Shown here in pieces: positions 1 to 64,000 of a stretch of DNA of 64,000 nucleotides. The translations under genes were made by a program, and so were the position numbers. The DNA is from Caldifarciminota bacterium. GTDB lineage: Bacteria > Hydrothermota > Hydrothermia > LBFQ01 > DSFT01. Position 1 is the stretch's first letter. The number at the start of each line of letters is the position of its first letter. Location: NCBI GenBank assembly GCA_025060695.1, contig JANXBH010000005.1, forward strand, positions 1 through 64,000. Reading direction: 5' to 3'. Under the pieces are notes generated by a model. That model was not told the origin of the DNA. It made no database searches and saw only the letters and a program-made list of their open reading frames with translations.

Positions 1-23
1 TATTTAACTACCATACTAAAAGT

Positions 24-590
24 TTAAAGTATTTTTGCTATTTCTTGTGCCCAAAAGTTTATATTGTTTAATTCTTCTTCCAGTTCATTTACACTATTAA
101 ACTTATCAATATGATAATTTGCAAACATTACAAAAACCTTACTAAAAGGCAACGGAATTTGGAATTTATCCCAAGTATTTAGCTCTATGTATTTGCTATA
201 TCCAACCCCAACTAATGTAATATTTGCACTTAGTTTCTTTAATAAATTAAATAGCTCTAATTTTATTTTATTTCTTGGTCCAAGAGGACCGTCAGGAACT
301 ATACCAACAGAAAGACCACTTTTATAAGTCCTTACTATTTCAATAGCCCCTTTCATTCTTTCTTTTCTATACGAACTTTCAATAACTTCAAAACCATAAC
401 TTCTTACTATTTTAGATGCAATTTTCCCTTCTCTACTTGGAGATATTAAAACTTTTCCTTTTTTATCTTTTAAAGCTTCAAGTAATGCAAAAATCTTATT
501 ATGCCAAAATAAGTATATACTATGTTCGGATTTTCTTCCGAGTGTTTCAATTTTTAGTGTTTTTAAATATAGTCTATATGTTATCTCCAA
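24..590 (-). CDS. DUF374 lysophospholipid acyltransferase-like protein
   Basis: Predicted membrane-associated acyltransferase of the DUF374 family, the short relatives of lipid A and lysophospholipid acyltransferases. Seen in the 188-residue protein: a WH motif at 29-30 in the place of the acyltransferase histidine, SPSREG at 50-55, and the family signature PDGPLGPR at 99-106. No signal peptide is evident. The start is TTG at 590; a TAAAAT box on the minus strand lies 9 bases before it, so the mRNA would be nearly leaderless. It is divergent from tRNA-Arg(CCG). The exact acyl acceptor cannot be told. The length is slightly shorter than typical members (about 200-220 residues). Confidence 0.8.
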   Translation of the reverse strand: MEITYRLYLKTLKIETLGRKSEHSIYLFWHNKIFALLEALKDKKGKVLISPSREGKIASKIVRSYGFEVIESSYRKERMKGAIEIVRTYKSGLSVGIVPDGPLGPRNKIKLELFNLLKKLSANITLVGVGYSKYIELNTWDKFQIPLPFSKVFVMFANYHIDKFNSVNELEEELNNINFWAQEIAKIL

Positions 591-599
591 AATTATAAA

Positions 600-616
600 A
601 TTTTATACTTTAAAAT
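600..616. promoter_or_regulatory. Divergent back-to-back -10 boxes (acyltransferase / tRNA-Arg)
   Basis: ATTTTA at 600-605 reads TAAAAT on the minus strand, 9 bases before the TTG at 590. TAAAAT at 611-616 lies 7 bases before the mature 5' end of tRNA-Arg at 624. The two boxes are only 5 bases apart, so RNA polymerase could occupy one at a time. No clear -35 hexamer is seen. The assignment is inferred from position and from recurrence of the motif across the window. Confidence 0.6.
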
Positions 617-623
617 TTTTTTA

Positions 624-696
624 GTGCCCGTAGCTCAATGGATAGAGCGTCTGCCTCCGGAGCAGAAGGTTAGCGGTTCAAGTCCGCTCGGGCACA
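624..696 (+). tRNA. tRNA-Arg (anticodon CCG)
   Basis: Cloverleaf read directly: acceptor GTGCCCG pairs perfectly with CGGGCAC, D-arm GCTC/GAGC, anticodon stem TCTGC/GCAGA with loop CTCCGGA (anticodon CCG, codon CGG), T-arm AGCGG-TTCAAGT-CCGCT, discriminator A. CCA is not encoded (CTT follows). The -10 box ends 7 bases upstream, so transcription would start at or very near the mature 5' end. Confidence 0.95.
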
Positions 697-697
697 C

Positions 698-705
698 TTT
701 AAAAT
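698..705 (+). promoter_or_regulatory. TTTAAAAT -10 box, leaderless start of carbonic anhydrase-like gene
   Basis: TTTAAAAT starts two bases after the tRNA-Arg discriminator and ends 6 bases before the ATG at 712. There is no space for a Shine-Dalgarno site, so the transcript is predicted to begin at the ATG. Any -35 contact would lie inside the tRNA gene. Confidence 0.55.
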
Positions 706-711
706 TTATTC

Positions 712-1233
712 ATGATAATATATCCACATAAAAATAAATATCCTAAAATTAGTCCAACTGCATATATAGCACCAAATGCTGTTATAATTGGAGATGTAGA
801 AATTGGAGATTATTCATCTGTGTGGTTTTCTTGTGTAATAAGAGGTGATGTGCACTATATAAAAATAGGAAGTTATACTAATATTCAAGATTTAACCATG
901 ATACATGCAGAAAAGGATAAATATCCTACAATTATAGGAAATTATGTTTCAATTGGTCATAGGGCTATAATTCATGGTTGTATAATAAATGACTATGTTC
1001 TTATAGGTATGGGTGCAATTATTTTAAATAATGCATTTATAGATAGCTATACTATTGTAGGGGCAGGTTCAGTAGTTAGGGAAGATTTTAAAGGTGAAAA
1101 ATATGTCCTTCTTGCAGGAGTCCCTGCAGTTGTAAAAAGAAAGCTTACAGATGAGGAAATAAAACTAATTGAAGATATACCACAAAGATATGTAAGATAC
1201 TCAAGGGAGTACTTAGATGAAGGAATTAAGTAA
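712..1233 (+). CDS. Gamma-carbonic anhydrase-like hexapeptide-repeat protein
   Basis: Left-handed beta-helix protein of the gamma-carbonic anhydrase/YrdA/PaaY family (173 residues, the usual length). Repeating hexapeptides run from about 15 to 140. The three zinc-ligand histidines are visible at 65 (MIHAE), 83 and 88 (GHRAIIHG), and the Arg-Asp pair typical of the family is in IRGDV at 43-47. Zinc binding is therefore likely, while hydration of CO2 is only inferred from the family; many relatives have no measured activity. It overlaps the next gene by 17 bases and starts a three-gene plus-strand cluster. Confidence 0.85.
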   Translation: MIIYPHKNKYPKISPTAYIAPNAVIIGDVEIGDYSSVWFSCVIRGDVHYIKIGSYTNIQDLTMIHAEKDKYPTIIGNYVSIGHRAIIHGCIINDYVLIGMGAIILNNAFIDSYTIVGAGSVVREDFKGEKYVLLAGVPAVVKRKLTDEEIKLIEDIPQRYVRYSREYLDEGIK

Positions 1234-1486
1234 GATTATTGAAAATTATTTAATAGCAAGTAATTTGGGCTGGATATTGGACTATATGAAATTAAAAGAA
1301 GCATGTGAAGTAGTCTTAAAGCCATATGAATATTTAACTTTTGAAGAGTTTGAAAAAGGTATATTGTACTTAAAAATTACTGATAGAAGAAAATATATGG
1401 AATTTTACTATAAAAAATTAGATATCATTCGTGCAATAAACGCACTTGTTGGCAAAGAACTTGTAAAAGAAATAAAATTTAAATGA
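1217..1486 (+). CDS. DUF721/DciA-like protein
   Basis: An 89-residue protein resembling the DUF721 (DciA) domain, which in many bacteria helps load the replicative helicase DnaB. The support is the pattern in the second half: a short strand with basic and acidic residues (LYLKITDRRKYMEF), a helix (KKLDIIRAINALVG) and a closing strand (VKEIKFK), matching the shape of DUF721. No catalytic motif is expected. Its start lies inside the preceding gene, and its TGA overlaps the ATG of the SpoIID gene (ATGA), suggesting translational coupling. The family call rests on recognition by eye and is moderate. Confidence 0.5.
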   Translation: MKELSKIIENYLIASNLGWILDYMKLKEACEVVLKPYEYLTFEEFEKGILYLKITDRRKYMEFYYKKLDIIRAINALVGKELVKEIKFK

Positions 1487-3015
1487 AGAACGTCTTAGTT
1501 TTCTTAATAATAATATCCTGTCAAAGACCTATGGTTTTAAAGCCTGAGAGAAAAATTTACATTGATACTTTGAGTAATGTTTATGCGGTTGAACCTACTG
1601 TAAAAGTTAGTATTTCTACTGCTAAGCTTTTTAATCTAATATTTAAAGATAGCTTTTATATTATTAAAGAAGATACGATTTTAAAAGGCTTTAGCGGTAA
1701 TCTACTTTTAGAGTTTTTGGAGGGAAAACCTGCAAAATTAGAATATTATAAAATTTTAGGAAGATATAATAATGTCTCAGATGCGGTATTAGAAATATCT
1801 ACACTTTCAAAAGTTCACTTAAATTTTATAATAAAAACCATAGGTATAAAACTATCTAATGTGGATACAAGGGAATATTTATTACTACAAGGACCATATA
1901 GTTCATTAGATAGTATTGCAGGAGGTAGAAAATTAGCCTTGCTTTTAAAAAGACAAGAAGGTGTTGTATCTATAAAGTATGGGAATTATGAGAAAAAATT
2001 GAGTATCCCATTTGAAATTCATTCAAAAAAACCTATAACTATTAAGGATTTTATAATAGACGATGGGTTAAATCCACCGAAGAAAGTTACAAGAACGTAT
2101 GAAGGCTATTTTGAAGTTTGGGTGGACATATCGGGAAAGAACGTTCTTATTGTAAATGTGATAAATTTTGAAAATTATATTAAGGGTATTCTTCCATATG
2201 AAATGTCAAATAGGTTTCCACTTGAAGCTTTAAGGGCACAAGCGGTTTTAGCAAGAAGTCATGCCCTTTCAGTATACAAAAAGAAACTAATGCTACTTTA
2301 TCAACCATATGACCTTACAAGTGATGTATGGACTCAGGTTTATGGAGGTATAACTGACGTAAATGATAGTGTTGAACTTGCTGTAAAACTAACAAGAGGG
2401 CAGTTTCTGGTTTTCGGAAATAGTTTAGTTTATGCCTTATTTCATTCAAGTTGTGGAGGTATTTTGGATGATGGGAATTTATGGAATAATCCTTTAAGTT
2501 ATTATTTAGTTAAATACGATAATGATTTAAATCAAGGTCCTGAAATTTACAACGACAGTATTTTGAAATTATTTATAGATAATAATGTTTTTCCTTCATA
2601 TTGTAATACTGATAGGTTCTATGGTTCAAAGAGTGTCTTTAGATGGAAAACCTCATTTAAAATTTCAGAGATTGAAGGAAAATTGAAAAGAAAAATAGAA
2701 AAGTTTGAAATATTGGAAAGAAGTAATGGAGGTAGGGTAAAAAAATTAAGAATAAAGTTTTTGGATGGTGATACTATAATTGATGGTGAGTTAAATATTA
2801 GAAGGTTTTTCTATAAAGAAAAAGAGGGATATTTAAAAAGTGCATTATTTTACATTGAAAGAAATGGTGATAATCTGACTATAAAAGGTGCGGGTTTCGG
2901 TCATGGTATTGGACTTTGTCAATATGGAGCAGGTCAAAGAGCCCTTTTAGGGCAAACTTACTATCAAATTTTAAACTCATATTTTAGTAGTGTGGATATT
3001 CAGAGACTATATTAG
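1483..3015 (+). CDS. SpoIID/LytB-domain protein, probable lipoprotein
   Basis: Predicted envelope protein with a SpoIID/LytB domain, related to lytic transglycosylases that cut denuded peptidoglycan glycan strands. The signature starts near residue 240 with LPYEMSNRFPLEALRAQAV (the family Glu is in YEM), continues through SSCGG near 325, and ends with GAGFGHGIGLCQYGAGQRA near 470. The N-terminus is a very short hydrophobic stretch ending IIIS-Cys13, a plausible lipobox, so it may be a lipoprotein. The 510-residue length leaves about 200 N-terminal residues of unassigned beta-rich sequence. It converges with the TPR gene and overlaps it by 4 bases. Confidence 0.85.
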   Translation: MKNVLVFLIIISCQRPMVLKPERKIYIDTLSNVYAVEPTVKVSISTAKLFNLIFKDSFYIIKEDTILKGFSGNLLLEFLEGKPAKLEYYKILGRYNNVSDAVLEISTLSKVHLNFIIKTIGIKLSNVDTREYLLLQGPYSSLDSIAGGRKLALLLKRQEGVVSIKYGNYEKKLSIPFEIHSKKPITIKDFIIDDGLNPPKKVTRTYEGYFEVWVDISGKNVLIVNVINFENYIKGILPYEMSNRFPLEALRAQAVLARSHALSVYKKKLMLLYQPYDLTSDVWTQVYGGITDVNDSVELAVKLTRGQFLVFGNSLVYALFHSSCGGILDDGNLWNNPLSYYLVKYDNDLNQGPEIYNDSILKLFIDNNVFPSYCNTDRFYGSKSVFRWKTSFKISEIEGKLKRKIEKFEILERSNGGRVKKLRIKFLDGDTIIDGELNIRRFFYKEKEGYLKSALFYIERNGDNLTIKGAGFGHGIGLCQYGAGQRALLGQTYYQILNSYFSSVDIQRLY

Positions 3016-4340
3016 TTATTTAAAATGCTTTCAATAGTTTTAACTTTCTCACTATCTCCCATTTCTATATATAACATCTTTGACTTGTTTAAATACTCTT
3101 CCGCTTTTTTCCTCTTATTCATGGCTAAGTAGTTTAAGCCCAAGTAATAATATATTTCAGGGATTTTTGATATGAAGTTTTTATTTTTTAAAAGTTTTTC
3201 AAAATGTATTATTGATTGACTATAGTTTTTGTCTAAATACAAGCTTATTCCAAGTTTATAGCTACATTCATCTAATTTGCATCTTCTAAATGAGTTTACC
3301 GCTTCTTTATAGTTTTGAACTTTCATATAACATTCACCTATTTCTAAAGTTGCATCATTTAGAAATGCATCTCCTATTGTAGTTTTAAAGAAAAATAGAA
3401 CTCTTTTTTCTTTTGAATTTATAAAAACTTTATAAACTTCAATTGCACTATAGCATTTATCTTCTTTGTATAGTTTATAAGCTTTTAAATAATCGTAGTA
3501 TTCAGTAGTAGAGTCAACTATTTCAGGTCTTGCTAAGTATATTTCTTTTATAAGGTTTTTTGCTAATTTTGTATTTTCGTCATTTGGATAGTTTTTAATT
3601 AGCATAAGTGCGTATTCGTAGCTTTTTTCATAATTTTGTAATTTGTAATAACTATATGCACTCAAATATATAGCATTTTGATAGAATTTAAATTGCTTGT
3701 AGTTATTTACAATTAAGGTAAAGTACTTTATTGCTCTATCGTAAAATTCCGTTCTTAAGTAAATAATTCCAATTCTATAAATTCCTATTGCAGTAAATGA
3801 ACTATTTGGATAGTTTTGAATTAGTTTTTCAAATGAATTAATTGCAAGGTCATAGCTTTTCAGTAAATATGCAGAAAATCCACTTAGAAATAGAAATGTA
3901 TCTGAACTATAGTTTTTTGATATGCTATATGCAAGTGAATAGTCCTTCATTTTAATATAGCAAAGTGTTAAAAGTAAACTATCTTTTGTTTCTTGCTCTA
4001 TAGCTAAGTTGTATAAACCTTGATGATATAGTATCCATGACCTTGAGATATTTGAAAACAAAACAATTTCACTATCACTTGAAGATTTCAATATTTGATT
4101 ATATAATTCGTTTGCTTTTTGATATTGCCTTTTATAGTAGTATGCTTCTGCTAAAATAAACTTTTTTCTTTCTTCATCTGTATTTCTATAAATTCTTATA
4201 ATCATATCAAACTTGCTATTTTTATATAAACTGTCGTTAATATTAAACAGGGGTTTTTGAATTTTATCTACTTCACTTATAAATTCGGTCTCTATGTGTT
4301 CTTCTACTTCTTGAATTTGAAATAAAAGAAAAAGAAGCAC
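3012..4340 (-). CDS. Tetratricopeptide-repeat envelope protein
   Basis: A 442-residue protein made almost entirely of TPR-like helical pairs (repeated Y-x3-A/G and ANELYNQI-, AINSFEKLI- and AIKYFTLIV-type segments), with the best repeats at about 85-275 and 335-430. Such proteins act as scaffolds, often in envelope complexes of the BamD/YbgF type, but no partner can be named. The N-terminus is seven hydrophobic residues followed by Gln8, a minimal export-signal-like pattern shared with other proteins here. The start is GTG at 4340, 6 bases after a minus-strand TAAAAT box; an in-frame stop lies just upstream, so a longer start is excluded. Confidence 0.75.
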   Translation of the reverse strand: MLLFLLFQIQEVEEHIETEFISEVDKIQKPLFNINDSLYKNSKFDMIIRIYRNTDEERKKFILAEAYYYKRQYQKANELYNQILKSSSDSEIVLFSNISRSWILYHQGLYNLAIEQETKDSLLLTLCYIKMKDYSLAYSISKNYSSDTFLFLSGFSAYLLKSYDLAINSFEKLIQNYPNSSFTAIGIYRIGIIYLRTEFYDRAIKYFTLIVNNYKQFKFYQNAIYLSAYSYYKLQNYEKSYEYALMLIKNYPNDENTKLAKNLIKEIYLARPEIVDSTTEYYDYLKAYKLYKEDKCYSAIEVYKVFINSKEKRVLFFFKTTIGDAFLNDATLEIGECYMKVQNYKEAVNSFRRCKLDECSYKLGISLYLDKNYSQSIIHFEKLLKNKNFISKIPEIYYYLGLNYLAMNKRKKAEEYLNKSKMLYIEMGDSEKVKTIESILNN

Positions 4341-4344
4341 TTTT

Positions 4345-4366
4345 AAATTTTAAAGCTTTAAAATTT
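4345..4366. promoter_or_regulatory. Perfectly palindromic divergent promoter
   Basis: A perfect 22-base palindrome centred between 4355 and 4356, with core ATTTTAAAGCTTTAAAAT. Each half supplies a TAAAAT -10 box: 4359-4364 for the plus gene (7 bases to the ATG at 4372) and 4347-4352 for the minus gene (6 bases to the GTG at 4340). Only 6 bases separate the boxes, so divergent initiation must be mutually exclusive. Both mRNAs are predicted to be leaderless. Confidence 0.65.
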
Positions 4367-4371
4367 TGACT

Positions 4372-4677
4372 ATGTATAAAATTATAGCAATTTATAAAAA
4401 GCCCGATAATATAGAGGAGTTTGAAAAATACTATAGTGAAGTTCATACACCACTCGTAAAAAAAATACCTTATCTAAAAGAACTAAGAATAACAAGGATA
4501 AAAGGTTCTCCTTTTGGACAAACTGATGTATATTTAATAGCGGAAATGATATTTGAAACTAAGGAAGATTATAAAAAAGCACTTTCTTCAAAGGAGGCAA
4601 TGGAAGCAGGTCAGGACGCCTTAAAATTTTCACACAATAAAGTAGAAATAATTTTGGGAGAAGAAAATATTTTATGA
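4372..4677 (+). CDS. EthD-family dimeric alpha/beta-barrel protein
   Basis: A 101-residue protein of the EthD/ferredoxin-like alpha-beta barrel family. The hallmark is the start YKIIAIYKKPDN followed by FEKYYSEVHTPLVKKIP, where the histidine of the conserved H-x-P-L segment is present. Members are small enzymes or ligand-binding dimers of uncertain reaction. A TTG at 4366 would add two residues, but the ATG at 4372 is placed 7 bases after the -10 box like other starts here and fits the family better. It is the first gene of a seven-gene operon, and its stop overlaps the queF start (ATGA). Confidence 0.65.
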   Translation: MYKIIAIYKKPDNIEEFEKYYSEVHTPLVKKIPYLKELRITRIKGSPFGQTDVYLIAEMIFETKEDYKKALSSKEAMEAGQDALKFSHNKVEIILGEENIL

Positions 4678-5102
4678 ATTTTGAGGAGTTTAAGAAGAAA
4701 GAGGAAATTTTTAAAGAAAAGCTAAAAGAGGAAAGAAGAACTCCTAATAGTGTAAGTTCTGATATTTTACTTGCTATAGACTACGAATATAAAGGTAAAG
4801 ATATTACTATTGAAATTATTCAACCTGAGTTTACAAGTTTATGTCCTATGACCGGTTTACCTGATTTTGCAACTATTAAAATTTACTATATTCCTAACGA
4901 AAAAATTGTTGAGCTAAAGTCGTTGAAGTATTACTTTTTACAATATAGAAATGTAGGAATATTTTATGAAAGTCTTGTAAATAAAGTTTTATATGATTTA
5001 GTGGAAGTATTAAAACCAAAGTATATGGAAGTTATAGCTGAGTTTACACCGAGAGGAGGAATAAAAACCATAGTTAAAGCTAACTATAAAAAGGAGGTTT
5101 AG
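4674..5102 (+). CDS. queF: NADPH-dependent 7-cyano-7-deazaguanine reductase QueF
   Basis: Reduces preQ0 to preQ1 in queuosine tRNA modification. At 142 residues it is the short, single-domain type. Visible motifs: the active-site Cys57 in EFTSLCP, Asp64 in PDFA, and the QueF signature ELKSLKYY at 80-87 for NADPH binding. No other queuosine gene is in this window. It sits three genes upstream of tyrS; tRNA-Tyr is one of the tRNAs that carries queuosine, but whether the linkage has meaning is unknown. Confidence 0.92.
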   Translation: MNFEEFKKKEEIFKEKLKEERRTPNSVSSDILLAIDYEYKGKDITIEIIQPEFTSLCPMTGLPDFATIKIYYIPNEKIVELKSLKYYFLQYRNVGIFYESLVNKVLYDLVEVLKPKYMEVIAEFTPRGGIKTIVKANYKKEV

Positions 5103-5106
5103 AAAG

Positions 5107-5559
5107 ATGCTTGAGAAGCTTTTGTCTGAAGAAAGAATAAAGATTGGTATGGAGGCAAGGACTAAGGAGGAAGCTCTTAAAGAACTCGTAGAACTTCTAA
5201 ATCTTTCAGACGAAAGTAAGCAAATTATCCTCGATGCTCTTAAAAAGAGAGAAGTAATAGGTTCTACAGGTATTGGAAGAGGTATAGCTATACCCCATAC
5301 AAGAAGTACTATTGTAAATGAGGTTTATTTAATTATTGGTGTAAGCAGGGACGGAGTTGATTTTCAGTCTATTGATAATCAGCCTGTGCACTTGTTTTTC
5401 TTACTTGTTGCACCACCAAATGACCCCGGGACTATGTATTTAATAGTTCTTGGAAAGATAGCCCAGATAGCAAAAAGGATTGCAAAGGAAAATATAGATT
5501 ATTTAAGTATAAAAGATAAAAAGGAACTAATACAACTTATTTTATCATTAGAGGCTTAA
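5107..5559 (+). CDS. PTS EIIA type-2 domain protein (PtsN-like)
   Basis: A stand-alone phosphotransferase EIIA domain of the fructose/mannitol/PtsN type (150 residues, normal domain length). The phosphorylated histidine is His64 in GIGRGIAIPHTR, followed by the conserved DG-V-F segment and LVAPP. With no sugar permease beside it, a regulatory role like that of EIIA-Ntr is more likely than sugar transport. A strong GGAGG site precedes the ATG, as expected for a gene inside an operon. Confidence 0.85.
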   Translation: MLEKLLSEERIKIGMEARTKEEALKELVELLNLSDESKQIILDALKKREVIGSTGIGRGIAIPHTRSTIVNEVYLIIGVSRDGVDFQSIDNQPVHLFFLLVAPPNDPGTMYLIVLGKIAQIAKRIAKENIDYLSIKDKKELIQLILSLEA

Positions 5560-5561
5560 TT

Positions 5562-5900
5562 ATGAAGAGTTTAAGTGGTAAACTATTGGAGCTTCAAGAC
5601 ATTGAATTAAAATTAGCGGAAATTACTAATAAAGATTATTTAGAAAAAACAGGTTTTAATATAGATAACGAGAAGGTGGTTGAACTCCTTGAATATAAGA
5701 AAAAATTAGAAACAGAAATACCTCCGCAGTATTTAAGAAGGTATAGAGCTTTAATGAGCAAATATAAAAGGGCTGTAGCTCTTGTTTATGATAATACTTG
5801 TTCAAATTGTTTTTCAAAATTACCAACAGGTATAAAAGAGCCAAGTGATAATGAAATTGTATTTTGTAATGTTTGTGGCATAATATTGTATTTTCCATGA
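5562..5900 (+). CDS. Short C4 zinc-ribbon protein
   Basis: A 112-residue protein with a helical first part (1-75) and a C-terminal zinc ribbon with Cys80, Cys83, Cys102 and Cys105 and the ending CGIILYF. This resembles the C-terminal zinc-ribbon domain (zf-RING_7/DUF164 type) of longer coiled-coil proteins of about 240 residues; here most of the coiled coil is missing. It probably binds zinc and possibly nucleic acid, but no function is established. Its stop overlaps the tyrS start by 4 bases. Confidence 0.7.
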   Translation: MKSLSGKLLELQDIELKLAEITNKDYLEKTGFNIDNEKVVELLEYKKKLETEIPPQYLRRYRALMSKYKRAVALVYDNTCSNCFSKLPTGIKEPSDNEIVFCNVCGIILYFP

Positions 5901-7072
5901 AATTAGAAGAAGTATTGGAAATTATAAAGAGAAATACATCTCATTTTTTCCCTGAAGGTGAGTTTATTGAAAAATACCAAAACTATTTAAAAACAGGAAA
6001 GCCAATAAGGATAAAGTACGGTGCTGATCCATCAAAACCTGATTTACACCTTGGACACTATGTAAGTCTAAAAAAATTAAGGGACTTACAAGAGATTGGT
6101 TTTGAGGTTGTTATAATAATAGGTGATTTTACCGCGACAATAGGTGATCCAACAGGAAGGTCAAAAACAAGACCAAGACTTTCAAGGGAAGAAGTTATGC
6201 AAAATGCAAAAACATATATAAATCAATTATCAAAAGTATTAGATATAAATAAAATTTCTGTAAGATATAACTCCGAATGGTTATCAAAACTAAGTGCTTA
6301 CGATATTGTTGAACTTTCTTCAAAATATACTATTTCAAGGATGCTTGAAAGGGAAGACTTTAAAAATAGGATAAATTCAAATGAACCACTATTTATACAT
6401 GAAGTCCTTTATCCCTTGTTTCAGGCTTACGATTCAGTATATATTGACGCGGACATAGAAGTTGGTGGAGAAGACCAACTTTTTAATTTTACACTCACAA
6501 GAGAGATACAAAAACAATATGGAAAAGAACCGCAAGTTGTACTAACTTTACCATTACTCATTGGTACTGACGGAAAGTTAAAAATGTCAAAGTCATATAA
6601 TAATTACATAGCCTTTAATGATGAACCATTTGATATGTTTGGAAAGATTATGTCTATAGGTGATAATTTGATTTTGGATTACTATAAGCTCGTTCTGTAT
6701 GAGTATAATCAAGAGTTAGAAAATTTTGTGAATGAAAATCCAAGAGTTGCAAAGGAAGAGCTTGCATATAGAATAGTTAAAATATTTCATGGTGAAGAAA
6801 TTGCAAGCAAAGTAAGGGAAGAGTTCAATAAAGTATTTAAATACAAGGAAATACCTGAAGATACTCAGGTATATCAATTAATGCAAGAGGAAAAATTAAG
6901 TGATATTTTAATAAAGACAAGTCTTGTAAGTTCAAAGAATGAATGTAGAAGACTATTAAGTCAAAATGCTATAAAAATAGATAATAAAGTTGTAAATCAA
7001 GATATAGTAATAAACAAAAGTGTTTTCGTTAGAATCGGAAAGCACAGATTCTTAAAAATAGTTAAATTATGA
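5897..7072 (+). CDS. tyrS: Tyrosyl-tRNA synthetase
   Basis: Class I synthetase charging tRNA-Tyr, 391 residues. The HIGH motif is HLGH at 51-54, the KMSKS loop is intact at 229-233, and a C-terminal S4-like RNA-binding domain covers roughly the last 65 residues. The longer reading frame from 5873 begins inside the zinc-ribbon gene; the ATG at 5897 overlaps its stop as ATGA and gives the family N-terminus, so it was chosen. The gene overlaps mazG by 4 bases. Confidence 0.95.
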   Translation: MKLEEVLEIIKRNTSHFFPEGEFIEKYQNYLKTGKPIRIKYGADPSKPDLHLGHYVSLKKLRDLQEIGFEVVIIIGDFTATIGDPTGRSKTRPRLSREEVMQNAKTYINQLSKVLDINKISVRYNSEWLSKLSAYDIVELSSKYTISRMLEREDFKNRINSNEPLFIHEVLYPLFQAYDSVYIDADIEVGGEDQLFNFTLTREIQKQYGKEPQVVLTLPLLIGTDGKLKMSKSYNNYIAFNDEPFDMFGKIMSIGDNLILDYYKLVLYEYNQELENFVNENPRVAKEELAYRIVKIFHGEEIASKVREEFNKVFKYKEIPEDTQVYQLMQEEKLSDILIKTSLVSSKNECRRLLSQNAIKIDNKVVNQDIVINKSVFVRIGKHRFLKIVKL

Positions 7073-7374
7073 GAATTAGACATTTTCAGGAAATTATAAG
7101 AAGGACTTATTATGAAAGAGACCTATCTAGGGGTATTTATAGAACTTTTATTTGGTCAGTTGAAGAGTTTGGAGAATTAGCAAAAGCTATAAATAGAAAA
7201 AGTAAAAAGGAAGTGGAGATTGAACTTTCAGATGTAATAGCTTGGATTTTTAGTGTAGCGAATTTATTAGATGTAGATGTTGAAAATGCACTTAGTAGAT
7301 ATTTTAATGGTTGTCCTAAGTGTAATAGTATGCCCTGCACTTGCAATAAGGAGGTAGATTTTGAAGGAGCTTAA
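7069..7374 (+). CDS. MazG-type nucleotide pyrophosphohydrolase with zinc tail
   Basis: A 101-residue single-domain MazG-fold protein expected to hydrolyse a nucleoside triphosphate to the monophosphate and diphosphate. Metal-binding acidic residues are visible as EE-x2-E at 32, 33 and 36 and E-x2-D at 52-55. A C-terminal cysteine cluster (Cys82, 85, 90, 92) suggests a small zinc knuckle, a known variant of the family. The substrate is unknown. It overlaps tyrS and infC, so it is tied to the translation operon. Confidence 0.8.
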   Translation: MRIRHFQEIIRRTYYERDLSRGIYRTFIWSVEEFGELAKAINRKSKKEVEIELSDVIAWIFSVANLLDVDVENALSRYFNGCPKCNSMPCTCNKEVDFEGA

Positions 7375-7879
7375 ATATAGAGTAAATGAAGCTATAAAAT
7401 CAAGGGAAGTTCAGGTTATAGGACCTGATGGTAAAAGTCTTGGAATTATGAGGACTTGGGAAGCAATACAATTAGCTAAAAGTATGGGTTTGGATTTAGT
7501 TGAAGTTTCTCCTAATAGTAACCCTCCTGTTGCAAAAATTATGAACTATGGGAAGTTTATGTATGAACAAAAGAAAAAATTAAAGGAAATGAAAAAACAT
7601 CAGAAATCTGTTGAAGTAAAAGAAATTCAAATCACTCCGACAATTGATAAGCACGATTTAGGTGTAAAAATGAGAAAAGCAAGAGAATTTTTATCAGATG
7701 GAAATAAAGTAAAATTTAAACTTATATTCAAAGGAAGGCAAATAGTCCATCCTGAAATTGCAAAAAATGTATTAGAAAATATTATAAATGAACTTTCGGA
7801 TATTTCAGATATTGAACAAGCTCCAAAAGACGAAGGCAGATTTATAATTATGATCTTAAGACCAAAATCAAAAAAGTAA
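7361..7879 (+). CDS. infC: Translation initiation factor IF-3
   Basis: Binds the 30S subunit and checks start-codon pairing. At 172 residues it has full length: N-domain about 1-75 (YRVNEAIKSREVQVIG, LDLVEVSP, PPVAKIMNYGKF) and C-domain 82-172. The start is TTG at 7361 with AAGGAGG 6-7 bases upstream; an in-frame ATT at 7358 immediately precedes it, so the rare-start habit of infC (AUU in E. coli) is kept in modified form and autoregulation by start discrimination is plausible. Unlike the usual infC-rpmI-rplT order, rpmI is about 8 kb away. Confidence 0.95.
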   Translation: MKELKYRVNEAIKSREVQVIGPDGKSLGIMRTWEAIQLAKSMGLDLVEVSPNSNPPVAKIMNYGKFMYEQKKKLKEMKKHQKSVEVKEIQITPTIDKHDLGVKMRKAREFLSDGNKVKFKLIFKGRQIVHPEIAKNVLENIINELSDISDIEQAPKDEGRFIIMILRPKSKK

Positions 7880-7884
7880 ATTAC

Positions 7885-7892
7885 TTTAAAAT
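7885..7892 (+). promoter_or_regulatory. TTTAAAAT -10 box of tRNA-Arg(ACG)
   Basis: TTTAAAAT begins five bases after the infC stop and ends 9 bases before the mature tRNA 5' end at 7902. It follows the spacing seen at the other tRNA genes in the window. Confidence 0.5.
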
Positions 7893-7901
7893 TTTATAAT
7901 T

Positions 7902-7975
7902 GCGCCCATAGCTCAACTGGATAGAGCGGCGGACTACGAATCCGTAGGTTGGGGGTTCAAGTCCCTCTGGGCGCG
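7902..7975 (+). tRNA. tRNA-Arg (anticodon ACG)
   Basis: Acceptor GCGCCCA pairs perfectly with TGGGCGC; D-arm GCTC/GAGC; anticodon stem GCGGA/TCCGT with loop CTACGAA (anticodon ACG, A34 presumably edited to inosine); T-arm GGGGG-TTCAAGT-CCCTC; discriminator G. CCA is not encoded. It ends 6 bases before the convergent membrane-protein gene. Confidence 0.95.
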
Positions 7976-7981
7976 TTAGAT

Positions 7982-8317
7982 TTAACTATAAAAGATTATT
8001 TTTAAATTCCTATAGTTATCATATAATCCAATAAGAAGCATTGCAATAGACAAAATTGGATTTCCTCCAAAAATAGTAAATAGCACACTGCCTGCAGTAT
8101 ATAGTAAGCCCAAATTTGAAACACTCCACAGTGCTAAAGTATTCTTGTCAAACTTCGCTTTTGCTTTCTTTATCATAAATTCATTTAAATAAGAAAACAA
8201 AATAACTATACCTATTGGAATTACTATATATATTGAACAAGTTTTTGGTTTTTCTAAACTAAAGATTACCCAAGTTGCAAGTAAATAGGAAACTATTGGA
8301 ATTAGAATAAGTTTCAC
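7982..8317 (-). CDS. Small multi-spanning membrane protein, function unknown
   Basis: A 111-residue hydrophobic protein with about four predicted membrane segments (roughly 2-19, 29-47, 62-78, 83-98). I do not recognise the family. A basic cytoplasmic-looking loop (KKAKAKFDK) lies between the second and third segments. It overlaps the OmpH-like gene by 4 bases and would be translated from the same mRNA. Confidence 0.55.
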   Translation of the reverse strand: MKLILIPIVSYLLATWVIFSLEKPKTCSIYIVIPIGIVILFSYLNEFMIKKAKAKFDKNTLALWSVSNLGLLYTAGSVLFTIFGGNPILSIAMLLIGLYDNYRNLKIIFYS

Positions 8318-9210
8318 TGCTTTGCTACTTCTTTATATTTATTAACTATATCCTTAATATATGCACTTGTTATTTTTGACCATTCCTCTTCTTTATCTGA
8401 ACTTTGTCCTGTTCTAGAATATATTTCTTTCCCATCCTTTGAATAAATAGCAAACTTAAAATATATCGTGTTTTCCTTTATTTCTATATTTCCCCATATA
8501 AATGCGTCTAACTGTAAAATGGAAACTGACTTTAGTATTCCATCTAATGTAGGATCATCCTTATTGTAAATAGACGCTGTCTGTTCAGTTGATATAAGTG
8601 TAATATCTGGTAATTTTCTAATTTCGCTTTCCATTATAGATATCATTTTATTTGAAATATCTCTTAGTTTTGATGTTTTAGTATTTAACTTTAGTGCAAA
8701 AATACCAATGTACTTTATGTTTTTAGACGCTATAATGTTATAACCTTTGTTTAACTCAGCTATTATTGCATCAGTTATATCATTTGCACTATTTAGATAT
8801 AAAATGATTTCCTTTGAGCTCTTATTTAGCACTAAGTCGTAATTATTTCTCCTTGCAATACTATCTATAACTTCGTAAATTCTATTTATATATGGAACAA
8901 CAAGTTGTTGATATTTTTGTTCTATTTGCTGGTATATATTTTTTGTTAAGTTTTGATATTCTATTTCTTTTTCTTCAATCCTTTTTTCTAAGCTCCTAAT
9001 GCCATCTTCACTTAAGAATACTTTTTGTTGAGATAGTGAATTTTTCAAACTGTCTATTATCTTTTTTAAACTATCCAATTGTTTTTCCTTTTCTACTTGA
9101 AATTGTCTTAATTGATTTATTGCATCTTTATAGTCGTAATAATTATTTTTAATTTTTTCCATTTCTACAAAAGCAAAGTTTAACTTTTGAGAAATTATTA
9201 TAAATAACAT
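8314..9210 (-). CDS. OmpH/Skp-like coiled-coil protein fused to a TolB/CsgG-like domain
   Basis: Predicted envelope protein of 298 residues. Residues 1-7 are hydrophobic and are followed by Gln8; about 15-150 look like Skp/OmpH (coiled coil of Q/K/E-rich helices, then a segment resembling AIARRNNYDLVLN); about 160-290 resemble the TolB-like domain of CsgG/FlgO/LpoB proteins (IGIFALKL, LDAFIWGNIE, FAIYSKDGKEIYS). The combination is unusual. The frame stays open to 9294, but that stretch is the antisense-free readthrough of tRNA-Ser on the same strand, so the ATG at 9210 is the start. It lies only 4 bases past the tRNA 3' end with no ribosome binding site. Confidence 0.6.
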   Translation of the reverse strand: MLFIIISQKLNFAFVEMEKIKNNYYDYKDAINQLRQFQVEKEKQLDSLKKIIDSLKNSLSQQKVFLSEDGIRSLEKRIEEKEIEYQNLTKNIYQQIEQKYQQLVVPYINRIYEVIDSIARRNNYDLVLNKSSKEIILYLNSANDITDAIIAELNKGYNIIASKNIKYIGIFALKLNTKTSKLRDISNKMISIMESEIRKLPDITLISTEQTASIYNKDDPTLDGILKSVSILQLDAFIWGNIEIKENTIYFKFAIYSKDGKEIYSRTGQSSDKEEEWSKITSAYIKDIVNKYKEVAKQ

Positions 9211-9214
9211 AATG

Positions 9215-9300
9215 CGGTGGGGGTGGGATTTGAACCCACGTCCCCTCTTGGGGGAAGCTGATTTCGAATCAGCCCCTTTCGTCCGCTCAGGCACCCCACC
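9215..9300 (-). tRNA. tRNA-Ser (anticodon CGA)
   Basis: Class II tRNA on the minus strand: acceptor GGTGGGG pairs perfectly with CCCCACC; anticodon stem GCTGA/TCAGC with loop TTCGAAA (anticodon CGA, codon TCG); long variable arm with CCCC/GGGG pairing; T-arm GTGGG-TTCAAAT-CCCAC; discriminator G. CCA is not encoded (CATT follows, then the ATG of the OmpH-like gene). Confidence 0.95.
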
Positions 9301-9302
9301 AT

Positions 9303-9860
9303 CTATAATTTTAATTCACTCTTAATAAAACCATGAGTTATCAATAGATGTAATTCTGAAATTAGGTCCATTATATTATGTCTAATAATTGTTTCTAATA
9401 AACTTTCATCCTGTTTTATTAAGTAGTTTCTCCAGTGCGTAGGTATTTCACTATTTGGTATATCAAGATTAATATTGTAGTATTCTAAATAGGATGAAGG
9501 TGAAAGTTCCTTTAATTTTGGAAATTTAGTTTTTTTTATTTTTGAGAGTTTCTTGTGTATACCCATTAAATCAATCCAACTATCTTTATAACCTAAAAAT
9601 TTAATCTCAAAATCTGTATTGTAGCCATAAAAAGGTTTTTCTAATTTCTTAAGTTTTTTATATATTTGATTTAAGAATTGGTCGTAGTCTGTATTTTTTG
9701 TTCTTAAGACTGATACTAACACATTTTTTGAAATATAACCAAATGCTATAATTTCATTATAACCATTAGTCTCAATATCAATTATAGAACCACTATCTAT
9801 AAATATAGGTAGTTCTAATTTCCACACAATCAAATTATTTTGGGCTTTGTATTTTATCAT
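9303..9860 (-). CDS. RNase H-fold 3'-5' exonuclease-like protein
   Basis: A 185-residue protein resembling the DnaQ/YprB RNase H-like exonucleases. Expected acidic motifs are visible: DIETNG at 28-33 (the DxE of motif I), FYGYNTDFEIKFL near 77-89 (motif II Asp), and RHNIMDLISEL near 158-168 (H-N-x2-D, motif III). The substrate is unknown. It overlaps the upstream SIMPL-domain gene by 26 bases if the ATG at 9860 is used; a TTG at 9833 would avoid this. Its last codons contain the -10 box (9308-9313) of tRNA-Ser. Confidence 0.6.
   Translation of the reverse strand: MIKYKAQNNLIVWKLELPIFIDSGSIIDIETNGYNEIIAFGYISKNVLVSVLRTKNTDYDQFLNQIYKKLKKLEKPFYGYNTDFEIKFLGYKDSWIDLMGIHKKLSKIKKTKFPKLKELSPSSYLEYYNINLDIPNSEIPTHWRNYLIKQDESLLETIIRHNIMDLISELHLLITHGFIKSELKL
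9308..9313 (-). promoter_or_regulatory. TAAAAT -10 box of tRNA-Ser and OmpH-like gene
   Basis: Minus-strand TAAAAT lies 7 bases before the mature 5' end of tRNA-Ser (9300) and inside the end of the exonuclease-like gene. It would drive a tRNA-mRNA transcript covering tRNA-Ser, the OmpH-like gene and the small membrane-protein gene. Confidence 0.5.
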
Positions 9861-10446
9861 TACAATTTAAAGTGATATATACGACGAAATTTATGGAGTT
9901 TTTATTTTGTGAAATTGATGGTATGTTTATGGTTGGTTCTGTGTCTTGAAATTCTACTCTTTCAATAGAACACTTCTCGTTTAAATGTTTTGCCTGCTCC
10001 TTTATTTTTGATATTATTTCCTTCATATAATTTAGTTTTTCTGCTAATAGTAATGAATCCGAAACTGAGAGGTCCTTTGATTTAAACTCAAAACTTACTT
10101 CTAATTTATTTAACTTCTTTTTTAAAAAGTCTTCAAGTTTTGCAATTTCCTCTTCATTCTTTAGTCTAAATTCAATAGTCCAATATCCAATGTATCCAGA
10201 GATTACCTTTTTTTCACTTTTATCTTCTATGATATATAAAGGTAGTATCCTTGTCTCTACGATATTATAATTGTAGCGAGATTTACTTAGTTCGGATTCT
10301 AATTCCGTCATTTTTTTATTTACTTCCGTTTCACTTTGACCCTTATTTACTTGGAAGTTATAAACAACCTTAACTATATCGGGTTTTATTTCTTTTGAAA
10401 ATACGATAGAATAGTTTAATATTTGTGATAAAATAAGGTTTATCAT
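9835..10446 (-). CDS. SIMPL (DUF541)-domain-like envelope protein
   Basis: A 203-residue protein with features of SIMPL/DUF541 periplasmic proteins: an early strand (KPDIVKVVYNFQVN), a helix (EVNKKMTELESELSK), then alternating strands and a second helix rich in Lys and Glu (LAEKLNYMKEIISKIKEQAK). The family has no catalytic motif and its role is poorly known. The N-terminus is MINLILS followed by Gln8, the short hydrophobic leader pattern seen elsewhere in this window. The start codon overlaps the stop of the upstream gene by 4 bases. Confidence 0.5.
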   Translation of the reverse strand: MINLILSQILNYSIVFSKEIKPDIVKVVYNFQVNKGQSETEVNKKMTELESELSKSRYNYNIVETRILPLYIIEDKSEKKVISGYIGYWTIEFRLKNEEEIAKLEDFLKKKLNKLEVSFEFKSKDLSVSDSLLLAEKLNYMKEIISKIKEQAKHLNEKCSIERVEFQDTEPTINIPSISQNKNSINFVVYITLNCNDKIQSPK

Positions 10447-11033
10447 CTTAGTTGTCTTGATTGGTCAAATTGGATAGATGATTCTATTTCAAATGGTGTT
10501 GTTGTTAACTGTCTTTTACTCTTAATAAAATAATAAAGATATCCATAAAAGTATCTATCTTCCCTTAATGAACCACCGAAAAACTTCAAGGTATCGCCAC
10601 TGTCAGATATGCCAAATATTGGGACAAGTTGATACTTTGAAAGTTGAACATTCATAGTTAACATCTTATATACTACTGAACCATTTTGAAGTCTATATAC
10701 GAAATATATGTTTCTATCCATATATAATATTAATACGTCATTTATTGCAAAACCTGCTACTCTATGTTGCCAACCATTGCACTTGCCGTCCCTTACTGGT
10801 GCACTCATGAGTTCCCTACCTCTATTATCAAATATAGTAATTACTCCGTATGGATTAATTTCAGCCTTATAGCCTGCGTAAGTTTCAGTTTTGGAATTGA
10901 AGCAGTCTTCAAACTCAGGGAACTTTATTTTTAACTCCTTTGCTCTTTCAATGGACTTAACTATACTACTTGTATCCCATTTTATAATTTGTTGTTTCTG
11001 AAAACCCTGTAATACCAAAATATAAAAAAGCAT
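10443..11033 (-). CDS. Putative exported protein of unknown function
   Basis: A 196-residue protein that I cannot place. Residues 1-8 are hydrophobic and are followed by Gln9, suggesting export. The rest is rich in beta-strand patterns and aromatic residues, with a stretch GVITIFDNRGRELM near 65-78 resembling beta-propeller or beta-sandwich repeats. ATG 11033 lies 9 bases after a minus-strand TAAAAT box. It is the first of a group of minus-strand envelope genes. Confidence 0.5.
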   Translation of the reverse strand: MLFYILVLQGFQKQQIIKWDTSSIVKSIERAKELKIKFPEFEDCFNSKTETYAGYKAEINPYGVITIFDNRGRELMSAPVRDGKCNGWQHRVAGFAINDVLILYMDRNIYFVYRLQNGSVVYKMLTMNVQLSKYQLVPIFGISDSGDTLKFFGGSLREDRYFYGYLYYFIKSKRQLTTTPFEIESSIQFDQSRQLR

Positions 11034-11042
11034 GACTTTAAA

Positions 11043-11073
11043 ATTTTAAAGCACAATCTAAAGGCTTTAAAAT
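11043..11073. promoter_or_regulatory. Divergent -10 boxes
   Basis: ATTTTA at 11043-11048 (minus TAAAAT, 9 bases to ATG 11033) faces away from TAAAAT at 11068-11073. The plus box is exceptional: 21 bases separate it from ATG 11095, and that leader carries a GGGAGG ribosome binding site at 11084-11089. The two mRNAs of this pair would thus use different initiation modes. Confidence 0.5.
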
Positions 11074-11094
11074 TTCTAAAAAAGGGAGGAAAAT

Positions 11095-11754
11095 ATGAGA
11101 ATAACCTATTTAGGGCACTCAGCGGTAAAAGTAGAATTGGCTAATAAGATAATATATATAGATCCCTTCCTTTCAGGAAATCCAAAAGCACCTATTACTG
11201 CAGATGAAATAACACATGCGGATATTGTAATAGTTACGCATGACCATGGTGACCACCTTGGAGATGCATTTGCTATTGCTAAGAAGACTAATGCTTGGTT
11301 AGTTTCACAATACGAAATAACCGTAATGGCAAATGAAAGTGGTATAACTAAAGTTGAACCTATGAATATTGGTGGACCTATAAGTGTTGAAGGAATAAAA
11401 ATTGCTTTAACTCCAGCTTTTCATACATCGCAGAATGGTTCTCCGACAGGAGTTATTGTTCAAGCATTAGGTAAGACTGTCTATCATGCTGGAGATACAG
11501 GTTTATTTTCAGATATGAAACTTATTGGAGAATTATATAAACCCGATATTGCACTTTTACCCATTGGAGGCAGGTTTACCATGGACATTTATCAAGCTGC
11601 AAAAGCTGTTGAATTTATTAAACCAAAATACGTAATACCAATACACTATAATACATTTGATATGATAAAGACGGACCCCAGTAAATTTGAGGAGTTAGTT
11701 AAAGATATAGTGCAAGTAGTAATTTTGAAACCGGGAGAAGTGTTTAACTATTAG
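11095..11754 (+). CDS. UPF0173 metallo-beta-lactamase-fold hydrolase
   Basis: A 219-residue metal-dependent hydrolase of the UPF0173/YtkL group. The zinc-binding motif THDHGDHLGD is present (His49, Asp50, His51, Asp53, His54), with further ligands expected at the His of PAFHTS, Asp of HAGDTG, and His of PIHYNTF. The physiological substrate is unknown. The ATG has a clear GGGAGG site. It overlaps yggS by one base. Confidence 0.9.
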   Translation: MRITYLGHSAVKVELANKIIYIDPFLSGNPKAPITADEITHADIVIVTHDHGDHLGDAFAIAKKTNAWLVSQYEITVMANESGITKVEPMNIGGPISVEGIKIALTPAFHTSQNGSPTGVIVQALGKTVYHAGDTGLFSDMKLIGELYKPDIALLPIGGRFTMDIYQAAKAVEFIKPKYVIPIHYNTFDMIKTDPSKFEELVKDIVQVVILKPGEVFNY

Positions 11755-12431
11755 TGGAATATATTCAAAGAAATATTAATATTTTAAAAGATAGGATATT
11801 TTCGGTTTGCAATAAAATTGGAAGAAGTCCAGAGGAGATATTTATATTGCCTATAACAAAAGGTGTGGATGTAAATAAGATTAAGTATCTATACGATTTA
11901 GGATTTAAGGAATTTGGAGAGAATAGGGTTAAGGAAACACTATATAAATATAGCTATTTGCCAAGTGATATTACTTGGCATCTTGTAGGGTACTTACAAA
12001 GTAATAAGGTGAAAAAGGCATTAGAGATTTATAAGGTTATTCAAAGTATAGATAGAATTAGTATTATCGATGAGATTGATAGGAGGAATGTAAAAATAGA
12101 TGTATTTGTGGAATTTAATTGCTCTGGGGAGGAAAATAAGCATGGTTTTGTTGTAGAAATGTGGAAGGAGGTTTTTGATTATGTACTTAGTAAGAAAAAT
12201 CTCAATGTAATTGGAATTATGACACTTGGACCTTATCCAGTAAGTGAAAATACTTCTAGAAGGACTTTTGAAAAACTTAGAAATATAAGAGATAAACTAA
12301 GAAATGAATATAAATTGGAGCTAAAGCTCTCCATGGGTATGAGTGAAGATTTTGAATATGCAATTATGGAAGGTGCTGACATTATAAGAATAGGAAGGCT
12401 TATATTTGATGAGAGTTTTAATATTAAATAG
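11754..12431 (+). CDS. YggS/PROSC-family PLP homeostasis protein
   Basis: Fold-type III PLP-binding protein of the YggS (PLPBP) family, thought to buffer pyridoxal phosphate. Lys36 in ILPITKG is the expected Schiff-base lysine; FGENRVKE, WHLVGYLQSNKVK, SMGMSEDFEYAI and IRIGRLIF are the family blocks. At 225 residues it has normal length. The start is GTG at 11754, overlapping the previous stop. pdxH, another vitamin B6 gene, lies elsewhere in this window at 43 kb. Confidence 0.92.
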   Translation: MEYIQRNINILKDRIFSVCNKIGRSPEEIFILPITKGVDVNKIKYLYDLGFKEFGENRVKETLYKYSYLPSDITWHLVGYLQSNKVKKALEIYKVIQSIDRISIIDEIDRRNVKIDVFVEFNCSGEENKHGFVVEMWKEVFDYVLSKKNLNVIGIMTLGPYPVSENTSRRTFEKLRNIRDKLRNEYKLELKLSMGMSEDFEYAIMEGADIIRIGRLIFDESFNIK

Positions 12432-13482
12432 AAGGGATATATTAAATCCGCTTGGAGGTGGTGCGGAAAGATTTACATTTGAAATAGCAAAAGCAATGCT
12501 ACAAAATAATATAAGTGTAGATTGGTTTTCCTCAAGGTTTAAAAATTCAAAAAGTGAGGAAATTTTTGAAGGTATTAGAATAATAAGGAAAGGAAATGAG
12601 TTTTTTGTTCATTTCTTCGGACTGATATATGTTTTAAGGAACTATAAAACCTACGATTTAGTAATAGATGAATTTAATGGAATTGGTTTTTTTACATTTT
12701 TTCTAAAAAAGTCTATATTAATTATTCATCAGCTATATCAAGAGTTTTGGATATATGAGATGGGTAAGTTTTTCTCATTTATGAAGTTTGTAGAAAAATT
12801 TTTCTTGAAACTATATAAAAACAAAAAAACCATTACTGTTTCTAAATCAACTTATGATGAATTAAAAAAACTTGGCTTTAATGATATAGAAATCATATCA
12901 AATGGAATAGATTTAGTAAACATTGAATGCAAAAAATCTCAAGAACTTAAATTGTGTTTTCTTGGAAGATTAAGAAGGACAAAAAATCCTGAGGATGCCA
13001 TAAGGATTTTTTTGAAAGTAAAGGAGATATATAAGGATGTCCAAATGGTCATAATTGGGACAGGTCCTTTAGAAAATTATTTAAGGAATAAGTATAGTAA
13101 AATTGAAAACTTATATTTTTTAGGATATTTAGATGAAAGAAAAAAATTAGAGGAACTTTGTAAATGTCATTTTTTAATTGTCCCAAGTATTAGAGAAGGT
13201 TGGGGTATAGTTGTAATAGAGGCAAATATGGTATTTGTTCCTGTAATAGGTTATGATGTTCCTGGGCTAAGAGACTCTATAAAAAATGGAATAAATGGTT
13301 TTCTTGTAAAGAATGTTGAAGAAGCAGTAAATAGAATTATTGAAATTTGGAATAAAAAGGAAGTATATGAAAGCTTATGTATATCATCGTGGGAATATGC
13401 TCTAAATTTTTCTTGGTCAAAAACAAGAGAGAAATTTATAAACTTTCTCTTAAACTACTACTTCCCCAAAGTAAGTCAATAG
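12409..13482 (+). CDS. Family 4 glycosyltransferase
   Basis: A GT-B glycosyltransferase (357 residues). N-terminal domain: NPLGGGAERFTFEIAKAM, the usual glycine-rich start. C-terminal donor-sugar domain: LCFLGRLRRTKNPEDAI, IIGTGP, FLGYLDERKKLEELCKC and PSIREGWGIVVIEAN, the last holding the E-x7-E type motif. It likely transfers a nucleotide-activated sugar to a surface glycan; the sugar cannot be told. The ATG at 12409 was chosen over TTG 12406. It overlaps yggS by 23 bases and converges with namZ, overlapping by 47. Confidence 0.88.
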   Translation: MRVLILNRRDILNPLGGGAERFTFEIAKAMLQNNISVDWFSSRFKNSKSEEIFEGIRIIRKGNEFFVHFFGLIYVLRNYKTYDLVIDEFNGIGFFTFFLKKSILIIHQLYQEFWIYEMGKFFSFMKFVEKFFLKLYKNKKTITVSKSTYDELKKLGFNDIEIISNGIDLVNIECKKSQELKLCFLGRLRRTKNPEDAIRIFLKVKEIYKDVQMVIIGTGPLENYLRNKYSKIENLYFLGYLDERKKLEELCKCHFLIVPSIREGWGIVVIEANMVFVPVIGYDVPGLRDSIKNGINGFLVKNVEEAVNRIIEIWNKKEVYESLCISSWEYALNFSWSKTREKFINFLLNYYFPKVSQ

Positions 13483-14488
13483 GCATGATATTTTCTTCAA
13501 ATTCATATGGTGGTTTTCTAAACTTAAATTCAGATTTATAATAGTTTTTTATAGTCTTTAGTATATGAACTGCGCTTTCAACAGGTTTAAATTTTTTTCT
13601 ATCCAATACGTGTATATAAAAACCTCCGCATAATTCTCCTTTGTATTTATCAAATGTCGGTCTAAAATATATAGGTCTTAAAATTGAACCTTCTACTTGA
13701 ATATCTTTCTCAATCTCAAATGGGTTAATAAATGGTGCTCCAAATATTTCAAATGGTCTTGTTGTTCCTCTGCCTTCTGATAAATTTGTCCCTTCTAAAA
13801 GACACATACCGGGATAGACTATAGCAGTCTTGATATCTGGAATATTGGGTGAGGGCATTACAAATGGAAATCCTATTTCATCTAAGTACTTTTCTCTTTG
13901 CCAATTTTTCACTGGATATACTATAATATCTATATTTTCTACTTCTGCTATCATAGAAAGTATTTCTCCATATGTTTTTCCATGTCTAATTGGAATTTTA
14001 TATAGTCCAACAAAAGAAGTAATCTCATTTATTGGTCCTTCTACGTCTATACCGTTTATAGGATTAGGTCTATCTAATACTATAATTTTCTTATTTATTT
14101 TTCCTGCTTTTTTCATAACTAATGCACAACTCCATATATAAGTGTAAAATCTTGCACCAATATCTACTATATCAAATATTATTCCATCTATTTTTTCTAA
14201 ATCTTCGTCCTTTGGCACTAAATCCTCTTTAGTATTTCCGTAAAGTGAAATTGTTTTTATTCCAAATATATTATCTTCCTTCACACTTTGTCCATATTGG
14301 TATACTCCGAAAAATCCATGCTCAGGCGTAAATATAGTATCTATTTTTATGTTTGATTTTAAAATCTGTAAAATGGAACAATTGTAGTTATAGTCTATTG
14401 CGGCTGCATGTGTTAGCATGGCAAATCTTAGTTTCTTAAACTTATGACTATCTTTTAAAAATCCATCTAATCCAATTTCCAGTTTCAT
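13436..14488 (-). CDS. namZ: DUF1343 exo-beta-N-acetylmuramidase NamZ-like protein
   Basis: A 350-residue DUF1343 protein; a characterised member (NamZ) removes terminal MurNAc from peptidoglycan fragments. Recognisable blocks: TPEHGFFGVYQYGQSV near 94-109, FDIVDIGARFYTYIWS near 138-153, LDRPNPINGIDVEGP, MPSPNIPD, and LLEGTNLSEGRGTTRPFE near 243-260. No signal peptide is seen, although many relatives are exported. It overlaps dnaA by 4 bases and is probably co-transcribed with it. Confidence 0.85.
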   Translation of the reverse strand: MKLEIGLDGFLKDSHKFKKLRFAMLTHAAAIDYNYNCSILQILKSNIKIDTIFTPEHGFFGVYQYGQSVKEDNIFGIKTISLYGNTKEDLVPKDEDLEKIDGIIFDIVDIGARFYTYIWSCALVMKKAGKINKKIIVLDRPNPINGIDVEGPINEITSFVGLYKIPIRHGKTYGEILSMIAEVENIDIIVYPVKNWQREKYLDEIGFPFVMPSPNIPDIKTAIVYPGMCLLEGTNLSEGRGTTRPFEIFGAPFINPFEIEKDIQVEGSILRPIYFRPTFDKYKGELCGGFYIHVLDRKKFKPVESAVHILKTIKNYYKSEFKFRKPPYEFEENIMPIDLLWGSSSLRESL

Positions 14489-15777
14489 AGCAACTTCTCA
14501 ATTTTCTCTACAATTTTCCTAAAGTTTAGGTCTTTCAATATCATTTTTCTTGCTCTATTGTATGCATTTATAATACTACTGTGGTCTCTTTTTAGAGCTT
14601 TCGCTATACTCATATATGTCATATTGAATTTACTTCTTGCGATAAATACTATGGCATATCTTAAATATAAAAGGTCTTTAGTTTTTATCTTGCTTTTTAG
14701 ATATTCCTCGTTTACATGAAATTTATTGCATACTATATCTACTATCTTTGAAATATCATAGTTTTCTTTTTTATTTGAGACTAAGTCCGATAATAAATCC
14801 TTAAATACTCTATGCCCTATTTTATTGTTAGAAAAATTGGAATATGCAGATATTCTTGCTATCGCTCCTTCAAGCTCCCTAACACTTATTATATTTGCTC
14901 TTGCTATTTCCCATAATATTTCATCTTCAATATCTAATTTTTCCTCTTTTGCTTTCATGCTTAATATTTGATATCTTGTTTCAAAACTTGGACACGCTAT
15001 CTCCATTACTATACCCCTTAATATCCTATTTTTTATTTCTTCTCTAATTTTTAAACTTTTAATATGCTTAATACCTGCTATAATAATTTGTCCGTTTTTT
15101 GAAAGTAAGTAATCTATAGTATTTAAAAGTTCTTCTTGTAATGTAGGCTTATCTTCTATAAAGTCAAAATTATCAATTATTAACATGTCTGCTTGTCTAT
15201 ATTGGTTTCTAAAACTGCTTGTACTTTGGTTTCTTATTGCATTAATTAGCTCATTGAAAAAGGCTTCTACTGTGATATATCTTATCTTATAGTTTTTGTG
15301 AATTTCTAATGCTTTATTTCCTATAGCACTTATTATATGTGTCTTTCCAAGTCCACTTTTACCATAGATATAAAGTGGATTGTATGATTTTGAGGGATTT
15401 TTTGCAATTGAAATTGCAATATTATAAATTATTTCATTCTCTTTTCCTACAATAAAGTTTTCAAATCTTAGACTTCTTCTTAAAGATAATGTGTTTATCT
15501 GGGGTTTTCTTTCAAATAAATTACCACTTTTATTTTCTTCATATACCCATACTAAGTTTTCAATATTATATTTTTTCAATAAACTTCTAAATTTCTCTCC
15601 ATATTGTTCTTCTACCCATTCAGCAAAGTATTTATTTGGTGCTTCTAAGTAAATTGTATTGTTTTCTATTTTTTGAGGTTTTATAGAAGATAGCCATTCC
15701 TTAATATTATTATTTTGAAAGCTTTGAGATAATAGTTCAAGTATATTTTGCCATATTAGTTTTGGAGATATTGTCAA
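14485..15777 (-). CDS. dnaA: Chromosomal replication initiator DnaA
   Basis: A 430-residue DnaA. Domain I is about 1-75, the AAA+ domain about 105-320 with Walker A YGKSGLGKTH at 138-147, and domain IV at the C-terminus with the DNA-binding signature MSIAKALKRDHSSIINAYNRA. Start is TTG at 15777. The usual neighbours are missing: dnaN is 33 kb away and rpmI, not rpmH, is on the other side. The 70-base gap to rpmI has no cluster of DnaA boxes. Confidence 0.95.
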   Translation of the reverse strand: MTISPKLIWQNILELLSQSFQNNNIKEWLSSIKPQKIENNTIYLEAPNKYFAEWVEEQYGEKFRSLLKKYNIENLVWVYEENKSGNLFERKPQINTLSLRRSLRFENFIVGKENEIIYNIAISIAKNPSKSYNPLYIYGKSGLGKTHIISAIGNKALEIHKNYKIRYITVEAFFNELINAIRNQSTSSFRNQYRQADMLIIDNFDFIEDKPTLQEELLNTIDYLLSKNGQIIIAGIKHIKSLKIREEIKNRILRGIVMEIACPSFETRYQILSMKAKEEKLDIEDEILWEIARANIISVRELEGAIARISAYSNFSNNKIGHRVFKDLLSDLVSNKKENYDISKIVDIVCNKFHVNEEYLKSKIKTKDLLYLRYAIVFIARSKFNMTYMSIAKALKRDHSSIINAYNRARKMILKDLNFRKIVEKIEKLL

Positions 15778-15847
15778 AGCCTGAAAAGTCTAATGCACTT
15801 TAATGTGTCAATTTAAACATGAAACTATTGACTTTAAACTTGTCATC

Positions 15848-16048
15848 ATGTCAAAAACTAAAAAAGCGGTTTTGAAAAGATTTAAAATTACTAAAAATGG
15901 AAAAGGAAGTAAAATAAAATGTTTTCATGCATACCATAGCCATCTTTCAACAGGAAAGTCATCAAAAAGATTAAGAAGGTTAAGAAAAGCAAAAATACTT
16001 AATAAAGTTAGTAAAAATAAAATTTTATATGCACTTTGTAAAAAGTAG
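15848..16048 (+). CDS. rpmI: Ribosomal protein L35
   Basis: A 66-residue, very basic protein with the L35 pattern: KKAVLKRFKITKNGKG, a His-containing segment ending in HLSTGKSSKRLRRLR. The open frame reaches back to 15803, but the ATG at 15848 gives the family N-terminus (MSKTKKAVLKRF). A TAAACT box ends 7 bases before it, so a leaderless start is likely here too. It is separated from infC and rplT, its usual partners, and is followed after 6 bases by lon. Confidence 0.9.
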   Translation: MSKTKKAVLKRFKITKNGKGSKIKCFHAYHSHLSTGKSSKRLRRLRKAKILNKVSKNKILYALCKK

Positions 16049-16054
16049 TTCTGC

Positions 16055-18346
16055 ATGAATACAAAAATTTTGCCTGTACTTCCAATTAAAGGAGGAGTAA
16101 TTTTTCCCGGAACTATAACTAATATTGTAGTAAGTACACCAAGAGGCAAAGCTTTAATAGAAGATGTAATAAATCAAGAAAATGCGGAAATATTTTCAAC
16201 TGCACAAAAGGTAAAAGATAGTGAGAGGATAAATAAAGAGGACTTATATGAGTTTGGGACAATTATTAGAATCTTGAAATATACTAAAGACAGGGATGTA
16301 ATTAGGTTAAGTGTTGAAGGCATAAAAAGAGGTAGGATAGTAAATTTTGTGGAAACTGAGCCGTATTTTAAAGCGGAAATAGAAGTAATTGAGGAGACTG
16401 AGATAAGGGATCAAGAAATTGAAGGCATTGTTAAAACTATAAAAACTAATATATTTGAACTTTCGAATAAAGTTCCAATTAAACCTGATGAACTAAGGCA
16501 GATTGAAAGCATTAAAGAAGCATCAAAACTATCGGATTACGTTGCTTCAATATTTGCTCAGGAACTACAAGAAAAACAGGAAATATTGGAAACTATTGAT
16601 ATAAAGCAAAGACTGATAAAAGTATTAGGATTAGTTCAAAAACAATTTGAAATATTAAAAGTAAGTGAAAAGATACAGGAAAAAGTGAGACAGGAAATAG
16701 AAAAAACTCAAAAGGAATATCTCTTGAGAGAACAACTTAAAGTAATACAAAAAGAACTCGGTATTACAGAAGAGGAAGAAACTGAAAAGTTTGAAGCAAA
16801 ACTTAAATTTTTACCGGAGCATGTTCAGGAAGTAGCAAGAAGAGAAATAAATAAGTTAAGAAAACTTCAGTCTATAACTCCCGAATATCATGTAGTAAGA
16901 ACCTATTTAGATTGGTTATTTAGTCTGCCTTGGAATGAAGAAACTGAAGATAATTTGGATATATCAAATGCAAGAAAAGTATTAGATGAGGACCATTATA
17001 ATTTAGAAAAAGTAAAAAGTAGAATTTTAGAGTATTTAGCTGTAAAAAAATTAAAGCCTGATGCAAAAGGAGCAATATTGTGCTTTATTGGACCTCCTGG
17101 TGTAGGAAAAACTTCTCTTGGTCAGTCAATTGCAAGAGCACTAAATAGAAAGTTTATTAGAATATCTCTTGGTGGAGTAAGGGATGAGGCTGAAATAAGA
17201 GGACATAGAAGAACATATGTAGGAGCATTACCTGGTAGAATTATAAGTGCTCTAAGAAGGGTAAAGGTGAAAAATCCAGTAATAATGCTTGATGAAATTG
17301 ATAAACTTGGGACTGACTTTAGAGGTGATCCTGCATCTGCACTTTTAGAAGTATTGGACCCTGAGCAAAATAAAGAATTTACTGACCATTACTTAGAAGT
17401 TCCATTTGATTTATCAAAAGTTCTATTTATTACAACAGGAAATACTACAATAACTATTCCACCTGCACTTTTAGATAGGATGGAGGTCATTGAAATACCG
17501 GGATATACACTTGAGGAAAAAATAAATATAGCAAAATATTATCTTATACCAAAGGAGATACAAAATCATGGTCTAAGTAATTGTAAAATAGAATTTGAAG
17601 AAAGTGCTATTAGATATATTATTGAAAGTTATACAAGGGAGGCAGGTGTAAGACAGTTAAGTAGAAAAATTGCTGATATTTTAAGAAAGATTGCAGTTGA
17701 AGTAGCGGAAGGAAAAACGAAAGATTTTTATATAAAGAAAACTAATATTAAAAAATATCTCGGACCTAATTTATACTACTTGGAAGTTGTGGAGAGTAAA
17801 AATAAAATTGGTGTTGCCGTTGGACTTGCTTGGACACCATATGGTGGAGATATTATATTCGTAGAAGCACTAAAGATGAATGGAAAAGGACAACTAAAAC
17901 TTACGGGTCATCTTGGAAATGTTATGAAAGAAAGTGCACAGGCTGCATATTCGCTTTTAAGAGCTAATGCAAAAAAATGGAAGATAAAATACTTAGATTT
18001 TGATAAATACGATGTCCATATTCATGTCCCTGCAGGTTCAATACCAAAAGATGGACCATCTGCAGGTATTGCAATACTTATGGCTCTTATCTCTACATTT
18101 TCAGAAAGACCTATAAAAAGTTATCTTGCAATGACAGGTGAAATTACATTAAGAGGTGAGATTTTACCAGTTGGGGGGATTAAGGAGAAGGTTTTGGCAG
18201 GAAGAAGAGCAGGAATAAAAGAGATTATACTTCCTAAATGGAATAAAAAGGACTTACAAGATATTCCACAAGAAGTATTAAAAGACATAAAATTCTATTT
18301 TGTGGATAATGTCCATAAAGCTTATAAAATAGCTTTTTCTGAATAA
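16055..18346 (+). CDS. lon: ATP-dependent protease Lon
   Basis: LonA-type AAA+ serine protease, 763 residues. N-terminal substrate-binding domain 1-190, coiled-coil region 190-290, Walker A GPPGVGKTS near 346-354, Walker B IMLDEIDKL near 409-417, and the protease domain with catalytic Ser669 (PKDGPSAGIA) and Lys712 (GGIKEKVLAG). Degrades misfolded and regulatory proteins in the cytoplasm. It follows rpmI after 6 bases and overlaps the convergent ccmB by 25 bases. Confidence 0.97.
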   Translation: MNTKILPVLPIKGGVIFPGTITNIVVSTPRGKALIEDVINQENAEIFSTAQKVKDSERINKEDLYEFGTIIRILKYTKDRDVIRLSVEGIKRGRIVNFVETEPYFKAEIEVIEETEIRDQEIEGIVKTIKTNIFELSNKVPIKPDELRQIESIKEASKLSDYVASIFAQELQEKQEILETIDIKQRLIKVLGLVQKQFEILKVSEKIQEKVRQEIEKTQKEYLLREQLKVIQKELGITEEEETEKFEAKLKFLPEHVQEVARREINKLRKLQSITPEYHVVRTYLDWLFSLPWNEETEDNLDISNARKVLDEDHYNLEKVKSRILEYLAVKKLKPDAKGAILCFIGPPGVGKTSLGQSIARALNRKFIRISLGGVRDEAEIRGHRRTYVGALPGRIISALRRVKVKNPVIMLDEIDKLGTDFRGDPASALLEVLDPEQNKEFTDHYLEVPFDLSKVLFITTGNTTITIPPALLDRMEVIEIPGYTLEEKINIAKYYLIPKEIQNHGLSNCKIEFEESAIRYIIESYTREAGVRQLSRKIADILRKIAVEVAEGKTKDFYIKKTNIKKYLGPNLYYLEVVESKNKIGVAVGLAWTPYGGDIIFVEALKMNGKGQLKLTGHLGNVMKESAQAAYSLLRANAKKWKIKYLDFDKYDVHIHVPAGSIPKDGPSAGIAILMALISTFSERPIKSYLAMTGEITLRGEILPVGGIKEKVLAGRRAGIKEIILPKWNKKDLQDIPQEVLKDIKFYFVDNVHKAYKIAFSE

Positions 18347-18942
18347 AACAATAGAAAAGATGTATATAAAAACAGACATATAAGTGAAAGAAATAGCCAG
18401 TCTATTTTAAATTCAATTGAACCATTTATAGAGGAAAGGAGTATAGGAATAGCAAGTGGGACATAAAGTAAATAAAGTAATATTCCCTTTGATTGTGTCT
18501 TATAAATTAAAATATATAGCATTATGGAAATTGCACTAATACTAACTGAGGAGCAAATAACAAAAATGAAAAAGTATAAACTACTATACAGCTTTGAAAA
18601 CAGGTAGTAAATAAAACCAACGTTTATTAAACTTACAGCTATCAAATATATAGACGAAATAACAAGTTTAGATAGTAGAATTAATTCTAAATGAAAGTAG
18701 TTCAAAAGTACAAAAAACGCATCCTCAATAAATTCATCCTCCATAATTTTCATGCAAAATACTACACTATTTATAAAAAGAACTGACCAGAAAATACCAT
18801 TTATAGCTTCAAAACTTGCATTTGGTATAGCAATTGAAAATATAATAAGAATTAGAAAGTTATATGAAATATAGGAGATAAAAAAGCCCAATGAACGAAT
18901 AGGTATTAAAAAGTCTTTCCACAACAGCCTTAAAAATTCCAT
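18322..18942 (-). CDS. ccmB: Heme exporter membrane subunit CcmB
   Basis: A 206-residue protein with about six membrane segments matching CcmB: the cytoplasmic start LLWKDFLIPIRS, a first hydrophobic segment, a loop with MEDEFIEDAFFVLL, and the LLYVPLAIPILL segment near 155-166. With CcmA and CcmC it moves or presents heme for cytochrome c maturation (System I). CcmA is not seen here; CcmC and a CcmD-like peptide are 23 kb away. It overlaps pgpA by 13 bases. Confidence 0.8.
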   Translation of the reverse strand: MEFLRLLWKDFLIPIRSLGFFISYISYNFLILIIFSIAIPNASFEAINGIFWSVLFINSVVFCMKIMEDEFIEDAFFVLLNYFHLELILLSKLVISSIYLIAVSLINVGFIYYLFSKLYSSLYFFIFVICSSVSISAISIMLYILIYKTQSKGILLYLLYVPLAIPILLSSINGSIEFKIDWLFLSLICLFLYTSFLLFYSEKAIL

Positions 18943-19349
18943 AATTTCAAAAGAATAATTGTATAAATACTTGCCACTATATCATCTAAGATTATACCGA
19001 TATATTTTATATGCTCGAGAATTTTTGAAGGAAAGGGCTTTAATGCATCAAGTATGCGAAAAACAATGAAACTAACTGTTAAGTTCTTTAAATTTATCTC
19101 CAAAAATAAAAATATTAGTGTATATGCAAGAATTTCGTCTATTACTACTTCTTGTGGGTCAGATTGTTTAGTTTTATTTACCATAATGTAGCAAGAAATA
19201 ATGGAAATTGCTAAAAGTGCAAAAAAGACGAAAATCTTATAAGGTAAAAAAACTATAGGTATTGCAAAAGCTGTAGATATAGTAGGTCCAAACTTTTTAA
19301 TTTTGCCTATATAAAATCCAGTAGATATAAGCTCAAAAAATTTTATCAT
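18930..19349 (-). CDS. pgpA: Phosphatidylglycerophosphatase A
   Basis: Membrane phosphatase that makes phosphatidylglycerol from its phosphate. The PgpA pattern is visible: an N-terminal G-x4-G-type segment (FYIGKIKKFGPTISTAFAIP), DPQEVVIDEILAY, FRILDALKPFPS and a C-terminal ILDDIVASIYT. With the ATG at 19349 it is 139 residues; the open frame continues to 19391, but that would overlap the upstream gene by 59 bases rather than 17. No transfer signs. Confidence 0.8.
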   Translation of the reverse strand: MIKFFELISTGFYIGKIKKFGPTISTAFAIPIVFLPYKIFVFFALLAISIISCYIMVNKTKQSDPQEVVIDEILAYTLIFLFLEINLKNLTVSFIVFRILDALKPFPSKILEHIKYIGIILDDIVASIYTIILLKLWNF

Positions 19350-19842
19350 AGTTTTTAATCTTAGGAAGTATTTTATAAAAGTCTTTTCCAATAAGTATAG
19401 TAATTGTTGTTAGTTTATCAGGATCAGGTTCGTACTTTACTATTCCTCCTCCTAAGAATTCCCTCAAGATTTTTGCATACCTTAATGAGCTATCAATCCT
19501 ATCTACTATTATAGTTTTTAAAATTGTATCAATTGCATTTCCATAATATACTACGTCAAAACCATTGTCCCTTAAATACCAATTTAGTTTCCTCGCCAAT
19601 CCATCATAACCAGATGCATTGTAAATCTCAATCTTAATTTGAGGATATATTTTCTTTTTCATATATTCATCTCTTCTCTTTGAAAATGAAAAAATTGTTG
19701 AAACTATAAAAATGGCACTAATGGAAATTATCAAAACAACTCCAAAAATAGTTAAAAGCTTTCTTATATCAAATTTTATATTTAGCTTAATTTTAAATTT
19801 TGGTCTTTCTTTCTTTTTTTCTATCCTTATGTTTTTCTTCAT
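19333..19842 (-). CDS. Membrane-anchored LytR C-terminal-domain protein
   Basis: A 169-residue protein: a very basic N-terminus (1-30), one membrane segment (about 32-54), and an extracytoplasmic LytR_C domain (about 68-160) with the signature IKIEIYNASGYDGLARKL and a closing TTITILIGKDF. These domains accompany, or occur apart from, LytR-CpsA-Psr enzymes in cell-envelope biogenesis; no enzyme domain is present. It overlaps gmhA and pgpA, in a run of envelope genes. Confidence 0.75.
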   Translation of the reverse strand: MKKNIRIEKKKERPKFKIKLNIKFDIRKLLTIFGVVLIISISAIFIVSTIFSFSKRRDEYMKKKIYPQIKIEIYNASGYDGLARKLNWYLRDNGFDVVYYGNAIDTILKTIIVDRIDSSLRYAKILREFLGGGIVKYEPDPDKLTTITILIGKDFYKILPKIKNYDKIF

Positions 19843-20393
19843 AGATTTTCAAGTTCTTGGCATATGGAATGAATCAAGAATAAATGTATTTCTTGAATTC
19901 TTGCTGTATCTTTTGAAGGAACCTTAAAAATATAATTACAAATATTTTCTACCTCTGTCCCATCTATTCCTGTAAAATACACTATTTTCATATTCTTTTC
20001 ATATGCCTTTTTTACCGCAAGATTTACGTTCTTTGATTTTCCTGATGTAGAAAATGCAAAGAGAAAATCTCCACTATTTCCAAGTGCTTCTATCTGCCTT
20101 GAGAATATTTCTTCAAAAGAAAAGTCATTAGATATTGCAGTAATTGTTGGAATATCTGATGTTAAACTGATTGCTGGTATTGGTTTTCTAATATTTTTAA
20201 ATTTTCCCAATAGTTCTGATGAAAAATGAAGACTTTCTGCTGCACTACCACCATTTCCACAAATCAGAATTTTCCTGTTTTCTAATATTGACAATTTTAA
20301 CTCATCTATCATAAAAAATAAACTATCCTTAATTTCTAAAAGCCAAGGAATTAAACTTTTTAGTTCTTCTACAGATTTTATATATTTTTCCAA
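19839..20393 (-). CDS. gmhA: Sedoheptulose-7-phosphate isomerase, SIS domain
   Basis: First step of ADP-heptose synthesis for lipopolysaccharide core. The SIS-domain motif ILICGNGGSAAESLHFSSEL lies near 42-61 and a C-terminal active-site segment ARIQEIHLFLIHSI near 165-178 supplies the expected Gln and His. At 184 residues it fits GmhA/DiaA. Start TTG 20393 lies 9 bases after a minus-strand TAAAAT box. A DiaA-like role cannot be excluded, but envelope neighbours favour GmhA. Confidence 0.85.
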   Translation of the reverse strand: MEKYIKSVEELKSLIPWLLEIKDSLFFMIDELKLSILENRKILICGNGGSAAESLHFSSELLGKFKNIRKPIPAISLTSDIPTITAISNDFSFEEIFSRQIEALGNSGDFLFAFSTSGKSKNVNLAVKKAYEKNMKIVYFTGIDGTEVENICNYIFKVPSKDTARIQEIHLFLIHSICQELENL

Positions 20394-20402
20394 TTTTTCA
20401 AA

Positions 20403-20426
20403 ATTTTAAAGTAAATACTATAAAAT
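20403..20426. promoter_or_regulatory. Divergent -10 boxes (gmhA / PLP enzyme)
   Basis: ATTTTA at 20403-20408 is a minus TAAAAT box 9 bases from TTG 20393. TATAAAAT ending at 20426 is 8 bases from ATG 20435. Twelve bases separate the boxes. Confidence 0.6.
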
Positions 20427-20434
20427 TGTAGATT

Positions 20435-21502
20435 ATGAAAGATGAAACTTACTATGTAATACAAAAAAAGGATAATGTTCTTGGTCTTGTAAATGTGCCG
20501 ATATATCTAAGTTCTACATATAGACAGCTTGAGCCTGGAAAACCCATAAGTTATGAATATGCTAGAACTCAAAATCCTACAAGGGAGATAATGGAAGAAA
20601 TTATTGCAAAAATTGAAGGTGGTAAGTATGGTTTTCTCTTTTCTTCTGGTATGAGTGCAATTGATACCTTACTCTCTATTTTAAATCCAAACGATCATAT
20701 ATTAGTAGATATTGATATTTACGGTGGAACATATAGAATACTTGAAAAGTTATATAGAAAGTTCAATATTCATATAGAATATGCGGATTTTACCAATTTA
20801 GAAGAATTAAGTAAAAAGATAAATGTAAATACAAGAATGTTGATAGTTGAAACTATTTCAAATCCACTATTAAGAACGCCAAATATTGAGGAAATTTCGA
20901 AAATAAAGAAGAATGCAATATTAGTAGTAGATAATACATTTGCTACACCTTACTATATTAAGCCTTTAGAGTTTGGTGCGGACATAGTAGTTCATTCAAT
21001 CACAAAATATCTTTCAGGTCATTCTGATATTGTAATGGGCGCAATTATATTAAATAACGATAAATTAGCACATGATATTAAATTCTATCAGAATTCAAAA
21101 GGGGGAGTTCCATCTCCATTTGATTTATTCCTATTGTCAAGAGGATTAAAGACTTTACATATAAGAATGGAAAAGCATACTCAAAATGCAAGTAGAATTT
21201 CAGAATTTTTAAAAAATCATAAGAATGTAAGTGAGGTATATTATCCGGGCTATTCAGGTATGGTTAGTTTTAGAATAAAAAAGGACATTATTGAATTTGC
21301 AAAGAGGTTAGAAATTATAACACTTGGTGAAAGTCTTGGTGGAGTTGAAAGTTTATTAAATGTTCCATACTATATGACACATGCAAGTATGCCAGAGGAA
21401 GAAAGAGCGAAAAGAGGTATTACTAAGAATTTAGTAAGGCTTTCAGTTGGTATTGAAAATATTGAAGATTTGATTAAAGACTTAGAAAATGCATTACTTT
21501 AG
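20435..21502 (+). CDS. Cys/Met metabolism PLP-dependent enzyme
   Basis: Fold-type I enzyme of the cystathionine gamma-synthase / gamma-lyase family, 355 residues (slightly short of the common 380-400). PLP-binding Lys191 is in HSITKYLSGHSD; other blocks are YEYARTQNPTR (41-50), FSSGMSAI (69-76) and VVDNTFATPYY (164-174). The substrate (cystathionine, homocysteine or methionine) cannot be decided from sequence alone. It overlaps the convergent der gene by 9 bases. Confidence 0.88.
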   Translation: MKDETYYVIQKKDNVLGLVNVPIYLSSTYRQLEPGKPISYEYARTQNPTREIMEEIIAKIEGGKYGFLFSSGMSAIDTLLSILNPNDHILVDIDIYGGTYRILEKLYRKFNIHIEYADFTNLEELSKKINVNTRMLIVETISNPLLRTPNIEEISKIKKNAILVVDNTFATPYYIKPLEFGADIVVHSITKYLSGHSDIVMGAIILNNDKLAHDIKFYQNSKGGVPSPFDLFLLSRGLKTLHIRMEKHTQNASRISEFLKNHKNVSEVYYPGYSGMVSFRIKKDIIEFAKRLEIITLGESLGGVESLLNVPYYMTHASMPEEERAKRGITKNLVRLSVGIENIEDLIKDLENALL

Positions 21503-22771
21503 TTCTTGAACTATTTTAATAGGTGTTCCATAAAAACCAAACTTTTTTCTTAGTGCACTTTCAATGTATTGTATATAGGAGTTTTTTAGATTTTTATCTA
21601 CTACGAATTTAAAAGTTGGTGGTTTGTGTCCTATTTGTTTTATTTCATATATTCTTGAAGTAGGTTTATTTTGTTCAAATGCCATAGAAAGTGTATCTAA
21701 TAGTTCATCTTTCTTTAATTGTCTATTGTACTCTTTGTATACTTTTTTTATTATTTCTTTTAGTAGTTCTAAGTTTTCCCCAGTTTTTGCAGAAACGAAT
21801 ATCATAGGTGCCCACTTTGAAAATTCCAAATTCTTTTTAAAATACTCAAAAACTTTCTTTCTATTTATATTTTTAATTAAATCCGCCTTATTTAGTGCTA
21901 CTATTAATGCTTTATACGACTTTTTTGCTAAACCTACTACTTTCTTGTCTATTTTTGTTATTTCTTTAGAAGCATCCAATACTGCAATTAAAACTTCCGC
22001 ATATTTAATACTTCTTGATGTTCTTACATAAGAATAGTATTCAATATCATCTTTGAATTTTTTCTTTATACCTGCAGTATCTATAAATATAAACTCCTTT
22101 GTCTCAACATCTACTGAATCTCTTGTAGTTCCGGGAATATCAGAAACAATTGAAATCTCTTCACCTACAAGTGCATTTAATAAGGAAGATTTTCCAACAT
22201 TTACTTTTCCAATAATACTAACTCTTGGCTTATCCTTAAGTCTTTTATATCCTTTTAGGGCTTCAAAACCTAAAACCTTTAGATATTCTGTAATATCTTC
22301 AAATAGTGCATTTATACCAAGTTTATGCTCTGCAGAAATTTCATAAACTTTATCAAAGCCTAATTTATAGTATTCATATGAAGAATAGTTTTTTACATCA
22401 GACTTATTTACAGCTAAGAATACGGGCTTTTGATATTTTCTTAATATGTTTGCAATTTCATAGTCCATAGGCATAGGTTCTACTGTCCCATCAGTTAAAA
22501 ATATTACTATATCAGCTTTTTCTATTGCCTTTTCAATACTTTTTAAAACCTTGTCATATAAAACTTCCATTTCTCCTTTATCTAATAGCCCACCAGTATC
22601 AGTAAGATAGAAACTCCAATCTAACCAATATCCTATTTTTGTAATTCTATCCCTTGTAATTGCAGGCTGGTTTTTTACTATAGAAAATGGCTTTTTAATG
22701 AGCTTATTAAATAGTGTTGATTTTCCTACGTTTGCCCTACCTACGATTACTATTCTTGGAAGTCTTTTCAT
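21494..22771 (-). CDS. der: Ribosome-assembly GTPase Der (EngA)
   Basis: Double-Era-like GTPase needed for 50S subunit assembly. Two G domains are visible, with P-loops GRANVGKST (11-19) and GKVNVGKSS (about 188-196), switch regions TDTGG and DTAG, NKSD and NKAD base-recognition motifs, and a C-terminal KH-like domain. At 425 residues it has usual length. It overlaps the LptA-like gene by 4 bases. Confidence 0.96.
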   Translation of the reverse strand: MKRLPRIVIVGRANVGKSTLFNKLIKKPFSIVKNQPAITRDRITKIGYWLDWSFYLTDTGGLLDKGEMEVLYDKVLKSIEKAIEKADIVIFLTDGTVEPMPMDYEIANILRKYQKPVFLAVNKSDVKNYSSYEYYKLGFDKVYEISAEHKLGINALFEDITEYLKVLGFEALKGYKRLKDKPRVSIIGKVNVGKSSLLNALVGEEISIVSDIPGTTRDSVDVETKEFIFIDTAGIKKKFKDDIEYYSYVRTSRSIKYAEVLIAVLDASKEITKIDKKVVGLAKKSYKALIVALNKADLIKNINRKKVFEYFKKNLEFSKWAPMIFVSAKTGENLELLKEIIKKVYKEYNRQLKKDELLDTLSMAFEQNKPTSRIYEIKQIGHKPPTFKFVVDKNLKNSYIQYIESALRKKFGFYGTPIKIVQELK

Positions 22772-23583
22772 TTTATTTTTTCAGTAAATCCTTCAATTAA
22801 TTCTCTACATGCTACTTTTTTTATTTTTCCTTCAGAAAACTTCGCACTTACCAACTTTGAATTGACTATAATTTCTTCATCATTACTTCTTGTTTTTACA
22901 CTTGCATTATTTATAAATTCCGCACTTTCAATTTTTGAGTCTTTATAGAAAATTACAATAGTATCAGCTTCACCTTCTCCATCCTCCCATTTAATATATG
23001 CGTTATTGTAAATAGTTATTTTTTCAAGACTATCCTTTTGATATGTTAGGCTATCTCCTTTTGCAAATTCATTAGAGGTTTTTAAACTGTTTAAAGGTTT
23101 TAGCTTGAAATTCTCCTTATATATGTAAACCTCATTAGCGCTAATTTTTATAGTATCGTTCTCCCTAAAAATCATAATACTTTTCACTTTATAAATATTT
23201 CCCTCCTTTTTATTTAAATCATAATTACCACTATCTCCAGTTGCAAGCACTCTCTTATCCTTTAAGTATATATAAACGTTCCCCTTTGCTGTTGAAAAAT
23301 TATTTTTTACAGATATTTCCATAGCTTTGATAATTCTAATACTATCTTCAAGGTATACATTTCCTTTTAAATATATATCGTCGCTTTTTTGAATATGCTT
23401 TAAATATTCTGATTTTATAATATAGTCCTTGCTTCTTACTATTACATTTCCACTAAGTTCAGAAACCCCCATATCTTCATAGTATGTCCCCAAATTTGAG
23501 AAAATCTCATAGTTATCAGTTTTTATATATACATTCCCCATTAACTTATAAACATATCCTTTTTCTGTCATTACAATTTCCAT
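22768..23583 (-). CDS. LptA/OstA-like protein, start uncertain
   Basis: A 271-residue (from the first ATG) repeating beta-strand protein like LptA/OstA, which carries lipopolysaccharide across the periplasm: YKLMGNVYIKTDNYEIFS, ELSGNVIVRSKDYIIKS, YLKGNVYLEDS, AKGNVYIYLKDKRVLATGD. From the ATG it has no signal peptide. The frame stays open for 15 more codons to a TAAAAT box; translated, they give a hydrophobic stretch (IISFIFAYFEF) but no ATG, GTG or TTG. Export could therefore rely on an unusual ATT start at 23628 or 23625. Confidence 0.65.
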   Translation of the reverse strand: MEIVMTEKGYVYKLMGNVYIKTDNYEIFSNLGTYYEDMGVSELSGNVIVRSKDYIIKSEYLKHIQKSDDIYLKGNVYLEDSIRIIKAMEISVKNNFSTAKGNVYIYLKDKRVLATGDSGNYDLNKKEGNIYKVKSIMIFRENDTIKISANEVYIYKENFKLKPLNSLKTSNEFAKGDSLTYQKDSLEKITIYNNAYIKWEDGEGEADTIVIFYKDSKIESAEFINNASVKTRSNDEEIIVNSKLVSAKFSEGKIKKVACRELIEGFTEKIK

Positions 23584-23632
23584 ATTGTTCGCTTTGAACT
23601 CAAAGTATGCAAAAATAAAGGAAATAATACAA

Positions 23633-23650
23633 ATTTTAAAGCCTTAAAAT
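23633..23650. promoter_or_regulatory. Divergent -10 boxes (LptA-like / M6 protease)
   Basis: ATTTTA at 23633-23638 (minus) and TAAAAT at 23645-23650 (plus), separated by 6 bases in a near-palindrome. The plus box is 24 bases before ATG 23675; a second weak box, TTAAAT, lies 3 bases before the ATG. The minus box lies 49 bases before the first minus-strand ATG but only 4 or 7 bases before two in-frame ATT codons. Confidence 0.5.
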
Positions 23651-23674
23651 TTTGGAAGTTAGTAGTTAAATTGT

Positions 23675-26521
23675 ATGTTTTTAGTTCTTACACTAAATTT
23701 AGAACTTCATAAGAAAATCCTTGAAAGAAAGGCTTATGTAGAAAGCCAAATACAAAAACTAAATAAAAGAAGAAATCAATTGGATTTTTATAGACAAAAA
23801 TTTAATACATTGCAGTTAGATACTATTACAGTTTGTATATTAGCCATAAGGGTGGAATTTCAAAAAGAGGAGCCAGATGACCCTTTAACTACTGGAAATG
23901 GAACTTTTGATACTACAAGCTATGGAGCAAAAGGAACTTTTGAATATAAACCTCCATACGATAGTTTATATTTTCTATCAATTTTAGAGTTTTCAAAAAA
24001 TTACTTTCTTTCTGCTACATATAATAGAATAAAGTTTAAGTATTCAGTCTCTCCAATAGTAAAAGTTCCACATAAAATTAGATATTATGGAGATTTGAAC
24101 TTCTTTGCACAGGGTATTACTTCATTTTTTAGAGATGCTATTAGAAGTGCGGACCAAAAAGGTGTATTTTCGCAGCCAAGTGCATATTGCAATCCACAAG
24201 CTGGAGAGTTAATTTTTAGAAGAATTGCTATATTCTATGCAGGTTCCGCATATCAAACTGATATAAATGGCGATAGTCCATATGATATTCCTGCCTTAAC
24301 ACTATTTGCGGGAGCATTAGAGTATTATCTTAATGAGCCATATATAGTTGTAAATAATGGGAATGATACAATATACGATGGGACATTGCTTCCTCAAACA
24401 CTGAGACAAGACGGTATAAACGTAGGGCTTGAGGGAACAGTAATTCATGAACTAAATCATTTAATATTTTTTGTAGATGACCTATATGACTATAGTGGAC
24501 TTGGTACGGGGGCAGGATATTTTGATATAATGGGAACAGGTGGATATGGAGGTGATATAGATAATATTCCTGAGGGATATTTACCAACACTTCCCGGTGC
24601 ATATACTAAGTTATATATGGACAGTATTTTTAATCTTATATGTCCAAGCTGTCAAAGAATTATAATGCCAAATGAAATTATGAATATACTACCAAGTGAA
24701 GTAGAGCAGGTTTTAAATACCTTACCTTCAAGTTTTTATCCTCAATTCTATAAAATTCCGTTTGACAATAAGGAGTATCTTTTGCTTGAATTTAGGAAAA
24801 GAGAAAAGTTAATGGACAATAAAGTTGAATTTATATGGAATAGTGATAGTTCATTAAGATTTGGTATAAAAGATAACGAGTGGGATTATGCATTACCTGG
24901 AGAGGGTATTTTAATTTGGCATGTAGATAGAAATATTATAGATTCATTTCGTATTGACTTTCAAAGCAATAGACCTATGGGTGTTAGTATTATTGAAGCA
25001 GACGGTATACCTGATTTTCAGTATTTTATAAAATATCCAGAAGGATGGAAAGGTTCAAAATACGACTTATTTTATAGTCCGCATAAAAATATTATTACTT
25101 CATATACTTATCCATCCCTTAAAAGTAATGAAGATAAAATTACTGGATTTGAAATTTACGATATTTCAAGTGTTTCATCTTCAATGAATTTTAAAATAAA
25201 AAATAGTATACTTTGGAAAGTTTATTTTGGAAATGAAAATTATAAGTTTCAAAGACAACTCTTCATTAGAGAGGGAAATATTGTTGCGCTTCTGTTTGAT
25301 GGACATTTAGATACATTAGATAAGACATCTAATACGATAAGTATATACTCTGAACTCTATCTATTTAAGAAAAATGGAGAAAGCTATTATAATCAGCCCT
25401 TAGTTAAAACATTTTCTCAAGTTAGAGACTTTACATTCTATCCATTTTTATTTAAATATCCTCCTCTCATTGCTGACTTTAATAATAATGGGACTTATGA
25501 AGTATACATGGGAAATACTGACGGAAAAATATATAGTTTTATTATTTCAAACACATTTTCAAATAATTATATACAAAACTTTAATTTTCCTATAAGAAGT
25601 TGTTTAAGAAAATTCAAAAACTATATACTATTTGGCACTGATGAGGGGAAAGTTTTTCTATTTGAACCAATTACAAGAACAGTCTATAAGTCAAATTATC
25701 TTGGCTTTCCTATATCTACTTGTTTTCAGATAAAGAACGATACTATTTATTTACAAGGTATTGATGGAGTTTTTTACATGCTTAATGATACTCTTGGAAT
25801 TATAGGCAAAAAGGAACTTGAAATATTACCAAAACCTATAGAAGTTATTCCTATTGTTCTGAAAGATAGGATATATACTCTTACGAATAATTACCTTTGG
25901 ATACTTGATAAGAGCTTAAATATTTTAAATCAAGTTAAGCTAAAGTCAAGACCTATAAACTTAAGTTATTATAAAGATGGTATTTTAGTTATAACAAGGG
26001 ATGGCATATATAAATATAGCTTTGAGGGTGCTTTGATGGGCTATATAAATGAAAAAATGAGCTTTTCTTTGTCTTCTGATAATAACATTATCTTCAATTC
26101 GTTTTTATTTAACTATTCAAAGAGCTTTTCAGATTTATATCCTATTATTACCGACAGTATTTTTGCTTATTCGGACATAAAAAATAATATATACTTTTGG
26201 AGATTTAACTCAAATGAAATTTTTGTTGCATCTATTTACGATTATAAAGATATTTCTGATTTTAAAATACCAAAGAAAATTAAACCTATGGTCTATCCAA
26301 ATCCAGTAAGGAAAAATGAGAAATTTACGGTAAGATTTTATGCTGAAGAATTGAAAACTTATAAAATCAAGATTTTTGACTTTTCTGGAAGAATAGTATT
26401 TGAAAGGGACGTGGATGTGAAGATGAAAGGAATAAACGATATATTAGTTGATAATAATTTTAAGGCAGGGGCATATATAGTAGATATTAATGGAGAAAGA
26501 GCTAAGTTTTATCTAAAATAA
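23675..26521 (+). CDS. Secreted M6-like metalloprotease with T9SS sorting domain
   Basis: A 948-residue protein. Zinc protease motif HELNH at 258-262 followed by GYFDIMGTGG, as in immune-inhibitor-A-like M6 peptidases. The middle (about 520-860) holds beta-propeller-like repeats. The last 80 residues, beginning MVYPNPVRKNEKFTVRF, are a type IX secretion C-terminal sorting domain (PNP motif, IKIFDFSGRIV, GAYIVDI). It is probably exported and surface-anchored or released, degrading proteins or peptides. The N-terminus has only a short hydrophobic run (MFLVLTLNL), weak for a signal peptide. Confidence 0.85.
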   Translation: MFLVLTLNLELHKKILERKAYVESQIQKLNKRRNQLDFYRQKFNTLQLDTITVCILAIRVEFQKEEPDDPLTTGNGTFDTTSYGAKGTFEYKPPYDSLYFLSILEFSKNYFLSATYNRIKFKYSVSPIVKVPHKIRYYGDLNFFAQGITSFFRDAIRSADQKGVFSQPSAYCNPQAGELIFRRIAIFYAGSAYQTDINGDSPYDIPALTLFAGALEYYLNEPYIVVNNGNDTIYDGTLLPQTLRQDGINVGLEGTVIHELNHLIFFVDDLYDYSGLGTGAGYFDIMGTGGYGGDIDNIPEGYLPTLPGAYTKLYMDSIFNLICPSCQRIIMPNEIMNILPSEVEQVLNTLPSSFYPQFYKIPFDNKEYLLLEFRKREKLMDNKVEFIWNSDSSLRFGIKDNEWDYALPGEGILIWHVDRNIIDSFRIDFQSNRPMGVSIIEADGIPDFQYFIKYPEGWKGSKYDLFYSPHKNIITSYTYPSLKSNEDKITGFEIYDISSVSSSMNFKIKNSILWKVYFGNENYKFQRQLFIREGNIVALLFDGHLDTLDKTSNTISIYSELYLFKKNGESYYNQPLVKTFSQVRDFTFYPFLFKYPPLIADFNNNGTYEVYMGNTDGKIYSFIISNTFSNNYIQNFNFPIRSCLRKFKNYILFGTDEGKVFLFEPITRTVYKSNYLGFPISTCFQIKNDTIYLQGIDGVFYMLNDTLGIIGKKELEILPKPIEVIPIVLKDRIYTLTNNYLWILDKSLNILNQVKLKSRPINLSYYKDGILVITRDGIYKYSFEGALMGYINEKMSFSLSSDNNIIFNSFLFNYSKSFSDLYPIITDSIFAYSDIKNNIYFWRFNSNEIFVASIYDYKDISDFKIPKKIKPMVYPNPVRKNEKFTVRFYAEELKTYKIKIFDFSGRIVFERDVDVKMKGINDILVDNNFKAGAYIVDINGERAKFYLK

Positions 26522-26616
26522 CGAAAATTTTAATCAAAAGTTTTGCAAAAGAGAACAGAATATTGGCTACTGAAGCATGTATATTTTTAAGAAAATGTTT
26601 TAATTAAAAAGTCAAG

Positions 26617-26624
26617 TTTAAAAT
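26617..26624 (+). promoter_or_regulatory. TTTAAAAT -10 box of uppP
   Basis: TTTAAAAT ends 10 bases before TTG 26635. The 113-base gap before uppP shows nothing else recognisable. Confidence 0.5.
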
Positions 26625-26634
26625 TTCAAAGTTC

Positions 26635-27390
26635 TTGAATATATTTCAAGCATTCATTTTGGGAATGGTTGAGGGTATTACTGAGTTTTTACCAATATCC
26701 TCAACAGGACACTTAATTTTAACCTCTAAACTTCTTTCAATAAACCAAGATGAATTTACTAAATCTTTTGAAATAATTATACAGATGGGTGCAATCTTGT
26801 CAGTTGTTTTCATATATTTTAAAAAATTGATATCAGATTTAAGATTAATAAAAGTGCTTTTTATTGCATTTTTACCTTCTGCAATTTTAGGTTTTTTGTT
26901 TTCAGACTACATAAAAAATTATTTTTTTAACTATATAGTAGTTTCAATTATGTTAGTTTTTTGGGGAACAGTGTTTATATTAGTAGAAAAGCTAAATGAA
27001 AAGAGAAAAAGTTTTAGGTCATACTTAGATTATAGAACTGCTTTCTTAGTTGGTGTTTTTCAGTGCTTTTCTTTAATTCCGGGAACTTCTCGCTCAGGTG
27101 CTACAATTATTGGAGGTATGATATTAGGTTTAGATAGGAAAACAGCTACTGAATTTTCATTTTTATTGTCAGTTCCTACGATAGTTATTGCAAGTATATA
27201 CGAATTTACAAAGGAAAGTCAATTTTTATTAAATTCAAATTTTTCCGTTCTTATCGTTGGTTTTATTACATCATTCGTTTTTGCCTATCTTTCTGTAAAG
27301 TGGTTAATAAACTTCGTCTCACATCATACTTTTATTGCTTTTGGTATTTATAGAATTTTATTAGGATTGATATTTTTAGTGTTTGCATGA
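26635..27390 (+). CDS. uppP: Undecaprenyl-diphosphatase UppP (BacA)
   Basis: Recycles the lipid carrier undecaprenyl diphosphate for peptidoglycan and other wall polymers. Both catalytic motifs are intact: EGITEFLPISSTGH near 14-27 and PGTSRSGATI near 149-158. About eight membrane segments, 251 residues, normal length. Start is TTG at 26635. It overlaps folC by 4 bases. Confidence 0.94.
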   Translation: MNIFQAFILGMVEGITEFLPISSTGHLILTSKLLSINQDEFTKSFEIIIQMGAILSVVFIYFKKLISDLRLIKVLFIAFLPSAILGFLFSDYIKNYFFNYIVVSIMLVFWGTVFILVEKLNEKRKSFRSYLDYRTAFLVGVFQCFSLIPGTSRSGATIIGGMILGLDRKTATEFSFLLSVPTIVIASIYEFTKESQFLLNSNFSVLIVGFITSFVFAYLSVKWLINFVSHHTFIAFGIYRILLGLIFLVFA

Positions 27391-28607
27391 AAGAAGTATT
27401 AGATATTTTAAATTCGTTTATAAACTATGAAAAAATTGGGACTATTCCAAGGGATTTGGAGAATTTTAAGAATTTCTTAAAAAAATTTGACAATCCACAA
27501 CATAAGCTTAAGAATGTTGTTCACGTTGTAGGGACAAAGGGTAAAGGTTCAGTTAGTTTCTATTTATCAAGATTTCTTATAAATGCGGGTTTTAAGGTTG
27601 GAACTTATATTTCTCCACATCTTGTAAATATTAGAGAAAGAATAATGTTAGATTTAAATCCAATTAGTGAGAACGATTTTGTAAGAATATTTCATAATGT
27701 ATACAAAAACATGGAGATTAAATCTAAGAATTTTAGGACATTCTTTGAAACTCTTACTGCTATGGCTTTTTTGTATTTTCTTGAAAACAACTGCGATTAT
27801 TGTATTATAGAGGCAGGTCTTGGAGGAAGACTGGATGCTACTAATGTGTTTGATAAAAGTAATGTTATAATTACAAAAATCCACTACGACCATATGAATG
27901 TCTTAGGAGATACATTAGATAAAATAGCTTTTGAGAAGGCAAGTGTAATAAAGAAAAATTCATTAGTTTTTACTTCTTATCAGGAAAAAGAGGTTATGAA
28001 GGTTATAAATGATTTTGTTATGAAAAATAGTGCAGAGTTGTTTTTCGTTGAATTTGAAACTATAAATAGTTCACTATATGGTGTTGAGTTTAGAGTAAAA
28101 GATAGAGTTTTTAAAACTCCTTTAGTTGGAAGCTTTCATGCTTATAATGCAAGTCTTTCTATTATTGCATTTGAAAAATTAACAAATATGAAATTTAAAA
28201 ATGAGTTGTTTAAAGACATAAGAATACCGGGAAGATTTGAGGTTTTTAAAATAGGACAAAAAACAATAGTTTTAGATGTTGCACATAACTACATTTCTAT
28301 CTTAGAAACTATAAGTAATACTATTGACTTGTTTCATAAAGAGCCTATCATTATATTTTCACTCTCAAAGGATAAAGATTTAGAAAATATTTCAAGAATC
28401 ATAAAACCATATCTTGTATTGCTTCCTCATATTGAAAATCCGAGACTGCTAAAGCCTCATGAAATTTCAGAATATTTAGAAAAATATCTCATTTTTAATA
28501 CTTTGAAAGATGCAATAGATTTCGCTATGCATAGTGATTTTGATATTGTCTTAATTACAGGTTCTAACTTTTTAGTTTCTGAATTTTTAGGACTTTATGC
28601 TTTATAA
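27387..28607 (+). CDS. folC: Folylpolyglutamate / dihydrofolate synthase
   Basis: Mur-ligase-family enzyme adding glutamate to folates, 406 residues. Visible: ATP-binding VVGTKGKGSVS near 47-57, the SPHL segment (TYISPHLVNIRERI), EAGLGGRLDATN near 142-153, and a C-terminal ligase domain with VLDVAHN. The start overlaps uppP as ATGA. It precedes tRNA-Trp by 17 bases; a TATAAT at 28603-28608 spans its stop codon and may be the -10 box for the tRNA. Confidence 0.9.
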   Translation: MKEVLDILNSFINYEKIGTIPRDLENFKNFLKKFDNPQHKLKNVVHVVGTKGKGSVSFYLSRFLINAGFKVGTYISPHLVNIRERIMLDLNPISENDFVRIFHNVYKNMEIKSKNFRTFFETLTAMAFLYFLENNCDYCIIEAGLGGRLDATNVFDKSNVIITKIHYDHMNVLGDTLDKIAFEKASVIKKNSLVFTSYQEKEVMKVINDFVMKNSAELFFVEFETINSSLYGVEFRVKDRVFKTPLVGSFHAYNASLSIIAFEKLTNMKFKNELFKDIRIPGRFEVFKIGQKTIVLDVAHNYISILETISNTIDLFHKEPIIIFSLSKDKDLENISRIIKPYLVLLPHIENPRLLKPHEISEYLEKYLIFNTLKDAIDFAMHSDFDIVLITGSNFLVSEFLGLYAL

Positions 28608-28608
28608 T
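28603..28608 (+). promoter_or_regulatory. Possible TATAAT -10 box for tRNA-Trp operon
   Basis: TATAAT overlaps the folC stop codon and lies 16 bases before the mature 5' end of tRNA-Trp. It is the best candidate for the large tRNA-Trp-rpmG-secE-nusG-ribosomal-rpoBC unit, but the spacing differs from the 7-9 bases seen at other tRNAs, so RNase P trimming would be needed. Confidence 0.35.
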
Positions 28609-28624
28609 TTTCGCACTTTTTAAT

Positions 28625-28698
<74 letters not shown>

Positions 28699-28701
28699 TT
28701 T

Positions 28702-28851
28702 ATGCGTATTATAGTTGCTCTTGAGTGTAAAGCGTGTGGTAGAAGAAACTATACAACTACTAAAAATAGGGATAAAAAGGAAAAGCTAAGTTTGTCAAAA
28801 TATTGCAAGTGGTGTAAGAAACACACTGAACATGTAGAAAAGAAAATTTAG
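28702..28851 (+). CDS. rpmG: Ribosomal protein L33
   Basis: A 49-residue gene too short for routine ORF lists. The protein carries the L33 pattern: [21 protein letters not shown], then [18 protein letters not shown]; the two CxxC pairs (Cys9, Cys12, Cys32, Cys35) mark the zinc-binding form. The ATG starts 3 bases after the tRNA-Trp discriminator and has no ribosome binding site, so tRNA 3' processing would leave a nearly leaderless mRNA. Confidence 0.95.
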
Positions 28852-28865
28852 TTTGGAGGTATAGA

Positions 28866-29081
28866 ATGAATAAAGCCCTTGAGTATATTAAAAGTTTTCC
28901 AAAATTCATAAGTGAGTCTATAGAGGAAACGAAGAAATTGACATTTCCTACAAGAGAGTCAATATTAGCAGGGACTCTTGTAGTTTTTTTAGTTTCTATA
29001 ATACTTATAGTTTATATTTTTGCGATTGATTTTATAGTTTCAAATATAGTTGCATATATTATAAGGTTGTTTGGAGGTTAG
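28866..29081 (+). CDS. secE: Preprotein translocase subunit SecE
   Basis: A 71-residue single-span SecE: amphipathic segment KFISESIEETKKLTFPTRES followed by one membrane helix (about 36-60). It clamps SecY in the inner membrane channel. A TTGGAGGT site precedes the ATG. Position between rpmG and nusG is the standard one. Confidence 0.92.
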   Translation: MNKALEYIKSFPKFISESIEETKKLTFPTRESILAGTLVVFLVSIILIVYIFAIDFIVSNIVAYIIRLFGG

Positions 29082-29084
29082 TTT

Positions 29085-29660
29085 ATGCAGACTAAGGAGA
29101 AAGTTTGGATAGTTTTTCATACACGTACAGGTAGGGAGAAAAAAGTTAAGAAAATCATAGAAAATCTAATAAAAAATATGAACTTAGAAGATAAAATTAG
29201 TAAAGTTTTAGTCCCAGTAGAGACTGTTGAAAAAACTAAACAGCTAAAAGGAGGTATTATAAAGAGAGTAAGAATTGAAAAACCTATACCTCAGTATAAA
29301 GGTTATATTTTTGTGGAAATGGAAGAAGACCCGAACTTGGTTGATTTAATAGTGAAAGCGACAAGTATGAAAGCATTACTTTCAAAGGATGAAGAAGGAA
29401 ATTGGGAATTTACAACTTTAACTCAAGAACAAATAAAACATATAGAAGAGATTGTTGCGAGAGAAAACGAAAGAAAGAAGTTGCAATCACCATTCGTTAA
29501 GGGTGAAAAAGTAAAAATAGTAGCAGGACCATTTAAAGATAGAGAAGGTGAAGTAATTGACGTTATGCCTGAGAAATCAAAGATGAAGGTAAGAATAGAT
29601 ATATTTGGAAGACCAACAGAAGTAGAAATAGATTTTATACAGGCGGAAAGAATATCATAA
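29085..29660 (+). CDS. nusG: Transcription termination/antitermination protein NusG
   Basis: A 191-residue NusG: N-terminal NGN domain (WIVFHTRTGREKKVKK, PQYKGYIFVEM) and C-terminal KOW domain (PFVKGEKVKIVAGPFKDREGEVIDV, about 138-190). Couples RNA polymerase with ribosome or Rho. GGAGG site upstream of ATG 29085. Confidence 0.96.
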   Translation: MQTKEKVWIVFHTRTGREKKVKKIIENLIKNMNLEDKISKVLVPVETVEKTKQLKGGIIKRVRIEKPIPQYKGYIFVEMEEDPNLVDLIVKATSMKALLSKDEEGNWEFTTLTQEQIKHIEEIVARENERKKLQSPFVKGEKVKIVAGPFKDREGEVIDVMPEKSKMKVRIDIFGRPTEVEIDFIQAERIS

Positions 29661-29672
29661 GGAGGTTCAATT

Positions 29673-30107
29673 ATGCCTGCTAAAAAAGAAATTACTGCGA
29701 AAGTGAAGCTTCAACTACCTGCAGGACAAGCAACACCTGCACCACCTGTTGGACCGGCACTTGGACAACATGGTGTTAATATTATGGATTTTGTAAAGAA
29801 ATTTAACGATGCAACAAGAGATAAAATAGGAATGATACTTCCAGTTGAAATTACTATATACAAAGATAGAACTTATGATTTTATAGTAAAGACACCTCCT
29901 GCTTCATTTTTGATTAAGAAGGCTGCAGGTATTGAAACAGGTGCTCACAGACCGGGACATGAAGTAGTCGGTAAGATTACAAGAAAACAACTAAGGGAGA
30001 TTGCCCAGATGAAGCTTCCTGACTTAAATACTACTGATTTGGAGGCAGCTATGAGAATAATTGAAGGGACTGCAAGGAATATGGGCATAAAAGTGGTGGA
30101 GGACTAA
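29673..30107 (+). CDS. rplK: Ribosomal protein L11
   Basis: A 144-residue L11 with the diagnostic [27 protein letters not shown] start, the [14 protein letters not shown] segment and GTARNMGI near the end. Binds 23S rRNA at the GTPase centre. A strong AAGGAGG site precedes the ATG. Confidence 0.97.
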
Positions 30108-30108
30108 T

Positions 30109-30828
30109 ATGGCAAAGCGTGGAAAAAGGTATTTGAACCTTTTGAAAAAATACGATATTTTAAAGGAATATACATTAAAAGAGGCAGTTGAAATTGTTAA
30201 ATCACTAAATAGTGCAAAATTTGAAGAAACTGTAGAACTTTCCATAAAGACTAACTTGGATCCTACTAAAGCTGACCAGATTATTAGGGGTGCAGTAGTT
30301 CTTCCCTATGGGAGAGGTAAAAAGGTTAGAGTTCTTGCTATTGTAAGGGATATTGAGAAGGAAAAAGAAGCAAAAGAAGCGGGTGCTGATTATGTAGGTT
30401 TTTCTGAATATTTAGAGAAAATAAAAGAAGGGTGGCTTGAATTTGATGCAGTTGTTGCTACTCCAGATGTAATGCCTGAACTTGGAAAACTTGGTAAGAT
30501 ATTGGGTCCAAGAGGTCTCATGCCATCACCAAAAACAGGCACAGTAACAAATGAAATAAGACAAGTTGTATCAGAACTCAAAAAAGGAAGAATAGAATAT
30601 AAACTTGACAAGAGTGCCAATTTACATTTGCCTGTTGGAAAAGCATCATTCCCATCTGAACATTTATATGAAAATATATTAGCGGTTTTTGAAGAAATCA
30701 TAAAAAACAAACCACCAGGTGCTAAAGGTTCATTTATAAAATCTGCACACATATCTTTAACTATGAGTCCTTCAATAAAAATTTCACTAAACGATATATT
30801 CAAAACTATAAAGGAGAGGACAAAATGA
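30109..30828 (+). CDS. rplA: Ribosomal protein L1
   Basis: A 239-residue L1: AVEIVKSLNSAKFEETVELSIKTNLDPTKADQ, GRGKKVRVLAI, the GPRGLMPSPKTGTV signature near 139-152, and KGSFIKSAHIS. Besides forming the L1 stalk, L1 often represses its own operon; no obvious L1-like target hairpin was identified in the leader. The gene starts 1 base after rplK and overlaps rplJ by 4. Confidence 0.97.
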   Translation: MAKRGKRYLNLLKKYDILKEYTLKEAVEIVKSLNSAKFEETVELSIKTNLDPTKADQIIRGAVVLPYGRGKKVRVLAIVRDIEKEKEAKEAGADYVGFSEYLEKIKEGWLEFDAVVATPDVMPELGKLGKILGPRGLMPSPKTGTVTNEIRQVVSELKKGRIEYKLDKSANLHLPVGKASFPSEHLYENILAVFEEIIKNKPPGAKGSFIKSAHISLTMSPSIKISLNDIFKTIKERTK

Positions 30829-31349
30829 TAAGTGTTTCAAAAGTAAGGAAGAAAGAAATTATAGATATAACTAAAGAACTTATCTTAAAATCAAAGGGCT
30901 TTTATGTAATAGACTACAAGGGTTGGAATGTAGCTCAAGTAAATGAATTAAGGAAGAAATTAAAAGAAAAGTCCGCTTACATGAAAGTTATTAAAAATAC
31001 TTTATTTCAGATAGCTTTGAACGAATTAAATATAAGATTATCAAATAAACTTGAAGGTACGAACGCATTTATATTTGTTCTTAAAGATGAAGTGGAGCCA
31101 ATAAAATTAATATCCAATTTTATAAATGAAACAAACAAAGGTGCTTTAAAATTAGCCTATTTAAATGGATTAGAATATAATAAAGAGCAAGTAGAGTTAA
31201 TTTCTAAACTTCCTTCAATTGACGAGTTAAGGGCAAAGGTTATTGGTTCAATAAGTTCTCCTATTTACAGTCTTGTATATAGTCTAAAAGGACTAATAAA
31301 TAAATTGGTTGTTCTTTTAAGTCAAATAAAGGAAAAAAGGGAGGAGTAA
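30825..31349 (+). CDS. rplJ: Ribosomal protein L10
   Basis: A 174-residue L10: [73 protein letters not shown], and a C-terminal helix that would carry L7/L12 dimers. It overlaps the rplA stop by 4 bases, so an L10 leader of the usual kind is absent. Confidence 0.95.
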
Positions 31350-31353
31350 GTGT

Positions 31354-31740
31354 ATGGCAAAACTAACAGTTGAACAGATTGTGGAGGCAATTGAAAGCCT
31401 CACTGTAATTGAGCTTTCTGAGCTTGTAAAAGCTCTTGAGCAAAAGTTTGGTGTTTCCGCTGTTGTTCCTGTTTCCGCCTCCGCAGTTTCAGCACCTACA
31501 AGTCAAGCAGCACCTGTGGAAGAAGAAAAATCTGTATTTGATGTATTATTGGTTGATGCAGGTGATAAAAAAATTCAAGTTCTAAAAGTAGTAAGAGAAC
31601 TAACAGGACTTGGCTTGGCGGAGGCAAAAGCCCTTCTTGAAAATCTTCCAAAACCAATAAAAGAAGGAGTTTCAAAACAGGAAGCAAATGAAATAAAGAA
31701 AAAATTAGAAGAAGTAGGTGCTAAGGTAGAATTAAAGTAA
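31354..31740 (+). CDS. rplL: Ribosomal protein L7/L12
   Basis: A 128-residue L7/L12: N-terminal dimer domain ([30 protein letters not shown]), an Ala/Val/Pro-rich hinge (40-55) and the C-terminal factor-binding domain ([25 protein letters not shown]). GGGAGG site upstream. A G+C-rich hairpin starts at its stop codon. Confidence 0.97.
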
Positions 31741-31774
31741 GCCCCTTTGGGGCTTAAATAAACTCAATGGGGGC
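31740..31774 (+). promoter_or_regulatory. Hairpin and possible alternative pairing between rplL and rpoB
   Basis: AGCCCC-TTT-GGGGCT forms a 6-bp hairpin at 31740-31754, without a following T run. A second GGGGGC at 31769-31774, just before the rpoB ATG at 31778, could pair with the same GCCCC at 31741-31745 and would cover the likely rpoB ribosome binding site. This has the layout of an attenuator or translational switch that sets rpoBC below ribosomal-protein expression. Function is inferred only from pairing. Confidence 0.45.
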
Positions 31775-31777
31775 TTT

Positions 31778-34700
31778 ATGGTAGTAAGAATAGGTTATAA
31801 AAAAGAACTTTATGAAATGCCCGATTTATTAACTGTTCAATTAGAATCTTATAAGAATTTTCTTCAAGAGGATATTCCACCTAGTGAAAGGACATCAGAA
31901 AGCTTACATGGATTATTTAACGAAATATTCCCCATAATTGACTTGCAAGGCAGATATAGACTAGAATACATAAGTTATAGAATAGAAAAGCCCAAATATA
32001 CGCCTGATGAATGCATACAAAAGAACTTAACCTATTCTGTGCCTATATTCTTAAAAATTCGTCTAAAGAAAATAAGACCTCAAACTAATGTTATAGAAAA
32101 TGAAATAGAACAAGAAATATACTTTGGTGATATACCTTATATGACACCTAAAGGAACATTTATTATAAATGGTGTAGAAAGAGTTGTTTTAAGTCAAATA
32201 CATAGAGCGCCTGGGGTATATTTTACAATTCAGGAAAAAGAAACTGAAGTATATACTGCTTTACTTGTCCCATATAGGGGACCATGGATAGCTTTTACTA
32301 TTGATGGTTCTAAAGTTATAAGCATGACGGTATCTAAAAGAAGAAAAATACCTGTTAGTAGATTTTTAAGGATTTTGGGGTATGAAGATTATAGGTCGAT
32401 AATCAGTAATTTCTTGAAGGTAGAGGAGTTTTCTATAGATGATGAAAGATTATTAAGTGGTAATTACATTTTAGCTGATGATGTAGTAAGCGAAGAAACA
32501 GGAGAGTTGATATTTCAGATTGTGACTGAAAAAGGAGAATTTGTAAGAAAAGAGATAACTCAAAAATTTATAGAGGAATTAGAAAAAGAAGGGGTCAAAA
32601 AATTAAAAGTTTTAAACATGCAAGATCCTGCTACTGAAGCAATGATAACCACATTTAGACAAGATAGAATAAAAGATGCACAAAAATCCCTTGCTAATAT
32701 TTATAGAGTTTTAAAATACACTCAACCTAAAAGTCTTCAGGATGCGAAATTTGCAGTAGAAGATTTTTTCTTTTCTGGCACTAAATTGTTCTTAGGTGAA
32801 ATAGGAAGATATAAGTTAAACCTTAGATTAAAACACGATGATAAAGGTTTTGCTATTCCACCTGAAAATACTTATTCATTAACAAGAGAGGATTTTGTAG
32901 TTATAGTAAAAAGACTATTAGATTTATATAGAGGGGAAGAAATTGAAGATGACGTAGATGATATTTCAAATCGTAGAGTTAGGAGAGTTGGTGAAAGATT
33001 ATATGAACACTTTAGAAACTCATTAATAAGAGCTTCCAAAGCCATAAAGGAAAAGCTATTAACTGAAATGGAAGATGTTACTCCAAAAAAGCTATTTAAC
33101 CCAAGACTAATAACAGCATCTATAAATAACTTCTTTACTACTGATACGCTTTCTCAGTTTCTTGATCAGACTAATCCCTTAGCAGAACTAACACATAAAA
33201 GAAGAATTTCAGCACTCGGAAAAGGTGGCTTATCGCGTGAAAATGCAGGTATTGAAGTAAGAGACGTTCACCCATCTCACTACGGAAGAATTTGCCCTAT
33301 TGAAACTCCCGAAGGACAGAACATAGGTCTTGTGCTATCACTAACAACATATGCCATGATAGATAATTTTGGATTTATAAGAACACCACTAAGAAAAGTT
33401 AAAAATGGAACTTTAACTAATGAGGTTCTTTATGTTGCACCTTATGAAGAGGTAGACTATAGAATTGCAGGTGCAGATTTGAAAATCGCAAATGGTAAAA
33501 TTATTGATAAAAGAATAATTGCAAGACATAAAAGAACATATAAAATTGTTTCTAATAAAGATGTAGACTATATAGATGTATCTCCTAGGCAATTAGTATC
33601 ACCTTCATCATCTCTTATTCCATTCTTAGAGCATGATGATGCAAATAGAGCTCTTATGGGTTCTAACATGCAAAGACAAGCAGTTCCTCTTTTAATACCT
33701 GAATCACCAATTGTAGGGACAGGAATGGAGTCTAAAATAGCCAAAGATTCTGGAACGTTAGTTTTAGCAAAAAGAAGTGGTACAGTATCCTACGTGGACT
33801 CCAATAAAGTTATAATAATTCCAGATGAAAAGGAAGATGACTTTTTCGGTATTGATGAATATAAACTTCTAAAGTTTCAAAGATCAAATCAGAATACTCT
33901 TGTTCATCATATTCCTGTTGTAAAAATTGGTCAGAAAATTAAAAAGGGTGATATTATTGCGGAAATGGTAGCGGTAAAGGATGGAGAATTATCCCTTGGT
34001 AAGAATCTACTTGTTGCATTTATTCCTTGGTATGGATATAACTTTGAAGATTCTATAGTGGTTTCGGAAAGATTTTTAAAAGACGATATATTCACCTCTA
34101 TACATATTGACAGCTACGAGATAGAAGTTAGGGAAACTAAACTTGGTCCAGAGCAGATAACAAGAGATTTACCGGGTGTGTATGAAGAAAGCCTTAGAAA
34201 TCTTGATGAGCATGGAATAGTAAGAATAGGAACTGAAGTAAAGCCAGGAGATATTCTTGTTGGTAAAATTACACCTGAGGGAGAAAGAGAGCTAACACCG
34301 GAGGAAAGACTATTACAAACTATATTTGGTGAAAAAACAAAAGGTTATAGAAATACATCACTAAAAGTCCCACCTGGAGTTGTAGGAACTGTAGTAGATG
34401 TTGTAATTTTAACTAAATACGCGGAAAACGAGTTTTCAAAGAAAATATTAGAAGAAAGAAAAGAGAATGCTAATAAGAAGTATAAAGAAAGTATTGAAAG
34501 AGTAAAGAGTAGACTGATTGAGTTATTAGAAGAAAATCTAAAAGGTATAAAGTTTAAGAAAAATATTTATACCAAGGATGGAGAATTGGTTTTCAAAACA
34601 GGCGAAACCTTCTCGAAAGATAAAGTGGATGATCCACTTAAGTTGGTATTCGCTGATGGTTTTGTCGAAGACAAAACCGTTATTTCAAAAATAAATAATT

Positions 34701-35704
34701 TCTATTCAGGAGCAAAGTCATTTATAAAGTCAATTGAGGATAATTATAAACTGGAGCTCTCGAGGATTGAAAGGGGAGATGAGCTACAACCCGGAGTTAT
34801 TCAACTTATTAAGGTTTATATAGCTCAAAGAAGAAAATTTAATGTAGGTGATAAAATGGCTGGTAGACATGGTAATAAAGGTGTTGTTTCAATTATAGCA
34901 CCATTAGAAGATATGCCTTTTTTAGATGATGGAACACCGGTAGATGTTGTTTTAAATCCTCTTGGTGTTCCCTCAAGAATGAATATAGGTCAGATATTAG
35001 AAACACTTTTGGGTTGGGCTGGGGTTGAGTTAACGAAAAAGTTAGTTAATTTATTGAAAGAAGGAGATGCTTCAAAAATTAGAGAATTCCTCCTAACAAT
35101 ATATCAACCTCACAAAGATGAGGATTTTATTGAGTTTTTAAAGAATGCAAAAGAATCTGAAATTATTGCTTATGCAACTAATTTAGCAGAAAAAGGTATA
35201 AAGTATGCTTGTCCTGTTTTTGAAGGCTTAACTATAGATGAAGTTAAGGAACAACTTAAAATTGCAGGATTACCAGAAGACGGAAAAGTTAGATTAAGAG
35301 ATGGTAGAACGGGAGAATATTTTGATTACCCTGTAACTGTAGGTTATATGTATATGATGAAGCTTGTTCATATGGTTGAAGATAAGATACATGCAAGAAG
35401 TGTTGGTTCTTATTCTATTATAACTCAGCAACCATTGGGAGGAAGAGCACATTTTGGTGGTCAGAGGTTTGGAGAAATGGAAGTTTGGGCAGCCGAAGCT
35501 CATGGTGCTGCATATGCACTTCAGGAACTGTTAACAGTAAAAAGTGATGACAGACTTGGTAGGAAACACTTATATGAAGCTATCAGAAGAGGTGACTTAC
35601 CACCTGAGCCAAGTCTGCCCGAGTCATTTAATGTTCTTGTTAAAAAGCTTAGGGGTCTTTGTATAGATGTTATAATTGATTATCAAAAGGAGAGAAGGTT
35701 ATGA
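31778..35704 (+). CDS. rpoB: RNA polymerase beta subunit
   Basis: A 1308-residue RpoB, within the usual range. Conserved blocks: [15 protein letters not shown] near 130, the rifampicin-site region [22 protein letters not shown] near 456-477 (Ala at the position that is Ser522 in E. coli), [56 protein letters not shown], and [18 protein letters not shown] near the C-terminus. No intein or split is seen. It overlaps rpoC by 4 bases. Confidence 0.98.
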
Positions 35705-38700
35705 TAGAAAGAGTTAAGGAGGAAATTTTAACTAAAATATCGCCAAAAAATCTTAAATCTATAATTATAAGATTAGCAGATCCTGATACTATTATAAGAT
35801 GGTCGTATGCGGAAATGAAGGGAAGGGAAAGAGGTGAATACGGTCTTGGTGAAGTAACAAAGCCTGAAACTATAAACTATAGAACTCAAAAACCGGAACC
35901 GGGTGGACTATTTTGTGAGAAAATTTTTGGTCCTGTAAATAGTTATAAGTGTTCTTGTGGTAAATACAGGGGTAAAAAGTACGCTGGTGTGATTTGTGAT
36001 GTGTGCGGTGTAGAAGTTACCGATTCATCTGTAAGAAGAGAGAGGATGGGCTATGTAAAGCTTGCAGTTCCTGTAGCCCACATTTGGTTTTATAAAATAC
36101 CACCTTCAATAATAGGAACTCTTTTGGATATTAGTAGAGCTAATCTTGAAGAAGTACTATATTATAATTCATATGTCGTTTTAAATCCTGGTAAAGTGCC
36201 TAATCTTAGAAAGGGAGAAGTACTAACCCTTAGTAAATATGATGAGTTAGTTAGAACTTATGGTAAGGGTGCTTTTGAAGCTGGTATGGGTGCACCTGCA
36301 ATAAAGCAACTTCTAAAAGAATTATCTGAACCGATTTCTGGTAATAAAACGAGACTTGAAAAAATGCTTGAAGATTTAACTATAAGGTTAAGAGTAGAAA
36401 AATCAGCTATACTAAGAAAGAAAATACTTCAAAAGTTGAGAATTGTTAAATCATTCGTTGAATCTGGAGTAGAACCCCACTGGATGATATTAGAAGTTAT
36501 ACCTATTATACCTCCTGACCTTAGACCCTTAGTTGCACTTGATGGTGGAAGGTTCACTTCCAGTGATATAAATGAGCTGTATAGAAGACTTATATATAGA
36601 AATAGAAATTTAGCTAATATGTTGGCTGAAGCTCAAATGCCAGAACAAATTTTAAATAATGAAAAAAGAATAGTTCAAGAAATGGTCGATGCAGTTTTAG
36701 ATAACTCAAGAAGAAAAAAACCAGTTACTGGAAGAGGAAATAGAAAACTAAAGTCTCTTTCAGATGATATTAGAGGTAAGAAGGGTCTGCTTAGGAGGAA
36801 TCTGCTTGGTAAGAGAGTTGACTATTCGGCAAGAAGTGTAATAGTAGTTGGTCCAGATTTAAAAATTTATCAGGCAGGAGTGCCAAAGGATATAGCTGTT
36901 GAACTTTGGAAGCCATTCATTGAAAGAAAAGTTGAAGAAATGGGTCTTCCTGAGAGTCCTAAGAAACTTTTAAGAAGGAAATCAGAAGTTGTTTGGGAAA
37001 TACTTGAAGATGTAGTTAAACACCATCCAATATGGTTGAATAGAGCGCCTACCTTGCATAGACCTTCTATTCAAGCTTTTGAGCCAGTGATAGTTGAAGG
37101 TAAGGCTATTAGATTGCATCCTCTTGTATGTACAGCATATAATGCGGATTTTGATGGAGACCAAATGGCTATATTTGTTCCTCTATCACCTGAAGCACAG
37201 CTTGAAAGTTATATGTTAGTTTTATCCGTTCACAACATACTCTCACCAGCTAATGGGAAGCCATTAGCAAGTGCAAGTCAAGACATGGTAATAGGTATAA
37301 ATTATTTAACTAAATCCAAATTTACATCAAATATCAGAACATTTTACTCAATACACGAGGCAATAATTAGCTATGAAAATGGACAGATGGATTTACATAC
37401 AACTATAAGAGTTCCAATATCTAAATCTGAACCACTGAGTGGTATTCCTCCATTTGAGTTTATAGAGACTACAATTGGTAGAATTATATTCAATAGTATT
37501 TTACCGCCGGATTTTAGAATGAAATATGGTTTTATAAATAAGGAACTTAAAAAGAAAGATATTGCAGATATTGTATATAAAATGCATCGTATGCTGGGTT
37601 CTTGGACCACAGCAGAATTCTTAGATAATATGAAAGATTTAGGTTTTAAATATGCAACCAAGTCTGGTTTAACATTTGGTATAGACGATATTATTATCCC
37701 TGAAAGTAAATATCAAATAGTAGAAAAATCCTTTAAGGAGCTTGATAAAATAAATCGTAGGTTAGAAAAGGGTGAAATATCAAGAGCAGAACATTATCAA
37801 CAAGTTGTAGACCTTTGGACAAGAACGACTGAGTCTGTAAAAAATGAACTTGAAAAGTCACTTCAGTCTGACAAGGAAGGATTTAATCCAATATACATGA
37901 TGGTATATTCTGGTGCAAGGGGTAACATAATTCAAACTATGCAACTTTCAGCAATGAGAGGACTAATGGCAAGACCAAGCAGAAAAGGTGAAATTGGTGA
38001 TTTAATAGAAATTCCTGTTATCTCTTCTCTGAAAGAAGGCTTAAAAACTATGGAATACTTTATATCTACACATGGAGCAAGAAAAGGACAATCCGATACC
38101 GCACTAAAAACAGCTGATGCTGGTTATTTAACAAGAAGACTTGTGGATGTGGCACAAGATGTAGTAGTAACTATAGATGATTGTGGAACTATAAGAGGAA
38201 GAACAATAAGAGCACCAAATATTGCAAGTAAAATACTTGGAAGAATAGCACTTGAAGATATATATGACCCGAACACTGGCGAGCTTATAGTTAGTGCAAA
38301 TGAAGAAATAACTGATGAAAAAGCGGAAATGATAGAAAAAGCTGGTGTTGTTGAGGTAAATGTTCGTTCGGTTCTTTATTGTGAGGCAGAATATGGAGTT
38401 TGTGCTAAGTGCTATGGAAGGAACTTGGCAACAGGAAAGATTGTGGACATTGGAGAAGCTGTAGGAATTATTGCAGCACAATCAATAGGAGAACCGGGAA
38501 CTCAGTTAACACTTAGAACTTTCCATACTGGTGGTATTGCTGAAAAAATAGCTGAAGAAAGCTTCTATTTATCACCTTTCAAAGGCATAGTTAAATATAT
38601 TAATCTAAAAACACTTGAGAGGGATGGAAAGAAAATAGTTATAAGCAAGAAGGGTAAAATAAGGGTAGTATCAAATGATGGAAAAGAAAAGATTTACGAT

Positions 38701-39846
38701 GTTCCATATGGAAGTGAAATATTCGTAGATGATGGTCAAATAGTGAAAGTTAATGAGAAATTAATAGAATGGGAGCCATATTCTCTTCCAATATTAACAA
38801 CTAAAGAAGGAGTGCTTGATTTTGAAGATATTGTTGAAAATATCACATTGAAGGAAGAAGTTGAAGAAGGTAAAATTGAATATGTAGTTCAAGTAGTGAG
38901 ACAAAGAAAACTTTATCCTAAGGTTAATGTAAGAGATCCTAAGACAGGAGAAATATTAGAAGAAATACCATTAGTTAATGAAGCGAGATTAACCCAAAGA
39001 GTATATCAACTATTTAAGCAAGCAAAGCAAATTAAAAACTATAAGGATAGGGAAATAGTAAAAGCTGGTGAAATTATTGCAAAACTACCAAAAATTACTG
39101 CGAAGACGAGGGATATCACTGGAGGACTTCCAAAGGTTGAAGAGTTATTCGAAGCAAGAGTTCCAAAAAATAAGGCCATATTAGCTGAAAGGGGAGGACA
39201 AGTAGAGATTCTCGGTCTTGAAAGGGGTATATTTAAAGTAAAGGTAGGAGAACAAATTTACGAAGTTCCATATGGTAGATATTTACTTGTTGGTAGTGGT
39301 GAGTATGTAGAGGCGGGTGATCCTCTTACTGATGGCGAAATTGACCCACATGACTTATTAAGAATAAAAGGTAAGGACTTCGTTCAAGAGTATCTATTTG
39401 AGAAAATACAAGGTATTTACAAAATGTCAGATGTTGAAATAAACGATAAACATATTGAGATTATAGTAAGGCAAATGCTCAGAAAAGTAAAAATTATATC
39501 TTCAGGAACTACTAACTTGTTTGAGGATGACATAGTTGATTATTCCAAGGTTAAAAAAGAAAACGAAAGAGTCATAACTGAAGGAGGAAAACCTGCAACC
39601 TATATGCATGTTTTACTTGGTATAACAAGAGCTTCGCTATCTACCGATTCATTTATTTCTGCCGCTTCGTTCCAAGAAACCACAAAAGTATTAGCATTTG
39701 CATCTATAGAAGGTAAATCGGACGAATTAAGAGGTTTAAAGGAAAATGTGATTATAGGAGGTCTAATACCTTCAGGGACGGGTAGAAAGGACCTAAAAGA
39801 AATGGCAATTTTGGCTGAAGAAGAAAAAGTAGAAGAAATAGCGTGA
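35701..39846 (+). CDS. rpoC: RNA polymerase beta' subunit
   Basis: A 1381-residue RpoC. N-terminal zinc ribbon Cys84, 86, 99 and 102; the catalytic NADFDGDQM at 481-489 with the three Mg-binding Asp at 483, 485 and 487; bridge-helix and trigger-loop region near [24 protein letters not shown]; second zinc site with [13 protein letters not shown]; and TFHTGG. No intein is seen. The stop overlaps the GTG of the next gene (GTGA), so downstream genes are part of the same transcription unit. Confidence 0.98.
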
Positions 39847-40862
39847 TACTACTAATAGCAACTTTTTTAGAGAAAGAAGTTTATTTTCCTTCAATATACT
39901 TAATTTTACCTGATAGTGGGGATTTTAGAGTAATATCAGAGGAGTTTTTAAAAGGATTTGACCTTGCTATCCGTGATGAATATAAATTTAGTATAATTGA
40001 CGAAGACCCTGATACATCAATAGACTTTTCTGTTATTTATGAAAACATTGTAAATAAACATCCTAAAATCGTGGTTGGACCTATATTACCAAAACATCAA
40101 AGAATCTCTGCGGAAATTTCTATGAGAAAGAAAGTTATTCAAATCATACCTATAACATATGACCTCTATCTTGGAACTTATGGAAATTACGTTTATCCAT
40201 TCAATTACAAAATTTATATGTCAATAGAATCACTCTTGGATTATACCTTTAAGAAAGGTGATAGTAATGTGGTTTTACTTTACGAGAATACAACAAATGG
40301 TTTTTCTATAAAAAAATTCATAGATACGAAATATGATATTCCGACAATACCTATAAAAAATACCAAGATTTCAAAGGAGTATATAGCTGAACTGATAAAA
40401 GATCTAAAAAATTATGACGCTCTAATATTTTCAGATGGAGGAATTAATTCAGTAAATATTTACCTGAGTTTAAGAAAGAATGGATATAGTAAAGATGTAT
40501 ATGTATTTGATAGTTGGCTGTCGTTTGATATATTTCCGATGATCATAGGTTTGTCAGAAAATCTATATATCTTATCCCTCAAGAGTATAAGTTATGCAAG
40601 CTATTTACTAAAGCTTGATAGAAAATACAAATTCATAGAAAATTACAGAAAGTTGTATAATTCAGAACCTACAATAGCTTCCCAAATAGGATATGATACA
40701 GGAGTTTTAGTAAAGCAAGCTCTAAAGTCTGAAGATATAAAGAGTTTTCTTCTGAAGTATGGAATTTTAAGTGGTATTAATGGAGATTATTTAATATCTA
40801 AAAATCCTGAGTATATAAAGATCTTTAAAATTTCAGGAGGTGGTTTAGAGGAGGTAAAGTAA
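39843..40862 (+). CDS. Type 1 periplasmic binding-fold protein
   Basis: A 339-residue protein of the branched-chain-amino-acid / LppC-like periplasmic binding fold: [24 protein letters not shown] at the start, [10 protein letters not shown] near 80, [18 protein letters not shown] near 144, [10 protein letters not shown] near 195, and [13 protein letters not shown] near 283. No ABC permease lies beside it. N-terminus MILLIATFL is a very short export-like leader. It is unusual downstream of rpoC, where rpsL/rpsG are common. It overlaps the next small gene by one base. Confidence 0.65.
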
Positions 40863-41014
40863 TGAAATTTTGGATAGCCTTTTTTCTTTCACTTATTTTA
40901 CAAATTATTGGACTAATACTAACTTCCTTCGGAGATACAGTGATAACTCCAATTCTATTTACTATAGCTCTATTTGTTATAATGATTTGGGGGATTTTAA
41001 GCTATAATGGTTAA
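40862..41014 (+). CDS. Small two-span membrane protein
   Basis: A 50-residue frame (ATG 40862, stop 41012-41014) below normal ORF cut-offs. It has two hydrophobic segments (about 4-23 and 28-45) separated by a short loop with Gly-Asp. A GGAGGTAA sequence just upstream of the ATG supports translation, and it overlaps both neighbours (stop/start overlap with the binding protein, 8 bases with the next gene). Function unknown. Confidence 0.65.
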   Translation: MKFWIAFFLSLILQIIGLILTSFGDTVITPILFTIALFVIMIWGILSYNG

Positions 41015-41279
41015 AGCACAAGTTAGTATATATAGCTTTGAAAATTACGAAAATTTAGGAGAAACAGTAAGAGAATTTTGGAATATACTAAAAAGTTATC
41101 GCCTTAATTTTATTTCTAATTCAATTTCTACAATTATATGGTCAGATGATGGGAGTTTAATTTTTGAAGTTTTAAAAGTTTCATTTGAAAAATTTAAGAA
41201 AAATAAATTAGTGTTTGATATAAAGATATTAAACTTTGGACCATATCCAGATTTTCAAATAAAGGATAGTGAAATATGA
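41007..41279 (+). CDS. YkoF/MTH1187-like thiamine-binding-fold protein
   Basis: A 90-residue ferredoxin-like protein resembling the small YkoF/MTH1187 (DUF77) family: KAQVSIYSFENYENLGETVREFWNIL, the conserved S-x3-T-x2-W/E segment (NSISTIIWSDDGSLIFEVL), and a closing strand KLVFDIKILNFGP. Some members bind thiamine or pyrimidine precursors. The match is by pattern only. It overlaps dapA by 4 bases. Confidence 0.45.
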   Translation: MVKAQVSIYSFENYENLGETVREFWNILKSYRLNFISNSISTIIWSDDGSLIFEVLKVSFEKFKKNKLVFDIKILNFGPYPDFQIKDSEI

Positions 41280-42130
41280 AAGGTTTATATACCGCAATAA
41301 TTACTCCTTTTGACAACGAGCTAAATATAGACTATGAAAGTTTAGAAAAATTGGTAGAATTTCAAATAATGCATAAAGTAGATGGAATAGTAGTATTTGG
41401 AACAACAGGTGAGGCACCTACTATTGAAGAGGAAGAATTTTTTAAAACTTTAAGTTTTATTAAAAAATATAAGGATAGTATAGATATCGTTGTTGGTGCT
41501 GGGACAAATAGCACTAAGAAAACAATTGAAAAAACAAAAAAGTGTATGGACATGGGTTTTGATAAATTTTTAATAGTTTCACCTTATTATAATAAACCAA
41601 ATACAAAAGGCTTATATGAACATTTTAAGGCTGTATTATCCTTAGGTGCAAAAGTTATAATCTATGAAATTCCTTCAAGGACAGGAATATCTATTCCATT
41701 GGAGGTTATTAAGTCATTAAAGGAGGAATTTAGTGAAAATTTTGTCGCCTTGAAATTTTCAAATAGTGATTTAGACTTATTAAGTAGAATAATTTTGGAA
41801 GTGAAAGGTATTAATATTTTAAGTGGTGATGATAATTTAACACTTGCTATGATGTCATTAGGTGCAAATGGAGTTATTTCAGTTTTAAGTAATGTATTTC
41901 CAAGTGAAATAAGGGAACTTGTTTATGATGCATTAGAGGGAGATTTCTTAAAGGCAAGAGAAATACATTATAGGATGTATAAACTCTTTAAACTTGCATT
42001 TATAGAAACTAATCCAATACCGATAAAGTACATGGCATATAAGAAAAATATAATAAAAACACCAAAGCTAAGACTTCCACTTTCTGAACTTTCTGAAAGT
42101 AATATAAAGCTCATAGACAGCATTTTATAA
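41276..42130 (+). CDS. dapA: 4-hydroxy-tetrahydrodipicolinate synthase
   Basis: Lysine and diaminopimelate pathway enzyme condensing pyruvate with aspartate semialdehyde; 284 residues. Schiff-base Lys160 (FVALKFSN), Tyr130 and Arg135 in YEIPSRTG, Thr44 in FGTTGEAPT and Tyr104 in SPYYNKP are all in place. It ends the long rpoBC transcription unit and its stop overlaps the convergent ccmD-like gene by 6 bases. N-acetylneuraminate lyase is a related alternative, but the motif set favours DapA. Confidence 0.9.
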   Translation: MKGLYTAIITPFDNELNIDYESLEKLVEFQIMHKVDGIVVFGTTGEAPTIEEEEFFKTLSFIKKYKDSIDIVVGAGTNSTKKTIEKTKKCMDMGFDKFLIVSPYYNKPNTKGLYEHFKAVLSLGAKVIIYEIPSRTGISIPLEVIKSLKEEFSENFVALKFSNSDLDLLSRIILEVKGINILSGDDNLTLAMMSLGANGVISVLSNVFPSEIRELVYDALEGDFLKAREIHYRMYKLFKLAFIETNPIPIKYMAYKKNIIKTPKLRLPLSELSESNIKLIDSIL

Positions 42131-42214
42131 TTTTTTCACTTTATTATAAAGTATTAACAAAAAAGCAAAAATAATTATCCAGAATGCAAGATAGGCTAAA
42201 AATAGATATATCAT
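42125..42214 (-). CDS. ccmD: CcmD-like heme exporter peptide
   Basis: A 29-residue gene (ATG 42214, TAA 42125-42127) far below normal ORF cut-offs. The peptide MIYLFLAYLAFWIIIFAFLL followed by ILYNKVKKL matches the CcmD pattern: one membrane span beginning YLF-AY and a basic tail. CcmD binds CcmC and helps release holo-CcmE in cytochrome c maturation. It overlaps the ccmC stop as ATGA, and its position directly after ccmC is where ccmD normally sits. Confidence 0.7.
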   Translation of the reverse strand: MIYLFLAYLAFWIIIFAFLLILYNKVKKL

Positions 42215-42885
42215 ATTTTAAGAATTCTCTTTATTTCAAACTTTTCTACTCTATATGTTAGATAAAACATTAATGCATAAAGAGATAACAAAGTAATAAG
42301 GCTAAAAATCATAACAAATGTAATCTCAGGAGACATATTGAACTTTTCATTTGTCCCCTCAATAACTATAGGATGAATACTCCTCCAAATTCTAATAGAA
42401 ATGAAAGTTATCGGAACATTTATAAAACCAATAATTGCAATGAAAGAAGAAGTTTTAGCTCTCGTTTCAATATCGTCGGATAACATATTCCTCAATGCAA
42501 TATATCCAAAATAATATAAAATTGTTATAGCCATAGTAGTTAGTCTTGGATCCCATGTCCAAAACACACCCCATGCAGGTTTTGCCCAGATTGAACCCAT
42601 AACTAATGAAGCCATACCAAATAATATACCAAGTTTTATGCTAACACTTGCAAGAATATCGTAGTCTAATTTCTTATTTCTTAAATAGAGGATAGAAAAT
42701 ATAAGTCCTATAAATAGTGAAATCATCATTATCCATGCAGATGAAACATGATAGTAAAATATTTTTTGTATATGACCGAGAACTATTCCCTTTTCTCCTG
42801 GCCAGCTTACAGGTGGTGCCCAGATAAAAATTAAAAATAAATTTATAGAAACTAAAAGAAATACTATGAAAAAAAGTAAGCTCAA
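42211..42885 (-). CDS. ccmC: Heme handling membrane protein CcmC
   Basis: A 224-residue six-span protein with the tryptophan-rich heme site SIWAKPAWGVFWTWDPRLT near 98-116 and the two axial histidine candidates His46 (YYHVSSAW) and His171 (SIHP). It attaches heme to CcmE for cytochrome c maturation. The start is TTG 42885; no other start codon precedes the first membrane span. It lies one base past the discriminator of tRNA-Thr with no ribosome binding site. Confidence 0.9.
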   Translation of the reverse strand: MSLLFFIVFLLVSINLFLIFIWAPPVSWPGEKGIVLGHIQKIFYYHVSSAWIMMISLFIGLIFSILYLRNKKLDYDILASVSIKLGILFGMASLVMGSIWAKPAWGVFWTWDPRLTTMAITILYYFGYIALRNMLSDDIETRAKTSSFIAIIGFINVPITFISIRIWRSIHPIVIEGTNEKFNMSPEITFVMIFSLITLLSLYALMFYLTYRVEKFEIKRILKI

Positions 42886-42886
42886 A

Positions 42887-42960
42887 AGCCTGCGGGCGGA
42901 TTTGAACCGCCGACCTCTTCCTTACCAAGGAAGCGCTCTAACCTCCTGAGCTACGCAGGC
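42887..42960 (-). tRNA. tRNA-Thr (anticodon GGT)
   Basis: Minus strand. Acceptor GCCTGCG pairs with CGCAGGC; D-arm GCTC/GAGC; anticodon stem CTTCC/GGAAG with loop TTGGTAA (anticodon GGT, codon ACC); T-arm GGCGG-TTCAAAT-CCGCC; discriminator T. CCA is not encoded. It is immediately followed by ccmC. Confidence 0.95.
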
Positions 42961-42968
42961 TAAATGAA

Positions 42969-42991
42969 ATTTTAAAGCCCATCTTTAAAAT
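42969..42991. promoter_or_regulatory. Divergent -10 boxes (tRNA-Thr / pdxH)
   Basis: ATTTTA at 42969-42974 is a minus TAAAAT box 8 bases from the mature tRNA-Thr 5' end. TAAAAT at 42986-42991 is 10 bases from ATG 43002. Confidence 0.6.
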
Positions 42992-43001
42992 TTATTATCA
43001 C

Positions 43002-43574
43002 ATGATTAATCCAATAAGTTTAGTAAAATCATATTATGAAAAAGCAAAGGAGCTAAATTTAAAATATTTTGATGCTGCAGTTCTTTGTACTTCGAGGGAT
43101 AATATACCAGATGGAAGAAATGTGCTAATAAAAGAAATCACAGAAAATGGTTTTATATTCTATACAAATTACAATTCAAAAAAAGGAAAAGATTTAGAAT
43201 TGAATCCACATGCATGTATAGTTTTCTATTGGCAGGATTTAGGAATACAAATCAGGATAAGGGGGAAAGTAGAAAAAGTGGAGAATCAAAAATCAATTGA
43301 GTATTTTAGAACAAGGCCAAAAGGGAGCCAAATTTCCGCATATATATCAAAGCAGTCTGAAGAATTAGAAAGCTATGAAAAGTTAGTTGAAATATTTGAA
43401 GAATATAGTAAAACATTTAAAGATAGGGAAGTGGAAAAGCCAGAAGATTGGGGCGGATATATATTGATACCGTCAGAGATTGAAATATGGGAGGAAAAAC
43501 CATATAGACTTCACAAAAGGGTATTATACTACTTGGATGGAAATATATGGAAAATGAAATACCTATATCCATAG
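43002..43574 (+). CDS. pdxH: Pyridoxamine 5'-phosphate oxidase
   Basis: FMN enzyme making pyridoxal phosphate; 190 residues. Family blocks: AVLCTSRDNIPDGRNVLIKEI, GFIFYTNYNSKKGKDLELNP (FMN binding), CIVFYWQDLGIQIRIRGKVEK, EYFRTRPKGSQISAYIS, and the C-terminal EEKPYRLHKRVLYY carrying the Arg and His used for substrate. The ATG lies 10 bases after its -10 box. It overlaps the next gene by 28 bases. Confidence 0.92.
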   Translation: MINPISLVKSYYEKAKELNLKYFDAAVLCTSRDNIPDGRNVLIKEITENGFIFYTNYNSKKGKDLELNPHACIVFYWQDLGIQIRIRGKVEKVENQKSIEYFRTRPKGSQISAYISKQSEELESYEKLVEIFEEYSKTFKDREVEKPEDWGGYILIPSEIEIWEEKPYRLHKRVLYYLDGNIWKMKYLYP

Positions 43575-44218
43575 TTTTTTCTTTTAGTGGGGGAAAGGAC
43601 AGTGTCCTTTCTATTTATAAACTATTAAAACAAAACTATAAAATTCAGTCCCTTATTACAACTATTACTGACATCTATAGCAGAGTATCAATACATGGAA
43701 TAAGAGAAGAACTAATTATGGAGCAGGCTAATGCTATAGGTATTCCATTACATCTAATTTACATTCCGCATAATTGCGTAAATGAGGAATATGAGAGAAT
43801 TATGCTTGAAAACATGAGCTTTTATAAAAGTTTTGGTGTTAATTATGTAGGTTTTGGTGATATTTTTTTGGAAGATATTAGAAAATATAGAGAGGAAAAT
43901 TTAAAAAAAATAGGTATGAAATGCATTTTTCCATTATGGAAGAAGAATACAAAGGATTTAGTTCGTGAATTTATAAGTCTTAAATTTAAGTCTATAGTTG
44001 TTGCAGTTGATAGTAATTTGTTAGATATTTCTATGCTTGGTATGGAATTTGAAGAGTTTATAAATTTCTTACCAAATAATGTAGATGTTTGTGGAGAAAA
44101 TGGTGAGTTTCATACTTTTGTATACGATGGTCCAATATTTAAAAAAAGAGTAAATTTTAGAAAAGGAGATATAGTAATAAAAAACAACTATGGATACATT
44201 GATTTATATCCCATTTAG
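43547..44218 (+). CDS. Dph6-related PP-loop ATP pyrophosphatase
   Basis: A 223-residue member of the ATP_bind_4 family (diphthine-ammonia ligase relatives). The PP-loop SGGKDS is at 14-19, and the family hallmark GENGEFHTFVYDGPIF is near 184-199. Bacteria do not make diphthamide, so the bacterial substrate is unknown; amidation or adenylation of some carboxylate is a family-based inference. Translational overlap with pdxH suggests joint expression. Confidence 0.8.
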   Translation: MENEIPISIVFSFSGGKDSVLSIYKLLKQNYKIQSLITTITDIYSRVSIHGIREELIMEQANAIGIPLHLIYIPHNCVNEEYERIMLENMSFYKSFGVNYVGFGDIFLEDIRKYREENLKKIGMKCIFPLWKKNTKDLVREFISLKFKSIVVAVDSNLLDISMLGMEFEEFINFLPNNVDVCGENGEFHTFVYDGPIFKKRVNFRKGDIVIKNNYGYIDLYPI

Positions 44219-45293
44219 TCTCTGGGGAATTTCTCCTTTTGTCTCAAAGAATTTATATTTTCAATATAAAAGTCCAAAAATTAAAAATGTTGAAATTTAC
44301 AATGTTTTAGACTATGGCTTGGTTTTGAGAAAGGAAATAAAGAAAGCTGATAGCTTGCCACTTTCCTATATTTATTCTATTCAATTTCCTATAGATAACT
44401 ATTCGCAATACGGTGTTATATTTTCAAGATATATAAGTAGATTTTTATTTTCGTTAGCATACGACTATAATGACAAATTTAAACAAGGTTCATTTTCAAT
44501 GGATTATAGAAATTTAAATCTGAGTTATTATGAAATCTTTAAATTAGAACAGCACTTAAGATTCTTCTACTTAGGCTATTTTGAAATTATAAAGTTAAGC
44601 TATCAAATATATAATGACACTAATACATTTTATGCAAAATTTTATAAAAGCGAACTGATATACTCTAATTTACAGAAAGAAATATATCTCAATTATGGTC
44701 TTGATAGGTCGCATTTTTCAATTAGTGGGGGTATATATCGCAATTTCAAAAAAAACTTTAACTATCTAAATTACGAGTTTTTTCTAAACTTAAAGTATCT
44801 TAAAATTTACTCCTCTCTTAAACCATTTCAAATCTTTGATACTATATACAAGTACAATGAACACTTACTTAAAATAGATTATAAATTCTTAAGTTTTTCC
44901 TATACATACATTGAGAATTTAGTTCCCATTGATACAATGAATTTTTCATTTTCATATATAAACTCGTTTTCGGTTTCTATAAAGACAAGTTTTTTAAAAT
45001 TTACTTCAATGAGAAGTTTTGGAACCCCAATAAAGTGGATTTTAAACTTTTCTACATTTTACAATTATAAGTTTAAAAAAGATATAACTATAACACCATT
45101 TGTTAATGCAAGTTATATAGAAAACGATTTTAAGAAGCCAATTGAAGATATATTTATTTTAAATTCTGGAGTAAGTTTAAATTTGTTTGATGGTATATAT
45201 TTACAAGTTAGCTACTTTTCTAACTTGTTTATTCAAAGTTTATGGAATTATAATAGTTATAGTATTTTTCTAAGAATTTCTATGGAAGATTAG
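44190..45293 (+). CDS. Predicted outer-membrane beta-barrel protein
   Basis: A 367-residue protein of alternating aromatic/hydrophobic and polar residues throughout, rich in Tyr, Phe and Asn (for example QYGVIFSRYISRFLFSLAY), as in outer-membrane barrels. No family is recognised and no standard signal peptide is present; the start overlaps the upstream PP-loop gene by 29 bases. The last strand ends near ..[11 protein letters not shown]. It converges with and overlaps the DUF2723 gene by 14 bases. Confidence 0.5.
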   Translation: MDTLIYIPFSLWGISPFVSKNLYFQYKSPKIKNVEIYNVLDYGLVLRKEIKKADSLPLSYIYSIQFPIDNYSQYGVIFSRYISRFLFSLAYDYNDKFKQGSFSMDYRNLNLSYYEIFKLEQHLRFFYLGYFEIIKLSYQIYNDTNTFYAKFYKSELIYSNLQKEIYLNYGLDRSHFSISGGIYRNFKKNFNYLNYEFFLNLKYLKIYSSLKPFQIFDTIYKYNEHLLKIDYKFLSFSYTYIENLVPIDTMNFSFSYINSFSVSIKTSFLKFTSMRSFGTPIKWILNFSTFYNYKFKKDITITPFVNASYIENDFKKPIEDIFILNSGVSLNLFDGIYLQVSYFSNLFIQSLWNYNSYSIFLRISMED

Positions 45294-48120
45294 CAAGACT
45301 ATCTAATTCCATTAATTTTTCTTCTATTCTTGTCATTGCATAGTTAACAAATTCAGTATCATTAATTTGCGATATTTTCAATTTTAGTTTATTCAGTAAA
45401 TTTTTTGCTTCGCTAAATTTCTTCATTTTTATTAAATTATCTGCAATTTCTAATTCTGCATTGAAAATTTGTAAATAAACATAAATATCTCCTAATGTAA
45501 TAGCTCTTAAGAACATATTTCCAAATTCAAAATATCTATTGGATTTTTCGTAGTTGCCTTGAATTTTGTACATATTGGCAACCTGAAATGCTACCATAGC
45601 ATAGTTTCTATATATCCTTTGATGATTTTCATCCTTGTAAACTGACGTATCAAATATACTCCTATATCTAAATATGCTATCGCTCGCAAGTTTATATTTT
45701 TTTGCATAGTTTTCAATATAGTAAATTGGGTCAAAATTACCACTTAATAAGTAAGTCGTTCTTTCTAAGTTTACTTTAGAAAATTCATCTGTTTCGCTTA
45801 AGCTTGTATAGTCATTGTTTATTCTCCAAGCAAGTCCCTCAAGAATAAATAGTTTTTTATAGTCCCTATATGCATCAGGATCACATGTAATTGAAAAATA
45901 TATTGGAACTTTAAACTCTTTTCCTATTACTACTTCTTCTATAAATTCATCTCCGTCTTCTAAATAAATCTGTGGTATTTTTACTATTCCTTTTTCAGTT
46001 AAAATACTTACGTATTCATCAGTTTTGTATCCTACGCTTGTTGCAATCATATCCCTAATTGCTAAATCTCTTAATAGAATAAGTCCATTGTTAGTAGGTA
46101 TGAATACAGGTAATTTATCAATGTCTTCATTTGAAAGGCTTATAGGTGCTCCCCATCCCTTAAGCTGCTTAATATACCAGTTTGTATTTAGTAGTGATAA
46201 ATTTGCATTAAATACATCTCTTCTATATCCTAATACTTCTTGCATGAACCATACTGGAAATGTGTCATTGTCTCCATTTGTAAATAGAACAGCTCCGTTA
46301 GGAGATTTTATAGGACTAGAAAGTATATTATAAGAAAAATCTTCAGCTATATAGTTTTTATGTCTGTCGTTATATTTCCAATTATGATTTATCATATTGT
46401 AAACTACCCATACTGTAAATATTGTTATTACTATTGTAGGAATAATTGAAAGCTTCAAAGACTTCTTTAGTATCCTTGCAACTTCAAGTAGTCCGAAGCC
46501 TCCATAGAATATAATAGTCGAATACAGCAGGATATAAAAATATTCCCTGTCTCTAACTTCCATTTTTACTTGTCCTGTTATTGGATCAGGTGTGATATTT
46601 GACGGATTAACAGGTAAGCTTGGTGCATCTGCAGGATTTTGGTATATAAATAGTCCTACAACTGCTCCTACTAATCCAAATAAATATAACCAAAATAAGG
46701 TTCTATTTTCTGAAAAGATAAGTATAAATCCAAATATCATGAGGATAAGGATAATGTATAAAATTGGTAATGACTGTTCAGTTGTAATATATGGAATTGA
46801 GGTAAATTGCCAAGATGTATAAATTCCCAATACTTGAAATTGTTCAAATATTGGTATTCTTCTTTCAAAGGGATTTGGAGGACCATATTGTTTTCTTGTT
46901 AACATATCCATAAATGCATACCAGTTAGATGGATCACCTTCGTTTATTCTTACTATAGGATTATGAGTTAAGTAGTGTGCTCTTGATAGTAGCCAAAATT
47001 CACATACAATTGCAAGCAAGATAACTATTAGTGCGACACCTTTCCAGTTTTTATAAAGTTGTGTATAAATGAAAAATAAAGATATGGCTAATAGTCCTGA
47101 GGAACTTGCAATAATAAGACTAATTACAGAGCCATGAGCGAAGTGAAAAAATATGCTAATTATCATAAGTAAGACAATTAAAATTGTAAGAGTATTACTA
47201 AAATTAAGTTTTCTAAACTTATGCATTGTCCATATCATTGATATATAAGCAATTAAGAGCATGATGTTGTATATAAAGATATTTCTCGTAATTTTTGACA
47301 TTTCATTATAAATCAACTCAGGATTATATGTAATAATATTTACTTGGTTTGAAAATTTCTGAAAGTTAATAAGGCTATTTTCGTAATTGATATATTGCAA
47401 AACATTATAAGAATTAAACCAAATAACAAAAATGCCTAATATAGTTGCTAATACTCCCCAAAAGTAGTCATCCCATATATACTTTCTTTGAAATATAGCA
47501 AGGAATAGGAAAATTCCAATAAATCCAAATAGTGAAATAGCTTGAATGCCTGTAGCTACTGCTAAAATATATGCAGCTAAGATTAGCCATTTAATAGAAC
47601 CTGCTTTTTCTCTATTCTTTAACCAAACTAAAACAAAATATACAGCCATTACATTTGAGACAAGAGAGGGTGTATAAGTTTCCGCTTCTATAGAGTTAAA
47701 CCATTGAGAATAGGTAAATGCTTGAGTTAATGCTACAAATATACCAACTATATGTACCCAAATGTTTTCGTAGTCCTTATTTTTGAATAAACTAACACTA
47801 TCGACTACTATCAAGTAAAAGAAACCTGCCATTAAACCACCTGTTAATATAGGTATTAATGTAATTCTTAGAACAATTTGGTTAGCTTCGTATCCTTGAA
47901 GGAATTCCTTTATTTCCTTTAATGGTATTGGAAGCATTGAGAAGAATTTTGCTAATAAAACATATAGTGGTGTCCCTGGAGGATGTGGAATTCCAAGATT
48001 ATAACTTGATGCTAAGAACTCACCAACATCCCAAAACACAACAGTCGGTGCTGTAGAAAGAAAGTATATAAATGAAACAAAGAGCGTAATTATAGAAAAT
48101 ATTATCCACTTAACTTTCAT
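45280..48120 (-). CDS. DUF2723 multi-spanning membrane protein with helical-repeat tail
   Basis: A 946-residue protein. The N-terminal half has many membrane spans and the DUF2723 start ([36 protein letters not shown] near 25-60), a GT-C glycosyltransferase-like family thought to modify proteins or lipids with sugars outside the membrane; the Asp-Glu pair in WDVGEF fits the GT-C acidic motif. Residues after about 590 are soluble ([24 protein letters not shown] is typical of the family), and the last 120 look like TPR helices. It overlaps clpP by 4 bases. Confidence 0.8.
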
Positions 48121-48743
48121 TTTCTCTTTCTTATAACTTCATCTATCATTCCATATTCTCTTGCTTCAAGGGCTGACATGTAGTAATTCCTTTCAGTATC
48201 TTTTTGAATTTTTTCATATGACTGTCCTGTATGCTCTGATAAAATTTTTATTAATAAGTCTTTTAGTCTTAATATTTCCTTTGCTTCAATTTCTATGTCG
48301 GTTGCTTGACCTTGAACTCCTCCCCAAGGTTGGTGTATCATTATTCTTGCATTTGGAAGAGAAAATCTTTTACCTTTCGTTCCTGATGCAAGTAAAACTG
48401 CAGCCATCGAAGCTGCTATGCCTATACATATTGTCACTACGTTAGGTTTTATATACTGTATCGTATCATATATTGCAAGGCCAGCGGTAACATATCCTCC
48501 GGGTGAATGAATATATAAATTTATATCTTTCTCAGGGTCTTCTGCTTCTAAGAATAGTAATTGAGCGACTATAATATTTCCCACGTTGTCATCAATAGCT
48601 GTCCCTAAAAATACTATTCTATCCTTTAATAACCTTGAATATATATCATATGCCCTTTCTCCTCTTGATGTTTGCTCAATTACATATGGAATATAGTATT
48701 GGTCATATTGTTTTTTATATCTCTCTACTTTCCACTTTTTCAT
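48117..48743 (-). CDS. clpP: ClpP protease subunit with Asn at the catalytic Asp position
   Basis: A 208-residue ClpP. Nucleophile Ser112 in [11 protein letters not shown] and His137 in ARIMIHQP are present. The third triad residue, normally Asp in the T-(E/D)-R-D motif, is Asn186 here ([10 protein letters not shown]; codon AAT at 48186-48188). The same Asp-to-Asn change is known in Listeria ClpP1, so activity may be low or depend on partners. The N-terminus is about 15 residues longer than mature E. coli ClpP. GGAGG precedes the ATG. No ClpX or ClpA is beside it. Confidence 0.93.
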
Positions 48744-48757
48744 AGTTTACCTCCACT

Positions 48758-49822
48758 TCAGCTCCTTGTAGCAACTAAGTATTTTAAACTATCATTCTCT
48801 GATTTTATTAAAATCCTTGATAATTCAGGATAAATGTAAATATATATCTCATTCTCTTCAATAGCATCAAATATGTGCCTAAGCTTATCATATTGCAAAT
48901 ATATCTCTAAGTCGTCGCCTTCATACTTACCAAGTAAATTTGCCCTAAATTCTTCTCCACTATATGAAGAACCAGCAATTTCAATAATATCTCCAACTTT
49001 CAAGCTAAATATATCAATATCTATAGAGGACATAGCTTTGAGCTTATGCTTTATTTCATCTTTATTAATGATTAATTTATTAGGTATATCCTCTTCAAAT
49101 AAAGAAGCATAATCTGGGTAGGTCCCTGAAATCAATCTAAGACTTAGAAAACCATTTGAAAATTTTAAAATCATTTTTTCATCTTTGTAAAAACCGATTT
49201 TTATTTCATTGTCTTCAATATCTGATAACAAGTTATAAATAATTCTTGGCATTATTACCTGGAAGTCTCCAAAATTATCTTCTAATAACTCAGTATATAG
49301 CCCAAGAACATTCCTATCAGATGCTACAAAATTAGCAATATTGCCTTTATTATCCCATAGTATACCTGAAAAGATAGATTCATCGTCCTTATCTACACAA
49401 AATTCTATTTTTGAAAGAATTTCTTTTAGTTTTTTACTAGAAAATGTGAAACTTTCTATTTTTTCATTACTTTCTGAAATCTTCGTAAAAACCGTCGTAT
49501 CTAAAATAGGTATTTTATAGTAAATATCTTCAAAGAATATTTTTAGTATATTTTCTAGTTCAAAGTGCAATACTGAAAAGTCAGGAGTATTTTTTAATAT
49601 ATGCATTAAAGTTGAACCATTTATTAAAACTTCACCATCTTTACCATTTAGAACCTTTGAAAAACCAATATGTTGAACGTCTGGACTATGCGAGTGGACA
49701 TAAAGAACATTATCTTTAACTTCTAATAGAATGTTGTTTTCAATACTTTTCCTCTTTCCTAAGATTCTATTTGTTATACGCAAAACTTTTTCAATTTCTT
49801 TCTTTTCTATTGAAAATTTCAT
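48758..49822 (-). CDS. dnaN: DNA polymerase III sliding clamp beta subunit
   Basis: A 354-residue beta clamp in three repeated domains (about 1-120, 121-235, 236-354). Recognisable: EVLINGSTLMHILKNTPD, FSGILWDNKGNIANFVASDRNVLGLY, and GTYPDYASLFEE. The C-terminal domain lacks strong catalytic marks, as expected. A TAAACT box at 49832-49837 (minus) lies 9 bases before the ATG. It is about 33 kb from dnaA rather than next to it. Confidence 0.9.
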   Translation of the reverse strand: MKFSIEKKEIEKVLRITNRILGKRKSIENNILLEVKDNVLYVHSHSPDVQHIGFSKVLNGKDGEVLINGSTLMHILKNTPDFSVLHFELENILKIFFEDIYYKIPILDTTVFTKISESNEKIESFTFSSKKLKEILSKIEFCVDKDDESIFSGILWDNKGNIANFVASDRNVLGLYTELLEDNFGDFQVIMPRIIYNLLSDIEDNEIKIGFYKDEKMILKFSNGFLSLRLISGTYPDYASLFEEDIPNKLIINKDEIKHKLKAMSSIDIDIFSLKVGDIIEIAGSSYSGEEFRANLLGKYEGDDLEIYLQYDKLRHIFDAIEENEIYIYIYPELSRILIKSENDSLKYLVATRS

Positions 49823-50026
49823 AGTTTTGAAAGTTTAAAGCTATATAACTATGTTTATTCAGAAAGTCTTTTTTATAAGAAAATGGCTATTGCAATAGCA
49901 AGAAAAAATACTTGTGTGCCTGAAATAGTTATCAAGAAATTTAGAAGATGGATTAAGCTTGAAATTAGCAATCTAAATTCCATACCCTTGAAAGTTTTTA
50001 TTTTTGTGCTTTAAAATCTAAAAGCT
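49823..50026. other. Intergenic stretch between dnaN and the T9SS cargo gene
   Basis: Part of the longest gap in the window (about 270 bases in all). It holds the dnaN -10 box (AGTTTA at 49832-49837) and, at 50012-50017, TAAAAT on the plus strand placed 9 bases before an ATG at 50027. Two weak frames are seen: 43 codons on the plus strand (49883-50014) and 36 hydrophobic codons on the minus strand. Neither has a recognisable product or ribosome binding site. No DnaA-box cluster is visible, so an origin is not supported. Confidence 0.4.
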
Positions 50027-50089
50027 ATGTTAAATATCCTTATAAATTTTGAGGTTATCTTTCCTACAAGTCCCTTTTTAGGGAAATAG
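50027..50089 (+). other. Possible 20-codon leader ORF before T9SS cargo gene
   Basis: ATG at 50027 sits 9 bases after a TAAAAT box, exactly the spacing of leaderless starts in this window, but the frame ends after 20 codons (MLNILINFEVIFPTSPFLGK, stop 50087-50089). The following gene starts at TTG 50095, five bases later and in another frame. It may be a leader peptide with coupled reinitiation, or the remnant of a frameshifted signal peptide. Confidence 0.35.
50071..50084 (+). promoter_or_regulatory. Short hairpin in front of T9SS cargo gene
   Basis: TCCCT-TTTT-AGGGA forms a 5-bp stem 10 bases before TTG 50095, inside the short leader frame. It includes the AGGGA that could act as a weak ribosome binding site, so folding could limit initiation. 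No T run follows, so a terminator is less likely. Confidence 0.35.
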
Positions 50090-50094
50090 TAGAG

Positions 50095-51483
50095 TTGAAA
50101 GGAGAAAATGCGGTAAATAGCAAAGAAGATATAAGAGTATCTAATCTTACATTCAATAGAGTGCTTATATGTTCTCCTGGACATAGCGGTTATGTATGGG
50201 TGATTACTGACAGATACGGAGTAGTAACGGATATTGACGGTAATGGACTAAATGATATTCCATTTACTGAGGGTAATCCCAATTTGGCATACTGGATGGG
50301 TTATGTAAGGGTAGCATTTCAGACATCAGAAGGAAACTTTCAGTGCGTTCCAGTTAGTAATTTACACTATGTTCCATATGCTGTATCTGTAGGGGATTTC
50401 AACGCAGATAATAGACCAGATTTAGTTTTTACAAGTGCGGCTGAGCTAAAAGCATTTACTTTAAGAAACAATGGAGGATGGAGCTTTATTGAACAGCAAA
50501 TATCTGCAGGAACACTTTATCCAAACCACATAGCTGTAAGGAATGTAAATGCTGGTCCAGGTTCTGAAATAATCTTTACTGATGAAGGTTATCGTTTATT
50601 TGTTCATAATTTCTTAACTAATTCTACAAGTATTATAAATAATGAATGTATGGAAGGTTTAAGTTTAGCTGATCTTAATAATGATGGTAGACAAGATGTT
50701 GTTTGCGGTACGACTAATGCTTATTTTGAAGAGGGCTATGTTAGATATCAACTCAATCAAGGTAATAACTGGTCTCAGACTTATAATGTGAGTAACTTAT
50801 CTGGTTCATGGCACGGTGTTACAACGGGTGATTTCAATAAAGATAGTAGAGTAGATATTGCTGCCTGTAATGCTTTTGATGATAGGATATATATATTTTA
50901 CAACAATGGAGGTAATCCACCGACATTTACCCAAGTAGCAAGTGTTTTGGTAAATGATTTAGACTCATGTGAGCTTACGGTTGCGGATATAGATTGTGAT
51001 GGAGATTATGATATAATTTGGTCAAGAGGTTGGGGTGGAACTGGAGCAAGTATTGGATATTTACAAAATCCAACTTGGACTAATCATGTTATTGAAGGTG
51101 GTACATTTATTGCTTATGGAGTAGCTGTTAGTTATGTAAACAAAGATAAGAAACCGGACGTGATAGCTGGTTTAAATAATGGACTTTATGTATATTATAA
51201 TACATCAAACATTGATACTACTTTATGTGCTCCTATTACACCTGTTGATATTATTGAAAATAGAGGAGTAAATTATAGCATAGTAAAAGATAAAAATAAA
51301 GTAAAGTTTTTATTTAATGTGTCATTAAGCGGAAGTATAGATGTATATAGTTTAGATGGAACTAAGGTGGTTAGCAAAAAATTTAGTGGTAAAGAAGTTA
51401 GTTTAAGCTTGAAAAAAGGTCTATATATTATTTCAATCAATTCTAACTTATTAACTAAGAAAGAAAGATTAGCAATGTACTAA
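50095..51483 (+). CDS. FG-GAP/VCBS-repeat protein with T9SS-type C-terminal domain, N-terminus doubtful
   Basis: A 462-residue protein with Ca-binding FG-GAP/VCBS loops at about 46-54 (DIDGNGLND), 101-109 (DFNADNRPD), and near 197 (DLNNDGRQD), 251 (DFNKDSRVD) and 302 (DIDCDGDYD), forming a probable beta-propeller. The last 60 residues (GSIDVYSLDGTKVV, KGLYIISIN) resemble a type A T9SS sorting domain. There is no signal peptide from TTG 50095, which a T9SS substrate needs; the upstream frame is closed by a TGA. The gene may be 5'-truncated, frameshifted, or started through the preceding leader frame. Confidence 0.65.
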   Translation: MKGENAVNSKEDIRVSNLTFNRVLICSPGHSGYVWVITDRYGVVTDIDGNGLNDIPFTEGNPNLAYWMGYVRVAFQTSEGNFQCVPVSNLHYVPYAVSVGDFNADNRPDLVFTSAAELKAFTLRNNGGWSFIEQQISAGTLYPNHIAVRNVNAGPGSEIIFTDEGYRLFVHNFLTNSTSIINNECMEGLSLADLNNDGRQDVVCGTTNAYFEEGYVRYQLNQGNNWSQTYNVSNLSGSWHGVTTGDFNKDSRVDIAACNAFDDRIYIFYNNGGNPPTFTQVASVLVNDLDSCELTVADIDCDGDYDIIWSRGWGGTGASIGYLQNPTWTNHVIEGGTFIAYGVAVSYVNKDKKPDVIAGLNNGLYVYYNTSNIDTTLCAPITPVDIIENRGVNYSIVKDKNKVKFLFNVSLSGSIDVYSLDGTKVVSKKFSGKEVSLSLKKGLYIISINSNLLTKKERLAMY

Positions 51484-51501
51484 GTCTCCCTTTGGGGGAC
51501 T
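51483..51501. terminator. Hairpin terminator between convergent genes
   Basis: AGTCTCCC-TTT-GGGGGACT forms an 8-bp stem (one G-T pair) with a 3-base loop directly at the stop of the T9SS cargo gene, with T residues on the plus side and A-rich sequence on the other. It lies between convergent genes and could serve both directions. Confidence 0.6.
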
Positions 51502-52206
51502 TTAAAATCCTATTCCTATACTATTTGAATTTCCTAAAAATGGATGAGTTTTAAATTGATAACCAACTCTCGTTAAATTTGTATAAACGATAATACCTGC
51601 GTTAAATGTGGTATTTGCGGTATTATAACCTAAAATGAGATTTATATTTCTGTGAAGTTTAATTAAAGATGAAATCATATACGATAGTGGATAACTCTCC
51701 TCAAGTAGAGCGTCTATAAAAATATCGTAATTTTTTGCGGAGTATCTAAATGAAAGTATACCAGCATTTCTTCCTTCATTTCCTGCATATAAAGCACTTG
51801 CGGAAAACCAAAACGGTTCTATATATCTGTAAAATCCAATAATACCTCTTAAATAGAGTTTAGTTTCTTCTTTTCCTGATTCATTTATTATCTCTTGTGG
51901 TTCTAAATTTAGACCTATACCTAAGTTTCTATAACCTATACCTATTGCAAGAAGGTGTTCTGAAAATTCTTCTGCTCTTATAGAATACCAGCCAAGCCCT
52001 AAATTATAAAACTGCATTCCAAAGAAATATCTATTTATTATATTTGAAAAATCGGAACTATATGAAAATTCAAAAGATAACTTTTTTCCGAGAAGCTGAG
52101 GGCTATATAAAACGGCTTCAGGTCTAAAAAAAGTAGATAGGATGTTTGAGGAAACTGAAAAAGGTGATGGTAAAAATGGTGATATGAAACTTAATATTAC
52201 TAACAT
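51502..52206 (-). CDS. PorV/PorQ (UPF0164)-like outer-membrane barrel protein
   Basis: A 234-residue barrel-like protein: short hydrophobic N-terminus (MLVILSFISPF), then repeated Gly/aromatic strands (FYNLGLGWYSI, LAIGIGYRNLGIGLNL, LILGYNTANTTFNAGIIVYTN) and an end THPFLGNSNSIGIGF similar to the H-x-LG-x-S closing strand of the PorV/PorQ family. PorV shuttles T9SS substrates in Bacteroidota, but at 234 residues this one is short, and a general role is as likely. It is convergent with a T9SS cargo gene. Confidence 0.5.
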   Translation of the reverse strand: MLVILSFISPFLPSPFSVSSNILSTFFRPEAVLYSPQLLGKKLSFEFSYSSDFSNIINRYFFGMQFYNLGLGWYSIRAEEFSEHLLAIGIGYRNLGIGLNLEPQEIINESGKEETKLYLRGIIGFYRYIEPFWFSASALYAGNEGRNAGILSFRYSAKNYDIFIDALLEESYPLSYMISSLIKLHRNINLILGYNTANTTFNAGIIVYTNLTRVGYQFKTHPFLGNSNSIGIGF

Positions 52207-52208
52207 AA

Positions 52209-52553
52209 CTATCTCCTCAGTTCTTTCTTTTCTTTTTGATATTCTATTAAGTTCTTTTTACTGAAACTAATATCCAATAAATTTCCTGCTATGAGTAGAA
52301 ATATGAAAAATATCGGCATAAGTGCAAAACCTAATGTTAGTTTATCTTCGTATCTTAGGTACATAAAAAATAGTAAAAGTAGTAATACCTGAATAGAAGA
52401 AAGTAGTAATATCAAAAATGAGCCAAAACCTCCCCAATTCAAATAAAAAATCATTGTGTTTATAACTGAAATAAAAGATATAGCTAAAAATACAATAACA
52501 TATGGAAGATAATTTAAAGGTGGTTCTCTAAAGTGTTCTTTGTTGTTAGCCAT
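52209..52553 (-). CDS. Cytochrome oxidase subunit IV-like membrane protein
   Basis: A 114-residue protein with three membrane segments (about 15-35, 43-62, 70-90). The second ends LLLFFMYLRYEDKLTL, resembling the FFMHL-x2-E motif of prokaryotic cytochrome c oxidase subunit IV (CoxD/COX4_pro). No other oxidase subunit lies in the window, though ccmB, ccmC and a ccmD-like gene show that c-type cytochromes are made. ATG 52553 lies 7 bases after its -10 box; a TTG two codons earlier is less well placed. Confidence 0.45.
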   Translation of the reverse strand: MANNKEHFREPPLNYLPYVIVFLAISFISVINTMIFYLNWGGFGSFLILLLSSIQVLLLLLFFMYLRYEDKLTLGFALMPIFFIFLLIAGNLLDISFSKKNLIEYQKEKKELRR

Positions 52554-52560
52554 AGCCAAA

Positions 52561-52578
52561 ATTTTAAAGCTATAAAAT
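52561..52578. promoter_or_regulatory. Divergent -10 boxes (COX4-like / SDR)
   Basis: ATTTTAAAGCTATAAAAT is nearly palindromic: minus TAAAAT (52561-52566) 7 bases from ATG 52553 and plus TAAAAT (52573-52578) 9 bases from ATG 52588. Only 34 bases lie between the two start codons, so all control of both genes must fit within this space. Confidence 0.65.
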
Positions 52579-52587
52579 TTTAGCAGT

Positions 52588-53310
52588 ATGAAAAGTGCGA
52601 TTATTACAGGAGCAAGTAGTGGTATTGGTAAAGCTATTGCTTATGAGCTTGCAAAGGAGAAATATGAACTACTTTTGATTGCAAGAAGAGAAAATTTGCT
52701 AAATGAAATATGTGAAGATATAAGAAATAAATTTAAAACCAAGGTAAATTATCTAATAATTGATTTAAGTAATAGGAATTCAAATTTCTCTTTTATAAAA
52801 GACTATTTTCTTGAAAATTACGATAATTTGAATATTTTGGTTAATAACGCAGGTATTGGATATTACGGTGAAATAGAAAATCTTAGAATGGAAGATATTG
52901 AAAGATTATTCTGGACTAATCTATTTTCGCATATACTCATAACTAAAGATTTGGTTGATATAATGAAAAAACAAGGTTTTGGTACAATAGTAAATATAAT
53001 TAGTTTAATAGCATTTTTCCCAATAAAAAAGTGGTCTTTATATGCATCTACTAAGTCCGCTCAAATGGGTTTTTTTAAGAGTTTAAGAAGAGAACTTTAT
53101 AGAAATAGAATTAGAGTAATTAATGTTTATCCTTCTGCAACTGAAACCGAGTTTTTTAATAACTTAAATCTCCCATATCGTTTTCCACAATTGGACAAAC
53201 CTGAAAAAGTAGCTAAAAAAGTTGTCAAATTTATTAAGAAAAATAAAAATGCGGAAGTATTTATTTCTCCTTTACACTGGCTTGCTCATAAGTTATCTGT
53301 TTGGTTTTAA
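52588..53310 (+). CDS. Short-chain dehydrogenase/reductase
   Basis: A 240-residue classical SDR. Cofactor motif TGASSGIG at 8-15, NNAGIG near 88-93, and the catalytic Ser plus YASTK near 138-156. Arg residues after the second strand (IARREN) favour NADPH. The substrate cannot be told; DltE-like and 3-oxoacyl reductases are the closest types. It overlaps the convergent def gene by 50 bases, the largest overlap here. Confidence 0.85.
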   Translation: MKSAIITGASSGIGKAIAYELAKEKYELLLIARRENLLNEICEDIRNKFKTKVNYLIIDLSNRNSNFSFIKDYFLENYDNLNILVNNAGIGYYGEIENLRMEDIERLFWTNLFSHILITKDLVDIMKKQGFGTIVNIISLIAFFPIKKWSLYASTKSAQMGFFKSLRRELYRNRIRVINVYPSATETEFFNNLNLPYRFPQLDKPEKVAKKVVKFIKKNKNAEVFISPLHWLAHKLSVWF

Positions 53311-53815
53311 TTTTATCCATCCAATCTTTCATAATAATTGCTCTTTTTTCAGGAGATATATAGTCTATAATTAAGATACCATTTAAATGGTCTATTTCAT
53401 GTTGTATAGCTCTTGCTAATAGTCCTTTTGCCTGTATTTCAAAGTCTTCAAATGTTCTTGTTTTTAAATTTAGTTTTTTTGCCCTTACAATAATAAAACT
53501 TGCCCTCTGTATTTTTACGTATAGTTCAGGAAATGACAAGCAACCTTCTTCGTCAATTTCTATACCCTCTTTGTAAACTATTGTAGGATTTGCCAATACT
53601 AAAAATCCCTTTCCTTCTTTTACTGCATCTAAATCTATTGCACATAGTCTATAAATTTTGCCTATTTGATTTGCTGATATTCCTAAACCGTCGTAGTATC
53701 TCATAGTATCTATTAAATCAAGGGCTAATTGTAGTATTTCGGAGTTTAGTTGCTCTACTTCTTGCGTCTTTGTTCTTAAAAATTTATTTGGATAAATTAG
53801 AATTTCCTTAACCAC
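53261..53815 (-). CDS. def: Peptide deformylase
   Basis: Removes formyl groups from nascent proteins; 184 residues. All three motifs are visible: GLGISANQIG at 43-52, EEGCLSFP at 89-96 (Cys92 metal ligand) and QHEIDHLNG at 138-146 (His139, Glu140, His143). It shares its end base with yajC, so the two are co-transcribed. Confidence 0.95.
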   Translation of the reverse strand: MVKEILIYPNKFLRTKTQEVEQLNSEILQLALDLIDTMRYYDGLGISANQIGKIYRLCAIDLDAVKEGKGFLVLANPTIVYKEGIEIDEEGCLSFPELYVKIQRASFIIVRAKKLNLKTRTFEDFEIQAKGLLARAIQHEIDHLNGILIIDYISPEKRAIIMKDWMDKIKTKQITYEQASVKEK

Positions 53816-54081
53816 TACTTTACTACCTCATTTATTGCCCATTTTTTAATTTTTAAAACTGTCTTTTCACTTTCAATTAGCACGTAGTCATCACCTATAG
53901 TTTGAATCTCTCCTATTATTCCTGATATCGTAATCACTTTATCCCCTTTCTTCAAGTTCTTTATCATTTGTTCTTTCCTTTTCTTTTCCCTTTGTTGTGG
54001 TAATATAAGAATTAAGTATAGCACAACAAAAAGAAGTAAGTAAAATATTAAAAGCGAAATCCAATTACCTTGTTCTTGCAT
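53815..54081 (-). CDS. yajC: YajC-like Sec translocase accessory protein
   Basis: An 88-residue protein with one membrane helix (about 8-25), the YajC signature LPQQREKKRKEQMIKNLKKGDKVITISGIIGEI, and a small C-terminal domain. It associates with SecDF in other bacteria; secDF is not in the window. ATG 54081 lies 9 bases after its -10 box. Confidence 0.9.
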   Translation of the reverse strand: MQEQGNWISLLIFYLLLFVVLYLILILPQQREKKRKEQMIKNLKKGDKVITISGIIGEIQTIGDDYVLIESEKTVLKIKKWAINEVVK

Positions 54082-54090
54082 ATTTAGAAA

Positions 54091-54116
54091 ATTTTAAAGG
54101 TTATTAGCTTTAAAAT
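54091..54116. promoter_or_regulatory. Divergent -10 boxes (yajC / Trm112-like)
   Basis: Minus TAAAAT (54091-54096) is 9 bases from ATG 54081, and plus TAAAAT (54111-54116) is 9 bases from ATG 54126. Confidence 0.6.
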
Positions 54117-54125
54117 TGTTAAACT

Positions 54126-54299
54126 ATGGAAGAAAAAATTCTTAATGAGCTTTTAGAAATCTTGGCATGTCCAATATGCAAGGGTGATATAGAGTATAAA
54201 CAGGATGAAAACAAACTTATATGTAATAAGTGTAGATTAAAATTTCCCATAAAGGAAGGTATTCCCATACTATTGGAGGAAGAAGCGGAAAAGTTTTAG
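54126..54299 (+). CDS. Trm112/UPF0434-like zinc-ribbon protein
   Basis: A 57-residue gene below routine ORF length. The protein has [38 protein letters not shown], the pattern of Trm112-family proteins (YcaR/UPF0434): two CxxC pairs (Cys15, 18, 33, 36) and the PI-x2-GIP-x-LL closing segment. Eukaryotic and archaeal Trm112 activate methyltransferases; bacterial partners are less clear. It ends 6 bases before the C25 protease gene. Confidence 0.8.
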
Positions 54300-54305
54300 A
54301 AGTCT

Positions 54306-57300
54306 ATGTTATATATTCTCACTTTTTTTGAAGTTTTAAAGAATAATCCAGATGAATTTGAATTTTTGTTTGAAATACCAGAAGTTTATAATCCTACAAT
54401 TTACTCTTATAAAATTGCTATTCCTCCAGATGGTTACTACGAAATTTCCTACGAAGTTTTAAATTATTCAAAGTTAAACTATAGTGATATTTTAAATTTA
54501 TCGAGCGATAAAGTTTTTGAAGTTAATAGAAAAAATGCGATAGATTTGGAATACATTGAACTAAAAATTAATCCATACTATAAAGTAAATGATGAACTAT
54601 ATATTAGAAACAAAATTAAATTCAGAGTAAAGTTCTACTTATCTGAAAGTAAAAAAGTAGGTGATTATTTACCACACCATAGAGAATTTATAAATTTTCC
54701 ATTTCCTAAAAGTTGGATAAAAAAGAAAGTACTTTCAACTCCTCCAGACTTCTTTTCTATGGCTCAATTTTGGATTAAGATAAAAATAAAAGAAAGAGGT
54801 GTTTATAAAATATCCGCTGCCGATTTAATAAATTTAGGCATTTTGCAAGAATACTTAACAATAAACAGAATTTCCTTATTCGCAAAAATTGACACTTTCA
54901 ATAGTTCGTTAATTTATGCGGATAGTTTAATAAAACAAGTTTCAATTCATGTATATGATGAAAATGGTGATGGTATTTTAAATCAAAATGATTATATTTT
55001 ATTTTTTGGAGAAGGTTCTGAGGGTTTCAGAAACTACAATAATTCAATAGTTTTCTATAGAAATCCATATGATGTTTATAGTTATTACATACTTGGAATA
55101 AACTCAAATATTCCTCCAAAGTTTATGACAATAACCAATTTTAATTATGGTCAAACTATTTACTCAACTGGTATGTATAGGCATGATAGTGATTTGATTA
55201 ATACAGGCAAAAAAGGAAGAATTTGGCTTGGTGAGGAAATAAAGTATAGTAATAGCTTTAATTTCAATTTAGAAGGTATTGTTTCAAATACTGGAAGTTT
55301 GACTTTGTCAATAGTAGGTGCTGAGCCATTAGCTCCCAATGAATGCGGAAACGGAAAATTGCAGATTGTACTAAATAACCAGGAATTAGACAATAACTTT
55401 ATAGTTTTTGATGTTCAAAGAACTACAAAAAGCTATAATATTTCAAATTTACAATATTCTAATAATATTTCTATAAACGTATTATCTTCAAATTGTTCAA
55501 ATCCAAGATTTTATTTAGACTATTTTGAAGTTAGATATACAAGAAATATACCTGAGGAGGGTAGTGTATATTTCCAAACTACCGCATCTGCAAGAATTAC
55601 AAATAATGCTCTTATGGTTTTAGATATTACAAATTTATACGAACCTGTAATTTTAAATAATTTTTCAGATAATGTAGTGCCTAATAAAATATACTTCATA
55701 TCAAAAACTTATTTAAAACCGCTAAGTATTGAAATTATAAATATAACTGAAAACTTGTATAGTCTAAGTAATGTTGAGTATATTATAATAGGACCAAATG
55801 ATTGGTTTAATTCTATAAATAATTACATTGAATTCAGAAAAAGATATTTTCCAACTATATGTGGCGTAAATTTTTGTATAGATTCTACGGGTTTTCATAA
55901 TGTAAAGTATATTTCAATTGAAAATGTATTTGAGCAATTTGGTTTTGGTATGAAAGACCCTGTTGCTATAAGAAATTTTCTATATACATTATATAGGAAT
56001 TCTCAAAATTTACTATATGGCTTATTATTAGGCGATGCAACTTATGATTATAGAAATATTCTTCAAAAAGGTGGAAATATTCTTCCCGTTTACTACGATT
56101 TTAATGAAAGTTTTGATATAAATCTTTCATTTGCCGGTTCATTTGATGACTTTTATTTTGATTTTAGTGGAGATAGGTATGCGGATATAAACTATGCAAG
56201 GTTTCCTGCAAGAGATAAATCAGAAGTTTTTAACTATTTTAAAAAAGTAATAGACTACGAATTAAATAGATTTTTTTCTGACTGGAAAAATAGATTATTG
56301 CTCGTAGCGGATGATTTTTCTAATCCATACCCATGTGAAAGTTCATGGCATTTGCTTCCTTCTGACAATATTCAAAAATTCTATATACCTAAAAATGTCA
56401 TAGTTCATCATTTATATATGCACGAATATCCATTAGAAGGTGGAAGAAAACCTACCGCTAATAGAGATTTTATTGATAGATTCAATAATGGCTATCTATT
56501 AATTAATATATTCTCTCATGGAAATCCCTCTCAAATAGCAAGTGAAATGCTACTTTCACTAATGGACGTTCAAAAGTTAAATGCATATAATAAGCCTCCA
56601 TTTGTATTGATTTTAAGTTGCAAAACTAATGTCTTTGATAGATTGGATGGAGATTTAGCAGGACCTAAAGGACTTGGAGAATATTTAGTTACTTACACTG
56701 GTGGAGCTATTGGTGTTCTCTCTTCGACAGCCCTTTCATTTGTAGGAGCTAATGTAGCTTATGCACAGCAAATATTTTCTGCATTAAAAACTAATAGACC
56801 TTATCCTATGGGATATATATCTAAACTTGGGAAAAATAACTGGTATTATGTTCTCTTTGGTGATCCATCGGTTATGATAGGTTATCCAGACACTAATAGT
56901 AATTTATCTTTTCCTGATAGTGCCTTCGTAGGTGCTTTATACAAAGGTTCATTTTTGGAAACGAAAAACTATAGTGTTAGCATTAGCTTAATCCCATCTA
57001 CAAGGGTGGTGGTAGATGCAACATGTTCTCCACCTCAAAGTTATAATATATTAGAACCTCATAGAATTTTATATAGAGCCTATATTAATACTGATTCCTT
57101 GAAAGTATTTATCCCAAAGGATTTAAATCCAAATAGAAAATTACAACTAAGGGGCGTTTATGCTTATTCTAACAAGTTTAAGGATTCTATAAGTTTAGGT
57201 TTTAAAGCTGAACTAATTGAACAAGATAATGAAGGTCCAAAGTTAAAATTATTGTATTATTTAAAGGAAGTTTTTGATAGTTCTAAATTTACACCAAAAG

Positions 57301-57845
57301 TAAGATTAACTCTATGGGCAAGTGATGAACATGGTATATATTTAAGTCCAGGTTATAGAGATGTAGAAATTTATATAGATGACGTGGAGGTTATAAAACT
57401 TACCGATAAATTTATCTATGAACCTAATAGTTTTACAACTGGTAGTGCGGATTTTGAATTGGACTTTTCAAATAATCAAGGTTGGCATAAATTAACACTT
57501 AGAGCATTTGATAACTACAATAACTTTTCTACTAAAGACTACTATCTAAACTTTTCAGACGAAAATATTTCAGTATACGATTTACTTGTATATCCAAATC
57601 CTTATAAAAAAGGTCCTTTTTATATTACATTTAATTCAAATAGTCAAGCTAACGCCCAATTTAAAATTTACACTTTAAATAGTAATTTAATATATGCAAG
57701 TTCAAGATATACCATAAATCCAGGTTTTAATGTTTTAAAATTAGAGAATCTGGATATAGGAAGTGGTTTATATATTTTGGTCTTAGAATTAAAGAAGGAA
57801 AACCGAAGTTTAAAAGTAAGGAAAAAATTTGCTGTTGTTAAGTAA
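54306..57845 (+). CDS. Gingipain-type (C25) peptidase, PorU-like, with T9SS sorting domain
   Basis: A 1179-residue protein. N-terminal beta-rich prodomain (1-350, including WIKIKIKERGVYKISAADL near 152-170, common in PorU/gingipain proteins); peptidase C25 domain about 490-870 with catalytic His738 in FSHGNPS and Cys772 in LSCKTNVFD; and a C-terminal sorting domain in the last 85 residues (VYPNPYKKGPFYITF, FKIYTLNSNLI, GSGLYILVLEL). It could be the T9SS sortase PorU or a secreted protease cargo; the pro-region and size lean to PorU-like. The leader MLYILTFF is very short. Confidence 0.75.
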   Translation: MLYILTFFEVLKNNPDEFEFLFEIPEVYNPTIYSYKIAIPPDGYYEISYEVLNYSKLNYSDILNLSSDKVFEVNRKNAIDLEYIELKINPYYKVNDELYIRNKIKFRVKFYLSESKKVGDYLPHHREFINFPFPKSWIKKKVLSTPPDFFSMAQFWIKIKIKERGVYKISAADLINLGILQEYLTINRISLFAKIDTFNSSLIYADSLIKQVSIHVYDENGDGILNQNDYILFFGEGSEGFRNYNNSIVFYRNPYDVYSYYILGINSNIPPKFMTITNFNYGQTIYSTGMYRHDSDLINTGKKGRIWLGEEIKYSNSFNFNLEGIVSNTGSLTLSIVGAEPLAPNECGNGKLQIVLNNQELDNNFIVFDVQRTTKSYNISNLQYSNNISINVLSSNCSNPRFYLDYFEVRYTRNIPEEGSVYFQTTASARITNNALMVLDITNLYEPVILNNFSDNVVPNKIYFISKTYLKPLSIEIINITENLYSLSNVEYIIIGPNDWFNSINNYIEFRKRYFPTICGVNFCIDSTGFHNVKYISIENVFEQFGFGMKDPVAIRNFLYTLYRNSQNLLYGLLLGDATYDYRNILQKGGNILPVYYDFNESFDINLSFAGSFDDFYFDFSGDRYADINYARFPARDKSEVFNYFKKVIDYELNRFFSDWKNRLLLVADDFSNPYPCESSWHLLPSDNIQKFYIPKNVIVHHLYMHEYPLEGGRKPTANRDFIDRFNNGYLLINIFSHGNPSQIASEMLLSLMDVQKLNAYNKPPFVLILSCKTNVFDRLDGDLAGPKGLGEYLVTYTGGAIGVLSSTALSFVGANVAYAQQIFSALKTNRPYPMGYISKLGKNNWYYVLFGDPSVMIGYPDTNSNLSFPDSAFVGALYKGSFLETKNYSVSISLIPSTRVVVDATCSPPQSYNILEPHRILYRAYINTDSLKVFIPKDLNPNRKLQLRGVYAYSNKFKDSISLGFKAELIEQDNEGPKLKLLYYLKEVFDSSKFTPKVRLTLWASDEHGIYLSPGYRDVEIYIDDVEVIKLTDKFIYEPNSFTTGSADFELDFSNNQGWHKLTLRAFDNYNNFSTKDYYLNFSDENISVYDLLVYPNPYKKGPFYITFNSNSQANAQFKIYTLNSNLIYASSRYTINPGFNVLKLENLDIGSGLYILVLELKKENRSLKVRKKFAVVK

Positions 57846-59010
57846 AATTCAAGTAGCGTCTAAACAAGTACAAGTATAAAACCGTACTTAATAAACTAAA
57901 ACTACTTATACTAAACCACATTAGTACGTGGCTATTTTTATAAATATCTACTATCATACCTCCTATTATAGGACCTAAAGACCATCCTAAGCCTTGAATA
58001 AATCCGAAAAATCCCATATAGCTTCCAAGTTTCTCTTTATCTGATAGAATACTTGCCATGGTTTGACCTGAAGGAACTGCAAACATTTCCGCTATGGTTA
58101 TTATAACTATAGATACTATAAGTCCATAAAAATCTTTCATAAATCCAATTGAGAAGTATCCTATAAAGTAGAAGAATGTTCCCAAAATAAGGGCTTTCTT
58201 TTGATTAATTCTATCAATATAATTTGAGATAGGGATTTGCAAAAATACCACGAGTATTCCATTTATTGCATACAAAATACCAAGTTCATTATTATCTATT
58301 GAAACGAAATTAGTTGCATAAACTGATAGTGTTGATATCAACTGACTCATAGTTATAAAAAAACCAAGAGAAAAAGTTGAAAATAGTATAAAAATTTTAT
58401 TGCTCAATATTTCATTTATAGGAAATTCAAAATTTCTTGAATTTCTATTAGATTTGACATTGGGTATTGTTAGCATTAGCATAATTGCGGAGAGTATAGT
58501 TGCAAGAAAGGAAATAAAAAATAACAATGAATAGGACTTTGTCGAAATTATTCCCCCAATTGCAGGTCCAAGCGCCCATCCTAAATTAACTCCAACCCTA
58601 CTTATACTATAGGCAAAATTTCTTTCCTCTTCTTTACTTAATTGTGCTACAAGTATATCAAGATTTGACATGTTAATATTAAAAAACAAGGCATTTAAAA
58701 TGAGTATAGGGACAAATAATCTATAATCTAAATTGAATGCTATTGTTAGACTAATAAAAAGGAATATAAACGACCTTACAAAGAATGATACAATGAGAAC
58801 ATGTTTTGAACCAAATTGGTCTGATAATATCCCACCTAAGATTCTTCCAAATATACCAATTAGTCCTGAAATACCAAGTATTGAACCTATTAGACTCATA
58901 GATATGTTCTTGACTTCGTATAAATATATTGATAAAAATGGGAAAGCTACTGAAAATCCAAATGCCATGATTAAGCGAGCAAAAGCCAAACTTAAAATAT
59001 CTCTATTCAA
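57838..59010 (-). CDS. Major facilitator superfamily transporter
   Basis: A 390-residue, 12-span MFS protein. The loop between spans 2 and 3 carries the MFS motif GRILGGILSDQFGSKHVLIV near 55-74; a second similar loop near 265 reads NYIDRINQKKALILG. The family of multidrug or sugar-type exporters fits, but the substrate is unknown. The start is TTG 59010; the only strong -10 box candidates are TATAAT with a 1-base gap, too close, and TAAAAT 21 bases upstream. It overlaps the C25 gene by 8 bases. Confidence 0.82.
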   Translation of the reverse strand: MNRDILSLAFARLIMAFGFSVAFPFLSIYLYEVKNISMSLIGSILGISGLIGIFGRILGGILSDQFGSKHVLIVSFFVRSFIFLFISLTIAFNLDYRLFVPILILNALFFNINMSNLDILVAQLSKEEERNFAYSISRVGVNLGWALGPAIGGIISTKSYSLLFFISFLATILSAIMLMLTIPNVKSNRNSRNFEFPINEILSNKIFILFSTFSLGFFITMSQLISTLSVYATNFVSIDNNELGILYAINGILVVFLQIPISNYIDRINQKKALILGTFFYFIGYFSIGFMKDFYGLIVSIVIITIAEMFAVPSGQTMASILSDKEKLGSYMGFFGFIQGLGWSLGPIIGGMIVDIYKNSHVLMWFSISSFSLLSTVLYLYLFRRYLNFT

Positions 59011-59011
59011 G

Positions 59012-59037
59012 ATTATACAATAAGCTTTAAAATTTTA
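59012..59037. promoter_or_regulatory. Divergent promoter region (MFS / TPR)
   Basis: Plus TAAAAT at 59028-59033 lies 9 bases before ATG 59043. On the minus strand, overlapping TAAAAT at 59037-59032 lies 21 bases before TTG 59010, and TATAAT at 59017-59012 ends one base before it. The plus and minus TAAAAT boxes overlap within AAAATTTTA. Confidence 0.45.
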
Positions 59038-59042
59038 AGGTT

Positions 59043-60167
59043 ATGTTAATATTAATAATTAGTCAAATAACGAGGCAGGATACTGCTAAAATGTGGTTTT
59101 CAGTAGCAAAAGACTATTTTCAAAAGAACCAATTTCAAAGTGCAATTGAAAATTACAAGAGGGCACTTTCATACGATGATAAGTTCTTACCAGCATATTT
59201 AGAACTTGCTTTATCATATGTTGCTATTAAACAAGCTGACTCCGCACTAATGGTATATGAAAAAATTACTAAGCTATTTCCTGAGAGACCTGAAGGTTAT
59301 CAAGGTTTAGGCTATATTTATGGATATATAAAAAACGACTATCAAAAGTCTATAGAAAATTATAAAAAAGCTCTTGAAATAGATCATAATAACGAAACTA
59401 TAATAAAACTGCTACTTGGTGTATGTGAAAAAGCAAAGGATTACACAACTGCGGAAAGCTTGTACGTAAATTTATTAAAAAAATATCCAAATGATAAAAA
59501 ACTACTTAAATCTTACGTACAAATTCTTGTTAGACTTGAAAGATATAAAGATGTTTCTGACAAGATAGAAGAATTATATAGTATTGATAGTAGTGATAAA
59601 GAAATTATCGTTTTAGGTTATAGTGTAAATCAAAGACTTCAAAATGAAAATGTTAAGTTGTATAAACCAAGATATTTAAAATATCTTGAAAGACTATATA
59701 GTTTAGAGCCTAACAATGTTGATTATTTAGATGCTATTGTGAATGAAGCTATAAGTGATAAAAATTATAAAAAAGCGGTAAACTACCTTGAAAACTATCT
59801 GAAAGCAAATGAAAATTCTTCAGTATATTTGAAACTGGGAACAATATATTTTGAATATCTAAAAAATTATTCAAAGGCTGAAGAACTATTTAATAGGGCT
59901 ATTTCTTTAGCTCAGCGTGAAGGTCAATCCTTAGTTATAGCTTTTGCTAATGCAAGTCTTGGAGATATTTACTTGGATAGAGCTCAAAGCTTATTTAACA
60001 ACGAAAAATATAGTGATGCAATAAAACTATATGATGTCGCAATAAACTACTATACAAAATCACTAAATACTGCAACTGGAACTCTAAAGAACTACGTATC
60101 AGAACAACTTGAAAGAGCAAGGAAGTATAGACAAACTTCTTGGAGAAGGGCGAATAATATAGAGTAA
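59043..60167 (+). CDS. TPR-repeat protein, probably exported
   Basis: A 374-residue protein of TPR repeats: AIENYKRALSYDDKFLPAYLELALSY, SALMVYEKITKLFPERPEGYQGLGYIY, SIENYKKALEIDHNNETIIKLL, and further degenerate repeats to about 350. The N-terminus MLILIIS is followed by Gln8, as in other envelope proteins here. It begins a plus-strand set with the HNH and BamA-like genes. A scaffold or assembly role is inferred. Confidence 0.75.
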   Translation: MLILIISQITRQDTAKMWFSVAKDYFQKNQFQSAIENYKRALSYDDKFLPAYLELALSYVAIKQADSALMVYEKITKLFPERPEGYQGLGYIYGYIKNDYQKSIENYKKALEIDHNNETIIKLLLGVCEKAKDYTTAESLYVNLLKKYPNDKKLLKSYVQILVRLERYKDVSDKIEELYSIDSSDKEIIVLGYSVNQRLQNENVKLYKPRYLKYLERLYSLEPNNVDYLDAIVNEAISDKNYKKAVNYLENYLKANENSSVYLKLGTIYFEYLKNYSKAEELFNRAISLAQREGQSLVIAFANASLGDIYLDRAQSLFNNEKYSDAIKLYDVAINYYTKSLNTATGTLKNYVSEQLERARKYRQTSWRRANNIE

Positions 60168-60169
60168 GC

Positions 60170-60667
60170 TTGAGTCGGGTTTTAGTATTAAATCAAACTT
60201 TTGAACCGTTAAATATTATAAGTATAAAAAGAGCAATAAAGTTAATATTTACATTAAAAGCGGATATAATTTATGCTAATAGCAAGCTAATAAGAGCGCA
60301 AAGTATAGCTATACCTGAGCCAAGTGTTATAAGACTTAAATACTATATTAAGGTAAAGTACAAAGAACCTTCTCTGTCAAAAAAAAATATAATTTTAAGA
60401 GATAGAAGGACATGTCAATATTGTGGAACTCAAAAGGGACCATTTACAGTTGATCATATTACTCCAAAGTCAAGAGGTGGTAAGGACACTTGGGAAAATT
60501 TAGTTTGTGCTTGCATGAAGTGCAATTTAAAAAAGGGAGATATGTTACCAGAGGAAGTAGGTATGAAATTAATTTCTAAGCCAAGGAAACCCACATATTT
60601 TGAACTAAATATTTTAAGAGATAGCATTCCAGATGAAAGATGGAAGGAATTTTTATACTTAAAATAG
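60170..60667 (+). CDS. HNH endonuclease family protein
   Basis: A 165-residue protein of the stand-alone HNH family widespread in chromosomes (start VLVLNQTFEPLNIISIKRAIKLIF). Zinc and catalytic residues: Cys82, Cys85, VDHITPKSRGG with His96, Asn110 in WENLVCACMKCN, Cys115/118. It is not linked to a recognisable intron, intein, or restriction system, so a housekeeping DNA role is more likely than selfishness. The start is TTG; it overlaps the next gene by 28 bases. Confidence 0.85.
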   Translation: MSRVLVLNQTFEPLNIISIKRAIKLIFTLKADIIYANSKLIRAQSIAIPEPSVIRLKYYIKVKYKEPSLSKKNIILRDRRTCQYCGTQKGPFTVDHITPKSRGGKDTWENLVCACMKCNLKKGDMLPEEVGMKLISKPRKPTYFELNILRDSIPDERWKEFLYLK

Positions 60668-61668
60668 TTGGTGATACGAACTTAATAAGAGTTTCTAAAG
60701 ACCCAAACTTTGAAATAAATAGCCTTGTAAAGGAATTTTTAAATAAAGGTTATCCATTTACTACGTTTAATTTAATAAAAATAGGCAAAATTCAAGATAC
60801 CATAGTAATTGAATACAGTTTTACTAAAGGTGCGATTTATATAGTAAAATCAATTAAATTTTCAGATTATTACTCAAAGAAATTTGTCTATCAAAGATTT
60901 TTAAATAACTTCAAAAATTCCATTTTAGACTTTCAGAATATTAGCAAAACTATAAATAGTCTTGATAATTTTTATAAATTAGAAACTCAACTAACTATAG
61001 AAAAGGAGTATTTAGTTCTTAAGAATAAAAAAATACCTTTTGAAGGTTATGGAGGGCTTACGATTTCAGATACTCAGATAAATGGGAACGTTAGTCTAAG
61101 ATTTGATTTTTTAAAATTCATCTATAGTAAAAATTTCAAGAACATTGGTCTTGAATTTCCATTTCCTATAAAATTTCCAAATAATTTCGGTTTTTCCTAT
61201 TATAGTATTTTAGAAGATAAAAACTTTGAAGTATATGCAAATATTTCTGGATACATTATGGGTTATAGACTTTATAACGATAAATTGGGTATTTTTGGAG
61301 CTTATAGTAAGCATAGTATTTATTTAAGATTAGATGCGTTGAATTTTTTTTATAAATTATTTTTCAACTATGAAAACAAATTTTTAAACTTGCAGTTTTC
61401 TATAAACCAAATTGATAAAAATGTAATAGGTGGTTCTCATAGTATTTTGGGTTATCTTGACAATTCCATTATTTGTAATAACTACTTGTTCTTAACTTTT
61501 AGAACGAACTTAAATTTTTTCTTACCAGTTTTTCAAATATATTGGATTGACAAAAGTAAAATGCTGTATTCCTATGGATTGGGTATAGGTAATGAAAGTT
61601 TTGGTATATATTTTATTATAAATGGTAGGGAAAACAAGCCCTACCTTCACTTTCTAATTAAAAGTTAA
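60640..61668 (+). CDS. Compact BamA/Omp85-like protein
   Basis: A 342-residue protein. Residues 25-125 resemble one to two POTRA domains (LVKEFLNKGYPFTTFNLIKI, IVIEYSFTKGAIYIVKSIKF, VYQRFLNNFKN); residues about 130-342 are Gly/aromatic strand repeats as in a small outer-membrane barrel (GYGGLTISDTQINGNVSLRF and GGSHSILGYLD, the last like the GG-x3-RGY loop of Omp85). Typical BamA is about 800 residues, TamA 580, so this is very small. No signal peptide is seen from the ATG. Confidence 0.45.
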   Translation: MEGIFILKIVGDTNLIRVSKDPNFEINSLVKEFLNKGYPFTTFNLIKIGKIQDTIVIEYSFTKGAIYIVKSIKFSDYYSKKFVYQRFLNNFKNSILDFQNISKTINSLDNFYKLETQLTIEKEYLVLKNKKIPFEGYGGLTISDTQINGNVSLRFDFLKFIYSKNFKNIGLEFPFPIKFPNNFGFSYYSILEDKNFEVYANISGYIMGYRLYNDKLGIFGAYSKHSIYLRLDALNFFYKLFFNYENKFLNLQFSINQIDKNVIGGSHSILGYLDNSIICNNYLFLTFRTNLNFFLPVFQIYWIDKSKMLYSYGLGIGNESFGIYFIINGRENKPYLHFLIKS

Positions 61669-63250
61669 TTTCTCTATAAATCCAAAATCTTGCTAAAAAG
61701 CTTCCAGCATCAGCCTTTGAATAATTTACAATTTGTCCACCGATATTCGTAACGTCTCCTGTTAATAGTCCTACCTTTTGCAATGCTGCTAAAGAAGTTG
61801 GTCTTATCCAGCCATATTTTAATCTATTTCCAGGTATGAAATATCCTATTATAAATCCTAAATCAGCCACTTCTGCATACCTAAATCTGAGAGACAGGTC
61901 AAATTCATAGCCTAAATCTAGTGCATATGCTTGATCTGGCTCTATAGGAAACTTTGTGCTATCTACTGTAATGTATTCTTTTTCGGGACCCCAATATTCC
62001 CAATAACCAAGAAAGTCAAATCTTGCCTTCAATGAGTGAAAAATTGTGTATGGAACTGCTTCAAGATATACATTTATAATTCTGAGATCTGACATTACAC
62101 TTGCAAATATATCCCTGTATAAGCCGGGTTTCATACCCCAAGTGAATATTTCACCAATACCACTCCACTTACTCCAATTGCTATTTAATGATAATTCACC
62201 TCTTAAAGATGGAGCAAACCAACCTTCATAGACATCGTTTGTATTACCATTGTCACCTTGAAAACTTGTATAACTAATACCCATTCCAAATGTTTCACTA
62301 GCAATATATTTTGCATCAATTGTAAATGCTAACGAGTTAAACCTATAACCTTGACATTCTTGGTTTAAATTAGGATCGCAGTTTCTAATAATAGTATATA
62401 GCTTATCAGGAAGATCATTGTATACTGGTTTTACCGCATCCCATCTTCCAAACATATAACCTATTTCACCTCTTATATTAAACTTTCTAAATGGACCTAC
62501 ATCTATATATAGTCCTGTCCAAAATGGATTAAAACCGGGTGATATAGCTCTGTCTTCAGCAAGTGCCAAAAAGTATATGTTAAATGCGTATGGTTGATCT
62601 GTTCTTTTTAGTTTTCTTAAGACTATACCATAGTTTTCTAAGTCATATTTTGTGTATATCCAATAGTACCATTTTGTATTCTCTGTATTTATAGCAACAG
62701 GAAAGTAGAACCAATCTTCCTGATTACCTCCTCCCTCTGAAATTTTAGTATATACGAAATCTAAATAAACTTCTTGATTTTCATTTGGTCTTAGAAATAT
62801 ACCGAATGTATTATATCCTTGCCCATAGAAGTCTGAAAACAGAAGACCTAAACCATAATTTCTTACCATTCTTCCACCTGCTATTACTGCTTTTGTCCCA
62901 AACGGCCAATTTAGAGTATCTGTCATTACAAAGGCTTCACTTATAAAAGGGAAATTCTTCTTAGAAAATCCAGACCACAATCCCCACCAAGTAAGTCCAA
63001 GTCCTATAGTAAATATATCATTTACTCTTATACGAGCATTTAGTCTTGCATAACCTGCTTGGAACATTTCGTTTTCCGCACTCGCAGCAGTAGCTGTTAG
63101 ATCTGGAATGTGAGAAGTTACATATACATTAGTGGCAAGAACTTCTCCGTAGAACCTTGCATCAATCACATCACCTTCTCTAAAGAGTTCAACTTGTGCC
63201 CAACTTACTGAAAAGAGACTTAAAATAAGAAAAATCTTACGCATCATCAT
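61658..63250 (-). CDS. Outer-membrane porin-like barrel protein
   Basis: A 530-residue barrel protein with the clearest signal peptide of the window: MMMRKIFLILSLFSVSWA followed by Gln19. Strands rich in Tyr, Trp and Gly alternate through the whole length (for example RFYGEVLATNVYVTS, LGLGLTWWGLW-like segments, GIVLRKLKRT), resembling alginate-export or DUF6029-type porins. Codon choice is less A+T-extreme than neighbours, as expected for a highly expressed porin. A TATAAT lies 11 bases before the ATG. Substrate unknown. Confidence 0.65.
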   Translation of the reverse strand: MMMRKIFLILSLFSVSWAQVELFREGDVIDARFYGEVLATNVYVTSHIPDLTATAASAENEMFQAGYARLNARIRVNDIFTIGLGLTWWGLWSGFSKKNFPFISEAFVMTDTLNWPFGTKAVIAGGRMVRNYGLGLLFSDFYGQGYNTFGIFLRPNENQEVYLDFVYTKISEGGGNQEDWFYFPVAINTENTKWYYWIYTKYDLENYGIVLRKLKRTDQPYAFNIYFLALAEDRAISPGFNPFWTGLYIDVGPFRKFNIRGEIGYMFGRWDAVKPVYNDLPDKLYTIIRNCDPNLNQECQGYRFNSLAFTIDAKYIASETFGMGISYTSFQGDNGNTNDVYEGWFAPSLRGELSLNSNWSKWSGIGEIFTWGMKPGLYRDIFASVMSDLRIINVYLEAVPYTIFHSLKARFDFLGYWEYWGPEKEYITVDSTKFPIEPDQAYALDLGYEFDLSLRFRYAEVADLGFIIGYFIPGNRLKYGWIRPTSLAALQKVGLLTGDVTNIGGQIVNYSKADAGSFLARFWIYREINF

Positions 63251-63261
63251 AGAGTGTCAAA

Positions 63262-63267
63262 ATTATA
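63262..63267 (-). promoter_or_regulatory. TATAAT -10 box of porin gene
   Basis: Minus-strand TATAAT overlaps the stop codon of the DUF212 gene and ends 11 bases before ATG 63250, giving the porin its own near-leaderless promoter despite being downstream of other genes. Confidence 0.45.
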
Positions 63268-63691
63268 AAGCATACATTATTAAAGCAATAATTATTCCCC
63301 ATATGGCTCCTATAAATACTTCCACAGGTGTATGTCCTAAAAGTTCCTTTAATTTCTCATCCGCTTTTCTACCTGCATATAAATCATCAAGTATTTTATT
63401 TAATATCTCTGCTTGTTTTCCTGCTGCTCTTCTTATTCCTGCTGCATCGTACATTACGATAAAACTAAAGAATAAGCATATTGCAAAAATATTGGAATTA
63501 AATCCTTCTTCAATTCCAACAGCTGTTGAAAGTGCCATTACTGATGCAGCATGAGAACTAGGCATTCCACCTGTTGAGAATATAATCCTAAAATCTATTT
63601 TTTTATAATATATGTAATTTATTATAATTTTTAGTACTTGAGCTGATAAGCTACCGACAATAGCAGTTAGAAGAACTTTATTCATAACCAA
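63263..63691 (-). CDS. DUF212 divergent PAP2-family membrane protein
   Basis: A 142-residue membrane protein of the DUF212 family, distantly related to PAP2 phosphatases: STGGMPSSHAASVMAL near 40-55, MYDAAGIRRAAGKQAEILN, and LGHTPVEVFIGAIWG near the end. About four membrane segments. The conserved SSH and GHTP-V residues suggest phosphatase-like chemistry on a lipid phosphate; beside a prenyl synthase, an isoprenoid phosphate is a guess. It overlaps that gene by 14 bases. Confidence 0.85.
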   Translation of the reverse strand: MVMNKVLLTAIVGSLSAQVLKIIINYIYYKKIDFRIIFSTGGMPSSHAASVMALSTAVGIEEGFNSNIFAICLFFSFIVMYDAAGIRRAAGKQAEILNKILDDLYAGRKADEKLKELLGHTPVEVFIGAIWGIIIALIMYAL

Positions 63692-64000
63692 TTACCAAGA
63701 AATCTACAAAATCATATAGAATCCTACCTTCCTCAAAGTTTTCTATTATTAGTATTTGCAATGAATTCTTTAGTTCATTAATTTTCTCTATGGTAGCTTC
63801 ATATCCTAGAAATTTCAATACATTAGTTTCCTCATTTTTATTTTTGTCTGCAACGTCATCAACTAACTGAAACAATAAACCTATATTTTTACCTATTTCA
63901 GAGATAGTTCTTATCTTTTCACCGCCTGATAACATATAGCCTGCAGTAAGACTAGCTTCAATTAATTTTCCTGTCTTGTAATAGTGTAGTTTTTGAAGAT
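63678..64000 (-). CDS. Polyprenyl (farnesyl/geranylgeranyl) diphosphate synthase, 5' part beyond window
   Basis: C-terminal portion of a trans-prenyltransferase; the frame stays open to the window edge, so the start is missing. Visible are YYKTGKLIEASLTAGYML (the KTG-x-L motif) and FQLVDDVADK with the second aspartate-rich motif DDVAD. Such enzymes condense isopentenyl diphosphate with allylic diphosphates. The visible part is 106 codons; an internal ATG at 63935 is not the start because the KTG motif lies upstream of it. Confidence 0.85.
   Translation of the reverse strand, partial: LQKLHYYKTGKLIEASLTAGYMLSGGEKIRTISEIGKNIGLLFQLVDDVADKNKNEETNVLKFLGYEATIEKINELKNSLQILIIENFEEGRILYDFVDFLVIGYE

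What the first reader, a model, noticed from the sequence alone, without database searches (positions are those of the whole stretch)
590..63267. First genes of units carry a TAAAAT box 6-11 bases before the start codon: leaderless initiation appears dominant
Seen: TAAAAT or a one-base variant ends 6-11 bases before the start codon of at least 16 genes (starts at 590, 712, 4340, 4372, 11033, 20393, 20435, 26635, 43002, 49822, 52553, 52588, 54081, 54126, 59043, 63250) and 7-9 bases before the mature 5' end of four tRNAs (624, 7902, 9300, 42960). Since the tRNA spacing marks where transcription starts, the mRNAs should begin at or within a few bases of the start codon. Some genes inside operons (5107, 28866, 29085, 29673, 31354, 48743) instead have clear GGAGG sites. 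Established: leaderless promoters of this layout are known in Deinococcus, Actinobacteria and others. Inference: in this lineage leaderless translation is the default for first genes.
Basis: partly seen in the sequence, partly recalled or inferred. Interest (0 to 1): 0.8.

Follow-up and report, generated by a model that had tools for sequence, protein, structure and literature searches.

The report
Leaderless genes dominate in WOR-3 bacterium
In this uncultured bacterium of the WOR-3 group, most first genes of transcription units have the RNA-polymerase box (TTTAAAATTT) so close to the start codon that their messages must begin almost exactly where the protein begins, and its whole order seems to work this way; its own family has also lost the RNA-based tRNA-trimming enzyme RNase P.

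Summary
All 16 listed starts carry the box (14 exact TAAAAT, 2 one-base variants). In 400 kb of the genome, with genes called without using the motif, TAAAAT ends 5-11 bases before 65 of 102 divergently preceded genes (shuffles: mean 2.9, maximum 9). None of 72 boxed genes has a Shine-Dalgarno (SD) motif; unboxed operon-internal genes often do. E. coli run through the same pipeline shows 1 of 22. The full element is [AG]CTTTAAAATTT with no -35 element; it also precedes tRNAs and 16S rRNA, so it is a promoter. Leaderless or near-leaderless mRNAs (0-4 nt, inferred) are the best explanation; no 5' end has been mapped. The trait covers the order, including relatives at 51-59% GC.

New here: this family (4 genomes) lacks RNase P RNA and RnpA (rnpA missing from rpmH-yidD-yidC) and carries only the protein RNase P HARP, whose gene is split in this genus by a conserved frameshift at an A9 run. 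Leaderless promoters are known elsewhere; this is a strong, -35-less variant.

The parts
600..605 (-). TAAAAT box, 9 bases before TTG start at 590
611..616 (+). TAAAAT box, 7 bases before tRNA-Arg (624)
700..705 (+). TAAAAT box, 6 bases before ATG at 712
4347..4352 (-). TAAAAT box, 6 bases before GTG at 4340
4359..4364 (+). TAAAAT box, 7 bases before ATG at 4372 (back to back with the box of 4340)
7887..7892 (+). TAAAAT box, 9 bases before tRNA-Arg (7902)
9308..9313 (-). TAAAAT box, 7 bases before tRNA-Ser (9300)
11043..11048 (-). TAAAAT box, 9 bases before ATG at 11033
11067..11094 (+). contrasting leadered promoter: TAAAAT box at 11067-11072, 22 bases before ATG at 11095, followed by an SD site GGGAGG
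   Evidence: sequence
20403..20408 (-). TAAAAT box, 9 bases before TTG at 20393
20421..20426 (+). TAAAAT box, 8 bases before ATG at 20435
26619..26624 (+). TAAAAT box, 10 bases before TTG at 26635; the BacA family match (profile 1-257 = residues 6-246) supports this start
28603..28608 (+). TATAAT box, 16 bases before tRNA-Trp (28625)
42969..42974 (-). TAAAAT box, 8 bases before tRNA-Thr (42960)
42986..42991 (+). TAAAAT box, 10 bases before ATG at 43002
49832..49837 (-). TAAACT variant box, 9 bases before ATG at 49822
52561..52566 (-). TAAAAT box, 7 bases before ATG at 52553
52573..52578 (+). TAAAAT box, 9 bases before ATG at 52588
54091..54096 (-). TAAAAT box, 9 bases before ATG at 54081
54111..54116 (+). 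TAAAAT box, 9 bases before ATG at 54126 (ORF of only 57 aa)
59028..59033 (+). TAAAAT box, 9 bases before ATG at 59043
63262..63267 (-). TATAAT variant box, 11 bases before ATG at 63250

Best explanation
The box is the -10 element of the housekeeping promoter. It has the extended form [AG]CTTTAAAATTT and no -35 element. In first genes of transcription units it sits so that transcription starts at, or within about 4 nt before, the start codon. Such mRNAs have no room for an SD site and should be translated by leaderless initiation, with the ribosome recognising a 5'-terminal start codon. Later genes of operons, and a minority of first genes with the box about 20 or more bases upstream, use SD-led initiation with an intact anti-SD. 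Shown by sequence: motif, spacing, lack of -35, lack of SD, conservation. Inferred: the exact start site and the leaderless translation itself.
For: 65 of 102 divergently preceded genes have the box 5-11 bases before the start; the other 8-base windows tested hold it in 2-8%. SD in 0 of 72 boxed divergent genes but 59 of 134 unboxed operon-internal genes. CTTTAAAATTT is nearly absent inside genes, 5 of 95. The same box lies 7-17 bases before 29 of 42 tRNAs and upstream of 16S rRNA, so it is transcriptional, not a ribosome site. Alignment of 67 promoters without an overlapping reverse box shows no -35 information (at most 0.11 bits from -50 to -5), and C at -3 in 87%. The box is kept in family members at 51-52% GC (9/24 and 4/6) and as TANNNT in 63-81% of divergent genes of the sister family at 55-59% GC, against 6-37% elsewhere. 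Orthologue pairs keep the box at a similar distance while flanks change. E. coli in the same pipeline: 1 of 22; family f10 of the same class: none with TAAAAT, 64% with SD. 16S anti-SD CACCTCC intact.
Against: No transcript data exist. Starts were called by codon usage; the caller agrees with RefSeq for 54 of 71 E. coli genes, so some starts are wrong. Same-strand genes after gaps of 40 or more bases rarely have the box (11 of 63 allowing alternative starts); many may be operon-internal or mis-called, but the share over all unit-first genes is then 52%, not 70%. Orthologue pairs with both starts aligned are few (4 of 4 within the genus).
Confidence: 0.88

Rival explanations
1. The box is a real -10, but start sites scatter further downstream or upstream so that most mRNAs have short leaders of 5-15 nt rather than none; translation then uses short-leader, SD-less initiation (for example S1- or A/U-assisted).
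For: tRNAs show that this promoter can be placed 7-17 bases from a mature end, and without mapped ends a few bases cannot be resolved.
Against: mRNA spacing is confined to 5-11 bases, and in the sister family too (87 of 94 at 5-10). With the usual 6-7 bases from -10 to start site this leaves 0-4 nt. A leader-tolerant mechanism would not need such a narrow range.
Confidence: 0.08
2. UAAAAUUUU is a non-SD ribosome-binding element inside a longer leader, as proposed for A/T-rich non-SD sites in Bacteroidetes.
For: It lies where an SD site would lie and never coexists with one.
Against: The same element precedes tRNAs and 16S rRNA, which are not translated; it is scarce before operon-internal genes (17 of 163); it has -10 form TANNNT in the GC-rich sister family.
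Confidence: 0.02
3. The enrichment is a by-product of A+T-rich intergenic DNA or of a circular gene-calling procedure.
For: The genome has about 30% GC and TAAAAT occurs 1,605 times in 400 kb.
Against: Shuffles give 2.9 against 65; permuted hexamers give 0-9; the caller did not see the motif; the signal persists at 51-59% GC.
Confidence: 0.01

Closest known systems
Leaderless -10-adjacent promoters of Deinococcus-Thermus (Zhong 2025, PMC12340547) and TA-led genes of bacteria (Zheng 2011, PMC3160421)
   Same: A -10-like TANNNT a few bases before the start codon, no SD, no -35 required; coexistence with SD-led genes.
   Different: Here a longer element [AG]CTTTAAAATTT (f1) or CNNC[CT][GT]TANAAT (sister family), and use in 64-73% of divergently preceded genes; D. 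radiodurans is put at about one third of genes, and a survey puts leaderless-using bacteria at up to 40% of transcripts (PMC9581028). Different denominators, so the comparison is rough.
Nanoarchaeum equitans, leaderless tRNAs without RNase P (as summarised in PMC10941002)
   Same: Promoter placed close to the mature tRNA 5' end; canonical RNase P not found.
   Different: Spacing is not fixed (7-17 bases), tandem tRNAs 2-5 nt apart still need 5' processing, and a HARP gene is present. Relatives that keep RNase P have the same tRNA spacing.
Aquificaceae with HARP as sole RNase P (PMC6380272, PMC10941002)
   Same: HARP gene present, RNase P RNA and RnpA not found in all four family members.
   Different: Different phylum; in genus g1 the HARP gene is split by a conserved frameshift at an A9 run.

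Membership tests
Bacterial leaderless (TA-led) gene expression | -10-like TANNNT about 6-11 bases before the start codon, above chance | tested here: met
   65/102 against shuffle mean 2.9, maximum 9
Bacterial leaderless (TA-led) gene expression | no SD motif in these genes | tested here: met
   0/72 boxed divergent genes
Bacterial leaderless (TA-led) gene expression | box acts as a promoter (also before untranslated RNAs) | tested here: met
   29/42 tRNAs and 16S rRNA carry it
Bacterial leaderless (TA-led) gene expression | transcription start at or within a few nt of the start codon | not testable with these tools
   needs 5'-end mapping; inferred from spacing only
Bacterial leaderless (TA-led) gene expression | translation of mRNA with a 5'-terminal start codon | not testable with these tools
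   needs ribosome profiling or reporters
Archaeal-type leaderless promoters | TATA box about 25-30 bases before the start codon | tested here: not met
   box ends 5-11 bases before the start
Classical sigma-70 promoter | -35 element about 17 bases upstream of -10 | tested here: not met
   no information from -50 to -5 in 67 promoters; none in 94 of the sister family
RNase P-free organism with leaderless tRNAs (Nanoarchaeum type) | fixed promoter-to-tRNA spacing, no tRNA needing 5' cleavage | tested here: not met
   gaps 7-17; 7 tandem tRNAs 2-5 nt after another tRNA
HARP-only tRNA 5' maturation (Aquifex type) | HARP gene present | tested here: met
   PF08745 in G000-G003, E 4e-37 to 4e-45; G002 protein matches solved HARP 8kd9 at 6e-37
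HARP-only tRNA 5' maturation (Aquifex type) | no RNase P RNA | tested here: met
   not found in 4 of 4, found in 35 of the other 37 genomes at E <= 0.001; best lax match E 0.69 and partial
HARP-only tRNA 5' maturation (Aquifex type) | no RnpA | tested here: met
   no PF00825 in 4 of 4, found in 34 of the other 37; rpmH directly followed by yidD and yidC
HARP-only tRNA 5' maturation (Aquifex type) | HARP cleaves pre-tRNA | not testable with these tools
   in genus g1 the first catalytic Asp lies in another frame than the rest

The most novel reading that the evidence does not exclude
An entire bacterial order runs mainly on a -35-less, extended -10 promoter placed against the gene, so that leaderless mRNA is the rule and short pre-tRNA leaders are universal. 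In one of its families this eased the loss of ribonucleoprotein RNase P, leaving HARP as the only RNase P, and in the genus of the window HARP synthesis depends on programmed slippage at an A9 run.
Probability: 0.3. Interest if true: 0.82.

Novelty: new variant of a known kind. Interest (0 to 1): 0.62.

Why it matters
Most gene finders look for SD sites, so many starts in this order are probably annotated wrongly. The lineage would be among the strongest cases of leaderless expression in bacteria, at both 30% and 55% GC, outside Deinococcota and Actinobacteria, which helps to ask whether leaderless initiation is ancestral or convergent and what sigma factor and ribosome features allow it. The linked loss of RNase P RNA and RnpA adds a further bacterial family in which HARP is the only recognised RNase P.

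Tried and rejected
Artefact of A+T richness: rejected by shuffles, permuted hexamers and GC-rich relatives. Translation element: rejected because tRNAs and 16S carry the box. Fully leaderless tRNAs that make RNase P unnecessary: rejected because spacing varies from 7 to 17, tandem tRNAs exist, and relatives with RNase P show similar spacing. A lost sigma region 4 as the reason for the missing -35: rejected, region 4.2 is present. SRP RNA was not found by RF00169 either, so a diverged RNase P RNA was considered; the clean loss of rnpA from rpmH-yidD-yidC and the lax search argue against it. A direct tblastn scan for further frameshifts found none among 70 queries. Named WOR-3 loci L001-L003 mostly show SD sites in the few starts seen. 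Literature: no held paper names both WOR-3 and leaderless, or WOR-3 and RNase P.
Full report
What the window is. The window lies in a 1.50 Mb, 77-contig metagenome-assembled genome, 94.9% complete, about 30% GC. Its RpoB is closest, at 53%, to MAGs labelled candidate division WOR-3. Relatives are called by handle: own family f1 (G000 own, G001 same genus g1, G002 and G003 genus g2), sister family f2 of the same order (G004-G011), and others of the class.

Check of the observation. All 16 listed starts have the box at the stated distance: 14 exact TAAAAT, one TAAACT (49822), one TATAAT (63250). The four tRNAs have it at 7, 9, 7 and 8 bases, and the SD sites are as described. Of 102 genes whose upstream neighbour lies on the other strand, 65 have exact TAAAAT ending 5-11 bases before the start; the 8-base windows further upstream that were tested hold it in 2-8%. 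Shuffled upstream regions give 2.9 on average and at most 9. Allowing alternative starts raises this to 74 of 102, and permuted hexamers that are not shifts of the same block reach 0-9. Among all 189 candidates for first genes the share is 99 (52%), and among all genes 119 of 358. The caller agrees with RefSeq starts in 54 of 71 E. coli genes, and E. coli shows a TANNNT at this distance in 1 of 22 divergent genes.

What the element is. Aligned on the box, 67 promoters without an overlapping reverse box show one conserved block, [AG]CTTTAAAATTT, with C three bases before TAAAAT in 87% (1.9 bits), and no -35 element (nothing above 0.11 bits between -50 and -5). CTTTAAAATTT occurs 95 times in the sample and only 5 copies are inside genes. 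The box also precedes 29 of 42 tRNAs and the 16S rRNA gene (CCTTTAAAATTTT in its leader), so it is a promoter element and not a ribosome-binding site. Divergent genes often have two boxes back to back, 5-26 bases apart in most cases. RpoD has all regions including 4.2, so the missing -35 is a property of the promoters, not of a truncated sigma factor.

How it most likely works. A -10 hexamer is normally followed by 6-7 bases before the start site (established for sigma-70 promoters). With 5-11 bases from box to start codon, mode 6-9, the mRNA begins at the start codon or up to about 4 nt before it. This is inferred, not measured. None of 72 boxed divergent genes has an SD motif, whereas 8 of 30 unboxed divergent genes and 59 of 134 unboxed operon-internal genes do. 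The 16S tail keeps CACCTCC. So two modes coexist: leaderless for most first genes, SD-led for operon-internal genes and for a minority of first genes with a leader (example 11095, box 22 bases upstream followed by GGGAGG). Boxed genes start with ATG (82), TTG (11) or GTG (7); the BacA family match supports the TTG start at 26635.

The tRNA argument. Genome-wide the exact box lies 7 to 17 bases before 29 tRNAs, most often 10-11, so tRNAs have leaders of about 0-10 nt, and the window's sample (7-9) is at the short end. The contrast is itself informative: mRNAs are confined to 5-11 bases, tRNAs are not.

How widespread. In G001, 19 of 38 divergent genes are boxed. In genus g2, at 51-52% GC, 9 of 24 and 4 of 6 are. 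In f2, at 55-59% GC, 63-81% of divergent genes have TANNNT at 4-11 bases against 6-37% in windows further upstream, and 94 aligned promoters show gaps of 5-11, no -35, and C at -6 (87%) and -3 (73%). Elsewhere in the class the signal is weaker, and in f10 it is absent while SD is common. In start-aligned orthologue pairs within the genus the box is present in both members in 4 of 4, with unconserved flanks.

RNase P. Looking for a better ruler, I searched RNase P RNA. It is not found in any of the four f1 genomes but at E <= 0.001 in 35 of the other 37; a laxer search gives only E 0.69 and worse. RnpA is also missing in these four and found in 34 of the other 37. In all four f1 genomes rpmH is followed directly by yidD and yidC, so rnpA is cleanly gone from its usual place. 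All four have HARP (PF08745), the protein-only RNase P of Aquifex; the G002 protein matches solved HARP structures at 6e-37. f2 has the opposite set: RnpA and no HARP in all eight genomes, and RNase P RNA in all (only a sub-threshold fragment in G004). This fits HARP-only tRNA maturation. Tandem tRNAs 2-5 nt apart still need 5' cleavage, so this is not the Nanoarchaeum solution. Short tRNA leaders also occur in relatives that keep RNase P, so they came before the loss and did not follow from it.

A split HARP gene. In G000 and G001 the HARP reading frame is broken at an A9 run at the same codon position: the first frame carries the N-terminal catalytic Asp (VLDTS or VIDTS), the other carries DSKEDID and DEG. 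In G002 and G003 the frame is intact. Runs of nine or more A are rare in this genome: 4 in 400 kb on both strands, against 56 expected in coding sequence alone under codon shuffling. A conserved A9 at a frame break suggests programmed slippage (ribosomal -1 or transcriptional). An assembly error in both MAGs is less likely but not excluded.

Comparison with what is known. Leaderless genes marked by TANNNT about 10-12 bases upstream are known in many bacteria (Zheng 2011, PMC3160421); in Deinococcus-Thermus the -10 next to the ORF works without a -35 (Zhong 2025, PMC12340547). HARP-only bacteria are known in Aquificaceae, some Nitrospirae and some unclassified bacteria (PMC6380272). New here are the lineage, the strength, the fixed C-containing extended -10 in place of a -35, and the link with loss of ribonucleoprotein RNase P. 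I file it as a new variant of a known kind. Absence of papers rests on a library that lacks most subscription journals.

Noticed in passing
L105 8253-7721 (minus strand; G000:C22) and L194 3537-3008 (minus strand; G001:C105): The HARP gene is split by a conserved frameshift at an A9 run (L105 8152-8144; L194 3436-3428), with the first catalytic Asp in one frame and the remaining catalytic residues in another; G002 and G003 have one intact frame.
   Followed up: partly
G000-G003 (family f1), L271-L274: RNase P RNA and RnpA not found in the whole family; rpmH is directly followed by yidD and yidC; HARP present. The sister family f2 has RnpA and RNase P RNA and no HARP.
   Followed up: yes
window and L090-L106: Runs of nine or more A are strongly avoided: 4 in 400 kb against 56 expected in coding sequence under codon shuffling. 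One of the four is in the HNH endonuclease ORF 60170-60667 (run at 60379) without a visible frame break.
   Followed up: partly
G000 whole genome: No small bacterial SRP RNA (RF00169) found; it may be diverged, of the large type, or in the missing 5% of the genome.
   Followed up: no
L223-L227, L233-L242 (family f2): Sister-family promoters have C at -6 (87%) and C at -3 (73%) before TANAAT and no -35, a further variant of an extended -10.
   Followed up: partly
window 4347-4364, 20403-20426, 52561-52578, 54091-54116: Divergent gene pairs share back-to-back -10 boxes 5-20 bases apart, so two leaderless promoters fit in intergenic regions of about 30-45 bases.
   Followed up: partly
G000:C33:36912-37215, C33:93183-93328, C11:125298-125459, C11:131019-131201, C44:34551-34700: Tandem tRNA genes only 2-5 nt apart, with no encoded CCA, in a genome without recognisable ribonucleoprotein RNase P.
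   Followed up: partly
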